A stretch of DNA of 58,203 nucleotides from Perkinsus olseni (taxonomy: Eukaryota > Perkinsozoa > Perkinsida > Perkinsidae), in contig JABANP010000325.1 in assembly GCA_013115135.1 (NCBI GenBank), positions 1-58,203 of the forward strand, read 5' to 3'. Both the position numbers and the translations under genes were made by a program. This document shows, piece after piece, positions 1-58,203 of the stretch. Each line of letters starts with the position of its first letter. The stretch's first letter is position 1. The notes under the pieces are model-generated. The model did not search any database and was not told the DNA's origin. It saw nothing but the letters and a program-made list of their open reading frames with translations.

Positions 1-316
1 TTGTACCGTTTGATTTCTGCATAAGTTATGCATATCGCGATATCGAGATGCCTCGTTATGCAGCATAACGAGGCATCTCGATATCGCGTCCGTCTCCCCC
101 TATGGTGACACGCATCAACGCTCTATTATCGTCTGTCGGGTCAAGGGCTCTGACGTGAACCTTCACACGTATCGATTTCCCAAGGAAGTTCACGTCCTCG
201 CTACTGATGTAATATCCGGCTGCTAGGGGACGCCGAGGGCGCATGGCGCCCGAGCCAACTTGTTGAACGACGATGGAGAGGACGAGCGCTCGCGCGACAG
301 GGGACACCAACATCAT
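1..316 (-). pseudogene. Secreted protein of unknown family (family Z), copy A1, 5' part only
   Basis: The tandem ATGs at 316-311 open a hydrophobic signal peptide (MMLVSPVARALVLSIVVQQ), followed by a basic RPRRP stretch and the start of the mature domain seen in the other three copies. The frame runs to about position 62, where a 26-bp inverted duplication of the coding sequence with a single-base spacer (36-88) interrupts it. The remainder lies outside the window. The gene is divergent from the Cys-rich gene at 817, about 500 bp away. This is the only copy with an undamaged N-terminal half. I do not recognise the family; the signal peptide suggests secretion. Confidence 0.6.
36..88. repeat. 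Perfect 26-bp inverted repeat with a 1-base spacer
   Basis: Positions 36-61 are the exact reverse complement of 63-88, with only base 62 between them. Compared with module A2 around 7008-7040 the left arm is extra DNA, so the palindrome arose by inverted duplication of the adjacent coding sequence. A shorter GCATAA/TTATGC inverted pair, also 1-base spaced, lies just to its left (19-31). Confidence 0.85.
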
Positions 317-816
317 GGTGAATAACAACGTTTGATGGAATGAACGTCATCGAGCACATCCCGCATCCTGGGCGTGCCGAAGGCGAGCGAGTATCGTATT
401 GTCGCATACAGTACAAGGGAGGAGCAGGGGATCGCCAGGCGATGCACAGTCATAGGCTGTCGAGCATCAGAGAACACTGTCTCTTAGAGACAGCCTCCCG
501 CGGGCGTGCAGGTAGTCCACACAAGGCGGGTGGGCGTGATCTTACTAGCTGATCGTTCAGTCGTAATGAGCGAGTCCCTGATATCTACTAGTCCGACTAG
601 CCTAGTCGTTTCCGTTCCGCAAGAGGTCCTCGAGCCGGGTGCGACGCCCTCGGTTTGTCCGACTCGTTGATCGGGGCACGGGCTCCTCTGCTCCGCGTAG
701 CTTCACGGCGTCACGTTGTTCGTGTAGCCCGCTAAGCTTAAGATGAACTCGTGACGAGTTTCTCGTCTTGGCCAGAAGCCTCAAGACAGCCATCAACCCA
801 AGCTCACCGTGGAGAC

Positions 817-1142
817 ATGAAGCCCTTGTTCGTTGTGACGATTCTGTTCATCTTTGGCGGAGTGGTTGGTGCTCCATACGATCAGACCGTGGCTAACGGT
901 ACGGATAAGCTAAACTACCATATTCTGGTGGAAATCTTGGGTGGTCATTTCTATAAGATTGATGATACCACCACCGTCAGTGATGCGGTCGCATCGGAGG
1001 GCGGCGACCTCGAGTACAGTGCCTTGTGCATTGCGTGCCTTACTTGCCTCATCGACGTCTTGGCTCCCGCTTGTTGGCCTATCTTGGCCGGATCATCCGG
1101 CCCGGATGCGGCGGGACCTTCTGTCACTGTTGCGATGACTGA
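817..1142 (+). pseudogene. Small Cys-rich secreted protein, copy A1, frameshifted
   Basis: The ATG at 817 opens a signal peptide (MKPLFVVTILFIFGGVVGA) and a mature part starting PYDQ, closely matching the intact copy at 7773-8084. The C-terminal CxxCxxC cluster is still present, although its last eight cysteines cannot all be read: positions 1088-1107 hold a 14-bp insertion of the 6-1-6-1-6 type (CCGGAT, c, ATCCGG, c, CCGGAT) absent from the three paralogues. It shifts the frame within the Cys-rich tail, so the last four cysteines of the family pattern are lost and an unrelated tail runs to about 1230. Either this copy is dead or it makes a protein with an altered C terminus. Confidence 0.75.
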
Positions 1143-1230
1143 AAGCGAACAAGAGTCGTTCATAGTATTCACTCTTTACTGTTGCCAGATCATATCTCAA
1201 CTGACATACCGTTGCCTCGTTATGATTTGA

Positions 1231-2971
1231 TGCTCATTAATCCATCAGTATACATTCATTTCCCGCCATTTTTTTAACGACTTTGATCCCTCCCCTTCGT
1301 ACGAGTAAACTTAGTCTTACCTGTTCGTATTCACTGGAAAGCTGGACTTGTGTGGTACTCTTACCGGAGACAGACACTATGCAAGGCATGTCGCGGCGTG
1401 GGTGGCACCGCACATTGGAACTCGATGCTACCCATCACGTCCAGTACAATTCCGCCAGCTGCTCAACCCCTTCTTCAGCTTATCCCCACGGCGGTTCCAT
1501 CCGGTGCAATTTATATGGCTCATCCCACCCACTGGCGTGCGCCTAAATTTCGAGATTTTCATCTCACCATGTTCTATTTCACCGTAAAATTTTCACGCAG
1601 CCTCCTCGCTCTGGCTGTTTTCCATAGCATGTTCATGATACTGAAAACACGCCATGACCGCCCTGTCACCGATGTGACACCTTGCTGTAACATCAAATTG
1701 GCAAAAATTTGCCATTTTGAGTTTACCTCGGGCCGCATGGTAGATCAAGCCACCGATGAATAGACCAGGACTCATTATAATACGCTCTATTCTCACCTTC
1801 TCCCTGATGCGTCATTTCCGGGCCGTGGTTCAATCCTTTGCCCCCGCTATGCCATATCACGAGAGTTATGAATAGGAGGACGTTGCCGAAAAGTCGCTCG
1901 CAACTTGCCAGTCGCAAGTAGGACCTATCAAGTACTTGCGTACCGATACGTGCCAAAGACGATGCGAGCGCGTCGCTGACTGAAGATCCTTGACCGTCAA
2001 GAGCTTTTAACGCCCACTCTGTTGCACGCACGAGGTGTAAAGGTCTAGTTCTATTTGGGAGGCCTTGCCAGTCGCTGGAGTATCAGCTATGCACGCATGC
2101 ACAAGATTATCGGCGCATAATGAGTAACCGTTACTCCTCGGCTGTGTGCTTTTGGCTGAAGTTTTGGCGAGACTCCTGCTAAGGGAGGGATCCTCCTGAA
2201 GAAGTTAGGCAGTAACTTCTCAGTTGCTCTAAGGCTCAGAGTCTGAGTCCATCTTCCTCCCCATAGTGGTCCAAGCTACTTGCCCGAATTATGGTGATGT
2301 GTCAGGAGCCGCAGGTTAAATGTCGGGCAAAGATGGGACGAGTTCAGCTACGAGGCTCTCAACGCGAGTGCTGGGTGAGATGTTGCTCTCGGAGCAGGGT
2401 TTGTGTGATCCAGCTAGCACAATACCCAGATATAGGAGAAGTCAATCTCAGGAACATATTAACGAATCAATGGTAAATCACTAACGCCTAGCAGAACAGT
2501 GGCCTGCGCACCCGTGACACGACTACGGTTTGCATATAAGCTGTGTCACCATCGCAGCGCAGACCGATTTTATCAGATGGCCGAGACAAGTTGCCGGCGG
2601 ACTATCATGTTGTATGTCTCTGCGGGGCCATGTCTAACGAGAGTGGTGGATGTGGTTCGAAGCCTTGGAGATGATGCATCAAGTGGAATATGCAGTTGCA
2701 ACCTGAGAGTCTTCATCATACAACAGTTGCATTGCAGCTGTTTTAAAGGTGCTGTTGCCAATATCGAGAGAGTGCCGTTGTATAATACGAAGCCTGCGCT
2801 GGTTCTCGGGGGCTTCCTGAACAACATCGCTGGCGAAACCTGCCGGGATACGCAATAAGAAGCTTCGGATTAAGTCGAAAGAATTTCTCAGAAAACGCAC
2901 TATTTTTCCGCTGTTTTTCCTATTTTTCAACGGAAAATTACCAGAAATAAAAATAATCTATTTTTCCACGT
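1231..2971. other. Repetitive downstream block of module A, no supported gene
   Basis: Both A modules carry this block. Short ORFs in it (for example 2499-2858) are conserved between copies only because the DNA is duplicated: the equivalent ORF in A2 differs at its start because of a 14-bp insertion, and neither shows a recognisable domain. Fragments of this block recur in diverged form at about 13630-13790 and 15540-15660, so it is probably a dispersed repeat. Old palindromic triplets are visible at 1898-1917 and 2228-2247. Confidence 0.6.
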
Positions 2972-3600
2972 TTATGCCAATACTGACCCTCCGGCCGAAC
3001 CCTCTGAGCCTCCGAACGGAACGCTTCGCCCTAGGACATTGGGAGCCGAGCAGCCGACTACGGCATGCTCGTTCAACTGCAACTTCACAGGATAGGTAAG
3101 ATTATATGCGCCCGCACGACCAAAGGAGATAACCCAGGAGTCCCCGAAGGGGCAGAGACGGAAGCCAGGCCTAACCCAAGCCGCGGGAGGGAATCCCAGT
3201 CCCTGAGCCACCTCCTCGAGGTACTCCTTCGACCAGTTGTTGCGCTCTACTGTGAAGCACTGTCTCTGGAACATGTTATTTGAGCCTCCAATCTCACCAG
3301 GTATGAAGAATCGATCTGTATTCAGTGCATTGTACCGTTTGACTTCTGCATAACGAGGCATCTCGATATCGCGTCCATCTCCCCCTATGGTGACATGCAT
3401 CAATGCTCTATTATCGTCTGTCGGGTCAAGGGCTCTGACGTGAACCCTCACCGCATCGATCTCCCAAGGAAGTTCACGTCCTCGCTACTGATGTGATATC
3501 CGGCTGCTAGGGGACGCCGAGGGCGCATGGCGCCCGAGCCAACTTGTTGAACGACGATGGAGAGGACGAGCGCTCGCGCGACAGGGGACACCAACATCAT
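2972..3600 (-). pseudogene. Secreted protein family Z, copy B1, frameshifted
   Basis: Signal peptide and mature domain match the A copies. The frame reads from the ATGs at 3600-3595 to about 3450, where a single-base deletion (shared with B2) brings in a stop; the rest continues in another frame to a stop at 2972. The mature domain has motifs such as FIPGEIGGSN and PFGDSWVIS and ends in a Gly/Ser-rich tail. A 14-bp triplet insertion at 3624-3643, in the leader, opens an extra upstream frame not present in the other copies. Function unknown. Confidence 0.65.
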
Positions 3601-3623
3601 GGTGAATAACAACGTTTGATGGA

Positions 3624-3643
3624 ATGAACCGTTCATTATGAAC
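3624..3643. repeat. Palindromic triplet insertion, empty sites known
   Basis: The structure is ATGAAC, c, GTTCAT, t, ATGAAC. The three other modules have a single ATGAAC here (near 338, 7296 and 10679), so B1 gained exactly 14 bp. Confidence 0.9.
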
Positions 3644-4044
3644 GTCATCGAGCGCATCCCGCATCCTGGGCGTGCCGAAGGCGAGCGAGTATCGTATTGT
3701 CGCATACAGTACAAGGGAGGAGCGGGGGATCGCCAGGCGATGCACAGTCATAGGCTGTCGAGCATCAGAGAACACTGTCTCTTAGAGACAGCCTCTCGCG
3801 GGCGTGCAGGTAGTCCACACGAGGCGGGTGGGCGTGATCTTACTAGCTGATCGTTCAGTCGTAATGAGCGAGTCCCTGATATCTACTAGTCCGACTAGTC
3901 TAGTCGTTTCCGTTCCGCAAGAGGTCCTCGAGGCGGGTGCGACGCACTCGGTTTGTCCAACTCGTGAATCGTGGCACGGGCTCCTCTGCTCCGCGTAGCT
4001 TCACGGCGTCACCTTGTTCGTGTAGCCCGCTAAGCTAAAGATGA

Positions 4045-4081
4045 ACTCGTGACGAGTTACTCGTCTTCAAGACGACGTCTT
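4045..4081. repeat. Nested palindromic triplets
   Basis: An older triplet (ACTCGT, g, ACGAGT, t, ACTCGT at 4045-4064) is shared by all four modules, with one substitution in A1 (747-766). In B1 alone a second one (CGTCTT, c, AAGACG, a, CGTCTT at 4062-4081) has been added at its right edge, overlapping it by three bases. Confidence 0.9.
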
Positions 4082-4128
4082 GGCCAGAAGCCTGAAGACA
4101 CCCATCAACCCACGCTCACTGTAGAGAC

Positions 4129-4440
4129 ATGAAGCCCTTATTCTTCGTGACGATTCTGTTCATCATTGGTGGAGCGGTTGGTGCCCCGTACGATCGGCCC
4201 GTAGCTAACGGTACGGATATGCTCGACTACCACATTCTGCTGGAAATCTTGGGTGGTCATTCCTACGAGATTGGTAATACCACTACCGCCAGTGACACGG
4301 TTGGCTTAGAAGGCGGCCAGCTCGACAAGAGTGCCTTGTGCTATGCGTGCCTCGCTTGCCTCTTCGATGTCTTCGCTCCCGCTTGCTGGCCTATCTTGGC
4401 CGGATGCGGCGGGGCCTTCTGTGACTGTTGCCATGAATAA
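4129..4440 (+). CDS. Small Cys-rich secreted protein, copy B1
   Basis: A 103-residue protein with a clear signal peptide (MKPLFFVTILFIIGGAVGA) and probable cleavage before PYDR. A polar middle with one NGT sequon leads to a compact C-terminal module of eight cysteines spaced C-x2-C-x2-C-x8-C-x6-C-x4-C-x-C-C and ending CCHE. The central CWP motif is kept in all copies. Eight cysteines in about 35 residues suggest a small disulfide-stabilised exported domain; I do not recognise the family. The gene is single-exon and divergent from the family Z gene, whose ATG is 528 bp upstream. The start is fixed by conservation of the signal peptide in all four copies. Confidence 0.85.
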   Translation: MKPLFFVTILFIIGGAVGAPYDRPVANGTDMLDYHILLEILGGHSYEIGNTTTASDTVGLEGGQLDKSALCYACLACLFDVFAPACWPILAGCGGAFCDCCHE

Positions 4441-4732
4441 GAGCAAGCTAGTGTGGAATGGTCTATAGTAGGGACTCTTTGCTCTCGCCGAATCATATCT
4501 TCGCTAACATACCGTTGCTAGGTAATGATTCAATTCTCATTAATCCATCATTATACATTTAAGTTCGCTCCATTTATTTAACGACTTCGATCCTTCTCCT
4601 TTATATGAGTAAACTTTGTCTTACCCATGATTCCACTAGGCCCGTATTTCCTAGAAAGCTCGACTTGCGTGGTACTTTCACCAGAGACAGAACCTATACA
4701 AGACATAGCGAGGCGTTGGTGGCGACGCACAA

Positions 4733-4752
4733 TGGCCCAGGGCCATTGGCCC
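4733..4752. repeat. Palindromic triplet insertion in B1
   Basis: TGGCCC, a, GGGCCA, t, TGGCCC. The matching place in B2 (near 11760) has one TGGCCC, a difference of 14 bp. Confidence 0.9.
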
Positions 4753-4818
4753 TCGATGTAACCCATCTCGTCCAGTACAACAGGTGGAGCTGTCACCAGT
4801 CTATACTCGATCCCGGAA

Positions 4819-4838
4819 CTCGAAACTCGAGTCTCGAA
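4819..4838. repeat. Palindromic triplet insertion in B1, one mismatch
   Basis: CTCGAA, a, CTCGAG, t, CTCGAA, where the middle copy has one mismatch to the reverse complement. B2 has a single copy near 11833. Confidence 0.8.
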
Positions 4839-5039
4839 TCGAGCCTACCCTAACGAGAAGTGTGGTCGCGGGTGGAGATGAGAGTTGAGAGTGTTTCCCC
4901 TCGTTCCGTCTGCTGCCCACCCCTTCCGCTGCTTATCCCCCCACTGCCATTCTATACTGGCCGAAATTGGATCGTCCGATTTCGTCCTACCCATCCACTA
5001 ACAAGCCCCCGAAATTGGACATTTCCATCTCACGATGTT

Positions 5040-5221
5040 CGGCTCACGACACTAATGATACCATCATTGTCATCAGTGATATGGCTAGGCCGGAGGGCGG
5101 TCATGTCGGGGACACTCCCTCGTGTATTGCGTGCCTCGCCTCCCTCGCGGAAGCCTTGAATCCCTTCTGTTGGCCCGCCTTCGATACGTGTGGCCTTTGG
5201 TGTAACTGTTGCTACGACTAG
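5040..5221 (+). pseudogene. Truncated fifth Cys-rich secreted protein (3' part)
   Basis: The reading frame ending at the TAG of 5219-5221 gives a C terminus clearly related to the Cys-rich proteins at 4129 and 7773: a CIACLA start, a central CWP and a final CNCC. The third cysteine of the pattern is replaced by serine and the spacing before the last cluster is one residue shorter. No signal peptide is present. The upstream sequence is module-B intergenic DNA, joined at about 5035, so this looks like a recombination product carrying the tail of a more diverged family member. Confidence 0.7.
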
Positions 5222-5741
5222 AGCCCAGTTGGTGCCGACTTTGTTCTCGAATAACATCGTAACTAACATAACGGCTACTCGTCATTATTTATTCATATTT
5301 TCTTTATGATACATTTATTTTGTTAAATCATTTATCGGCTTCCAATATTTCATACGATTAAACTTCGTCTCACTCGTTATCCGCTCGAATCCACGTGCGA
5401 CTGAGCCAAAGCGGATCGGTACCAATCCTCCGTCGGCAACTCGTATTGATGAAAACATTCTATTGTTATAGCCCTCAGTTGTTGATGTCACAAGAGAAAA
5501 TTTGCTTTGCGTTAGTGAATCCATGGCGCAGATCGTCAAGACGCTGCCGTGCGAGTTCGCGCGAGAGCCGGCCGCGCGTTTCAAAACTCAACTGAAGCTT
5601 CGTGGAGCATTGGGGACTGTATCTCTCTGTCACATGCTTAGTCTAAGTGGATTGCAGAGATGGCGTAGGATACTTTCCAACTCTGCCTCTCCGAGAACAC
5701 GGCACAAGTCAGACCCTCTAGTCGATGTGATTCTGGATTGT
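5222..5741. other. Unique spacer, no gene seen
   Basis: Between the truncated Cys-rich fragment and the 5742 ORF I see no conserved motif, splice-consistent exon or repeat. Short ORFs on both strands look random. Confidence 0.5.
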
Positions 5742-6581
5742 TCACGTGCACTCCGCTATTTCACTTGAGGGAGATTCTCCACTCTTTCCACCCCTCGACA
5801 TAGACGATCTCCGTCGCTTCCTTCTACCACGATAGGCCTCCACACTTAGTGCATTTCGACTGTTTTCACCAAGTAGTTGTTCCGGTGTAACTGAGGAGTT
5901 GATGGTTGGTACTCCGTCAGTGTATGCCAATGGAACGACTCGAGCGGGCAATACCGCACCTAACCGGTCTATCTTAATGCCGAGCCATAGATCCCAAGCG
6001 GCCCTGTCCTGCGACCAGCACATGAAAGTAGCCGCTGGCGAGAAGTTGCTGATCTCAAACGCATCTCCTGCATCAGTGAAAGCCTCGACGATCTCATTGT
6101 GGTCGTGTCTGCCAGTGGCGTCGACAAACAAACAATCATTGAAAGGAAGCAAAGCTAGCGGTGGAGGAGCAAATACCAGCGCATCACCATTCCCTTCCTT
6201 GGAGGGAATTAAATAGAAGTATATCGACTTATCTTTTGGGAGTGTGCTCTGTAGACATCGAGCCGTGATGCAAGAGATCAGTAGAGAGGCGACTAGAGAT
6301 TTCTGACCTTCGCCAGACAATTCCAGAGAGACTGTGTTGAGGTGTTCCGTTGCTTCTATGTTCACGTACGACCCTACCGCGGGAAGCATCTTAGGAGTCT
6401 CAATAACCTGATGAGCTTCCGAAATGATTGGCAATGTAGTTGCTATCTCTGGGGCGGTCTTGTCCGGGCTGTCATCTGAGTAACTTGGCGCGTCCCAAGT
6501 CCTGGTTGGGGTGGCAGAATCTGACGGCATGTGTGATGGAATAGCCTGCATCGTCACCTTGGATACCTTCAAGGTGGAGCC
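5742..6581 (-). CDS. Unrecognised ORF, in frame downstream of family Z copy A2
   Basis: The open frame (about 279 codons) begins directly after the TAG at 6584-6582 that ends the family Z reading frame, and is in the same frame. The first usable ATG lies near 6549. The protein is rich in Pro, Ser and Thr at the N side (SDSATPTRTW), has a well-structured middle with a WDLWLGIK segment, and ends in a strongly basic GRRKRRRSS stretch. No domain is recognised. It may be the C-terminal part of a longer family Z protein in which one stop codon has appeared, or a separate gene. Modules B1 and B2 lack it and end family Z with a short SVLA tail. Confidence 0.45.
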   Translation of the reverse strand, partial: GSTLKVSKVTMQAIPSHMPSDSATPTRTWDAPSYSDDSPDKTAPEIATTLPIISEAHQVIETPKMLPAVGSYVNIEATEHLNTVSLELSGEGQKSLVASLLISCITARCLQSTLPKDKSIYFYLIPSKEGNGDALVFAPPPLALLPFNDCLFVDATGRHDHNEIVEAFTDAGDAFEISNFSPAATFMCWSQDRAAWDLWLGIKIDRLGAVLPARVVPLAYTDGVPTINSSVTPEQLLGENSRNALSVEAYRGRRKRRRSSMSRGGKSGESPSSEIAECT

Positions 6582-7272
6582 CTATTCGCTAGTATCTCTC
6601 GACTGTATTGTTGTTACTGTTGAGCCGTCACTGGGTGTTCCATTGTTACTGTTCTCCCCTCCGGCCGAACCCTCTGAGCCTCCGAACGGAACGCTTCGTC
6701 CTAGGATATTGGGAGCCGAGCAGCCGACTACGGCATGCTCGTTCAACTGCAACTTCACAGGATATGTAAGATTATATGCGCCCGCACGACCAAGGGAGAT
6801 AACCCAGGAGTCCCCGAAGGGGCAGAGACGGAAGCCAGGCCTAACCCAAGCCGCGGGAGGGGTTCCCAGTCCCCGAGCCACCTCCTCGAAGTACACCTTC
6901 GACCACTCGTTGCGCTCTACTGTGAAGCACTCTCTCCACCGCACGTAATTTGAGCCTCCAATCTCACCAGGTATGAAGAATCGATCTGCATTTAGTGCAT
7001 TGTACCGTTTGATTTCCGCATAACGAGGCATCTCAATATCGCGTCCGTCTCCCCCTATGGTGACACGCATCAATGCTCTATTATCGTCTGTCGGGTCAAG
7101 GGCTCTGACGTGAACCTTCACACGTATCGATTTCCCAAGGAAGTTCACGTCCTCGCTACTGATGTAATATCCGGCTGCTAGGGGACGCCGAGGGCGCATG
7201 GCGGCCGAGCCAACTTGTTGAATGACGATGGAGAGGGACGAGCGCTCGCGCGACAGGGGACACCGACATCAT
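6582..7272 (-). pseudogene. Secreted protein family Z, copy A2, frameshift in signal peptide
   Basis: The mature domain is the most complete of the four copies, reading without a break from about 7199 to the TAG at 6582-6584. The N terminus is damaged: an extra G in the run near 7240-7245, absent from A1, B1 and B2, shifts the signal peptide out of frame with the ATGs at 7272-7267. The domain has several cysteines (ECFTVE, LCPFGDSW, VGCSAP). It ends in an acidic, Ser/Thr-rich tail (NSNNGTPSDGSTV) not found in the B copies. A homopolymer sequencing error is a real alternative to a mutation. Confidence 0.6.
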
Positions 7273-7772
7273 GGTGAATAACAACGTTTGATGGAATGAG
7301 CGTCATCGAGCACATCCCGCATCCTGGGCGTGCCGAAGGCGAGCGAGTATCGTATTGTCGCATACAGTACAAGGGAGGAGCAGGGGATCGCCAGGCGATG
7401 CACAGTCATAGGCTGTCGAGCATCAGAGAAGACTGTCTCTTAGAGACAGCCTCTCGCGGGCGTGCAGGTAGTCCACACGAGGCGGGTGGGCGTGATCTTA
7501 CTACCTAATCGTTCAGTCGTAATGAGTGAGTCCCTGATATCTACTAGTCCGACTAGTCTAGTCGTTTCCGTTCCGCAAGAGGTCCTCGAGGCGGGTCCGA
7601 CGCCCTCGGTTTGTCCGACTGGTGAATCGTGGCACGGGCTCCTCTGCTCCGCGTAGCTTCACGGCGTCACGTTGTTCGTGTAGCCCGCTAAGCTGAAGAT
7701 GAACTCGTGACGAGTTACTCGTCTTGGCCAGAAGCCTCGAGACAGCCATCAACCCAAGCTCACCGTGGAGAC

Positions 7773-8084
7773 ATGAAGCCCTTGTTCGTTGTGACGATTC
7801 TGTTCATCTTTGGCGGAGTGGTTGGTGCTCCATACGATCAGCCCGTGGCTAACGGTACGGATAAGCTAAACTACCATAATCTGGTGGAATTCTTGGGTGG
7901 TCATTTCTATAAGATTGATGATACCACCACCGTCAGTGATGCGGTCGGCTTAGAGGGCGGCCAGCTCGACAAGAGTGCCTTGTGCATTGCGTGCCTTGCT
8001 TGCCTCATCGATGTCTTGGCTCCCGCTTGTTGGCCTATCTTGGCCGCATGCAGCGGGACCTTCTGTTACTGTTGCGATGACTGA
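7773..8084 (+). CDS. Small Cys-rich secreted protein, copy A2
   Basis: A 103-residue intact member. It has a signal peptide (MKPLFVVTILFIFGGVVGA), a mature part from PYDQ, one NGT sequon and the full eight-cysteine tail (C-x2-C-x2-C-x8-C-x6-C-x4-C-x-C-C) ending CCDD. It is the undamaged counterpart of the gene at 817. Compared with the B copies the middle is basic rather than acidic around residues 45-50 (GHFYKIDD against GHSYEIGN), so the A and B forms are distinct paralogues. It is divergent from the family Z gene at 7272 with 500 bp between, a layout kept in all four modules that may mean a shared promoter. Function unknown. Confidence 0.85.
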   Translation: MKPLFVVTILFIFGGVVGAPYDQPVANGTDKLNYHNLVEFLGGHFYKIDDTTTVSDAVGLEGGQLDKSALCIACLACLIDVLAPACWPILAACSGTFCYCCDD

Positions 8085-8300
8085 AAGCGAACAAGAGTCC
8101 TTCATAGTATAGACTCTTAACTGTTGCCAGATCATATCTTAACTGACATACCGTTGCCTCGTTATGATTTGATGCTCATTAATCAATCAGTATACATTCA
8201 TTTCCCCCATTTGTTTAACGACTTCGATCCTTCCCCTTCGTACGAGTAAACTTTGTCTTACCTGAGATTCCCTAAGTTCGTATTCACTGGAAAGCTGGAC

Positions 8301-8320
8301 TTGTGTCACACAAGTTGCGT
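8301..8320. repeat. Palindromic triplet insertion in A2
   Basis: TTGTGT, c, ACACAA, g, TTGCGT, with one mismatch in the last word. A1 has a single word at about 1345, so A2 gained 14 bp. Confidence 0.85.
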
Positions 8321-8360
8321 GGTACTCTTACCGGAGACAGAAACTATGCAGGCATGTCGC

Positions 8361-8386
8361 GGCGTGGCCCACGTCCACGCCGCGTG
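8361..8386. repeat. Palindromic insertion of about 20 bp in A2
   Basis: Relative to A1 (near 1390-1405) about 20 bp are added, containing GCGTGG, then CCACGC, then GCGTGG. The first spacer is seven bases instead of one, and the spacer itself contains a reversed copy (CCACG), which could be two overlapping events. Confidence 0.7.
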
Positions 8387-8446
8387 GGTGGCACCGCAAA
8401 TTGGAACTCGATGCCACCCATCACGTCCAGTACAATTTCGCCAGCT

Positions 8447-8466
8447 GCTCAAGTTGAGCAGCTCAA
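8447..8466. repeat. Palindromic triplet insertion in A2
   Basis: GCTCAA, g, TTGAGC, a, GCTCAA. A1 (near 1460) has one GCTCAA; the difference is 14 bp. Confidence 0.9.
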
Positions 8467-8920
8467 CCCCTTCTTCAACTTATCCCCACGGCGGTTCCAT
8501 CCGGTGCAATTCAAATGGCTCATCCCACCCACTGGCGGGCGCCTAAATTTCGAGATTTCATCTCACCATGTTCTATTTCACCGTAAAATTTTCACGCAGC
8601 CTCCTCGCTCTGGTTGTTTTCCATAGCATGTTAATGATACTGAAAACACGCCATGACCGCCCTGTCACCGCTGTGACACCTTGCTGTAGCATCAAATTGG
8701 CAAAAATTTGCCATTTTGAGTCTACCTCGGGCCGCATGGTAGATCAAGCCACCGATCAATAGACCAGGACTCATTATAATACGCTCTATTCTCATCTTCT
8801 CCCTGATGCATCCTTTCCGAGCCGTGGTTCAATCCTTTGCCCCCGCTGTGCCATATCACGAGAGTTAAGAATAGGAGGACGTTGCCGAAAAGTCGCTCGC
8901 AACTTGCCAGTCGCAAGTAG

Positions 8921-8940
8921 GACCTAATAGGTCCGACCTA
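8921..8940. repeat. Palindromic triplet insertion in A2
   Basis: GACCTA, a, TAGGTC, c, GACCTA. A1 (near 1921) has one GACCTA; the difference is 14 bp. Confidence 0.9.
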
Positions 8941-9186
8941 TCAAGTACTTGCGTACCGATACGTGCCAAAGACGATGCGAGCGCGTCGCTGACTGAAGAT
9001 CCTTGGCCTTCAAGAGCTTCTAACGCCCACTCTGTTGCACGCACATGGTGCAAAGGTCTAGTTCTATTTGGGAGGCCTTGCCAGTCGCTGGAGTATCAGC
9101 TATGCACGCATGCACAAGATTATCGGCGCATAATGAGTAACCGTTACTCCTCGGCTGTGTGCTTTTGGCCGAAGTTTTGGCGAGAC

Positions 9187-9206
9187 TCCTGCGGCAGGGG
9201 TCCTGC
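9187..9206. repeat. Palindromic triplet insertion in A2, one mismatch
   Basis: TCCTGC, g, GCAGGG, g, TCCTGC. A1 (near 2174) has one TCCTGC. Confidence 0.85.
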
Positions 9207-9569
9207 CAAAGGAGGGACTCTCCTGAAGAAATTAGGCAGTAACTTCTCAGTTGCTCTAAGGCTCAGAGTCTGAGTCCATCTTCCTCCCCATAGTGGTCCA
9301 AGCTACTTGCCCGAGTTGTGGTGATGTCTCAGGAGCCGCAGGTTAAATGTCGGGCAAAGATGGGACGAGTTCAGCTACGAGGCTCTCAACGCGAGTGCTG
9401 GGTGAGATGTTGCTCTCGGAGCAGGGTTTGCGTGATCAAGCTAACACAATACCCAGATATAGGAGAAGTCAATCACAGGAACATATTAACGAATCAATTG
9501 TAAATCACTAACGCCTCGTAGAACAGTGGCCTGCGCACCCATGACACGACTACGGGTTGCATATAAGCC

Positions 9570-9589
9570 GTGTCAGTGACACAGTGTCA
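9570..9589. repeat. Palindromic triplet insertion in A2
   Basis: GTGTCA, g, TGACAC, a, GTGTCA. A1 (near 2543) has one GTGTCA; the difference is 14 bp. Confidence 0.9.
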
Positions 9590-10012
9590 CCACCGCAGCG
9601 CAGACCGGTTTTATCAGATGGCCGAGACAAATTGCCGGCGGACTATCATGTTGTGTGTCTCTGCGGGGCCATGTCTAACGAGAGTGGTGGATGTGGTTCG
9701 AAGCCTTGGAGATGATGCATCAAGTGGAATATGCAGTTGCCACCTGAGAGTCTTCATCGTACAACAGTTGCATTGCAGCTGTTTTAAAAGTGCTGTTGCC
9801 AATATCGAGAGAGTGCCGATGTATAATACGAAGCCTGCGCTGGTTCTTGGGGGCTTCCTGAACAACATCGCTGGCGAAACCTGCCGGGATACGCATTAAG
9901 AAGCTTCGGATTAAGTCGAAAGAATTTCTCAGAAAACGCACTATTTTTCCGCTGTTTTTCCTATTTTACAACGGAAAATTACCAGAAATAAAACTAATCT
10001 ATTTTTCCACGT

Positions 10013-10655
10013 TTATGCCAATACTGACCCTCCGGCCGAACCCTCTGAGCCTCCGAACGGAACGCTTCGCCCTAGGACATTGAGAGCCGAGCAGCCGACT
10101 ACGGCATGCTCGTTCAACTGCAACTTCACAGGATATGTAAGATTATATGCGCCCGCACGACCAAGGGAGATAACCCAGGAGTCCCCGAAGAGGCAGAGAC
10201 GGAAGCCAGGCCTAACCCAAGCCGCGAGAGGGATTCCTAGTCCCCGAGCCACCTCCTCGAGGTACTCCTTCGACCAGTTGTTGCGCTCTACTGTGAAGCA
10301 CTCTCTCTGGAACACGTTATTTGAGCCTCCAATCTCACCAGGTATGAAGAATCGATCTGTATTCAGTGCATTCAATGCACTGCATTATACCGTTTGACTT
10401 CTGCATAACGAGGCATCTCGATATCGCGTCCGTCTCCCCCTATGGTGACACGCATCAATGCTCTATTATCGTCTGTCGGGTCAAGGGCTCTGACGTGAAC
10501 CCTCACCGCATCGATCTCCCAAGGAAGTTCACGTCCTCGCTACTGATGTGATATCCGGCTGCTAGGGGACGCCGAGGGCGCTTGGCGCCCGAGCCAACTT
10601 GTTGAATGACGATGGAGAGGACGAGCGCTCGCGCGACAGGGGACACCAACATCAT
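10013..10655 (-). pseudogene. Secreted protein family Z, copy B2, two frame breaks
   Basis: It starts at the ATGs of 10655-10650 with an intact signal peptide. It carries the same 1-base deletion as B1 (about 10501-10520) and in addition a 14-bp triplet insertion at 10367-10386 inside the mature domain, just upstream of the LNTDRFFIPGEIGG segment. The remaining 3' frame (10013-10375) is open. Two independent breaks make this a pseudogene unless the sequence is edited or the insertion is removed. Confidence 0.7.
10367..10386. repeat. Palindromic triplet insertion inside coding sequence
   Basis: TGCATT, c, AATGCA, c, TGCATT. B1 (near 3327) and A2 (near 6997) have one TGCATT in the same place, so this is a 14-bp gain that shifts the reading frame of family Z copy B2. 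Confidence 0.92.
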
Positions 10656-11155
10656 GGTGAATAACAACGTTTGATGGAATGAACGTCATCGAGCACATCC
10701 CGCATCCTGGGCGTGCCGAAGGCGAGCGAGTACCGTATTGTCGCATACAGTACAAGGGAGGAGCAGGGGATCGCCAGGCGATGCACAGTCATAGGCTGTC
10801 GAGCATCAGAGAACACTGTCTCTTAGAGACAGCCTCTCGCGGGCGTGCAGGTAGTCCACACGGGGCGGGTGGGCGTGATCTTACTAGCTGATCGTTCAGT
10901 CGTAATGAGCGAGTCCCTGATATCTACTAGTCCGACTAGTCTAGTCGTTTCCGTTCCGCAAGAGGTCCTCGAGGCGGGTGCGACGCCCTCGGTTTGTCCA
11001 ACACGTGAATCGTGGCACGGGCTCCTCTGCTCCGCGTAGCTTCACGGCGTCACCTTGTTCGTGTAGCCCGCTAAGCTAAAGATGAACTCGTGACGAGTTA
11101 CTCGTCTTGGCCAGAAGCCTCAAGACAGCCATCAACCCACGCTCACTGTAGAGAC

Positions 11156-11467
11156 ATGAAGCCCTTATTCTTCGTGACGATTCTGTTCATCATTGGTGGA
11201 GCGGTTGGTGCCCCGTACGATCGGCCCCTAGCTAACGGTACGGATATGCTCGACTACCACATTCTGCTGGAAATCTTGGGTGGTCATTCCTACGAGATTG
11301 GTAATACCACTACCGCCAGTGACACGGTCGGCTTAGAGGGCGGCCAGCTCGACAAGAGTGCCTTGTGCTATGCGTGCCTCGCTTGCCTCTTCGATGTCTT
11401 CGCTCCCGCTTGCTGGCCTATCTTGGCCGGATGCGGCGGGGCCTTCTGTGACTGTTGCCATGAATAA
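11156..11467 (+). CDS. Small Cys-rich secreted protein, copy B2
   Basis: A 103-residue intact member, almost identical to 4129-4440 (for example RPLANGTD against RPVANGTD at the start of the mature part). It keeps the signal peptide (MKPLFFVTILFIIGGAVGA), the NGT sequon and the eight-cysteine tail ending CCHE. The ATG is 500 bp from the ATG of the divergent family Z copy. The very high B1/B2 identity indicates a recent duplication or gene conversion. The exported domain is unrecognised. Confidence 0.85.
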   Translation: MKPLFFVTILFIIGGAVGAPYDRPLANGTDMLDYHILLEILGGHSYEIGNTTTASDTVGLEGGQLDKSALCYACLACLFDVFAPACWPILAGCGGAFCDCCHE

Positions 11468-12391
11468 GAGCAAGCTAGTGTGGAATGGTCTATAGTACGA
11501 ACTCTTTACTGTTGCCGGTTCATATCTTCGCTAACATACCGTTGCCAGGTAATGATTTGATTCTCATTAATCCATCATTATACATTTAATTTCGCTCCAT
11601 TTATTTAACGACTTCGATCCTTCTCCTTTATATGAGTAAACTTTGTCTTACCCATGATTCCACTAGGCCCGTATTTCCTAGAAAGCTCGACTTGTGTGGT
11701 AATTTCACCAGAGACAGAACCTATACAAGACATAGCGAGGCGTTGGTGGCGCCGCACAATGGCCCTCGATGTAACCCATCACGTCCAGTACAACTAATGG
11801 GAGCTGTCACCGATCTATACTCAATCCCGAAGCTCGAATCGAGCCTAGCCCAACGAGAAGTGCGGTCCCAGGTGGAGATGAGAGTTGAGAGTGTTTCCCC
11901 TCGTTCTGTCTGCTGCCCACCCCTTCCACTGCTTATCCCCCCACAGCCATTCTATACTGGCCGAAATTGGATCGTCCGATTTCGTCCTACCCATCCACTA
12001 ACAAGCCCCCGAAATTGGACATTTCCATCTCACCATGTTCTATTTCACGCAGCCTCTTTACTCCGAGAGTTTTTTTCATCCACTGGAGTTGGCCAGCAGG
12101 CTTGGCCCCGGGAGTGCTGCATGGTAGATCGAGTCACTAACCAATAGACCAAGACTCCCTCATAATGAGGGCCTCTTTACAATACGTTCTATTCTCACCT
12201 TCTCCCTCATGGCTTCAGGATGATGCATTTTCTTCGACAGGTGGTTCAATCCTTTGCCTTCGCCACGCCATAATACAGGGGTTATGATCATGGGGATGTT
12301 ACCTATGAGTCGCTAGCGACCTGCGGGTCGCAAGTAGGACCAACCAAGCCGAGTACTCGATGGGGCGCCACGGCGTCACCGTGACGCCCAC

Positions 12392-12445
12392 TCTGTGCTA
12401 CAGAGTCTGTGGCTAGAATGGCGCATCTGGAGTCCAGATTCTGGA
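12392..12445. repeat. Two palindromic triplets
   Basis: 12392-12411 is TCTGTG, c, TACAGA, g, TCTGTG (one mismatch); 12426-12445 is TCTGGA, g, TCCAGA, t, TCTGGA (perfect). They are 14 bp apart. Confidence 0.85.
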
Positions 12446-12559
12446 CGTCCTCCCCGCTGATCGGAGAAGTATTCAATAAGATTAGCAATGGATTCAGAAG
12501 CAGTACCACTGCATTGAGAAGACCACAACAGCTGGCGACTGCGACACTTCTTGCAGACC

Positions 12560-12690
12560 ACCATCGTGTCGAATTGGCGTGATGACAGCCGGCGGCGCCC
12601 TTTGTGCTGAGACTCTCAGCCTGAGAGTCGTGGCGATAGTACCATATACAGCACGATGTACAAGGAAACCCCCAATCGAGGCTCACTCTG
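12560..12690. repeat. Dispersed repeat, second copy at 32270-32390
   Basis: The two stretches align over about 110 bp (shared landmarks: a GGCGCCCT word, then GTACCAT and TACAGCACGA). The copy at 12.6 kb carries a perfect triplet at 12607-12626 (CTGAGA, c, TCTCAG, c, CTGAGA), whereas the 32.3-kb copy has a single CTAAGA. This is an occupied/empty pair outside the A/B modules; the length difference is 16 bp, that is 14 plus a 2-bp indel. Confidence 0.75.
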
Positions 12691-13127
12691 TAGCACGCAC
12701 GCGCATCCCTGTCTTCTGTTCTGGGGTGAAGTACAAAATCATAGGGAGAGGTACAAAATCCAAGGAAGCGCGTGCGACAGAGAGGCAAAAGCAACAGAGA
12801 AAACCCCTGAACTGCGGGTGAAGGCAGGAACGGGAAACCAGAAACCCCTGCTGAAACCCGACAGGGCAACCCGATCCCGGAACTGTTACCCAGGTCAACC
12901 AGAAACCCGAGCTGTTGCCCAGGTAATGCAGATCCCCGAAAACGCTTCCTTGGATTTTGTACTTCTCCCTTGGATTTTGGGAATTACCCCTTCTGAAGCG
13001 GGCCGCGCAGTACTTTCTCTACGGGGAGTCGCCGTCGGGGACTTTTCTCGATAACCTCGAGAACACGCCGGGCGCTTGGTCGTGTGGCGAATCGTACACT
13101 GCCAGTCAGGGATAAGGCACTTCTGCC

Positions 13128-13257
13128 TGGCGAGTCGCCAGTGGCGACTCCCGGTTGACTCGGCGTGAGGATGCTCAATGCACCATCTTGGGCCAAGATT
13201 CTTTGCCCAACCCAACAAAAACCGGGGTCTTCACTAGATCAGAGTCTGATCATCAGG
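13128..13257. repeat. Cluster of three palindromic triplets
   Basis: 13128-13147 TGGCGA/TCGCCA/TGGCGA (perfect), 13186-13205 TCTTGG/CCAAGA/TCTTTG (one mismatch), 13238-13257 ATCAGA/TCTGAT/ATCAGG (one mismatch). All have 1-base spacers. A further one at 13545-13564 has one mismatch. Confidence 0.8.
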
Positions 13258-13629
13258 CGTGTGGACGACTAAGTCAAGGCACCGGTAAACCTGTGTAGCT
13301 CATCACAGTCACACAGTCTTTGTGATTTGCTTCTCATTGGGCTTACAGCTTGGGGAATGCGCGAAACTTAGCACCTAAGATTTAGGCCTAGGTCCATAAG
13401 GTCCTTTACGGAGCATTTAAGAGCTTAGGCGTGTGGGCTATCGACGCACAGGTCACCGATGCAAGTTGAAGGATTTTAAGCACATCAAGATAAAAGCGAG
13501 GCTAAGAGGATGCGAGCGTCTGCGGTTTGCGCTGACGCGATAGGGATATCCTATATCCGATATAGGTTGCATCCTCATCGGTTATATCATATAAGCGAGG
13601 CACATACCGGCGATGTATCCCGTGTGTGC

Positions 13630-13790
13630 TTAGGTCCAACGGGAGCAGTGGATGTAGCTCCGGGCCTCTGAGATAATGCGTCGAGAGTAGTATGCACTTT
13701 TTACCTGCGAGTTCTCTTCGTCATTCAACTGCCTTACCATCAGCGATACCGTATGCGTGGCCTTGCGTTATCACTACCGTCCATCAGCTT
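13630..13790. repeat. Diverged relic of module A downstream block
   Basis: The sequence resembles 2635-2745 and 9675-9785 (a GTGGATGT word, then GATAATGCGTCGA against GATGATGCATCAA, then a CTTCAT/CTTCGTC segment), at clearly lower identity than A1 against A2. It shows that this block is an older dispersed repeat. No gene is supported in 12300-13900. Confidence 0.55.
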
Positions 13791-13936
13791 CGTTCACTGG
13801 GCTCAGCCGTCTTCTGCGCTGGCTGGATGCTCTCTTCTAACCGTCCCTCGAATGCCGCGCGTACTTCCATCTTTTCTAGGAAAAATATAGAGAGGCGCTC
13901 ACCGGTTTCTCGCTTTTTCTGTTGTTTTCATCTCTA

Positions 13937-14182
13937 ATGAGATCGCCACATGCAGTACTAGATCCTTCTGCCGTGCCCACACCCATCATGCACGGAATGG
14001 CTGGAGCGCTGGCAAACACCCTCTCGATAGTCATCTTATATCCGCTGGACCAAATACGTAGCACTAGGGTCGGTGGCGGGAATCTTAGGTCGAACCTCGT
14101 AGTATACAGAGGAGCACTTCTTCAATGGCTCGGAGTAACCCGAGTGTCTGTTGTCAGTAATTACCCGCCTCACCTGCTTTAG
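13937..14182 (+). CDS. Mitochondrial carrier family protein, first repeat only (partial exon)
   Basis: From the ATG at 13937 the frame gives a typical first carrier helix, HGMAGALANTLSIVILYPLD, followed by QIRSTR. This is the P-x-[DE]-x-x-[KR]-x-R signature that closes helix 1 in SLC25-type carriers, which exchange metabolites or nucleotides across the inner mitochondrial or peroxisomal membrane. A YRG motif follows about 20 residues later, as expected for the matrix helix region. The frame then ends at 14182; a possible donor is near 14155 and weak continuation is seen near 14270-14400, but I cannot recover repeats 2 and 3. It is either a multi-exon gene I cannot resolve or a fragment. The spacing is most like the PMP34/adenine nucleotide subgroup, which is a guess. 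Confidence 0.6.
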   Translation: MRSPHAVLDPSAVPTPIMHGMAGALANTLSIVILYPLDQIRSTRVGGGNLRSNLVVYRGALLQWLGVTRVSVVSNYPPHLL

Positions 14183-14648
14183 TTCGTCAGCGTAGGCAAC
14201 TGATTCAAGCTATTGCCGTCTCAGCTCCTCTGCTACCTATCCTTTGGCGTGATACCAACTTTTTGGGAACTCGTAGCGCTGTTCAGAGAGCGCATTAATC
14301 GTAAGGTACTTTACAGCAAGCGGCTTCGTCAGCCCCTTCTCGCAGTGGTACATCGTCGCTGCAACTGCTGTCGCCGAAGAATATCCCATTATTATACCAG
14401 GGAATTGGGAGCTCGGTCGAGGCCTTGCTCGTCAGTTACTTTGTATTCTTTTTCACGTTTGCGTAAGTTGGGAGGTTCTGACAGCGGCGCGATGGTAGTC
14501 ATTTTAATTTATAAGACTCGCACAAGAGAACGCAGCGGCTGTTCGGTATTATTATTCTCATCATAGCATGATCCTGGATTATCGAGTATGGCACAGGGCG
14601 ATCTTAGGTACTTCCGGAGATTGAGATTGAGGGTGTCCGGTAAGGGCA

Positions 14649-14668
14649 AGCCGACTCGGCTTAGCCGA
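14649..14668. repeat. Palindromic triplet
   Basis: AGCCGA, c, TCGGCT, t, AGCCGA; perfect, in non-coding DNA. Confidence 0.85.
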
Positions 14669-14998
14669 GCCCTGTGGATAATCTGATATCGTCGATGGCA
14701 GCCGGAGTCATCAATGTAGTAGCGTGTGAGACCGCTTCGACCCGTTGGGAAGTGTCTAGGGAGGATCTACCGGCTTATTATTAATAATAATTTATTATCA
14801 CATGCACGTGTGGCGTCGTTGCGAGAGAGCGTTGTTCTGTCGATGAGCTATTGAACGGAGTGAAAGTCAGTGAGCTGGACGGTATTGCGGAAGAGAAAGT
14901 CGCAAATTGAACATTTTTTCCTGAGCGCCCACGCTATTCATGGGTAACGCATGCCTTGAGTGAGTCCCGCATTTTTTCCTCTGGTATGAACTATTAAA

Positions 14999-15274
14999 GT
15001 GGCTCTCGTTCTGTTTTATCCTTTTATGTCCTGGATGCAGACAGGCTATGATATTGATAATGTTGAGTTGGATTATGGCGACGATAGTCTGGCCGGAGAT
15101 AATATGGCAGACATCGGTGCGGTTTATGAGAACATCGACGACGGTCACGTTTCGGTAGATTCTAACCTCGACCCGGACAACTTTGATTCTCCATCTCACT
15201 CTAGTAGCTTTCGCTGCTCTGTAATCGCTAACATCTTACAACACGTAACACGACCAACACTAGTAGTGCCATAG
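14999..15274 (+). CDS. Possible acidic exon, unrecognised
   Basis: An open frame whose C-terminal two thirds are strongly acidic (YDIDNVELDYGDDSLAGDN). A CAG suitable as a splice acceptor lies just before the acidic part (about 15040). The frame runs into the start of the 79-bp minisatellite and stops there. No domain recognised; it may be a chance ORF or a terminal exon. Confidence 0.25.
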   Translation: MALVLFYPFMSWMQTGYDIDNVELDYGDDSLAGDNMADIGAVYENIDDGHVSVDSNLDPDNFDSPSHSSSFRCSVIANILQHVTRPTLVVP

Positions 15275-15475
15275 TAGTACTACTAGTCATTTGACCAACT
15301 CTAATAGCGTTACGGTACGACTAGTACTACGACCAACACCGGTAGTGCCATAGTAGTACTACTAGTCATTTGACCAACACTAATAGCGTTACGGTACGAC
15401 TAGTACTACGACCAACACTAGTAGTGCCATAGTAGTACTACTAGTCTTTTGACCAACACTAATCGTGTTACGGTT
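15251..15475. repeat. 79-bp minisatellite, about 2.8 copies
   Basis: The word CGACCAACAC recurs at 15251, 15330 and 15409, giving an exact 79-bp period. Each unit is rich in CTAGTA/TACTAG words that can fold back on themselves. Copies differ at a few bases. Confidence 0.9.
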
Positions 15476-15539
15476 TGTCACATAATAAGAGTAATGATAA
15501 GACTCATGAATGGCGCAAGATCTCAGAACATAGTTTCAG

Positions 15540-15660
15540 ATAAGACTAAGATAAGATAAGACTCATTATAATACGCTCTTTTCTCTCCTTCTCCCCGATG
15601 CATCCTTTCCGAGTGGTAGTTCAACCCTTTGCCTCCGCTGTGCTTAGCACAGTGTGCTAC
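15540..15660. repeat. Relic of module A/B tail with a palindromic triplet
   Basis: 15550-15640 matches 8770-8855 (ACTCATTATAATACGCTC, then TGATGCATCCTTTCCGAG type words). At 15639-15658 the relic has TGTGCT, t, AGCACA, g, TGTGCT where module A has a single TGTGCC-type word: another occupied/empty pair. Confidence 0.8.
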
Positions 15661-17987
15661 ACCTTTTAAAGGCCTATTTCGCGATTAGTAAGATCAATTT
15701 CGCAGGGCGAGCGATTACCCGCGCCAAGATATGCCTTAGTAAGATCAATTCCGCCAGTGCGCGCGATAGTACGATCATCGTGCGTCCCAATCGCCTGGTG
15801 ACACTACCTGCTTACCTTGCCAGGTTCGGCGTTTAGACGGCAAGGGAGTTCCCACAGAGCTCGGTGAGAAGTCCTCCGAGGTGAGCAGCTTCAAGTAGCG
15901 GCAGCGTAAGTCTGTAGATGATCAGACCATCGGCCTCTGTATAAATTATAGAGGTGGGCCGCGGATATCAGATAATGCTCCGAAGAAGTGGAACAAACCG
16001 AGGGCTTCGTGCGAATTAGTTCGGTGGGTGCTCCACTGGCTTCGTTGAGAGGCATGAATGTGTCAGATTCGCTCACGAATATGAGGCAACACTCGGATCG
16101 AACCCTTACGCCCAAAAACCCTTTTTAGTGAGCTGGGAAGGCTTCTTCGTGATGGCTGTCAGTCGTGAGGTCCTCACGCTTTTCATTCACTTTGAGTTGC
16201 CGTATAGGATGATAGTGGTGGTCGAAGCCACTGGTATCTCATCTGACACCTCGGCGTTTCGCGAAGTAATTTGTGATTTTCAGTGTGTTTTTCTTAGCCA
16301 TGGAGGAAGAAAAGCCATGAATGAGGAGCACTCCAATGTTCTTTGATGTCCTTCACGCCGAGCGAACAATCATTTTGCGTTCCTTCGGTGGAATAGCACC
16401 CTTACGTTACCTCGTTGTAGGCAATGTAGTAGTAGAACGCAGCATGAGTAGGTTAGGCTCTCACGTAGGGAAGGTAGAGTGAGTAGTTCTGGAGAGAAGT
16501 ATTTGATGACGGATTGCTAAATATGATGAAGCCAGTGAACGCACAGGAAATCCCAGTCTACCTGCCGTGCACTCACTCAGCATTGAAAAGAGAGAGCCGT
16601 GAACCGACTCAATTGAGTATAACGAAGACCCAATCGGATTGATTGAGATTCATTAAATCATAACGTACAGACAACAGTAACTTATAGCTCTTAGATATGC
16701 GCTAAGATCTTGTGGGACAGACCGGCACAGCAGTGTCTGGGATCGAACAGCCAGAGAGGGGGTGCTCCTGCCATGCAACGTTACTGTCGATCCGAGGTCG
16801 AGCTAAACTTCCAAATTCCCATCACACACAGTATCATTGATAGCTCGGTTCGGACTTCTTAAAAAACTGCCGCACACAACAGGTTGACAGCTCCGTACAG
16901 CCACAGCAACATCTCCATGCTAATCATCGCGTCGCTACCAGTGGTGATCTTCCAATATAGACGAGTGACTCGTTCGTCAAACAATAACTTATAGACACCT
17001 CAAAAATAATAATTTATAAAAAACCTAAAATAACTTATTAACCTAACATACCATCTCTCACCCTGGGTAGGTAACTCACCCAACTATTCAGGGTCGTCTA
17101 TCCTAGGTAATCTACCCCCCTCGGTGGCTCCGGTTCCTCGGCCTTCTTAACCAGATAGTGAAATCGGTCACATATAGTAGCGAATGAGCCAAATTCCTCC
17201 TTCAGCTTCGACTCCACAGTCGAACAAGTAGTTGCCGGGTTGTTAGAAGGTTTCACGTGGATAGACTGAAAGATGAGGGACAACTATGGTTGAATTCGTA
17301 CTAATGAGAAAGATTCACGCTAATCAAAGGATTGTGAGCTACCCGGCTCTTACGAAACTGATTTCATTCCCAATGGGATCAGACAAGGATCTCCTATCAG
17401 ATGAATATTCCTTGTACTCGGCAGGCTCCCCATGTAGCTTATGCCAAAGCGAGTGGCCGGATGGGTAATACCCGTATAATATTCCGGCATAACTGAAACC
17501 AGACCAAGAACGTGGAGTGGGTACCCTTCACCTCAATGCTTTACATCTCAGCACCGAATACATGATACTTGGGAGTCTCGGGGCAAGTAATGGTGCTGGT
17601 CCGCAGGCGGTTCTGCCAGCGAGGATCGATCCATACCAGCAGTGATTTTCTAGCGGCAGTTAGGTCATCGTTGCTGAATAGGCACTTCGTCTCGTTCGCA
17701 ATTTTGAGCGGAGGGAAGTCCTGAGAAGCGCGAAGTATGACTGTATTGCTGGAGGTACTCCAACGAAGGAATCAAACCGTTCCACAAAGGCGAATACTAA
17801 AAATTCGTTCGCCCCTCTCGCCACTCTTGCTTACGTTAGCAACACGGAATGCGCCGAGAGCATGGCTGGCAGGTGGGTTACATATCATTACCACAGCAAC
17901 AGCTGCTGCGATGGTGATCTGCCTGGTAGCCATTCGGATGAAGTCTGAACACTGTGCAGAGATGAGGGTTAATTTAACCGAAAAGAT
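15661..17987. other. No supported gene
   Basis: Only short ORFs without domains are present (for example 16128-16346 on plus; 15891-16115 and 17098-17283 on minus). The last has a charged, plausibly coding C terminus (KLKEEFGSFATICDRFHYLV) but no context to call it. Confidence 0.4.
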
Positions 17988-18022
17988 CCACACCTCGTTT
18001 AACCCGGTTAAACGAGGTGTGG
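17988..18022. repeat. Perfect 17-bp inverted repeat with a 1-base spacer
   Basis: 17988-18004 pairs exactly with 18006-18022, with base 18005 between. Flanking CGAAAA and TTTTTCG words extend the fold. Confidence 0.85.
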
Positions 18023-18426
18023 GTTTTTCGATACAGAGTCTCTCGTAGACCTTTGCTCATAACTGACCGTGCTCTCATTAAGCACATCTCACAATCGGAT
18101 ATCCCCTACATGCAGCGTCGCCATAGGCTGTTACAGAATTTGGAACGGGAAGATGGGTTTATCAAATGCCTCCTGAGAACGAGAAAACGATTTCATCAAC
18201 AGCTCGATTCCGGGGGAATTGGACGCCGCTCGAAAACTAGACCGCACGTTGGCTGCGCCCGCGGCGGCGAGCGACGCTCATACGGAATCAAATCCTCGAT
18301 AGTGGCTCAGCTAGGCACATGATGTTGATGAGCCATGAATGTCTCATGTTCCCCATGGAGTTTTGTGGCGCGCGTTTTCTGTCGGCGCAGTGATATTTGC
18401 TTGAGATGTAGTGACTCATGCGCGAC

Positions 18427-18532
18427 AGCTTGTACTAATTCAGTTATTTGAAATAACTGAATTAGTACAAGCTCAACGAATATGCCACTTGGCACGAAAT
18501 AACTTATTTCGTGCCAAGTGGCATATTTGTTG
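18427..18532. repeat. Two adjacent long palindromes with 1-base spacers
   Basis: 18427-18449 pairs with 18451-18473 (23 bp, spacer base 18450). Directly abutting it, 18474-18502 pairs with 18504-18532 (29 bp with one mismatched pair, spacer base 18503). Together they form two back-to-back hairpins ending 12 bp before the ATG of the gag-like ORF at 18545. They share the single-base spacer of the short triplets but lack the third word. Confidence 0.9.
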
Positions 18533-18544
18533 AGTTTATCCATC

Positions 18545-19159
18545 ATGGCGACACCTTCGAACCGCCGCAACGAGTCCAACAACCCTTTCGCGGCCTACTC
18601 ATCAGAGGAAGAGAGTGGTCATGGCGGTGGACATATGTCTGGTGGCACTTCCCGCAAGCGATCCTTCATGGAGTCAGCCAAGTTGTTCGACTCCCCCCCG
18701 TCTCTTTCCAGTGAGCTCAGGAAGGCCAGACTCTACAGGGGAAGAATCCGCGGTGAAATCCACACACTACAGGAGCAGGTTGGTAACATTATAATTACCT
18801 CGGAGAAGGACAAAGAGTTGATTGAGATCTTGGGTCGTAAGGAGGAAGACTTGCGGAAGGCCTTGGATGAAGCTGGTGCGTACGTCGTAGAACTGGAGCT
18901 TCGCTACGACAAACTGAACGAGAGGACTGCCCGAGAGATTGCTCTGTCGAGAATATCGGAAGGACTTCTATCGCAGATCGGAAGCTCCGACTCTGAAGAT
19001 GAGACGAGAAAGAGTCCTCGAGCAGCTCTAAGAAGTTCAACAGCGCACCACAGAGACGCTTTGCCACCACCACCACCACCACCACCAAGGAAGACTGTCA
19101 CGGAGTTCACCGGAGTTCCCGAGCGGTTTGACTTAACGTCAGACTTTATGCCTCATTGA
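18545..19159 (+). CDS. Gag-like retroelement protein
   Basis: A 204-residue ORF from the ATG at 18545. The N terminus is polar and Ser/Gly/Asn-rich; residues about 55-155 are charged and heptad-like (GRKEEDLRKALDEAGAYVVE), predicting a coiled coil. An acidic SSDSEDE stretch and a run of eight prolines follow before the C terminus. The basis for calling it gag-like is position: a reverse-transcriptase-like frame follows directly. At the stop (19157-19159) another frame opens (from about 19140, reading ASLKVHEEIVSQYLGPGF), so gag may continue into pol by a frameshift or the element is decayed. Alternative: an unrelated coiled-coil host protein. Confidence 0.5.
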   Translation: MATPSNRRNESNNPFAAYSSEEESGHGGGHMSGGTSRKRSFMESAKLFDSPPSLSSELRKARLYRGRIRGEIHTLQEQVGNIIITSEKDKELIEILGRKEEDLRKALDEAGAYVVELELRYDKLNERTAREIALSRISEGLLSQIGSSDSEDETRKSPRAALRSSTAHHRDALPPPPPPPPRKTVTEFTGVPERFDLTSDFMPH

Positions 19160-19700
19160 AAGTCCATGAGGAGATAGTATCTCAGTATCTCGGTCCGGGA
19201 TTCTCGGAGATACTGCCGGACGATTCGGTCTCGAGAGCCCGTTATCGACCGACTTATGCTCCGGAGCGGTTCCCTCAAGTCCATTCGGCTGCTGCCCGGC
19301 AGCCACCTAGCTAACTCGTGTGTGGCCGAGTACGAAGAGCAAATACACGTCTCGGGTGCGGCCGTTACTGCCTGTTGAGAAGTTGGACCTCCCCAACCAA
19401 ACACACGTTTACGAGGTGAGGGTACCAGAGCCGGAAGTGTCCGCCAAGAATCTGACCGGAGCTGGGAGTGCTCGATATGCTCGGTCATTGTATAACAGGC
19501 TCGGCCAGAACTTGCAGGAGTCATATTGGGAGCTAGTGCAGGGGTATGTTGAGGAAGGCTTTTGGCAGCCAATCACTCAGGTTGAGGCGGCGAAACTGAA
19601 GTTCCCATTGGCGCAAGTATTCCTCCTCCCGCCTGGGGCGAGGAAAGAGCGTCTTGTCGTCGACCTTCGGGGAGTAAATTCCTCACTTCCAAAGTGTTCC
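19160..19700 (+). pseudogene. Retrotransposon reverse transcriptase, N-terminal part, degraded
   Basis: The frame around 19320-19700 contains YVEEGFWQPI, then AQVFLLPPGARKERLVVDLR followed by GVNSSLP. The lysine/arginine and the (V/L)VVDLRxVN element are the classic opening motif of retrotransposon RT fingers (blocks 1-2). The catalytic YxDD box is missing, because the frame is lost after about 19690. Upstream, 19140-19310 is open in a different frame and has one stop near 19312. The element is therefore truncated at its 3' end and frameshifted. I cannot decide between Ty3/gypsy, BEL/Pao and DIRS types, and no LTR is visible. Confidence 0.65.
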
Positions 19701-20327
19701 TCGGACCAACTCCGACTTTGGCTCCCTCTAGTCTGTCTACGAACCGAGAGTCCCGAAGCACTTACTACGGGAGTCTCCGTACTTACTACGTAGTCTTACT
19801 CGGGAAGGCTTCCCGATATCGCATTATATATCATTCACATCACCATTGGTTAGCCACCAATGGTGACTCATCAATGACTGGTCGACAATGGCAACTTCTT
19901 AACGAAGGTCCTTCTGGAGGCTGAGATACTACACGAGGCGTCGTCAAAAGACAATGTCTACGAGCGCTCCTGCTCCAGGAACCGAGAGGAGCTCAAACCT
20001 TGAACCTTAAGGGGTACACCCCTACTTCCCTGCTAAGGAAGAATGATCTGTCGCTGTGCGACGGAGCGACAAATTCGCTTTTTCCGAAAATGAAACGAAT
20101 TTCATTGAAATTTCACTATGAAATTCGAATTTCGGAAATCATTTCGAGATTTCATGGAAATCGACAACCCTGATCCAATCTGAAGCGGGGATCTTCACGA
20201 AGTAGACGACTCTCAGAATATTGCTGTGCGCTTATCCGCTGTCTTTGCTCATGCGTCAGCTCGAGGCGCCCTTTCGGAGAAGGATGAGGAAACGCGAGAG
20301 TCTCTGCATCTTGGTCGCGTTACGCGA

Positions 20328-20400
20328 CTCGCCGCGAGTCACTCGCGTATAAGCGAGATGGGTTCCCTATCCTCTGTAGGGGCTAGTAGCCCCGGGCTAC
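20328..20400. repeat. Two palindromic triplets
   Basis: 20328-20347 ACTCGC/GCGAGT/ACTCGC and 20381-20400 GGGCTA/TAGCCC/GGGCTA, both perfect with 1-base spacers. Confidence 0.88.
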
Positions 20401-21003
20401 GGTGGCCACAGTCATGTTGGAACTATCTCCTGCAATCTTACGAATGTTGCTCTCGGGTGGATTCTCTCAGGAATCAACACGGTGGGTACTGGAACCACCG
20501 AACCTGTAGTGACTGCATCTTCCGTTTGCGAGTCACTTCTGTCCTCGCTGCGTGGGTCCGAAAAGCCTTCCATCGCTACTGAGGGGTCGTTTTATGGTTG
20601 ACCTGCAACCCCTGAACCACGCAATAACTTATGGTTAAACCCACCACTAGTGTACTACTAGTACACTACTAGTACTAGTACAGTACTAGCCTAGTACTAC
20701 TAGGCTAGTACTACAAGCGTTAGTCAGTGACGTGAGAAGCGGTTTCAGTCCGTGAAGCTACTCGAGACACCCACAGACTGTCCCGATAAATATGTAAGTT
20801 GCCTTTTTTTACCCTTCTCTGCCGTCCGTGGGCCACAAGATTTCCTTCACCCAGGATTCAATACCAGGTTCCCAGATCCTTCTAGCAGGCTTCACTTCAC
20901 AACTTGCACCCACGTGAAATGCGAGAAACGAGTCACATTTCTGCTAGCTCGTTTCATGTCACGATGAGGACACTGTCCCCAGAACGGTCTCCTTGCCTCT
21001 AAG

Positions 21004-21274
21004 TGGGCATTGCCCACTGGGCAAGGCAAGTCTTATCTTCTTCGCTCTACAGCCTACATCTAAGGCTCGTGTTAGTGATATTCCAGAGTAGCAGCTCCTT
21101 GTTCGACAAAATTGGACCGTCCAACTTGGACGGCAATGATATATACTTTGTGCTTCCTGAGCCTTCCGATTCTTCGAGGGCTACAATGTAGCCGTCAATT
21201 TGACGGCGTCAAACTTCTTGATCCTCTGCCCTAAGTAACTTAGGCTAAGTCCAATGTAGCCGCTACTCAGTAGC
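21004..21274. repeat. Cluster of five palindromic triplets in 270 bp
   Basis: 21004 TGGGCA, 21112 TTGGAC, 21193 CGTCAA, 21231 CTAAGT (all perfect), and 21255-21274 TGTAGC/GCTACT/AGTAGC (one mismatch). Each starts at the position given and spans 20 bp. Confidence 0.9.
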
Positions 21275-21468
21275 GGCCCTCATGAGAAGGCCCATCACGA
21301 ACGCTACCACTCCAAAGAGGAGTCACGAGGTTCATATACCATTGTCAAAAACAGAAAGTCCTAGCCAAGAAGGCAAGACAAGAGTCAAACGGAGGAGAGC
21401 TAAGGGACACTGAAACTAGCTTTGTGCTACTGCGCAAGATCCCCTGCGTAATAGTATATGATCTTGAT

Positions 21469-21587
21469 AGTGCAGTGCACTAAGTGCACGCCTCTCTGCA
21501 GTGGCACAGCCGAGCAGTGCCTCTTTCTTTCCTTCATAAGCAGGCTGTCCACAGCAGCCCATAACACGAAGAAGTTCTTCGGAAGAA
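21469..21587. repeat. Two palindromic triplets
   Basis: 21469-21488 AGTGCA/TGCACT/AGTGCA and 21568-21587 GAAGAA/TTCTTC/GAAGAA, both perfect. Confidence 0.88.
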
Positions 21588-21843
21588 CTTTTCCAGCTCG
21601 CTGTTCCCCGAGTGAGAACGGCATAGCTCAACTTCAGGCTCAAAGTAATAGCTTAAGACGCCCGACCTATGTCTCGGTTACCAGAGGCCCCCCGTGGGTA
21701 TGCAGATAGATTTCCACGGCAGAAATTTCATTGAAATTTTCGAAGTGTATTTCGTAAATTTCAAAAAAATATGAAATTTGCGAATGCTCGCTGTTCGAGC
21801 CTTATTTCGCCAGACTTGCGATGTTCTTCGCAACGTTCTTAAG

Positions 21844-22119
21844 TGACCACTGGACACTGTCCAGCATGATTCGCTGATGCGTCGACGTTTGAATCCTTTA
21901 AACGTCGAAGCTTTCGACCTGTCAAATTGAAAGCACCCCAAACATAGAAGTGAAAGATGTGCTGAGCACGCGCCCAGATGGTCGATTTGATCGCACCTAA
22001 ATTAGGTGACCTAGTAGACTTTAACTATTACTTATTGACTATTACTAATAGTCTACCAGTGATGCTTGGAGACTGACGTACTGATGCAACAAGTGCGATG
22101 TGACAATGTCACAGTGACA
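21844..22119. repeat. Three palindromic triplets
   Basis: 21844-21863 TGACCA/TGGACA/TGTCCA (one mismatch), 21995-22014 ACCTAA/TTAGGT/ACCTAG (one mismatch), 22100-22119 GTGACA/TGTCAC/GTGACA (perfect). Confidence 0.85.
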
Positions 22120-22366
22120 TTGTCGGAGCACTTAGTTTGGTTGCTTTCACGGCGATCATGAGTATCCGAAACAGACACGGTTTCAGTGAAGATATGTCGA
22201 CGGGATCGCCATTGTCACTCACAGCAAATATCTGTCGCTTATGTCATGTGAATGACGCAAGAGTATCAATAGTTCGAGCCTCGAACCATCAATACTCATT
22301 GATGGTGATCAATAAAAAAGCCCATTAATGACTGCGAAATCTCAGAGCATTATGCTCTAGAATGAG

Positions 22367-22386
22367 TCCCAGTCTGGGACTCCCAG
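22367..22386. repeat. Palindromic triplet
   Basis: TCCCAG, t, CTGGGA, c, TCCCAG; perfect. Confidence 0.88.
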
Positions 22387-22651
22387 ATCCACCTTATATG
22401 ACAGCAACACAGAGCTGGGCGGGTTGATTTGACCATATATGCTGAGGTCGGTGGGATAATTCTTCTCAAAAGGATCTCGCCGCTGTACTCATTCTGCAGC
22501 ACAGAAAAAAGGCGAGGCAGAACTGTAATGCCGTTATGCAGTAGTACGCTCGAGACACATTGGAAGTTACGAAGAGCGACCATACAACACTGTTGAATCG
22601 ACAGAGCAGCGACCGTGATTCCCGTTGTGACTGCCTCTTCATCAAACCTCT

Positions 22652-22810
22652 TCAAGTAGAGTAGAGAACACGACCACCGTTTCCGCCGTTGCCGCCATTG
22701 CCACCATTATTGTTGCCGCCACTACCGCCGTTACCACCGTCGCCGCCACTGTTGCCGACAGTGGCAACAGTCATGATGAGGAGGACCGTCACGACAAAGA
22801 GGGACTTCAT
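22652..22810 (-). CDS. Small secreted Gly/Asn-rich protein
   Basis: A 52-codon ORF from the ATG at 22810-22808 to the TGA at 22654-22652. The first 19 residues (MKSLFVVTVLLIMTVATVG) form a strong signal peptide that resembles the start of the Cys-rich proteins (MKPLFVVTILF). The mature part is almost entirely Gly, Asn and Ser in short NGG/SGG repeats and ends RVLYST. Low-complexity Gly/Asn secreted peptides can be structural or adhesive wall components; that is an inference only. It is a single short exon with no family match that I can name. The shared signal peptide suggests the export leader was reused by exon or promoter duplication. Confidence 0.55.
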   Translation of the reverse strand: MKSLFVVTVLLIMTVATVGNSGGDGGNGGSGGNNNGGNGGNGGNGGRVLYST

Positions 22811-22994
22811 GTTTATACGATAAAGTTGGAAGACTGCGACCAGGATTGAGACTAAGTTTCAGAGACATTCGTAGGAAGTTCCAGTAGCGTGCGGACTGTT
22901 TATAGAACTTCCCATAAATACGCTAAGTCCAGAATAGGTCACCTCAATTCCCGCATTGCTCCGCTCATCTTCGGTGAGAAACCGCTCCTTATGC

Positions 22995-23115
22995 TCCTTG
23001 GGGTGTACCTTAAAGGAAGGAATTCCTTAAGATCCTTAAAATTGAAAAGTTATAAGGAGTTGCCTGTTAAGGAAGGATCGTTAAGGACTCCTTCCTTTAA
23101 GGTACGCCTTAAGGA
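22995..23115. repeat. Complex inverted repeat of CCTTAA/TTAAGG words
   Basis: The region opens with GTACCTTAAAGGAAGGAA and closes with its near reverse complement (TTCCTTCCTTTAAGGTAC, about 23088-23106). Several smaller inverted CCTTAA words lie between, so the whole 110 bp can fold. Confidence 0.75.
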
Positions 23116-23475
23116 AGGACTCCTAAGTTATAGGGCAAATGATATTAAGCCGCTGTTCAGTAGTCTGTTGAAGGAATCTTCAGAACACCTCTCTGAGGAG
23201 CTGCCGCGTCCCTACAATTGGTATAATCACCGTCTCACCAGTGGCGAATGTTACTCAGAATAGATCGACATTCTTCTTCAGATCCAAGGAGGGACCGGAC
23301 TTCTTGAAATCGTCAAGAAATTTGTCTAAGTCTCCTTGATGTGCGGGATCCACATTATAATGCACATAGGGTCCGTCCTGTCGGTTGAACTTGAAAGCCC
23401 CATAGCTGATGGATCCGCACCCAACATGCATCAGCACGTGGCCATCAGAGTATATGTCGTAGACCATTCTGAAGT

Positions 23476-23495
23476 AGGGAGGCTCCCTAAGGGAG
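23476..23495. repeat. Palindromic triplet inside family Y coding sequence
   Basis: AGGGAG, g, CTCCCT, a, AGGGAG; perfect. It lies 12 bp upstream (on the minus strand) of an MVYDIYSDG coding segment. Confidence 0.92.
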
Positions 23496-23537
23496 CAGCA
23501 GCGTTAGTGTAGACGTACAAGCCTGGGATCAAATACA

Positions 23538-23557
23538 ACCCGAGTCGGGTTACCCGA
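23538..23557. repeat. Palindromic triplet inside family Y coding sequence
   Basis: ACCCGA, g, TCGGGT, t, ACCCGA; perfect. It creates the in-frame stop after the LLTRVG segment. Confidence 0.92.
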
Positions 23558-24112
23558 CCCTGGTGAGCAAGGTCCCTCTCTCTCTGAATTTAACTAAGAA
23601 AGAATCAGCGGTGTTGTAGAATAGGTAGAATAGATCTCCATTTCGGAAGTTGACCCCTGGGAAGAGGCGGTTGATATTACGGTACCACCAGGTGACACCT
23701 TCGTATGTGTTTCTGAAGTCAACAACGTAGAGATGGCTCACGAAGCTACCCTGCAGGCGATACAGACCATCAGCGAAAGACGGCTCGCCATCGACTGTGA
23801 AGCTGATAGCGACACTCTGCTCTTCGAACACGCTGTAGGACATGTTGAAGTCCTTGGAGTAGTAGGCGAATCGTCCGACATCTTGAGACGTCACGAGCAC
23901 TAGTAGTTGAGCAGCCATCAACCAGAATTGTGCTAAGCTCATCATTAAGTGTCCCTTAATGGGGAGGTGTGGCCGGGAAGATATTAAAATCTGCGAGGGG
24001 GAAAAGAGCACATTTTTGTCTCAAAAGGGTATCGTACGGAGACAAGCTGCTTCCTCGAGCTGAGGAAAGATGATGGAGTGTCTATAAGTATGCTGCAACT
24101 TGCAGCACACTA

Positions 24113-24217
24113 TCAAATATAGCAGCTATAGCTTAGCTATATGTTAAATGCGTAAGATGTCACGCTGTCTCCGAACGCTTGCAGCCTGCAAGCTAAGCTA
24201 TAGCTGCTATATTTGAT
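24113..24217. repeat. 25-bp inverted repeat around a 50-bp loop
   Basis: ATCAAATATAGCAGCTATAG at about 24113 continues to GCTTAGC and is mirrored by GCTAAGC and CTATAGCTGCTATATTTGAT ending near 24218. A stem of about 27 bp is predicted. Confidence 0.8.
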
Positions 24218-25596
24218 GTCGTCGCTAACCTAGCACGCCGCACTTGACGCAGAAATTTCACGCCGAGTCGGCTGCGGATCTTTCGCAGCCACGAAACGCA
24301 TTTCCTCAGGCTGCTTAGGCGCACCGGACATCACCGGGTAGGCTGACTAGCGAAACCTAGCCGGTGATGTCCACAGTAGATAATCTTCGAAGTTTGCGCA
24401 CAATAAGCTGTACGGCCAAGATCGCTTCAATGGAGTCCACTGCCAGGAAAGCTCTAGCAACCCATACTGCCAGTGGCAGTCTGCCACCATGGCAGTGCCA
24501 TGCTGTAATCGTTGTGATCATCACAGTGTGATGATGGCGGATGCGAGCTCCTAAGACTGTACGCCTAGTATCCCTGTTCAGGCTGGACGCCTAGGAATCA
24601 CAAACGACTTAGTGCCAGTAATTTCCTGAACTCGATCTAACCTATGTGGATGGTTCTCTTTACCTCCTCTGGGTAAATCGACTGGAAGCAGCCGTCATCG
24701 GCTCTCCCCGAGTTGTTTCGCGTCCGGTTGATTCGAGACGGTATCTGGCCCCTATTACTTACGGATTGCATTGATACTGCCGTTCAAAGTCTCTTTACTC
24801 GATCTGGTGAGGCGATATGCTGTATCACCGTATGAATTGCACGATAACACCTCTCGTTCTACTACATTCTCTTATAAGGCTGAAGGAGATGACGTGCGAT
24901 GAATAAAATGTCACCGATGAGCGGTGCGAAGCGTCGTCGTGGAGCTCCCCACTGACAGTCAACTTCCTCGTGCGTATGTAATGCTGTCCCACTGGGAGAC
25001 GCTCCAGTGACGGCGTCACCTAGCATGCTGCTAACACGGCGCTATGCGCGTGCGTAGGCCAAGACTACTAGCTTCCTTGCTTCCGTATGGGGTTTAACCG
25101 GCTTCCCCCCGTAAAGCCACTTACGAAATGTGCTTCTCGGAAGTTATGTCCTCGTCATTGGCACTCGGCTACCGTCTGGCGCCAGTATATCTCTCCTGTT
25201 CGCTATCCTGGTCTTTCATTGAAGATGTTCCTTGCAGTGGATAGTTAACTTTCTCTATGCAGTACATAGTCGGCAACGTTTAGCGTTGGGCGGTCTCCCT
25301 CACTCACTCGCTGAACTCGAAAGACTATGGCATTAAGTTCGCGCTAGAGAGGACCTGCTCTGCTCCTATGGACACTAGAGTACACTGCAGGGCATTCAGA
25401 GCCATTGCTTGCCTTCCGCATTGGCCATCGTCGCCTTAGCTAGGCTAAGCCGAAAATAGCAGAAAATGACAAACTTAGCTATTTTCGGCTTTGGTGCTCC
25501 TTGTTCTCCGGGTTTGCAAGACAAATTTGCAAAGTGCGAATCGCAATCCATCGTCTATTCTCTCTGTCGTTTCCTTTGAAAAGTGGTTGGCTTATC
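24218..25596. other. No supported gene; two palindromic triplets and an IR
   Basis: Triplets at 24467-24486 (CTGCCA/TGGCAG/CTGCCA) and 24513-24532 (TGTGAT/ATCACA/TGTGAT) are perfect. An inverted repeat AGCCGAAAATAGC/GCTATTTTCGGCT at about 25449-25490 lies about 100 bp before the family X gene. ORFs here are short and unconvincing. Confidence 0.65.
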
Positions 25597-26370
25597 ATGG
25601 CTTCAAGATCCAGGCTCCACTCTGGGGACCTTCACTCACACAGGCCTCTCCAACGTGTCCTTTTGTCGGTTCTAGCCGTACAGGTCGTTATTGCGCTCCC
25701 TGATCGGTCTTTGTCTGTTGTCGCTGATTATCCGAAGGGTTGCCATGATGGTCCCGGCTCGGAAGGTGCTGTTGTTGACGTGTTATCCGAGGGCTCCTAT
25801 CTGTATTTCATGAGAGGTCAGGACTCCGCAGGACGTCCGCGAGAGAGCGCTGGTATTGACATTAAAACCAACGTGGAGAGACTCGTCGGTAATATGAGTT
25901 TGCAACTTAATGTATTTGGTGACACAGTCCACTACATCGAAACGCCGAACATCAGCGTGGAGACAAGTGGTTGGGCGCACTTGGCTTTCGATCATGACGA
26001 TGTGGATTTGTGGTGGGCCCTTAGCCCAAGTGACACTCACCTCAGCCCAAGTGATGAAGGGTATCTCAAACTCTCTTTGCCATTTTTCTTCATTGGTACG
26101 TTTCCCGAAGATCAGCGTGCATTTACTGGCTACAAAAATATCTCGGGAGTTGCCGTTAGCAACGGGATGCACCTCTACGCGGATCTAAATCAAACGGAGG
26201 AAAGTGACGTGCCCTTTAACGTCAAGTTCAAAGTGAGCATAGAGAAGGTTGAACGTGGTTGGCGTTACCATATTGGTTACGGTGCGAGAGGTTCCTACAA
26301 GCAGGCCCCTGGGGTGGACCATACCTATTTTCATACCGTTGATGTCGCTAAAGGCACGATATATGGCTGA
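25597..26370 (+). CDS. Secreted protein family X, member 1
   Basis: A 257-residue protein. The ATG at 25597 opens a polar n-region and a hydrophobic core (VLLSVLAVQVVIAL), a likely signal peptide. The mature part starts with the family motif ADYPKGCHDGPG, followed by a SEGSYLYFMRG segment, NISVETSG, NISGVAVSNG, and a C-terminal GWRYHIGYGARGSY and VAKGTIYG. There are four N-x-S/T sequons. Members 2 (42719) and 3 (36586, minus) share these blocks in the same order. Here the second conserved cysteine (SPGSC in the others) is Tyr, leaving a single mature cysteine. It is single-exon. The family is unknown to me; export is inferred from the signal peptide and sequons. Confidence 0.8.
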   Translation: MASRSRLHSGDLHSHRPLQRVLLSVLAVQVVIALPDRSLSVVADYPKGCHDGPGSEGAVVDVLSEGSYLYFMRGQDSAGRPRESAGIDIKTNVERLVGNMSLQLNVFGDTVHYIETPNISVETSGWAHLAFDHDDVDLWWALSPSDTHLSPSDEGYLKLSLPFFFIGTFPEDQRAFTGYKNISGVAVSNGMHLYADLNQTEESDVPFNVKFKVSIEKVERGWRYHIGYGARGSYKQAPGVDHTYFHTVDVAKGTIYG

Positions 26371-27631
26371 GTTCTGGAGCAGCTGAGGTTCTAAGCTTCG
26401 CTGAGAGGACGTCGGACGATTGTATGCTTCAAAAGATGAAGATGGGCATTGCTCACGATGCGTTTTCAGTGCTTTGACGGGTGGCCAATAGTGGCCCGCC
26501 ACTGTGAGCTGTGCGTCACCACTTTACTTTATCACATTTGGCTGCTTATTGCGCTCGCGTGCAGCTGGAGGCACGCTATTTTGCTCGGGCCGAGCCATGG
26601 CCATCCTTTTTTCGCATATCAAATATATGAGCTGCAGAAGCCCCCTACTGGGAGGCTCCGTAGTCATCAGCTCCTCGTTACCCCCAACACGCATTGTCAT
26701 CTTGTGAGAGCCGCGTTCAAGAGGTTGGGCTCAACGGAGATTTACTGGGAAGAGTTCTTTCGGAAAACTATAGCAAGTGTCCAGGAACGAAGGCGACGCA
26801 CAGCTCGCCATTGCAGTGATAGTATCGCACGCTATTCTATGACTATTAGTGGCGTTTGTGGGATAGTCGTCGGTTATTGGGCCTCTTAGCGCGGAACACC
26901 CATCTCAGCACAATCGTGACGATTGAATCGTCATGCGGTTGGCACAGCCAACCTCACAGAACAGACTTTACGATCCCGAGGTACGATGATTTAAAATGTC
27001 TTCGTTGGGCTTTAGAGTCCGAAATTCGGATGGAGCTCAGTGGAAGAACGTCGAGTCTTGTTATCCAGTTTTCGGCGCTCAAGCAAATTTTTGTTCGCCA
27101 AGGAATCGCGACTACACGGCGGGGCAAACTAGAAGGAAACTCGGCATCAGCATGGCAAACCAACCCTCTAAACTTCTATAGATGGTTATCAACGAACGCT
27201 TCCTATTTCACAACAACTTCGCAATGAAAGCTAGATGAAATCAGCTTTCAGTTCCTGAACTGGAGCAGCTGGTAGTCACTCATTCCCACACACTTGGTTT
27301 GAAAGGCTCAAGGTACTCTGCTGCACTTTTAGTGCAGCACTAACCATCAGTGACTATCGGAGCCTGAAGCCTGAGCCTATCGCTCTCACCTGTTCCAAAC
27401 CGTCATAAGGGTGACGACGCAATACTTCAATAGTGTCACTATTAGCGTAGAGGTGTGATCTCTATCGAATGCCGTAATTCAAGACTCAGGCTTAACTGCA
27501 ACAGTCGAGTCACCTCACGCAAAAACATCAACATCATCAGACATCTTGCTAGAATGAAAAATTTGGGTACCTCTCGTCAGATATGAACTCTCGAGAACCA
27601 ACTTCTCCAGTTGAATGGCTTCATAAAAGTG
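26371..27631. other. No supported gene
   Basis: ORFs at 26449-26889 and 26856-27227 have mixed composition and no motif. Triplets occur at 26912-26931 (AATCGT/ACGATT/AATCGT, perfect) and 27323-27342 (GCACTT/TAGTGC/GCACTA, one mismatch). Confidence 0.5.
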
Positions 27632-28545
27632 TTACTGCGTCACTTTTGAAGGCATAAGCTGCGTGACGTGGTCCCTGATCCTCACGGGATACCATTTCTC
27701 GAGCGTAGCAGCTGCGATGGCCTCCTCGGACGCGTCACGGTACTTGCCGCAAAGTCTCGGGAACGGGCCGAAGTGTTTCCTGATGGTTTCGATCGCGACT
27801 GAGCAGGCGTCCTTGAATTCGCTAATCAATTGGTCATGAGCCTCCGTTTGACCCTCCATCTTGCCCTCCCAGAGAATTGCTCTCTCGCGTGTAAATTTCA
27901 CCTTCGCAGCAGCAGCGTAAACTTTATTCCTTGCGTCGCGAAGGGGCGACTGGTTAAGCTCTCTGAGTGGGTCCAATCCAGTATTGTTAGGAGGAAAACG
28001 GTCTTCAAAAGTACACCAGTCCTCCTCAGAAGTTGGGTATGTGATATTCGCGTAACTCTGGACGGCGGATCTTCCCGAGTAACTGTGAAGTAAAGAGCAC
28101 TGATAGGATGATGACCTGAGTGCAGGTGTTGCCCACCACTTACACAGCTCGGAAGGCGGGCCAACGTTCAGTCGCGGGACAATTGATGTCGTCTGTTTGA
28201 ACGACGTCATACTTGATATAGATGTCCAGTGATGCGTACGATGATGTAAGATGCTTCTCATTGCTGAAATGACAATGAGTGGCGTTCCTCATCGAGTTGA
28301 AGCGAGAACGCCCAACTTGCTTGGGATAGCCCTGAAAGGAGAAGGCCGAATGTAACAGGAGAAGAGGTAACCAACGCGCCTTTGAAGCTCAAGATGTGAA
28401 ATACGGTCGCAAGGCTCGTTCTGCTATCAGTGGATAGCAAACATCCGCAGGGCCTTACAGCAGCAGGGTCGTCAGGCGCAATCGACTTGACTGCATCACA
28501 GAAGGGTGAGCTCATAAGCAAGGCAACAGCAGCCGCCGAAGCTCC
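27632..28545 (-). CDS. Probable two-exon gene, unrecognised, N-terminal hydrophobic segment
   Basis: The 3' part (27632 to about 28250) encodes a well-composed, charged C-terminal region (SEEDWCTFEDRFPPNNTG, then ARNKVYAAAAKVKFTRERA, KYRDASEEAIAAATLEKWY). A good acceptor (TTTCAG on the minus strand, about 28264) lies just before it. Upstream, an open frame starting around 28550 (MAPNQFIVGASAAAVALLMS) gives a hydrophobic leader, with possible donors near 28398. I could not make the phases fit with certainty, so the exon border is unresolved. The product may be an exported or membrane-anchored helical protein. No domain recognised. Confidence 0.4.
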
Positions 28546-28705
28546 GACGATGAACTGGTTCGGTGCCATTACAGCTTTGACACTGCGTAGAGAGAACATT
28601 GATCCCTTCGATCCTTGCAGCAACGCGGCAGTAACTGCTGTCGCTCCAGCAGGATCGCGGCACGACGGAGAAGCATTCATGATTGTTTCTGTCAGTGAGG
28701 AATAG

Positions 28706-29218
28706 TACTGCTAGTACTCACGGCTATTGCCGTGACTGAGCCAGAGTGACTCCCAAAGGGTCTCCCAAGCCGATCCTGAGCAGCATATTCCTACATATGC
28801 GGCATCGGCCTGACCGATTCGGTCCGATGCCATGTACGCCGGTCCCGATGCACGGGATACCCTACCATATCGCGATACCATCGAGATACCCCGTGAGTCG
28901 CACGCGGTTGATCATAGTGATATTGAGGAAGTCATAGGGCCACGAGGAAAACAACCACCGCACGAGGGACCAAGGAACCGTCCGCCCATAATTGGTGAGA
29001 CACGAGGCGAGCGACTAGGCCTCCAAATTCTGTGTCACGGAGTCTCCACGAGTCGTCACGTGTCACTATACCATATTACACGAACTGAGCTGCAGCTGTA
29101 CCATTTAACACTGTGCGAGTTGCAGCTGTATCATGTGTCAGAGAATGAAAATCGGTTGTACCGACTAATCTTGTACCATTGTAGCTGCGCATCAGTTGAG
29201 ACCTGTACCAGTTGACAC
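28706..29218. other. Low-complexity, degenerate repeat tract
   Basis: 28760-28900 is rich in CGATAC/CGATGC words. 29040-29215 contains three or four degenerate repeats of GAGTTGCAGCTGTACCAT-like sequence. ORFs through it are not convincing. Confidence 0.45.
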
Positions 29219-29238
29219 CGTACGTCGTACGGCGTACG
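29219..29238. repeat. Palindromic triplet built from a self-complementary word
   Basis: CGTACG, t, CGTACG, g, CGTACG. Because CGTACG is its own reverse complement, the triplet appears as three direct copies with the same 1-base spacers; 41919-41938 is a second case. Confidence 0.85.
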
Positions 29239-29501
29239 ATATAACACTCAGCCCAGCTTGAGGGCTCAAAGCGAACGACCAACGGCGGCTAGACCCACAT
29301 TCAGAAGCTTCAGTGCTGTCTCTCGCGACTCGGTCTTCTCTCAACTGCCGCCACGGATCCATCTGCCTCTGTGATGCCCACCGCGGCCTGGGCCAACTAC
29401 CAGCGAATCCAACTACTCAACTCTGGACCAACTCATCCCGAAATTTCCAGGAACGGATATGCACAAATCTTGTTCAAAAAACGCACGCTAGTAACGTTCC
29501 C

Positions 29502-29584
29502 AGGAATCATTCCTGAGGAATGTTCACAAGACGCTAAGCACGTTCCTGAAGTTCAGGAACGTGCTTAGCGTTCAGGACCTGAAC
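29502..29584. repeat. Palindromic triplet followed by a 19-bp 1-base-spaced palindrome
   Basis: 29502-29521 is AGGAAT/ATTCCT/AGGAAT. 29532-29550 pairs exactly with 29552-29570 with spacer base 29551. A further GTTCAGG/CCTGAAC pair, also 1-base spaced, overlaps its right end (29570-29584). The whole patch is a nest of palindromes. Confidence 0.88.
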
Positions 29585-29844
29585 ACGTTACTGGGAACGT
29601 CAATTTCATTTTCGCGTAGTACTTCGCCCTTGAAGATGGTTCCAGCGAGACTCGCCACCGACCAGTGTCCTCTACGGCTTGCACTGGTGAGTCGCCGGTG
29701 GCGACATCGTTCTGGACTTGATAGAGTTAATGTCTTCTATCTGGGATCGAACTTGGGACACCTGGTTAGGAGTCAGCCGCTTTACGTGCTGAACTAAATT
29801 CACCGTGTTCGCGCGAAGTTCTAAGCCCCCTTTGTGTGTGTGAG

Positions 29845-29945
29845 TTTATAGTCCAACGCTTACGGTTCCAGTTTAGTTAGACTCTTGCCGATGTGCACAG
29901 TTGGAGACACTCTGTAGCCTTGACATGCAGTGCAATTATTGTGCA
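29845..29945. repeat. Dispersed repeat shared with 50216-50310
   Basis: Both contain TTTAGTTAGACT or CTTAGTTAGACT, then TGCCGATGTGC, then CTGTAGC and a TTGA word, in the same order and spacing. At 50.2 kb this forms the left arm of a fold-back element. Confidence 0.65.
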
Positions 29946-30001
29946 GCGTATGGCTATGCGTACGATGGGATCGGGGACTCATATTTTGGTGACCTTGTGC
30001 A

Positions 30002-30310
30002 ATCAGAGTCTGATTATCAGACAGATTACCAACAAGCTTTCCTCAGGGGTACATTCAACCAGAAAGCCAACCCTTTGAACGTGCTCGTCATAGCGGGACG
30101 GAGCACGATTCACGGTCTAGGAACGTTCCCGTGGTACCCTCTTCAAGAACGTGTTTAACATGCCTGAAGTTCATGCCCAGCCTGGGCAGCCCAGGCAGTG
30201 CCAGGCAGGCACGTTCCCGAAACTTTCCAGGAACGTGTTTATTGAACAAAATCATCACGTTCTTGAGGAACGTTCTTCAAGAACGTTCCTGCCCAGGCTG
30301 GAAACGAACT
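30002..30310. repeat. Palindromic triplets and AACGTTCC-rich palindrome patch
   Basis: 30002-30021 ATCAGA/TCTGAT/ATCAGA and 30175-30194 GCCCAG/CTGGGC/GCCCAG are perfect. 30260-30295 repeats GTTCTT and AAGAAC/AGGAAC words with a 13-bp period (6+1+6), as if the process had run more than once. Confidence 0.8.
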
Positions 30311-30590
30311 CGCGCTTGTCATAAGATAATTGAAAAAACTCATGTCACGCGGATTTGCTCATAAATTTAAACTCGGTGACGAAGCGATTTTGGTTTGACG
30401 ATTCTTCAATTCCCTCGCCACTCGCTAAGTTGGCAATCTCGCCTCTCGCCACTTGCTCATCAAAATCGTGCAAAAAGTTGACCGAGAAAATATTGTATTT
30501 GATCGGGAAATGGTGTAGTTCCCTCTCGACCAACTCAAGCCCCGCTCATCAGCTTGACTTTGAATCTGAGTTCTTTTGTCATCAACTGTT

Positions 30591-31847
30591 ATGTCAGCAA
30601 CAGCAGCAGCGGCCCCTGTGGGCTCGCTTCTAGTGCCCTTCGTTTTCGGCTATGCGGCACAATCAGGTCTTCGCTACGGAAGGGAGATGTACAGCAATGA
30701 AATGCTGTCCGAGGTAATAGCAATAATAGCGTTCGAAGGTGATGGAGGAAACGGAAAGGCCCGACTTTTTTTCGTTTTTTCACGATTTTCGGCGCCTTCA
30801 TTTTTACAGCGCGGTCATGTATCAATCATTTGCTTTCGTGAAAATCCTGTGATGATGTGTCAAGACTCAGTACTAACAGGAAAATTTAAAGCTGTGAGGT
30901 TCTCGTTAGTCTGGTTGTGTCGACGCGGTTGCTCGCATTAAGTTTAGGACTTTCATGTAGTACTTCGCAAGGGGGAGCCACTTCGGTTATGTCATTCTGT
31001 TCGTGAGTATCATGGTTTGAAGCTTGCCTCAAGCACGCATGAACCCCTCTTGAGGGCGTCTATGAGCGAATTCATAAAGTCAAGGTCTCAACCTTGTAAG
31101 CTCTTGTGAACTTCTATGATTCTCTCGCGTAGAGATCAGTTTTTTTCTATACACACTCATTACGATCTGATACATAATTTACAATTATAGGTTGGCCGCT
31201 TCAAGTGGGCGATGAAGTAGCGGGAAATTTTCATTGTGAGAAGTTCAGCGAACCACTCCTTGCCGGACTCTTGGGCTCATTGCTCAGCTGACGCAGCGGC
31301 AATGATGACGCGCATATCAAGTTCATTGAATATGCGTGGTTGATTTCATGAGCATTGTTCGCTCCCTCTCTACGTCTCGGTGAGTGTTCACGTGAAATCA
31401 GAAAGATTTCATAAAAGATTTTCTGTAGTTCCGCGTGCTGGGCGATGGGTGATCATTGAAAAAAGTTGATGAATCTGATTCGTTATTTCGAGTTTATCGA
31501 GACTATGCGTTGAACCCGCAACGCCGTTGCGTTTGTATAGTGAGCCCGCGAGAGAACAAATCTATGCAATCTTCCATGTTGAATCAGGAAGATGTTTTAT
31601 TAAAGTCAAGCATCAACCTAAGATACTCGTTTTCAGTCCTCTGTTATCCGTCGGCCTTTCCCCCGGTCAGTTAATGCCATCGAGAAGGTGTGGGACTCCG
31701 GGCGAGAACAGGTAAGTCCGAAACAACCGTCCGCGGCCGCCGAGTTTTCACGACTCAAAACTACAGATGAGGAAAGCCACCGATGAAGTGGAGCGTTTGA
31801 AGGCACTGGCACGAGAAGGACTGGAAAATGCTGGCCTTGCTGAGTAA
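30591..31847 (+). CDS. Small spliced gene with an N-terminal membrane segment, unrecognised
   Basis: The first exon 30591-30713 starts at ATG, reads MSATAAAAPVGSLLVPFVFG and continues YAAQSGLRYGREMYSNEMLSE, ending at a GTAATAG donor. The last two exons are clear: about 31671-31711 (NAIEKVWDSGREQ) with donor GTAAGT at 31712, and 31767-31847 after a CTACAG acceptor, reading ATDEVERLKALAREGLENAG to a TAA at 31845-31847. The phase between exon 1 and 31671 does not match directly, so at least one middle exon is missing from this model. The product would be a small protein with one hydrophobic N-terminal segment and a helical, charged C terminus, a layout common in small organelle membrane proteins. 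No homologue recognised. Confidence 0.5.
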
Positions 31848-33684
31848 CATGATGTGGTCGAGAGATGGTACTGAGTGTGATGGTAATTTCAGGTCGGTCG
31901 AGAGGAATTATGCGAAGTTCTGGCCTCCCGTACGAGACTCGCTTTTGATACCCGCAGGTGGGCCGCGTAGTGGGGCGAAAATTCTAATTCTTGGAGATGA
32001 ATTTATGAAAAATTATTAATTCGGAAAATTTTTTCTGACGGTGGTCGAATACATGTGAAATAGGATGGTCGGAAATTTATGCTACTTTCACAATAGATCA
32101 ATAGATCAATCAATTTTTCAATAGATTTATTCGAGCAGATCGAGCGTTTCCAATGTTGAGCGGAAGATACTCATCGACACGTTTTCGCTTTTGACGTTGG
32201 ATTTTTCCTCGCCTGGTTGTTTGCGTTTCGCCCTGCCCACGAACAGTGGCTGGGATGCTTTTCTGGAAGAGTTTTTCGAAGACCACGATTGTGAAATATT
32301 GGCATAATGGCAGCTGGCGGTGGCGCCCTCTGTGCTAAGACGTGGCGATTGTACCATGTACAGCACGACGATGTATAAGGAAAGCTTCAGTCAGCTCGAT
32401 AAAATCTTTTTCCGATGTATTTTTGATTAAAATATACTGTTTCTCTCAGGTGTGGGAGCCACGGCGTTCTGGACAGCTACTCGGTCAGGGCAGCTAGCGG
32501 CCTACTTGTCGACGATAACATCGAAGATGCCAATCACGGGAAGGTAGTAGTGATGATGCCACGACGCACGGAGGGGACCGTGAGTCCTATCGCCTTTCGG
32601 ATGTAATTTTGTGGCGCGCGGTCTAAGAGAATGATAAATATTCGGATGATAATTTTGTGGCGCGCGGTCATTTTCGATAGGGATTCTCGTCACAACTTTC
32701 TCAGGTTGACAGGGTACTCTATTATCTTTGGCAGCGGTGCTGTGGTGGGAAAGACAGCACAGTAGGTTGTGGTTGGATGAGTTGTGGGATTTATGGTATT
32801 ATTCTTGGTAGTTATCTGGCTCGGCAAGCTCATGGTGGTGATCTGGATGAGCAGGGATCATTGGCCGATGAGTTTAGTTATTGGGATACACCTACTACTG
32901 TTAGGGATGGAATTGTAATATCTTGGATGGTGTAACCTTTTCTGTGTTTGTCCATGGTCAACCTAAGATATCATCATAGATCTTACGTTTATGCTGTAGG
33001 ACCCCAGTGAACTGTCGGAAAAAAAAGCGACCCTTGAAAAGTTGAAATTTTGCGAGAAAACTTTCCTCAACGCGAGTTGCTTGGAGGGCGCTAAAGCTGT
33101 GCAAGCCCGATCTACTGTGTAGCCGAAATTCGATTCGAAGATTTGGTTCGAGAGACCGTATCCCCGCACGTATTCCCCGAGGATTTTCTAAGACTTCGAA
33201 AAGCGCTCACGGTTATGTTAAAGACCACGGCTGTCTTTGTGTCGCCAACTAAATTCGTATCAAGCATGGTTCAACCTCGGATATGCATTCTGATGTTGCC
33301 GTTGCCTCAGGTGGCGTTGTTGGTGTTCACGATGCTCGGAGGAACATGGCGTTCTGTCCTACCGTCGAGTGTTCTTTATAGAGGTAGTAGGCGTTGAGGA
33401 AATGCAAGATAGCAAGATTTGTGGGTACTTTCAGGTTCGTTCTGGTCTCCGTTGTTGGAGCAAGCATTGCCTGGGAATCTGCGAAGTTCTCGTGGGAGTG
33501 TGCGTCATGTTACTACCACACTCGGGAAGGTACTAGGGGATTACCGGGCGACCCGCTAATATGTTTGAACTGAATCTTAGCTCGAAGGGTGCAGGATACG
33601 AATCGGGTTAAGAATGAGAATTGAACTTGCTTGTAGAATAAGGGGTGCGTGAAGTTTGTGAAACATTCTGTGCTTGCTTCTGAT
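31848..33684. other. No supported gene; duplicated GTGGCGCG motif
   Basis: 32270-32390 is the second copy of the repeat at 12560-12690. ATTTTGTGGCGCGCGGTC occurs twice at about 32608 and 32652. An ORF at 33143-33397 has a hydrophobic stretch but no other support. Confidence 0.4.
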
Positions 33685-33970
33685 ACCGAGTCCGGTGTTT
33701 CTCCGGAAATTGGGGAAGGAGCGGTACTCGCTGATCAACATCAGCGCTGGCGTAGAAGTCCAAGTAATAGCAAGCGGCTAATAAACCGCTAATGATAGCG
33801 AATGAGAGTGTCGTTTCATGAGGTGTTACCGAGTCGGTTGTTTCTCCAGAAATTGGGGGAGGAGTGGTACTCGCTAATGTGATATCCTCGAGCGCTGGCA
33901 GAGAATTCTTCATAATAGCGAGCGGTTAATGAAGCAATAAATGATAGCGGATAAGCGCGTCGTTTTACGA
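33685..33970. repeat. Diverged tandem duplication, about 143-bp period
   Basis: ACCGAGTC starts both units (33685 and 33828). Within each follow GTTTCTCC, GAAATTGGG, GGTACTCGCT and AGCGCTGG in the same order, then a CGTCGTTT/GTCGTTTC word. Many substitutions separate the two. Confidence 0.75.
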
Positions 33971-35129
33971 GGTTCATCCGCGGATGTGGTAGCAACTGGG
34001 ATGTGGTTTTCTCTCAGAGTCTCGGTTGCCACACTTGCGGCTCCAAAGCTGGACCATTCGTGTCGGACCTGTGCCCCCCTACTGCAGCGATATCGTCAGG
34101 CTTTGGACGGACGTGGTTGGATAGGATCACGGGAGGCGTTAAACAGGTAGTGAGTTGGTGGAGTTGTGGTACGAGCGAAGCGTAGCCCCTAGAACTGCTT
34201 CAATTTTGTGCGTGCGTATGTTTTAGTGAAATATTTGAGCCATGAATGACATCCGTGGGAATCGAACCTGCGAGCCTCATATTTGGTGAAGTTTTGTAAG
34301 GTAGTGATGGTAGAGGACGGCAGATGTACAGAATTGGGGAAATATCTGAGAAGGTTAATTCGCGCGCTTTCGGACCATAGCGGGGCTAGCTGTTGCAGCG
34401 CCTGATCGCGTGTAAGTTTATCGTAACAGATTTGTATCAAATTTCGGTGCCATATATCTTGCCAAAGTCGGGGTCTCTGCCATCTGGGGTTCTGTGGGCA
34501 ACGAGATGCCAGTGCCGCAGATGAGTCTGGGAAGAAGCTATATGAGTCATCACGCGAAGGATTGGTCGTTTTTGATTTTAGTACTACCTTCCCCAGTGCA
34601 GTGTCTGTTCGGGCATTCAATCCAGGGTCCTCTATTATAACGCTCATCAACCGCTGTGGTAGTAGAAGGGGTTGGGAATTGGTGGAAATTTGGTATTAGT
34701 AGTCGCCGTTGATGAGGGGTTCGCCACATGTTTGACCACTTCGAGTGAATTTCTTGGGATGGCGTCCTACGGATAGAGAACTATCAGGAAGTCGAAGTCT
34801 TTGCTCTTTTCGTTCCGCCTCTTGTGTCAGTCTATGTGAGTGGTTAGGATAGGACTCTGAGGTGCCTGTTCGGTTTGCAGGGAGAGGATAAGTTGTGGTG
34901 GAGTTTAGGTATCGATCGTTGATGATTCATGATGGAATTGTGATGCATCTTGGACGGCTGCGAAGGTAATGGTGGGATGGCGGCGTCCGATGGGCGAAAA
35001 GAGGGAATATCCTTATAACGCACCTTTTCTGGGGGATACGATCTTCTTCTTGCGCAGCACCCCTTCGACCAGGCAGGTGATAGCGAGTGGTCGTTATTCC
35101 GTTGTTTTTAAATTCAATTATCATAAAAC
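33971..35129. other. No supported gene
   Basis: A 153-codon minus-strand ORF at 34189-34650 has no recognisable motif and no neighbouring exon. A GTTCGAT-type T-loop word near 34260 does not fold into a tRNA. Confidence 0.4.
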
Positions 35130-35426
35130 ATGGTACCCCCAGCCGTGGCAAACAACGAATCGATTTATCCGGCGAACTGGGTCAAGAACTACCTACTGCA
35201 CTACTGGCTTCGGCTGGCTTCTAGCAGGGCGTTTTACGGCTTACCAAGCCACACGATTAGATATTCTGGACTGGGTTCTCAATGGGATTTGGGAGAAATG
35301 TGGTATCAACCGTTTCGTTTTCCCAGTTACGATTTAACCGGCCTTATTCTTGGCGTACTGCTGTGGCAGTTGTACAGTCACCCGGAAGAAGACGGAAAAT
35401 GGGCGTCGTGTGATGTTGAGAACTGA
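35130..35426 (+). CDS. 98-residue protein with one C-terminal membrane helix, unrecognised
   Basis: The ATG at 35130 opens a compact frame whose composition looks coding: an N-terminal VANNESIYPANWVKNYLLHY segment, an aromatic middle (SQWDLGEMWYQPFRFPSYD) and a hydrophobic stretch LTGLILGVLLWQLY, then a short hydrophilic tail ending at 35426. Small aromatic proteins with a single membrane helix are typical accessory subunits of mitochondrial complexes, but I cannot match this one. It is single-exon, with no partner gene close by. It could also be one exon of a larger gene. Confidence 0.45.
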   Translation: MVPPAVANNESIYPANWVKNYLLHYWLRLASSRAFYGLPSHTIRYSGLGSQWDLGEMWYQPFRFPSYDLTGLILGVLLWQLYSHPEEDGKWASCDVEN

Positions 35427-36585
35427 AGGGACCTTGTGGGTTCGTGAGGAGCAAGTGTTCACCCTGTGAACCATTAGTTTTGTCTGAGTGTTTGTGCTGA
35501 GTGAAAACATTCGAAGATTTGTGCGGATGAACTCTGTTGTTTGTAGTTTATTAATGAGGGCTTCGGAGTGCCCGGAGTCGTCCGATGTGGGGGAGTGGGG
35601 AAGCCGGGGTTCGAACTGCGGTTGCTTTCATCGTTCGGCTTTTGCTGTGGTTCGAATTTTCGAGGATTGAATTCTCGCCAAGACGACAGGTTCGTCTCTG
35701 AGTTGCAGTGACGGCCCTCCGATATTGGGACACTACCTCACGGTTGACTTGCCAAGAGCGAAGCTTGTCGGGTTTCGACCTCAAATTTTCGTTTGTGGGG
35801 TTCTAGTTGAGTACTGGAAGGGAATGGGCGAGCAGCAGAACGCAACGGCTGTGATGCCGGGATTGTGCGTCTGTCCGCCGGTCGTATGAGAGGACAGCAG
35901 GCTTCCAAGGAGCCCTTTCAAACTCGGAATTCTACGATGAGCTATTGGGAGCGAACGGACGAGCGGTGGATTGAAACCGCTGTGAAGTGTTCTGCGGGAT
36001 TGTGTCCTGGGACAGTGTGTTTGCTTGTCGTATGATAGAGAACTCCTTGATGGGGGCATTCGGCCGCGGGACGGCTCTTCACGCATATGTTAAGCAAGGG
36101 AGACGGGGGAGGATTTTGGGCCTGCTGCGCGCGGGGGTGCAGGTAAGACGAATAAAATGAGGGTCGATTGCGTTTGTTGAGCTTCCTTCGAGCGGATGGA
36201 AATTCCGACGGTGCCCGAGAACCGCACCATAAAGCTGCTGAGGCATCAAGTTTGACTTGACTGGTGATGGCGTTGGAATTGGAACTGACACACAGAGGCT
36301 GCTTTAGAAGCGAGAGGGTTGCTGGTGGGAAAATGAGGCTAGGATCGCTGACCGCGAACTAAGTCGGAAAATCTCTCTGGCGGTGCGCACAATGAAAAAA
36401 TCTCTGCTAATTCGTCTGCGTTCGTTGCCAATGCTCGGGGGGCAATTGGTTGATGCTCTAGCTCAAGGGACTCCCATAACACAATACTCTTTGCAACATT
36501 AAAACAAATCTTGAAGTTAGTGAATCGGGTTCGCTGAACCGCTACTGAGATGTGAGAAAAACAGCTCGACAAGCTGCTCGGCAAG
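35427..36585. other. No supported gene
   Basis: Short ORFs on the minus strand (for example 35781-36086 and 36079-36291) are Arg/Pro/Ser-rich and look like shadows of GC-rich sequence. No repeat or motif identified. Confidence 0.4.
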
Positions 36586-37398
36586 CTAGTCATACAACAC
36601 ACCATCGGCTACAACGTGCCTTGACGAGAAACCAACATATGGGCCCCCCAGTCCTTCAACCTGGAGGATAAATTTATATCCCCAGCCTTTCCCATGCCTT
36701 TTTATATAGATAAACGGTAGAACCGAGAAGTACTGCTCACCAGTGAGCTTGTACCCTTGAAGATGCAAATACTCGGTGCTAGCGTTACCCGCGACTATAA
36801 AATCTAGGGTTCTAGTAGTTGATGGTGGCCATGCTGTGAAAAGTATACCCATGCACGCTTCCATGCGTATCGTGCTATCACCAGATACATTTCTAAAATA
36901 ATACTGCGTGTCGTTTTCCTGCCTCAGCCTGAAGGAGATTCCCTGCACCTCTTTAAGTATCGGAATATTAATAGTAACGTCACCTCTTATGTACACATTC
37001 TCAACCACATACACGTTATAAAGGCCGTAGTCGACTAGGTTCAGCTGGATTTGTAAAGAACCCCAACCCTTTGAAATCCCTAGTCCTTCGAAATCGAGTT
37101 GGACTCCAACGCTCTTCTGTTGAACGTCTTCCGCGTATGAACCCCTCTTGATGTAAACGCAGGAACCAGGAGACGTCTGTATCGTGCCTTTACCGGTCCC
37201 TGGGCCCGGACCACCTTTGCAACCCGCGGGGTAATCTGCAGTCACCTTAAGAATGGGATCGATAGTGGGAGAGGGGCTGGGTGACTTGCGGACTTTCTTT
37301 CCAGAAAGGGCCAACTGCAGGACGAAGCTGTAGAAGACACCGTAGTAGAGCCAGTTTGAGAGGCGGTTAGCATGGGGGTTTCTGAGGCTCGAGGACAT
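36586..37398 (-). CDS. Secreted protein family X, member 3 (diverged)
   Basis: A 270-residue protein from the ATG at 37398-37396. A hydrophobic segment (LYYGVFYSFVLQLALSG) follows about 15 polar residues and acts as signal peptide or anchor. The mature region has the family motif ADYPAGCKGGPG, then SPGSCVYIKRG with both conserved cysteines, and ends VVADGVLYD where members 1 and 2 have VAKGT(I/L)Y. NDT, NVS and NAS sequons are present, plus a third cysteine (MEACMG) not found in the others. It is the most diverged of the three and lies on the opposite strand, about 5 kb upstream of member 2, so the family has spread beyond simple tandem duplication. Function unknown. Confidence 0.78.
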   Translation of the reverse strand: MSSSLRNPHANRLSNWLYYGVFYSFVLQLALSGKKVRKSPSPSPTIDPILKVTADYPAGCKGGPGPGTGKGTIQTSPGSCVYIKRGSYAEDVQQKSVGVQLDFEGLGISKGWGSLQIQLNLVDYGLYNVYVVENVYIRGDVTINIPILKEVQGISFRLRQENDTQYYFRNVSGDSTIRMEACMGILFTAWPPSTTRTLDFIVAGNASTEYLHLQGYKLTGEQYFSVLPFIYIKRHGKGWGYKFILQVEGLGGPYVGFSSRHVVADGVLYD

Positions 37399-38046
37399 GG
37401 AATAATTGAGGAAAAAGCTGAATTAAATGGGACTTTCAACTGTGAATTGATGCCCGACTGCTCAACAGGGGTACTCATGTAGGAAAAGGGGGTACTGATA
37501 CCGTAACCGCTGTAACAGCTAATAGTAGCTAGCAAGACGCCATCAGCCGCAGCGATGGAGACGAGACGTGACGAGACGTGCGGGAGGCAGGCAGGCGTGC
37601 GCACCTAGCCGAGGCGTGCGCGCATACGCATCCCACAACAGGGACTTTCAACCTCAGGCTATTGGTGCGCAAGCAAATCGAAACCTGGAAGAATGGAACG
37701 AACATGCCCCCGGAAGAATAGGTGACTCAGGCGTCTACCTGGACCACCTATCAGCTAGAACTGCAAGAACGAGGGGCTCTTAATGGGCTTCTGGGCGTGT
37801 CACGTCACGGGCTCAGCACCGCCCCGGCATGCGATGTTGTTCGCAGGGGTCGGCCATGATCAATGCAATAGCACAAGATGGAGCCAGAGGGAACTCTAAT
37901 CTTATTCCATCAGTGGGCATGCGGAGTGTCTACAAACGGTGGGCGAGCGATATACGGAGAATCTTTGGGTGGGCTTCCCATGCACCAAGCTCCCAGCATG
38001 CGAACAGATGTCCACGCGAAGCAGCGTAGAGACTCGGTCCTAGAAA
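37399..38046. other. No supported gene
   Basis: This contains the putative upstream region of the minus-strand family X gene. ORFs starting near 37568 and 37829 are short and overlap each other. GAGACGAGACGTGACGAGACG is a small direct repeat near 37558. Confidence 0.4.
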
Positions 38047-38402
38047 GCAGTTATGATATGAAATTCGTCTATCTCAAGTAACATCTCTCCGCCTTCCGGA
38101 TCCCCAGCACCGAACTGTTCTCGATGGCTCCTACTCTGGTCCCCCTTTGCATGAACAATGGATACCCCAGCACGGGCTAGCGCTAAATCGTGTCCGCTAT
38201 GATCTAGCAGATGATTCTAGCAGTTCTGATATGATATTCGTCTATCTTAACTTAAGATTCTTAAGTAACATCTCTCCGCCCTCCGTACCCCTAGCATCGA
38301 TTTGTTTTCGATACTATCGAAATCGAACGCTCCAACCCTAACCTGCCCTTGGATGAGCAATGGATACTCCCGCGTGGGCTAGCGCTAAATCGTGTCCGCT
38401 AT
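38047..38402. repeat. Tandem duplication with two palindromic insertions in copy 2
   Basis: Copy 1 (38047-38200) and copy 2 (38220-38402) share TCGTCTATCT, AACATCTCTCCGCC, AATGGATAC and GGGCTAGCGCTAAATCGTG blocks. Copy 2 is 29 bp longer. 14 bp of this is a perfect triplet at 38245-38264 (TCTTAA/TTAAGA/TCTTAA) where copy 1 has one diverged word. Another 14 or so is a fold-back addition near 38307-38326 (TTTCGA/TCGAAA words). Confidence 0.85.
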
Positions 38403-38657
38403 GTGCGTGCGTGCCAACGAGAAGAGGTAGGCTGCGAGATCGTGAGAAGAAGAACTCATGATAAGAGCCCATACCGGAAGAGGCACCACACAGCAGTGCT
38501 GCGACAGCAGTGGCTTGGTCCCCCGAGAACGTAGCCAAGACGGTGAAGGATGCTGGTAGACCGAACCTTAAGCCCCGTCCTGTCAGGCGTGCGAGGTGAC
38601 GTCATGTGACGTCACCCGGGCAATCCTGCGACGAAAATCCTACCACGTTCATTACGG

Positions 38658-38957
38658 TCAGTGATAGAAATGCGTCTCATCAGGATAGTGCCACTGAATT
38701 TGAATGGCGCGGTTATCCGTCTCACTCGGCTCCGGCAGAGCTGTTCCGGCATTAGCAGGATCTTCTTGAAGGCAGATTCGAAGGTCCCATGGGCTAGCGA
38801 TGGGCCGTCTCGCGCTAATAACGCTGATAGCCTGTGATACTCCGAACACAAAGCAGTGTGGTGTGGATATGGCAACAGACTGAACGAGTAGCACAGACGA
38901 ACAGCTCATAGCTAATGATCGATAGAGAACAATGTAGACAATTATTTTGTCAACCAT
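38658..38957 (-). CDS. Possible small exported protein
   Basis: From the ATG at 38957 the frame starts MVDKIIVYIVLYRSLAMSCS and stays hydrophobic into SVLLVQSVAIS, then becomes polar (LPEPSETDNRAIQIQWHYPD) to the stop at 38658. The leader could be a signal peptide. There is no paralogue in the window and no domain, so the call is weak. Confidence 0.3.
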   Translation of the reverse strand: MVDKIIVYIVLYRSLAMSCSSVLLVQSVAISTPHCFVFGVSQAISVISARRPIASPWDLRICLQEDPANAGTALPEPSETDNRAIQIQWHYPDETHFYH

Positions 38958-39320
38958 CACATAGCCCTTCTCAAACTTTAAGAGGGGCTGTCAGCGCTAT
39001 CGGCGCGGGATCTTCCTTCAAGACTCGGAAGAAGATGGATTTTCCTTTAAGAGTCTTAAACTGAGACTAAGCCATAATCTCACAGTCGTGGACGGATAGC
39101 TCGGAGGAACTCTCAGAACACGATACTATCAACCAAGTCATTGTAGTCGGGCTCACTTCCTTCAGCCAGAGTTCAAAATAAGTTGGTAAAAGTGTAGCTG
39201 TAAACATAAAATCGCGTTATCATGATTTTCAGATCGAGCGCTACGAATCCATCGACCTTGGGATGAAATAGTGTCTTGAGGCAAAAATGTGGAACCGACC
39301 GACTTCGAAAATCTTCGAAA

Positions 39321-39899
39321 ATGGTTTGCGGCAAAGCAGCCGTACAGCGTACCGTTAGCAATATATTGCGTGAGATTAAACTTCGGCACGGCCCCTCCTT
39401 GACTGACCGCCTGAAAAGCAACAGTATACTGCCATCCTCAAGAGTGAGGGGCCGCCGTCTTGAAAAGAAGGTTTGCGGCAAAGCAGCCGTACAGCGTACC
39501 GTTAGCAATATATTGCGTGAGATTAAACTTCGGCACGGCCCCTCCTTGACTGACCGCCTGAAAAGCAACAGTATACTGCCATCCTCAAGAGTGAGGGGCC
39601 GCCGTCTTGAAAAGAAGGTTTGCGGCAAAGCAGCCGTACAGCGTACCGTTAGCAATATATTGCGTGAGATTAAACTTCGGCACGGCCCCTCAACGGGCAA
39701 CGGGCCTGCCAACGTCTTTTTGGGGCAGCCCGGCAGAAGTTGCCCAACTGCTAGGGTGGTGGCGGTGTTGCAGGTTAACAAACAAGATGAGGATGGTAAC
39801 ACCGCGCTTCATTTGGCAGTGAAGAAGAATGATTTCGGCATGGTAATGAGGGTGACGATGAGGGTGTCAATGCTTGTCGACGAAACAGCGTCATGCTAG
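39321..39899 (+). CDS. Protein with 49-residue tandem repeats joined to an ankyrin-like segment
   Basis: From the ATG at 39321 the frame gives two and a half copies of a 49-residue unit (VCGKAAVQRTVSNILREIKL then RHGPSLTDRL and RGRRLEKK). The DNA unit is 147 bp (starts 39324, 39471, 39618) and appears identical between copies. The third copy is cut after RHGPS. The frame continues into NKQDEDGNTALHLAVKKNDF, a good match to the ankyrin-repeat consensus (DxxGxTALHxA), then stops at 39899. Because 147 is a multiple of three the array stays in frame. The reverse strand is also open through the array, so coding on this strand is supported mainly by the ankyrin-like part. It is probably an exon of a larger ankyrin protein or a recently amplified fragment. 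Confidence 0.5.
   Translation: MVCGKAAVQRTVSNILREIKLRHGPSLTDRLKSNSILPSSRVRGRRLEKKVCGKAAVQRTVSNILREIKLRHGPSLTDRLKSNSILPSSRVRGRRLEKKVCGKAAVQRTVSNILREIKLRHGPSTGNGPANVFLGQPGRSCPTARVVAVLQVNKQDEDGNTALHLAVKKNDFGMVMRVTMRVSMLVDETASC
39324..39692. repeat. 147-bp tandem repeat, 2.5 copies
   Basis: GTTTGCGGCAAAGCAGCCGT starts at 39324, 39471 and 39618, an exact 147-bp period. I saw no difference between copies, indicating very recent amplification. Confidence 0.95.
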
Positions 39900-39913
39900 G
39901 CATGACCGGGCAT

Positions 39914-39973
39914 CCGAGAGCGCTCCCAGGATTGTCTGAGGACACGGTGAACTCTATCCTGGGAGCGCTCTTT
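39914..39973. repeat. 16-bp inverted repeat
   Basis: AGAGCGCTCCCAGGAT is mirrored by ATCCTGGGAGCGCTCT about 25 bp later, immediately after the stop of the ankyrin-like ORF. Confidence 0.8.
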
Positions 39974-42691
39974 GAACTCGGGAGAGCAAGCAGTCTATTC
40001 AACAGCGCTTGAGAATTCCGGGGAATGGGCCCAGAGGCTCATCACAACTGCATAGCTGTATATCGTTTCCTGTATAACGCCTAGTTCTAGACAGCGAGCA
40101 CTGCTCGCCGAGCAGCACATCGAGAAGAGTCTGAGCCGATATGACCCGTTTCGTGCCACAATGACCGTGACGCCGAAAATTTCGTTTTAGAAGTCACTCA
40201 TCATAGCGGTATTTTCAAAATTATTTTGACAAAATACTATTTTGTTGTCATCGTGCATTCGATGATAGTCGTCCCGAGCGTTACTCGCGGTGTGTCTTTC
40301 AGACGAGGTTATTATTATCCTGGGGGGCGAGTGAATTGTCGAGGAATAAAGAGGGAAAGAAACCGTTCGATCTAACTACCGTGGAGCCTGTTCTGAAGCT
40401 GCTAGAGATACACAAAGCCAGTAACCCGATGACCCAGGTTCGATTCTAGGCGCTGACATTTTATTGGCTTGCGAGGTGCGAAAGCCGAGCGTGAGTGGGT
40501 GGGAAAACATGGTACTTGGCAGTCCGTGCCCTTACCGGGCGCCGGTGGGGATGTGAAGTTGTGGGCCCATGTGAACTCACCGAAACTTGTTATGACGAAC
40601 AGGGGCTTCAAACCTGAGGATAATATGAATCAACGACGTGAGTTGCATGGGAGACTTTCTTGAGAGAAAGTCACGCCCTACTACCTTTTGGGCAGTGACG
40701 ACAGGCCTCAGAACCATCGCGAGAGAGAGCAAAAGTGAGCTGTCTTCAGGTGCGGTTAAGCTCAGGACCACCTGGACTGGTCGTAAGCGACGTCACGCCT
40801 GGTGGCCCAACTGGTATTCCCCCGGCGGTGGCTCTTGAGTGCAGCGCTGCTCGTCATGAGAGATGTTTCGGTGGTGTCGTCTGAGTTGAGTCATGACGAC
40901 GAGTAGAGGGAAAATCATCTACATGCAGGGGTTCGGGGAGAGTGACTTGCATCGCCATGGAGAGTGGGCGTTGGTATAGGAAAAAGGACACCTCGTCAAT
41001 GCACTGGCACTGTTGTTCCTTGAACTTAGTAGTGTTATCCTGTTCATAGTAGCGGAGATTTCCTTATGTATTTCCTACGGCAGAAGTACTTTTATGATAC
41101 CATAAAACCCCTATTTAGTAGTTGAAGGTTCTTTTGGTGGAGGAACGCGGAGGAGGTGAGCAACGTCGTGGCGCGGTGACGAGTCTTCGCGATCCGTATC
41201 TTGTCAAGAAATAACTTAAAATCATGAACGAGGTTATCTCCCACTCAGCTCGTTTTATTGCGCTTGTTATGGTATGTGATCGAGAATTTTCTTTTCAAAA
41301 AAGTATTATTGTCGATCTCTTTAAAGTAAGAAAAGATAAAAACAGTTCTCTTTGGAATTTAAAATTCCGAATTTTCTAAGAGAACTCTTATTTTTATCTT
41401 CAACCGAAAATCGAAAAGCAGATTTCGCGGCTCGGCGGCTGCGGGAGCCGTCGTTTGGGCGAGGGTGCCTCTCGCTCCGGTAGCGAGAGGCATTGAAACG
41501 ACGCGGAAAATCATGTGGGTTCCGTTAGAGGCTGATGGTTAGATCAATCAGTACCTTTGTGGTTATGGAATAAAGCAGTCAGAGCATGGCATGCCCTTGT
41601 GGCCTCGGCCTTGTCCTTGTTCACTCGGCCCCAAACCATGCCATTCAGAAGCCCACCGTGAGGGTGAAGCCATCATGCCAACACTCGAGGATATCACATT
41701 AGTGAGTGAAGCCACCGGTTTTGCAGTAGGGTCGAAATTAGGACATTAATTTGGTGAATGAATACAACCTAACGCATACAACCTACAAGATACTTTGCCG
41801 CGATCAAAGTCCCAGCAATGCATAATGGCTTCGGCGTTATTTTCGTGCTTGGGACAACGTCTGACTCGGCAATTCAAAAGGTGAAAACCTTTTGCAGTAC
41901 TCCCCTCGTCAGCTGCACCCGCGGCCCGCGGGCCGCGGGCATCTGTGAGACGTCACTCGGTACTACCAGTTCAGGTAGACACAGTCTACCTAGCTGTGGT
42001 CGCGTGCATGGTGGAGTGCATGTGGCGCCGGCTGCGGCGATGATAGCTCTTCCCTTCCCCTACTAATTTTTTGACGCAAAACACGGTAGACCTATTAGAG
42101 CGCCCTGAGGACTCCAAGTTCCGGTCGGCAGGAATTTCTTCCACTCAACTTCCATCGAAGACCATTCGAATTGCACATATTTTTAGCGCTAGCCTAGCTT
42201 AGCACTGCTAGCTCAGCGGCCGCTAACCCGCTAGCTCTGGAGACACCAGGGGGCGACGAGTTCTCACATGCTGACGATTACTGATGGCGTCTCAGTCGTG
42301 GGTTCAACTCATGTGATTACACGACCGTCCGAGATTACCTCAACCTCGTCCACCACTAGCTGAGTAAACTCGGCACTATAACCTACCCGATCAGCTCTTC
42401 GACTTGCGTACAATTGCGCGCGGTCGTCTCCACTCACGAGAGTCGCTGGTTTTAAGAATGAAAGAGCCGACTGCAAAGATCCCCTCCCTCGCTCCCGAGG
42501 TTGAGGCCGTTTTGACCGAGGCATGCAGAGGCCCGTGTTAACGTACTGTAGGGGAGCTTAACCGCACTCCTGCCACTGGAGAGCTCGGGCGTGAGTGCGT
42601 TAAGGGGACGCTGGGACATGAGCCGTCCCGCTAGTTCCCCGTCATACCGTTCGCTACAGTCCACGACGTATCCAATTGTTACACCTTGGCA
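39974..42691. other. No supported gene
   Basis: Contents seen: an imperfect inverted repeat at about 41330-41400 (GATAAAAAC...AGTTCTCT and its mirror), a GTGGCGCGGTGA motif near 41168 and a triplet at 41919-41938. ORFs at 41818-42066 and 42309-42524 have no support. A tRNA-like T-arm word at 40438 has no matching acceptor stem. Confidence 0.45.
41919..41938. repeat. Palindromic triplet from a self-complementary word
   Basis: CCGCGG, c, CCGCGG, g, CCGCGG; perfect. Confidence 0.85.
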
Positions 42692-42711
42692 AGGTGAGTC
42701 ACCTTAGGTGA
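42692..42711. repeat. Palindromic triplet just upstream of a start codon
   Basis: AGGTGA, g, TCACCT, t, AGGTGA; perfect. It ends 7 bp before the ATG of family X member 2, so it would form a hairpin in the 5' leader. Confidence 0.9.
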
Positions 42712-42718
42712 CCTTGCG

Positions 42719-43468
42719 ATGGCTTCTTCAAAGTTTCGCCTCAACTGGCTCTACCGCAACCTGTTCTGCGTTCTCTGTATCCTCCAAGTGGTGAGGGCGC
42801 AGGTGCCTGTGGTTGCTGATTACCCCGAGGGTTGCCATGCTGGTCCCCGTTCGTCGAGGGCCACCATTCATGTCCTATCACCGGGCTCCTGCTTGTACTT
42901 GATGAGAGGTCCCAACAAGGACGGGGATGATGAAGAGAGTGCTGGTATTGTCATCAAGACCAACGTCGCTGGGGTCGTAGGCAAGTTGAAGATACAGCTA
43001 GATGTTGTTGGCCACTCCCCTCACTATTTCGGGACGCCGAATGTCAGCGTGGAGACTAGCGGCTTCGCTTTCCTTGATTACCAGTCTGAGGATCATCATA
43101 TCTGGTGGTATCCTGGCCCACAAGAGATGCACTTCACTCCGAGCGACGAAGGGTATCTTCAAGTCTCCTTGCCCTCAACTTCGGGCGCTCAGTTTCCGAG
43201 AGATCAGCAAGCCATTACTCATCATCACAAACTCTCCGGCGTCGCCACCAGTGATGGAGTTAGTCTTTATGGCCATACAGAGCAAACTGGCAGCAGTAAT
43301 GTGCCTCTCAAGGTTGACTTGAAAATGGCCATTAAGAGGGTTGGTGGAGGTTGGAATTATCTGATTGGATACGATGCGAGAGGTACCTATAAGGCTCCTT
43401 TCGGGACGGAGACCACGTATCACCATTCCGTGAACATCGCCAAAGGCACTTTATACTACCCACCCTAG
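42719..43468 (+). CDS. Secreted protein family X, member 2
   Basis: A 249-residue protein with the ATG at 42719 and a signal peptide (NLFCVLCILQVVRA, probable cleavage before QVPVV). The family blocks are complete: ADYPEGCHAGP and SPGSCLYLMRG with both cysteines, ESAGIVIKTNV, NVSVETSGFAFL, LSGVATSDGVSLYG, GGWNYLIGYDARGTY and IAKGTLYYPP. It is about as long as member 1 and aligns with it over the whole length with few gaps. The two conserved cysteines, about 20 residues apart, could form one disulfide. It is single-exon, and a palindromic triplet sits in the leader at 42692-42711. The family is not recognised; an exported, possibly host- or surface-directed role is inference. Confidence 0.85.
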   Translation: MASSKFRLNWLYRNLFCVLCILQVVRAQVPVVADYPEGCHAGPRSSRATIHVLSPGSCLYLMRGPNKDGDDEESAGIVIKTNVAGVVGKLKIQLDVVGHSPHYFGTPNVSVETSGFAFLDYQSEDHHIWWYPGPQEMHFTPSDEGYLQVSLPSTSGAQFPRDQQAITHHHKLSGVATSDGVSLYGHTEQTGSSNVPLKVDLKMAIKRVGGGWNYLIGYDARGTYKAPFGTETTYHHSVNIAKGTLYYPP

Positions 43469-45220
43469 AGCCGATTAAGTTTGATGTTGAAGACAGTTCG
43501 AGTTTTTGCCATGGAGTGAATCGCGAATAGTACCGCTGATGAGGTCCCTTCTGTTAACTTTATCAGTACATGAGCACCCATAGAATGTTCATGTGGACGA
43601 CTGCCGCTGTGCCGCGCTGCGGATGTTGATACTCACATGCGCTCAGAAGCTTCGTAGAGATTCTGCCGTCGGAGCCCGAGGCCCTGAGCCGTCTCTCACA
43701 GCACCATTATATTGCTTCACTGGGTAGTTCAGCAACACATATTTGTGAGCAGAGTTCTAGTCGGGGGAAATGTCTGTCAAGCATCTTTGATGCCAAAATC
43801 GCTACATGTCGCTACATCGCATGATCTTCGGCGTCGGCGCCCATGGTACGATACATGGACAGCGGAGCCTCTCCGCCGGAGCGGGGCTGGGAGATCCCTG
43901 TCGCCGGGCGACTCGAGCTAGTTGTGAAATACTAACCGTGGGTGAGCTGCAAGGTAATGGCTGTAGCAATGAGAGAACGAACCCTGCGTCAAGGAGGCTC
44001 GAACGTCAGACAATCTGCGAACTTCAAAGGAGTCTACAGACTTCGAATCAATTTTTCAGACTTCCAGTATTACAGTTCTCCTGCCTTCTAGACCTTGATC
44101 GCATCGAGTTCAGTCCAAATACGGTGGCCGTTTTCTCGGAGTACGACAGATCCGAATGGATTCAACTACAGCGCGATAACGCTCTCATTTCTATTTTTCC
44201 CATAAAGATCGTTTCCTGGAAACCTTGGGGTAGCATCTTCAATCCGATAGGAGCACGTGACCTTCCCGCTCAGGCAACTCTCGTACTGACGCCTCCTGAG
44301 GCGGCATTTTCGGCTGCGTCTCGGGAGTATTTTTGGTTGTTAGAGTAGTCGACTAAAAGTGGTTCAAGTAACTATTTTTTCTCATCAGAGCCACTTTCTC
44401 TGGGTGTTGATGGGAATGAGCGAAGAACAGTCTAATGCTTGCATATTGGTGAAAAAAACGTTACCGCGTGTCGTGAATTCTGTGGGGAAGGATTTTTGAA
44501 AAATCCTTCTTCCAAAAAAATTCATTTTTTTGAAAAATGATTCGGATTTTTCAGAAAAATCCTTTTTTCTCATACAGTGCCAGACGGTCGATAAATGTTA
44601 CACAAGTGCTCTGGTTGGAGACTGGAGGCTCTAGTGATTTATTATGAAGCCATTCGTTCGAACACGTCAACGCAAGGACGTTCCTTGACAGCTCTGTCAA
44701 GAAAAAATGACAAATGATACGAGGCGACGGGGTACTCCGCGGGCCATTCAGGGACTGTCAAAGATTGATAGAGTAGTGGTATTTGCGGGGCACGATGGGC
44801 AGACTGGCCGGGGCCAGAGAATGTTTAGAACGACGAAGGATAGGGTGCGATTTTGTTCGCTTATTCGAGTTAGTTGATGGCGGATTTGGTTGGATTTCGG
44901 CGATGTGAGTGGAGCGGCAGTATCCCGTTTTTCACATCTAAGGAGAGCATCGAATGGCCATATTGACTTTTTTCTAATTCTGAAATGATATGAGCCCTCC
45001 GGTGAACCAAAAAAATAGACGTCCTGTTGAAGAGTCAGCACGTAAACTGTTCATTAGCGGTGGGAGGCAACATCGGTTCTCACATCGCTCCGTCTGCTGG
45101 GCTGTGCATGGGTATTAAACTGAAATGAGTCGAAAGAATCGAGACCTGAAGCATTAGGCGTTTCCTGCCATATTTGCGAACCGAGGGTTCATGTTCATTT
45201 GCACAGAGTACTTTTTTCAT
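43469..45220. other. No firm gene; one long ORF
   Basis: 43806-44348 (plus) is open for 180 codons, with a plausible C-terminal half (LDRIEFSPNTVAVFSEYDRS, SIFNPIGARDLPAQ) but no domain, no signal peptide and no paralogue. I leave it uncalled at about 0.25 confidence. 44440-44580 is A/T-rich with TTTTTGAAAAAT palindromes. The SHMT promoter must lie in 44600-45190; no motif recognised. Confidence 0.4.
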
Positions 45221-48200
45221 ATGTTGACTCGCGCCGGGTCCATCCCTGGTTACCGTCGGTTGCTGAGCTCAGCCGTCAGCATCAGCAGCAGGAGTATTTC
45301 CGTGCAGGCACAGAGGCTCAACGCCCATTTGCCTGATGTGGATCCGGAGGTGAGCAATTTCGTGGCGCGGTGAAAGAATCTGAGTATGTTCCGGTTGTCT
45401 TCTTGTTCTTTATCGGATTCGAGGAATTGCCAATATCGCAGAGTTGGGAGATTTCTTGACTAAATCTCTCCACAAATTCTAAGCATGAGTCGTGCTCGAT
45501 CTAGAATGCGTTCGGCGCGGAATCGTGGACGCCTCTCTACCAACACCCCACCGCCTCAGTGTCGCGCAGGACATTGTGGAGAGTAGTCTGTCTGTGAGGC
45601 CAGGGGTCGCTTACTCGTGTAGAAGGGAGTGACCTAGGGGAGAGTCTTTTGAGGAACTGAGTGCTGATGACAGTCGAGCTGTGGACACTCATCTTGATGA
45701 ATGATCGAGGTTGATGAGTTGCCTGAAGGCTCCTGGAAGTATCATTGAAGGACATTCTGGGATGAGCAACCGTTTTCATCCTTGACGTCCCGTCAGGTCG
45801 CTAGTATCATTGAGAAAGAGAGGGGTAGACAGAAGAAGAATCTGGTCCTCATCGCCTCAGAGAACTTCACCAGTCAGGCCGTTTTGGATGCCATTGGCTC
45901 CATCATGACCAACAAGTAATTTCTGGGTCCGAAAACCATCGCTTTTTTCCTGATAGCTTATTCTCGTCATTTTTACCGACCCACTCGACAACCATGTAGG
46001 ATCTGTGGAGCACTGAGCCATCCAGCATACTCGAAGCATGAGAGTGCTTGTGAGCTTGTGGGAGTTCCACAATTTCTGCTGTAATTTGGAGCGTTCGATA
46101 TACTGTTTTTGAAACCCAGAATTTATCTCAGAACGCCGGAAAAAGTTCCAGAATAAGGGTTTGGCTGGTACCCAAGGGATGCCAATCAGGTACTCCGAGG
46201 GCTACCCTAATGCTCGATATTATGGTGGTAATGAATATATTGACCAGATGGAGAATCTTTGTCGTCAGAGGTAACTTATAAGGGAGGGCTGACCTTTTCG
46301 ACGCTCGGGCTAGCTGCCCGACTTCCGTAGCGTTCGAGGGGGTCGGGCGGTGGTAGCGTCCTCAATTTTTGCACTAACTGGAGACGTTATTTTTATCAAT
46401 GAATTTTTTTCACCATTCAGTTTTACCGTACCATTTTTTTACCATTCAGTAATATGAACCAGCTCAGAGTGATGCATTTTTTTGGGTCTCCGGCGGCCAT
46501 GGACGTTCAACACTATTTTACGGTAAAATTTTTTACCCGTCAGTCGAAGCGGTGGAGGGTCTGTGGTGCGAGCTGACCGATGATTTATTTGAGGACTTCC
46601 GCTGGGAGTGATCGCATTTCAGAGCGCTGGACGCTTACAGACTCAGTCCGGAAAAAAATGGGGCGTCAACGTCCAGCCCCTTTCCGGATCCCCTGCCAAC
46701 TTTCAAGTGTAAAGCTCGGCCGCGGGTAGTCTAGGTCCTTACTCATGGATTGTAGTTACACGGCTTTGATGGAGCCTCATGATCGATTGATGGCCCTGGA
46801 CCTTCCGCACGGCGGTCACCTTTCTCATGGATACCAAACGGGTAGGATCGACTGGGCTGAGCTGCCATCGATGCTAGTCTAGCTGAGTGGTATTGTCGGC
46901 AAGCTTAAACTCTCGCACACACTTAGCTCTGTTGGAATGAAATTTCGGGTGGAAAAAAAGCGGGTAAAAAGAAGTGGATTTCATCACGCGACTAGATCTT
47001 TACAATCGGTCGTTTCGTGCGTGCAACCGATACATTAGTATTATTGTTGGTACAATGGAGTTTTTACCCGCGAGGTGAAAAACACTAGTGAAAAACACAT
47101 TTCGCACTTCACATCGCGAAATTCACACTCGACAAGTGAAAAACGCGTGAAAACCTGAGGTGTTTTTTTCCCTCGCGGTGTTAAACGCGAAGCAATTTCG
47201 CGTTTCTCGCGTTTTTTTACTTGGCGTAAAAACGCCACTTCACGTATTACGGGTGAAACTCTAATGTGCTCATGGGTTTCGAGATGAGAGCGAGTCGTGC
47301 GAAAAAAAACGACTGAAATTTTCTCGTGTTGCTCGTCGAGAATGCACGTTCTGTGTTGGGATGAGTCAGATACGAAGAAGGTCTCAATGGTATCGAAATT
47401 CTGGACATCGATGCCTTATAGGCTGGATGAGAAGACCGGGCTCATCGACTATGATGAGCTCGAGCTCCTGGCGACGAGGTAGGGATGGGCCTCATGGCGT
47501 GTTCCAGACATCTTTTCTGTTGACGAGCCGTGAGGATGATCCTGCCCTGGTTAGGATCACTTCTGAAAACTGCCTGTGACAGGAGGTCAGTGGAAAGAAA
47601 ATTTGACTTTTTCCCGGCTATTTTTCCTCAGAAAAATAGCGCTTAGTGTGAAAAATACGGCGAGAAAGCGAGCGATGGATCGATTCTATCCATCCGGTTA
47701 ACTTTCTGCAGCTCCTCAACGCCACGTATCGGAGAATCGCCTCTCTCAAGTCTTAAGAGAATTGGGTGCTCTCGGTGCGTTGCTCTTGTTTTATTTTTAT
47801 TCTATTCGCAGGTTCAGGCCGAAAATTCTCATCACGGGCTACTCCGCGTATCCCCGATTTCCCGACTTCGAGCGTTTTCGAGAAATCGCGGATAAGTCGG
47901 GTAAGTGATGGTCGAACCGTAGTCGTCTGACGACAAGGCTGGAGAGGGATTTTTATCCTGTGCTCTGTCTTGATTGAAAACCTTCGCAGGTTCGATCCTC
48001 ATGTGCGACATGGCGCATATTTCGGGACTCGTTGCTGCTGGGGTAAGAGGCGTTGCTCTGGATATGGGATTTCGACGGGTCGCTTAAACGAAGGATGAAT
48101 AACGAATGGTGTGGTATGAAGGTACATCCGTCGCCGTTTGAGGATTGTGACGTTGTTACCACTACCACTCACAAGACGTTGAGAGGTGAGTATGTTACGC

Positions 48201-50138
48201 ACTCGAAGGTGCACTCGAGTTGGAGCTTCCTGACTCAGGTCCGAGAGGTGCTATGATATTCTATCGGATAGGTCAGAAGGGAGTGGATAAAAAGGGCAAC
48301 GCCATAGCTTATGATTATGCGGAAAAGATTAACTCGACTGTTTTCCCCGGCATGCAAGTAAGCGATTGTCGATTTTTGTTCACCCTTCACCATGAATAGC
48401 CTTCATAAATTATGATATTATGAATCATAATATTGCTGCTATCGGAGGGCCTTACTAGAGACTATCGGAGCATCACTGGTCATGAACCCGGTGTCTATAG
48501 TATTCGCGCGTATTTGGTTGTTTCTCTCGTAGTTCTACGGAACTCGTACGCGTCGTCAGGATCAGCGGGTTCGTTTGTGTTTCGAAAAATGCGGAAAATT
48601 TGTTTGAAGGCGGAGAGTTCTTCGTTACTTCAGGGAGGACCTCACAACCACATCATTGCGGGCCTATCTGTCGCCCTAAAGCAGGCAGCTTCGGTCGAGT
48701 TTCGGGAGTATCAGGAGCAGGTCAGCGGCGATTTGTAGCTCAAGTCTGACGACATATTCGGATCTTAGGTTGTTGCCAATGCCGCGGCGCTGGCCACGGA
48801 GATGCAGAAGTTGGGATTCAATTTAGTTTCTGGAGGTGAGGATGGTGTGTCTTTTCTCAGGGGAGCATCTCCGTGGATTCTGGGCGAGAGTTGGTCGATT
48901 TCAGGTACGGAGAATCACTTGATGCTGGTTGATTTGAAGAACAAGGGGATCAATGGTAGCAAAGTCGAGAAGGTAGGGGGTGCTGAGCTACTACTCACTT
49001 TGGGAACTGCGGGGAGGGGATTTTGTCGGGTACCATTCAAGCACGCAAGGGGCCTTAGGTCCACTGCGAGTTCTTTTTTAATAAAAGTTCTCACCTGGGC
49101 GCTGTGGGATTGCGCTGGGGTTTTCTGTGCCGAAAGAGTGGTTCTCCAGTTGAATATCTTCTCTATCAAATCTCAGGTGTGTGAGCTTGCCTCCATCACT
49201 CTGAATAAGAACACCGTACCGGGCGACAGGAGTGCGATGAACCCGAGCGGTCTCAGAATTGGAAGCCCAGCGATGACTTCTAGAGGTGCTATGGGGACTC
49301 GCCGTTTTGAAGTGGTTGCGGGATTCGAGTATGAAATTGTAGTGTACTTGAAGAACTCAATAGGGTAACTCGAGAGGAGAGAGTTATGTTAGTAACAGCG
49401 AAAGACATACAGAGACAGATTGGATGAGCTTAAGTAGGAAGGACTCCCTCAGGAAGGGACAACAATTGTGTAGATACATCACAGAAATGGTGTGTCGAGA
49501 ATGGGATGTAGCAAGCGGTTGTTGACAAGCATTTGTCGTTTATTAGGTCGCTTTGAGTTAGCGGTGCTATGGCACGTCCTCCACGTGACTTCCGTTCCTC
49601 GAGCTACCGATTAGTTCAAATTTGCGGAGTGTTAGATGTCTTTCAGGGTGCACTGAAGAGGACTTCCGTCGAGTTGCGCGTTTTCTTAATCGGGCAGTGG
49701 ACATAGCTTTGGAGGTGGGTCATTGGAAACTCACTAGTCTTTCGCCTCGCTACTGCTACTACGGCTAAGGAACATAATTTCTGGCCGGATTTTAATTGAG
49801 ATAGGAAATGGTTTTTGCTAGATTTTTCCGGATCCGAAAGGTCTTTTATCGGGCCAAACGTCGCGGTAATAGGCTGCTCACTAGTAGTTGAGATGAAGGG
49901 ACAACAGCGATGAGTCACTGACGCTCTGTCCGCCTTCCGACGCCCACTGTCCCTCCCAAAACGGTTGGCGTCGGTGCTAGAGTTTGGTTACGATAGAATA
50001 TCCTCGTCGACGGTGCAGGTACAGAAGCGTGTCGGGTCCTCCAAGCAAGCGGCGTTCAACAAATTCATCGAGGAACATGACATGCCGGAGATTGAGGAAC
50101 TGAGGAGAGAGGTGGGCAGTCCGCGACAGGCCCGATAG
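45221..50138 (+). CDS. SHMT: Serine hydroxymethyltransferase, mitochondrial type, about 15 exons
   Basis: This PLP enzyme interconverts serine and glycine with tetrahydrofolate. The exons I can place are 45221-45349, 45797-45915, 46190-46270, 46623-46708, 46756-46841, 47370-47478, 47812-47900, 47990-48042, 48122-48185, 48239-48357, 48634-48720, 48769-48835, 48905-48972, 49177-about 49338 and 50019-50138. All use GT-AG introns and every junction is phase-consistent. Exon 1 is an Arg/Ser-rich targeting peptide ([20 protein letters not shown]), hence mitochondrial. Hallmarks are [61 protein letters not shown], the PLP-lysine box [10 protein letters not shown] (exon 9) and [11 protein letters not shown]. 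Total length is about 480 residues, normal for the family. One oddity: exon 4 has seven A's after SPE where five or eight are needed, which breaks the frame. An upstream ATG at 45191 is also possible. Confidence 0.95.
45341..45372 (+). promoter_or_regulatory. SHMT intron 1 donor containing the GTGGCGCG motif
   Basis: Exon 1 ends GATCCGGAG at 45349 and the intron begins GTGAGCAATTTCGTGGCGCG. Almost the same string occurs near 41155 (GAGGTGAGCAACGTCGTGGC) with no recognised exon, and the core GTGGCGCG recurs at 18366, 32613 and 32657. It may be an intronic repeat or element end. Confidence 0.4.
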
Positions 50139-50207
50139 GCACAACCTAGGCTCGGGGCTTTTGGAATGAAGTTTTCCAGTACAATGGCACGGAATGTGGA
50201 ACAGCGT

Positions 50208-50465
50208 GTTGGAAAGTTTTTAGTCTAAAGCCAGTCTCCGGCTTAGTTAGACTTCTGCCGATGTGCTCGGTTAGGGACTCCCTGTAGCGTTGATAAACAT
50301 TGCAATGAGGTGGTCCATCAAGAAGCATGTCAATAGCATGGAATGTCGTATGACACACGACTTGGCATACGCGGATTTGGCATACGGGACTTGGCATGCG
50401 AAGTCTCGCCGCAGTAGCTTGAGTCTAACTAAGCCAGCGACGGCGTTTGGTTTCAAACTCACACG
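50208..50465. repeat. Fold-back (MITE-like) element of about 250 bp
   Basis: The left arm near 50225-50255 (GCTTAGTTAGAC core) is mirrored at 50424-50445 (GTCTAACTAAGC core) with extra flanking similarity. A related left arm occurs at 29862. The middle contains three TTGGCATACG-type direct repeats (50360-50400). No coding sequence inside. Confidence 0.55.
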
Positions 50466-50737
50466 CACACGTCTGCCCGGAGCTGGGTCACCTGAAATTC
50501 TTCTTGTTTCTGTCTCTCCGAGTGTTGACCAACAGACTAGTCGCAGCCATATCTTGCTATCTTGCGCTCACTTGCTCATATTAGCATTGATGTGTACGTA
50601 TACTCACAGTGGTTTGAAGGCCAATTATGACGCTTGGTGCACTGCTGCCCCCTACGCAACTAGAGTTCTACATGCCATACTCGGAGTCAAGTGGGTCGAC
50701 TCTCAGGTTGAAACATTCGCCTCAAGTTTCGAGCAAA

Positions 50738-50905
50738 TAGGGAAAGCTCACCCGTGATGGTTCTCGACGCCGCCGGCGTTAAGCCTTCTCGAGCTGGCGC
50801 AGACTTTTTTGTGTCTTCGAAGTTTATTCTGGCTCTGCTAAGGAGCCCAGTGTCTCATCGACGGATCTGTTGTGTGTCCAGTCGATTTAATCAAACACAG
50901 CAACT
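50738..50905. repeat. Dispersed repeat shared with 54483-54650
   Basis: The two stretches align over about 165 bp at high identity (GGGAAAGCTCACCC, then CGACGCCGCCGG, CTTCTCGAGCTGGCGCAGAC, AGCCCAGTGTCT). Reading frames through it differ between copies, so it is probably a transposon remnant rather than a gene. Confidence 0.8.
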
Positions 50906-52318
50906 TGCAGTTTGCGAGTGGCTTGAGAACCTCTGCAAGTTCAATTTTTTCGCCTCTCCCACGGAGCTCGAAGCCGAAGCCGAGTTGCCGAAGCCGGCCT
51001 CGGGCGTCTTCTGACGAAGTGTTTTCGGCCTCCACCGTGTGCGTATCAGTAACTCATCATCAGTTGAATCCGAGTATCGTCTCGCAGGTCTGCTGAAGGG
51101 AAATACTCGCAGGGTTCATCTCGGAGCTCCGCACAGAAGTGGAATCTCGTCGAACGCGTGCTCGAAGGTGGCAGAAGCAGAGATGAGATGATGAGCAGGT
51201 TCGGCAACTCAAATATAGCCCGACACGGACCGCCCGAAAGAGGGAAAGGGATGATCCCATGGTGGGTGTTGGATGTGTTCTTCGCGATCCCTCTGCATTT
51301 TGCAGCATGCGCGAGGGGTTTCTGGCTTGTAGCGTGATAGTTCAGGAGGATTGCCGGGGCTACCCCGTTACCTGCGTACCCGTGCGACAAGTTGTCGGGT
51401 TCGGGTTGTCGCCGACAACACGTCGCACGGAAGAGACCGAAGGAATTGTGCCAGGCACAATGTGCCTCCGCAGGACCGCACCTTCTGGGTGCTGGACCGC
51501 GAGATTTCAGTGATGGGATGAGTTGGAAAAAATCGGTAAATCGAAATGGAGCGGTACTTCACCTCGACAGTGGCTGGCAGTGCCGACAACGGCGTTTTCG
51601 GCACGCCGGTAGTGGACTGCAGCAGTTCAACCTGAACGGCTTGCGATATTGAGGAGAGACACTGCAAGACACAACGCAAGTCATGACCAGTTGCTGACTG
51701 AGGGGCCCTTTGAGAGGGTACGTAATACTGAGATAATGCGAACCAGCTGCACGCAGCTACGCCAGTCACTCTTAAGAAGAGAAGATGAGGAAAGACGAAT
51801 CTACTCGTCAGATTTACTCCGCAAAAGTATACAGAAGCTTGCGTCACTGGGTGAGACCGAATCGCGGGCCATAGTGGGCCATGCCGGCTGCTTACAAAAT
51901 CCACCAACGCACGGCGCAGTCGGAAACGGTCATTAGTCCGATGGGTCCAACGACGATAAACATGAAGTCTCTCGGATCATCTTCGCACAGCGCTGTAGCG
52001 ATTGCATACGGAGTGTAAGGCGATGTTGTATCAGCGCCACCACAGTACGCTAAGAAGCCACCAGTACTCGGTACAGCAGTGCACATCGTACTTCGTTTCA
52101 TTATAGATTTGAGAAGAAAATACCCGACAGAAGATGTTGCTCGATGACGGACTGATAGCGAGTAGAGAAAAAACGAACGATAACGGGCACGATCGGGTGT
52201 GAGAGATATACAGAGGCCAGCCACCTGTGACAGGTGACCTGTCGTCGAGTAATATGAACAACAGAATTACAGACCACTGAGTGCTCATCATTCAGAGGCT
52301 CTGCGTGAAGAACCAGGT
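50906..52318. other. No supported gene
   Basis: Overlapping ORFs on both strands at 51368-51936 show no motif. Triplets at 51447-51466 (TGTGCC/GGCACA/TGTGCC) and 52223-52242 (ACCTGT/ACAGGT/ACCTGT) are perfect. A TTGTCG/CGACAA palindrome patch lies at 51386-51416. Confidence 0.45.
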
Positions 52319-53107
52319 CTAGTTGCCGATCCTGTCGAGAGGCAAGAGTGCTGAGTTCCGGCCCGGAATCGGATAAGGCACGTAGATTCTGTCCCCGTCC
52401 GCGAAGAGCACCACTTGAAACAGATCTGCATCCTCTCCGATACCGCAGAGCGCAACTACCTGCTCTCGGAAGGTCACAATGGAGCTACCTTCAGTAGACC
52501 TAGTAAAGTATACCCTGATTGGATCACGGCTTTGTTCTAGGCTGAATGTTTCGCTGACGCCGTCAAGTCCGCGACAACCGACGTTGATTTCCACACGTCC
52601 ATCGGAGCTGATGCGATAGGTCAGCTCGTTCATACCACCCCTTCTCTGACGAAACCTGAATACGCCCGGAGACAGACTACGGGTATTCCAGATGAACTGC
52701 AGTTCTTGGCCTTGAAGGCGGGCTAGGATAATCCCGAAGTCTGTCATTGTGAGGTCGGTCAGATCTCCTCTCTCGAGATTAGCATCCGGGAGGAGGCGTG
52801 AGACCGGTAGGAGGAAGCTGCGCCGTCGGAGACCGCGGAAAAGTCCGCGTCCAAAGTTGACGGTGTAATTCGTGATGAAAAATCCACCAGGGTCCATTTG
52901 TGAGGTAACTTCCCTGAGAGGGAATGATCCACCGCGGGATCGTCGTCCATCCGGTCGCTCGACACTTAGTCTGACATCACCGTCCTTGTCCACATTGTAG
53001 GCCAGACGTAAGCCTTCTACTTCGGTAGCGAATTCGCCCGAGATTTGGCATGTCGTAGTTACAAAAAGTGAAGTGAAGACGAGACAGGTCGAGAAGAGGT
53101 TCATCAT
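52319..53107 (-). CDS. Secreted protein family Y, intact member
   Basis: A 262-residue protein from the tandem ATGs at 53107-53102. The signal peptide is MMNLFSTCLVFTSLFVTTTC, with the mature part from about QISGEF. The body is rich in charged residues and beta-strand-like alternation (DKDGDVRLSVERPDGRRSRG), with RLLPDANLERGDL, SPGVFRFRQRRGG and ISSDGRVEINVGCRG in the middle and C-terminal IGEDADLFQVVLFADGDRIY. The paralogue at 23255-23945 shares the leader and the last two middle blocks, so this gene is the reference for showing that the other is split by insertions. It is single-exon. The family is unrecognised; secretion is inferred from the leader. Confidence 0.82.
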   Translation of the reverse strand: MMNLFSTCLVFTSLFVTTTCQISGEFATEVEGLRLAYNVDKDGDVRLSVERPDGRRSRGGSFPLREVTSQMDPGGFFITNYTVNFGRGLFRGLRRRSFLLPVSRLLPDANLERGDLTDLTMTDFGIILARLQGQELQFIWNTRSLSPGVFRFRQRRGGMNELTYRISSDGRVEINVGCRGLDGVSETFSLEQSRDPIRVYFTRSTEGSSIVTFREQVVALCGIGEDADLFQVVLFADGDRIYVPYPIPGRNSALLPLDRIGN

Positions 53108-54955
53108 GGCGAGAGAGTGGAGTTGGTGTCCAGAAAGGAGCTACAGGAGACTGATTTAAGAATGGTCGCCCGCCATTGCTAGGACAACCTGCTTAGCATG
53201 CCCTGCTACTTGCAACTAAGCTGAAGGCTAATCTCTCCAGTACTATTTCAATAGCTACTCAGAGTTATCCACCAACCAATGAGCCAACAGTATCTACGGA
53301 GCGTACCTGGTGAAACACGTGTCCTGATCAAAGTCCGATGATCGTGAGTAGCTGCGCAGCCAGTGCACGCAAGCAAGGCTAGCAACGCTATTTGCACACG
53401 TTACGTGTGACACGTACGAGCACAGCAACCGACACTATTTTGGCGGGAAGTAGACTAGCCCTGAGGAGAGGAGCTTCCCCGCGGAAGAAGAGCGTACAGC
53501 ACCAGCCACAGGTCTACTCCGAGAGGCGCTATAGTGGCACGAGGGGTCGGCAGCGGCGAGTCCTTGAAACAGTAGCTTGCTGACGATGAGTAACGATGAT
53601 CGAGCCTACCGAATCACATTCTGTGAACGCGTCACGGTGACGCAGCCGCGCAGTGTATCTTATGTGAAGTTCGTTCCATGCAACTTGGTGCTATCGAGTT
53701 AGTAGTTGATATAAGGTCCCCGTCATGCCAGCTACAGCGAGCCCAACATTTTTCACCAATGTGCGACGTTCCATTTGCGAGTTTTCAACTTGGCAACTTT
53801 TGGGCGTGACGTCGAGGCTGACACAGACCTGCCAGCCGTAGACACGAATCCAGCAGAAGACGATGAGAGGAGCGAGCTGAGGGTTCTGACGATAGCATGC
53901 CGACGAATGCGAGCGATCGCCGAGCCACACAGTCAGACTTAAAAAAATCTGCTGCATGAGATTCTCAGATTTTTTTAAAATATGCGTAACGCGTTGAGTT
54001 GACGAAGAGATTGGGAATACAAGGCCACATGAAACTGACTAACATCCGCTATGATACTACACAAATAATTGAATTCTGTGCTTTGCTGTATTTTTCTATG
54101 AACCATTTTTTACGGTCCGTGAATCATTCGACGGAATGAAGTAGGAAAAGGATTGAAATAATGCTATGAAGCTATAACCCTCTCGCCAAAGCAACGAAAC
54201 GTGCGACGAAAATAGTGTAATGTTTATACAGCAGATCCTATCTTGCTCCGACAAGAAGCTACGCTGAAGCTAAGCTAAGTAGCGGATGATAAGAAACAAC
54301 AGATGAAAGATTGGATTCCAAATGGCAAAACTCGGGTGTTGTGTTCTCAATCAGTCAGTCTCTTCACAAAAGTGTTTTCACGAACAAAGTCGTCTTTATC
54401 CACCGCAATACGAGAATGGCCATTAACCATAATTGTCAGTTTTCTGGTTCAGTTTTTCTTACTCGCCCCCAGTTTCTATCGGATGGGGAAAGCTCACCCG
54501 GGATGGTTTTCGACGCCGCCGGAGTTAAACCTTCTCGAGCTGGCGCAGACTTGGTTGTGTCTTCAAAGTTTATTCCGATTCTGATAAGAAGCCCAGTGTC
54601 TAATCGACGAATCTGTCGCGTGTCAAGTCAACTCAATCAAACACGGCGGCTGGCATCAGTCCTATCAGTAACTGGTCATCGGTTCAAGCAGGTTTGATCC
54701 GAGCTCTCTTCAGGCCGTCTGTGCGTTGCTACTACCTTATGAGCCATCCTCGCGGTTCTCGACAGAGTAGAGGCCCTTTTCGTGGTGCTAGCAAACTAGG
54801 TGAGAGTTCTCAGCTCTCCATCGGGCCTCTGTCGAGTCGGGATTGAGGGTCTTCTGAATTATCGTTCACGGACGCTCGAGTGACCAGAAGGCACACTTGG
54901 TTTGCTCGGTCCTGAGAGTCTAATCGCAAGAAAAAAGTATATGAGTTGTTACTAG
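53108..54955. other. No supported gene
   Basis: A triplet at 53396-53415 (ACACGT/ACGTGT/ACACGT) is perfect. An A/T-rich inverted repeat (AAAAAAATCTG...CAGATTTTTTT) spans 53942-53980. 54483-54650 is the second copy of the repeat at 50738. Confidence 0.5.
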
Positions 54956-55404
54956 TACTAAAGGGAGTTTCAAAACTTCGTGAACAACTTTGAACTCTTG
55001 AAATTTCTAAACGATTGACTGTACGAAACTGAAACTTTGTGAGAGTATAGCTAGCATGGTGAGGAATGAACATGGCTATTATGGCATTCTCACTCGTGCC
55101 CTCCTAGTGACTGCTGAGGGAGTTGAGCAAGTCGCAAGGGTAACGTGAGATAAGTTTCCAGCCTTCATTCGAGCCCCAATGCCTCTCAATTAACTCTAGT
55201 CGAGGGCATCCCCACCAGCGTGAGATGAAACCGACAGGACACGACATGCTCATTAGTCCCATAAAAGAGGGTCTTTACAACAGCCACGTTCATTCCTCAC
55301 CATGTTAGCCATAATATCACAAAGTTTAAGTTTCGTACAGTCGGTCGTTGAGAAATTTCAAGAGTTCAAAGTTGTTCACGAAGTTTTGAAACTCCCTTTA
55401 TAAC
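54956..55404. repeat. Fold-back element with arms of about 118 bp
   Basis: The left arm 54956-55080 (AAAGGGAGTTTCAAAACTTC through GGTGAGGAATGAAC) is the reverse complement of the right arm 55285-55404 with about ten differences. The loop of about 205 bp has no ORF. The left arm carries a 7-base CTAGTAC addition near its outer end. Size and structure suit a non-autonomous terminal-inverted-repeat transposon; no clear target duplication is visible. Confidence 0.85.
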
Positions 55405-56178
55405 AATATGTATTGTCTCGTCGTGTAGTAGGTGTAGTTGTCGAACGCGATTAGATTGGGCTCATAATAACCGAGATAGAGCAGATAGAAAGTGGAGTAC
55501 TTGAGAGAAATGGCTGATAATACGAAGCTAGTATGAGGACAGCTCCCTTGTGTAATGTAGACTGTGCAGTGGATTGGGCTGATTGTGAAGGAGTGCAGCG
55601 GGTAGAGCGAGTAGCCGAGAGAATTCTAGATGCTCGGTTGTGTTATGTAAACATGGTATGCTTCTCATACCATTTTAAGTATCCTTGTCCTTGAAGATAG
55701 TATTCGATTAGTGATATGATATTACTAATATTACTAGTAAAACCTAGCAACGTTTACAAGCTAGATGAACGCCAAGCTTGGGGACAGAAGTTGTGTGCGA
55801 GTGTTCTCGGAATTTCCGAGTCGGAAACCTGTGCGCCCTTATGATGGAGGGTGACCCATAGCACTAGAGGAGCGACCGATAACTGCATGACTGTTACAGT
55901 GACCGACCGTGACGTAACTCAGTGCGTTACAGCACTACTGCATGTCTCAGACCTATCAACCCGACGGCCGAGAGTCGCTCCAAGTCCCAGTCTGGAGATC
56001 AGCGACGATGTGTGTGTATCTACAGCAGCGTGCTTGTGAATAGCTGCTCCGGTCGCTGCCTACTGATGATCTTCCCAATTCTGTCGCCAAGCTAGCCTCC
56101 GTCAACAATCTGCCCACATCGTCTCACTCTTGAATCACGTGGCCTGATGGGAACGTGATTACTGTGATGCTTCTGCTT
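55405..56178. other. Intergenic, one palindromic triplet
   Basis: 55807-55826 is TCGGAA/TTCCGA/TCGGAA (perfect). 55655-55680 has a GGTATG/CATACC hairpin. No gene supported; further 5' exons of the next gene could lie here. Confidence 0.5.
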
Positions 56179-57208
56179 CAGATGGTTCCTCATACATTAC
56201 GGACCTCACCGAAATACAAGCATATGATGTCATGGCTCCGGTCGAACACTAGCGGACAGCGTGAGCAATCTGAAGCGAGGGAATCCGCCCAAAACACCAC
56301 CTTTCCTCGTCTAGGTTCGGTCATCTCCCGTCAGCTCCATCAGTTGGTCGATTCCAGCATCCTCGAGGCGGGAACGGCCTTTGAGAGGCGTGCAGCTGCC
56401 AGAGCGAGGTTGGATCTGCCAGCGGCTACGGGGCATGCCGGAAGCAGTCTGAAAGTCTTGGACGAAGCCTATGAGTGAGTTAGTGCCACTTGAGCCACTC
56501 GAGATTCTGTAATGGTCGTACCCGACACTTTCGCCCTGCGCGCTAGGCTGTTTAAGCTCAACAGAGCAGCTTGTAGGATGAGTCTCTACGCGTAAGTTAG
56601 TAATAGAGTGAACTACGGAATGGCATTGGTAGCACACCTTCGGAAGGCGACGGTCACCCTCCACTAGCACTACACCAGGCGGTGTAGCACGGCTTAGCTT
56701 ACTAAGCTAATAGCACTGGCATTGTGTGGTGGAGCTGATAATGAGCGAAGATGAGCCTTGTAGCCTTCGTTGACATGTGGCAAAATGCCATCCACGGGAA
56801 CTCGTTGCATAGAGCTAACTGGGCGTCCATTGAGGATGGTCAAGCGTGAAAATGCTTTAACTTAGTTGCAGGTGGTTCGTGAGAGTGACCCACGAGCCTC
56901 ATGTTGATCACAACCGATCCGAAGAGGCGGGTTCGGTGGCCTCTAGACAAGAATGGCCCAGTACTGGCGCGGATTATAGGAAAATCATCACTCTGAAGTC
57001 TCAAAGCGACGCGGATTTGCGTCGGCCAAGAACAGCCTCCACTTACAGTGGTAGCGCGGTGAGCCTTCGGACGCAGCGCAGCACCAGGGAACTCCTCCGA
57101 CCACGGTCTGCTATTTTCGAGAGGGGCAGCATAACTCTCTCGCAGCAGCCGATGAGGCCGAGAAGCGCAGTGCTGGGAGGCGTCAGGGAGCGACCGGTAA
57201 GGCGGTAA
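56179..57208 (+). CDS. Spliced basic protein with RPR(S/T)A motifs, unrecognised
   Basis: Two exons join cleanly. The first (from about 56179, preceded by a CTTCAG acceptor or starting at its own ATG) runs to 56474 and ends at a GTGAGT donor after LKVLDEAYE. The second starts at 56872 after TTGCAG and runs to the stop at 57208; the split codon at the junction is consistent. The N-terminal part is helical (RQLHQLVDSSILEAGTAFER). The C-terminal part is Arg/Ser-rich with three repeats of RPR(T/S)A (RRPRTAS, LRPRSAIF, MRPRSAVL) about 25-30 residues apart. Such spaced basic motifs could be binding or phosphorylation sites, but I cannot assign a function. An upstream exon is possible. Confidence 0.55.
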
Positions 57209-57719
57209 CGTTACAGATTGCCAGATTTACGGTATAACCGTTATCGCAGATGATGGTTATACCATATAAACTGTAGGGGGACCTCTGTGTCGCAGAGATG
57301 CCCGATCGGTGCGGGTCATCCCTGCCTCGGCAGCGGACGCCTTTCGAACGACACGCGTCTGGAAATTCGGCTAGGAATAGGGCCCACGTTAAGATACACC
57401 AGCACGCTTGACTTGGCGTTTCAAGTGACGGACACTGCATGGCTCGGGTTTCTGTTCATTCTGTGCTCAGGCGTTGATGACGCATCACGTATCAAGCCGC
57501 CCACTCACTGCCGCTTCATCGAGGGCCACTTTTGAGACTACCTCTACTGTGGACTTGAGCCGACCTGTTAGTGCGATCAAGAACACGACATCAGGTCGGT
57601 TCGCGGGTGATCTTGATGGGTCACTAGAATCTGGCTAGACACTGAGAGAAGTAGACATAATCGTGAGGCTGTTAACATGATGTTATTATTAATAGGTTAA
57701 TAAGTTATTAAGGTCGGTC
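57209..57719. other. No firm gene
   Basis: A frame at about 57287-57535 has a short hydrophobic stretch (TAWLGFLFILCSGVD) but no other support. A GGTATAACC/GGTTATACC inverted pair lies at 57227-57263. Confidence 0.35.
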
Positions 57720-58200
57720 GGAAAAATCCTGTTCGAGACATCTCGGTCTCGTCTCGACGTAGAGCTTGCGTTGTTCATTCTCGATCGTTGTGTCTCGGAG
57801 AGTCTGCCGGCGATCTCGATCTCGTTCTCGATTCTCGGAGCCGGTGTGCTATCCATGCAACCTAGCTTGCATTTGGTTGAGAATTACTCGCCACCGAAGA
57901 TCGGTTTATATCAAAAAGCTCCGTTCGCAGACGAAACTTCCGGGTTTGGGCCTGTTCATGAGTTCCAGCGACGAAACTCCATCCCGAATGTTACAGTACC
58001 TCGATATCCATGACTGATATTTCACATTCAACCCGCAGTATGCATGCAGATACGAGATTTTCGAGAGCTCTGCCAAATCTCGTCTCGTTCTCGAGTCCTC
58101 AGAAATTTTCTCGATCTCGTCTCGGAACTATTCGAGATCGAGACGAGAACGAGAAGAACGAGAATCTCGAGTTCTCGGGTCTCGATTCCGACCTGATGTT
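57720..58200. repeat. TCTCG-rich simple-sequence tract with fold-back end
   Basis: 57735-57835 and 58060-58190 are built of CTCGT/TCTCGA words. The right part folds back on itself (CTCGATCTCGTCTCG against CGAGATCGAGACGAG, about 58110-58150). ORFs through it are biased by the repeat. Confidence 0.7.
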
Positions 58201-58203
58201 AAT

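What the first reader, a model, noticed from the sequence alone, without database searches (positions are those of the whole stretch)
1088..55826. A target-templated insertion signature (U-n-U'-n-U, 6-1-6-1-6) scattered through the genome
I found about 41 distinct loci where a 6-bp word is followed after one base by its reverse complement and after one more base by the word again, plus about 15 with one mismatch. The words are all different, so this is not a repeat family in the usual sense; only the geometry is conserved. In random sequence the perfect pattern needs 12 matching positions, so about 58203/4^12, or roughly 0.004, are expected. Compared with empty paralogous sites the gain is always 14 bp: one base, inverted target, one base, target copy. 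It can be seen as a 6-bp target duplication around an 8-bp core that is itself the inverted target. Candidate origins are hairpin-end repair after transposon excision, a fold-back template switch with fixed step, or an unknown mobile process. I know of no described element with this geometry.
Basis: partly seen in the sequence, partly recalled or inferred. Interest (0 to 1): 0.97.

Follow-up and report, generated by a model that had tools for sequence, protein, structure and literature searches.

The report
Genome-wide hAT transposon excision scars
Scattered through this Perkinsus-like parasite genome are 14-base insertions that each copy their own 8-base target backwards; they are likely scars left where hAT-type jumping genes cut themselves out, the two hairpin-capped ends being predicted to be resealed through their shared target copy.

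Summary
The window holds 52 perfect 6-1-6-1-6 words, and a 200 kb sample of the same genome holds 57 more. Both spacers are complements of the outer flanking bases in 93 of 109. So an 8-bp target t1..t8 becomes t1-t7 / its reverse complement / t2-t8. An 8-bp target duplication plus flank hairpins offset by one base would give exactly this, as in hAT transposon excision. Strongest support: a second class carries two inverted arms, one per flank, up to 24-25 nt long, joined with filler or overlap. It occurs 16 times (13 not nested) for 8 bp/offset 1, and 0-1 times in each of 12 other settings. Targets show the hAT bias nTnnnnAn. The genome encodes hAT transposases, and two of eight hAT loci examined show terminal repeats with 8-bp duplications. 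A common Mutator-like element here has 10-bp duplications and no matching scars. The organism is Perkinsus (a transposase 95% identical to P. olseni). Not shown: an element still sitting at a scarred site. Unexplained: why one product dominates, and an estimated 10^4 scars against few surviving hAT elements.

The parts
1087..1108 (.). perfect scar p-w6-q'-w6'-p'-w6-q
   Evidence: insertion relative to other repeat copies
3623..3644 (.). perfect scar
   Evidence: empty allele in copy 1
3885..3906 (.). perfect scar, shared by repeat copies (also 587, 7543, 10926)
4044..4065 (.). perfect scar, shared by repeat copies
4061..4082 (.). perfect scar, a second event next to the older one at 4044
4732..4753 (.). 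perfect scar
7543..7564 (.). perfect scar, shared site
7702..7723 (.). perfect scar, shared site
8446..8467 (.). perfect scar; empty allele in copy 1
8920..8941 (.). perfect scar; empty allele in copy 1
10926..10947 (.). perfect scar, shared site
11085..11106 (.). perfect scar, shared site
12425..12446 (.). perfect scar
12606..12627 (.). perfect scar
13127..13148 (.). perfect scar
14648..14669 (.). perfect scar
14777..14798 (.). perfect scar
15638..15659 (.). perfect scar
20326..20347 (.). perfect scar
20379..20400 (.). perfect scar
20683..20704 (.). perfect scar in a CTAGTA-rich stretch
21003..21024 (.). perfect scar
21192..21213 (.). perfect scar
21468..21489 (.). perfect scar
21567..21588 (.). 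perfect scar
22099..22120 (.). perfect scar
22366..22387 (.). perfect scar
23475..23496 (.). perfect scar
23537..23558 (.). perfect scar
24466..24487 (.). perfect scar
26911..26932 (.). perfect scar
29218..29239 (.). perfect scar
29501..29522 (.). perfect scar
30001..30022 (.). perfect scar
30174..30195 (.). perfect scar
38244..38265 (.). perfect scar
40094..40115 (.). perfect scar
40215..40236 (.). perfect scar, nested in the inverted core of an older one (40209-40244)
41354..41375 (.). perfect scar
41918..41939 (.). perfect scar
42691..42712 (.). perfect scar, nested in an older one (42682-42717)
51446..51467 (.). perfect scar
52222..52243 (.). perfect scar
53395..53416 (.). perfect scar
55806..55827 (.). 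perfect scar
587..608 (.). 6-1-6-1-6 word with one spacer base off rule; the same holds at 9569, 10366, 20690, 21111, 21230 and 24512
   Evidence: cost 1
8361..8388 (.). double-arm scar: arms 6 and 7, filler 1
17966..18012 (.). double-arm scar: arms 7 and 18, filler 8
18443..18510 (.). double-arm scar: arms 24 and 25 (16 and 17 nt beyond the 8-bp target), filler 5
24092..24192 (.). double-arm scar: arms 9 and 9, filler 69
29544..29584 (.). double-arm scar: arms 21 and 8, overlap 2
48402..48431 (.). double-arm scar: arms 7 and 10, overlap 1
51384..51419 (.). double-arm scar: arms 7 and 8, filler 7

Best explanation
Each 14-bp insertion is likely the scar of a hAT-type DNA transposon that had inserted with an 8-bp target duplication and later cut itself out, leaving hairpin-capped chromosome ends that would have been opened and resealed through the shared 8-bp target copy. 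In steps: (1) inferred: the element sits between two copies of T = t1..t8. (2) Inferred, with established hAT chemistry: the transposase nicks one base outside each end and closes each flank into a hairpin, t7 joined to t8' on the left and t2' joined to t1 on the right. (3) Inferred: a host nuclease opens both hairpins away from the tip, leaving 3' overhangs that end in t8'..t1' and t1..t8. (4) Inferred: these 8-nt stretches are perfectly complementary, so they anneal, flaps are trimmed and gaps are filled, giving t1-t7 / t8'..t1' / t2-t8. (5) Shown in sequence: exactly this product, with duplication 8-2=6 and inverted core 8. (6) Shown in sequence: a minor class keeps both opened hairpins as two separate inverted arms joined with filler or overlap.
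For: Only TSD length 8 with offset 1 gives the full inverted core: 93 in 258 kb. All other lengths 6-12 and offsets 0-2 give 0-9, the 9 in a low-information setting. [quoted passage not shown] Double-arm class: 16 for 8/offset 1 against 0-1 in each of 12 other settings; 13 of the 16 are not nested in a second scar; arms reach 24 and 25 nt. One more, outside that set (L042:1295), has an empty paralog in L041. The unfiltered scan gave 176 hits against 1 in one Markov shuffle. Target bias T2 33/89 and A7 35/89, p = 1.2e-4, matches nTnnnnAn of the hAT transposase Hermes (PMC10368747, passages). 25 8-mers next to a hAT terminal repeat of this genome fit the scar profile, p = 0.0024. The genome has 21 hAT dimerisation-domain matches, and 2 of 8 hAT loci show terminal repeats with exact 8-bp duplications. 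A high-copy Mutator-like element has 10-bp duplications in 6 of 9 copies read, and 10-bp scars number 0. One SNM1/Pso2/Artemis-type domain is present.
Against: No element-occupied allele of a scarred site was found in the few places looked at. Scars far outnumber elements: about 17,500 perfect words extrapolated (95% bootstrap 9,800-26,400) against 35 exact terminal-repeat hits (about 5 expected from the reversed control). No abundant short hAT element with 8-bp duplications appeared in the held sequence. Published hAT footprints are varied and mostly short, whereas one full-length product dominates here. Short footprints show only a weak excess (two-base form 10 against 4-6). Six of 8 hAT loci showed no clean ends and duplications in the stretch held. 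The setting n=6, trims 1 and 2, gives 9 against about 1 expected, which I cannot explain. A palindrome abutting a hAT end (L048) is two bases off the rule.
Confidence: 0.8

Rival explanations
1. Replication template switching: the polymerase jumps to the other strand, copies 8 bases backwards and returns, with a fixed step.
For: A single inverted copy with a resumed direct strand is formally a four-point template switch, and the 14-bp class alone fits it.
Against: Lengths are fixed at 8 and 6, whereas such events are known to vary. It does not give two inverted arms from both flanks with filler, nor a transposase-like target bias.
Confidence: 0.06
2. Another cut-and-paste superfamily with flank hairpins or 8-9 bp duplications (Mutator-like or an undescribed one) makes the scars.
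For: 38 MULE-domain matches in the genome and a high-copy MULE-like short element in the window. MULE and hAT transposases are related (PMC5225508, passages).
Against: The measured duplication of that element is 10 bp in 6 of 9 copies and 10-bp scars are absent. Muta1 excision was mostly precise when duplications were present (PMC5225508, passages). Target bias matches hAT.
Confidence: 0.1
3. A hAT-type transposase acts without an inserted element: a domesticated or misfiring enzyme makes staggered, hairpinned breaks directly at target-like sites.
For: Scars greatly outnumber surviving elements. Domesticated hAT enzymes that make hairpin-capped breaks exist, such as Kat1 of Kluyveromyces (PMC4763223, passages).
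Against: Kat1 still needs terminal-repeat sites (same passages), and none flank the scars. The product needs two copies of the target, which insertion supplies naturally.
Confidence: 0.1
4. Assembly or sequencing artefact.
For: One assembly only; no raw reads examined.
Against: Scars are inherited at the same site by several diverged repeat copies (588, 3886, 7544, 10927), decay gradually (93, 74, 68 with 0, 1, 2 changes against 0, 0, 1.4 in shuffles) and carry target bias.
Confidence: 0.02

Closest known systems
Ac/Ds (hAT) excision footprints in S. cerevisiae, plants and Candida albicans
   Same: Palindromic P-nucleotide insertions centred on the complement of the base next to the transposon end; hairpin opening then end joining; arms up to 20 nt in yeast (PMC5873905, passages).
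   Different: There many footprints occur, mostly short. Here one product with the whole 8-bp target inverted dominates and is scattered genome-wide.
Hermes hAT transposase
   Same: 8-bp duplications, nTnnnnAn target preference, hairpin on the flanking DNA (PMC10368747 and PMC6900584, passages). The one-base offset of its first nick is recalled, not from a call.
   Different: Biochemistry is known for Hermes; here only scars and elements are seen.
V(D)J coding joints
   Same: Hairpin-capped flanks opened off-centre to give P nucleotides, joined with additions (RAG and Hermes hairpins compared in PMC6900584, passages).
   Different: RAG cuts at the exact signal boundary, so no base offset; here the offset is one base on both sides.
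TSD-microhomology repair of mPing excision sites (PMC4561436, title and abstract listing only)
   Same: The target duplication itself supplies the microhomology for repair.
   Different: mPing repair is described as precise; here the annealed strands are inverted hairpin arms, so 14 bp are gained.

Membership tests
hAT excision footprint | 8-bp target duplication | tested here: met
   Scar length 8 only among 6-12; hAT elements with exact 8-bp duplications at 2 of 8 loci
hAT excision footprint | Palindromes centred on the complement of the base next to each transposon end | tested here: met
   102 of 109 and 99 of 109; double-arm class only at offset 1
hAT excision footprint | nTnnnnAn target preference | tested here: met
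   T2 33/89, A7 35/89, p = 1.2e-4; weak in strength, both together in 14 of 89
hAT excision footprint | hAT transposase present in the genome | tested here: met
   21 PF05699 matches; a 581-aa reading frame with DUF4371 and Dimer_Tnp_hAT
hAT excision footprint | Element found at an allelic or paralogous copy of the scarred site | tested here: inconclusive
   None found in the few loci searched
hAT excision footprint | Varied products including short P-nucleotide footprints | tested here: inconclusive
   Varied double-arm joints exist; short footprints show only a weak excess
Replication template-switch mutation | Single inverted copy of variable length and position | tested here: not met
   Fixed 8/6/1 geometry and two-arm products
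Mutator-like excision footprint | Scar length equal to the 9-11 bp duplication | tested here: not met
   Duplication 10 bp in 6 of 9 copies; scars of length 9-12: 0
RAG/Transib-type hairpin joint | Hairpin at the exact element boundary (offset 0), 5-bp duplication | tested here: not met
   Offset 0 on both sides gave 0 for lengths 6-12 and 0 double-arm for 6-10; length 5 was not tested

The most novel reading that the evidence does not exclude
Perkinsus carries a hAT-type hairpin-making activity so active, and a repair route so single-track, that an inverted copy of the target with a 14-bp gain has become one of the main insertion mutations of its genome, with tens of thousands of sites cut and resealed; possibly a host-retained enzyme rather than ordinary selfish elements.
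Probability: 0.2. Interest if true: 0.8.

Novelty: new variant of a known kind. Interest (0 to 1): 0.58.

Why it matters
If right, each scar records a past insertion and excision, so a readable 8-bp target word survives long after the element has gone. Counting scars by decay (93, 74, 68 with 0, 1, 2 changes) gives a history of cut-and-paste activity that element counts miss. The uniform product would make one question testable from sequence alone: what decides whether opened transposon hairpins are joined by target-copy annealing or by plain end joining. It also shows a 14-bp gain as the most frequent insertion length above 1 bp among seven repeat copies, which matters for gene decay and for indel calling in Perkinsus.

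Tried and rejected
Apparent variants with 5-bp duplication and 9-bp core (10 and 9 cases) looked like a second geometry. They are the share, about one in four, of ordinary scars in which a neighbouring base is complementary by chance.

Introners: Gozashti et al. (PMC9860276, one passage seen) mention an 8-bp TSD for one introner, but Perkinsus is not named there and the scars carry no element.

Direct 8-mer insertion was tested and found once. Simple tandem duplications of 6-9 bp show a modest excess over Markov sequence that need not come from transposons.

Flanks of two hAT elements were joined and searched for empty paralogs. L030 had none; paralogs of L032 diverge at the site, so this gave nothing. 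A second look for large insertions with 8-bp overlaps between held paralogs gave none. A search for abundant short hAT elements gave none. A conserved ~55-bp repeat (window 2074-2128, 9087-9141) was looked at as a possible element and dropped for lack of clean ends. Ku: one weak match over the cut-off (28.3 bits); too little to argue about end joining.

The notebook entry speaks of 14 other settings; recounted, there are 12.
Full report
What was checked. A scan of the window for word/spacer/inverted word/spacer/word with word lengths 4-10 and spacers 0-5 gives 52 hits at 6/1/1 and 0-3 at the other 35 settings of length 6; hits at lengths 4 and 5 are sub-words. A general scan of duplicated length D, inverted length I and offsets gives 45 at D=6, I=8, one base beyond the word on each side. 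The next settings (10, 9, 5, 4) are chance overlaps of the same loci, and two Markov sequences gave 0 at D=6, I=8. In 20 further stretches of 10 kb from the same genome there are 57 more. Thus 93 of all 109 obey the full rule: target p-w-q becomes p-w / q'w'p' / w-q. The sample was not random (first 40 kb of one contig and first 10 kb of sixteen others). Its mean of 2.85 per 10 kb (bootstrap 1.6-4.3) extrapolates to about 17,500 in 61.5 Mb (9,800-26,400). Seven of 20 stretches had none. The age spectrum is flat: 93, 74 and 68 with 0, 1 and 2 changes, against 0, 0 and 1.4 in shuffles. Counts at 3 and 4 changes (139, 482) have high backgrounds (24, 230). This speaks for long, continuing accumulation.

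Organism. A 581-aa hAT-type frame from the genome is 95% identical over 74% of its length to a Perkinsus olseni protein and 69% to one of P. chesapeaki. The genome is 61.5 Mb in 968 contigs. I take it as Perkinsus, P. olseni or close.

Empty and occupied alleles. The first 13 kb of the window is an array of ~3.4 kb repeats with further copies on C865 and C26. Pairwise alignment of seven copies shows 22 insertions of exactly 14 bp, the most frequent length above 1 bp. Sixteen fit the scar with at most one mismatch and a 17th after shifting the gap; the other five are one AT-rich site. Insertions are counted per copy. Several scars are shared by all four window copies (588, 3886, 7544, 10927) and are therefore old.

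Mechanism. Write the target as t1..t8. hAT transposases leave hairpins on the flanks (PMC6900584, PMC4763223, passages), and hAT footprints are palindromes centred on the complement of the base next to the transposon end (PMC5873905, passages). With one base of offset, the left flank ends t7 joined to t8' and the right flank, on the other strand, t2' joined to t1. Opened to leave 3' overhangs, they end in t8'..t1' and t1..t8, which are complementary over 8 bases. Annealing and filling gives t1-t7, t8'..t1', t2-t8: duplication 6, core 8, gain 14. This derivation is mine; the opening and annealing steps are inferred.

The test that separates this from a template switch. If two hairpins are opened independently and joined without the 8-base annealing, the scar should carry two inverted arms, one from each flank, able to run beyond the target, with filler or overlap between. 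A scan for such cores gave 176 hits in the held sequence (some held loci overlap) against 1 in one Markov shuffle. Of these 134 have the plain 8-bp core and 42 others do not. With both arms at least 5 nt and together at least 12, there are 16 in 258 kb for duplication 8 and offset 1. The 12 other settings (lengths 6-10, offsets 0-2) give 1, 1 and ten times 0. Three of the 16 (20652, 40210, 42683) contain a second 6-1-6-1-6 word and are set aside as nested; 13 remain. Arms reach 24 and 25 nt at 18443-18510, i.e. 16 and 17 nt beyond the target. One more, on L042, has an empty paralog on L041.

Link to hAT. Scar targets favour T at position 2 (33 of 89) and A at 7 (35 of 89), p = 1.2e-4, the nTnnnnAn preference reported for Hermes (PMC10368747, passages). 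The genome has 21 hAT dimerisation-domain matches. Two of the eight loci fetched show terminal repeats (TAGAGATGGGCA type) with exact 8-bp duplications; six did not in the stretch held. The repeat occurs 35 times exactly, against 5 for the reversed control. Of 26 distinct 8-mers next to it I left out two right-end copies of one insertion and added one from L030. These 25 fit the scar profile better than random 8-mers, p = 0.0024. As a contrast, a 266-bp high-copy element (window 12724-12989; 124 match rows, 40 of 249 candidates scored) has 10-bp duplications in 6 of 9 copies, 9 and 7 in two, none in the window copy. It is Mutator-like by that length (recalled). Scars of length 10 are absent.

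What does not fit. No element-occupied allele of a scar was found in the few searches possible. Elements are few, scars many; conservative cut-and-paste jumping over a long time could give this, but that is inference. One product dominates: partial hairpin remnants are scarcely above chance (for instance 10 against 4-6 for the two-base form), though the lowest-information forms show some excess (6-bp tandem duplications 86 against 49-61). The n=6 setting with trims 1 and 2 gives 9 against about 1 and is not explained. At L048 a palindrome abuts a hAT end but is two bases off the rule.

Known or new. Palindromic hAT footprints are known, so the kind is known. I found no report of a single full-target 14-bp product or of such scars in Perkinsus in searches. 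These cover open-licence full texts only, and I saw listings and some passages. Key footprint papers (Yu 2004; Hickman 2018) are not held, so earlier description of this product is possible. I file it as a new variant of a known kind.

Noticed in passing
window 12724-12989: A 266-bp high-copy terminal-repeat element (ends GGGTGAAGTACAAAATCC...), 10-bp duplications in 6 of 9 copies read, Mutator-like; the window copy has no clean duplication, and the site is empty on C26 and C865.
   Followed up: partly
G000:C590:9976-11194: The same 266-bp element lies in a head-to-tail array with a step of about 272 bp.
   Followed up: no
window 1-13700: Array of ~3.4 kb repeats, each with a small cysteine-rich secreted-type protein frame. 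The first copy reads a different C-terminus downstream of the scar at 1087-1108 than copies 3 and 4.
   Followed up: partly
window 20000-25000: Highest scar density: 27 scars with at most two changes in 5 kb; reason unknown.
   Followed up: partly
window 39323-39691: A perfect 147-bp tandem repeat, 2.5 copies.
   Followed up: no
window 1-90: A longer fold-back near the start of copy 1 relative to the other copies, probably a double-arm event with a long right arm; read by eye.
   Followed up: partly
L048:1470-1515: A palindrome made of the target word abuts the end of a hAT element, two bases off the scar rule; perhaps a failed or repeated excision.
   Followed up: partly
window 2074-2128 and 9087-9141; also L024, L028, L031, L045: A conserved ~55-bp repeat found in both orientations in several loci; nature unknown.
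   Followed up: partly
window 25501-26370, 42719-43468, 36586-37398, 52319-53107: Long secreted-type protein frames; the three of the four that were scanned (not 36586-37398) have no Pfam match at 0.01.
   Followed up: partly
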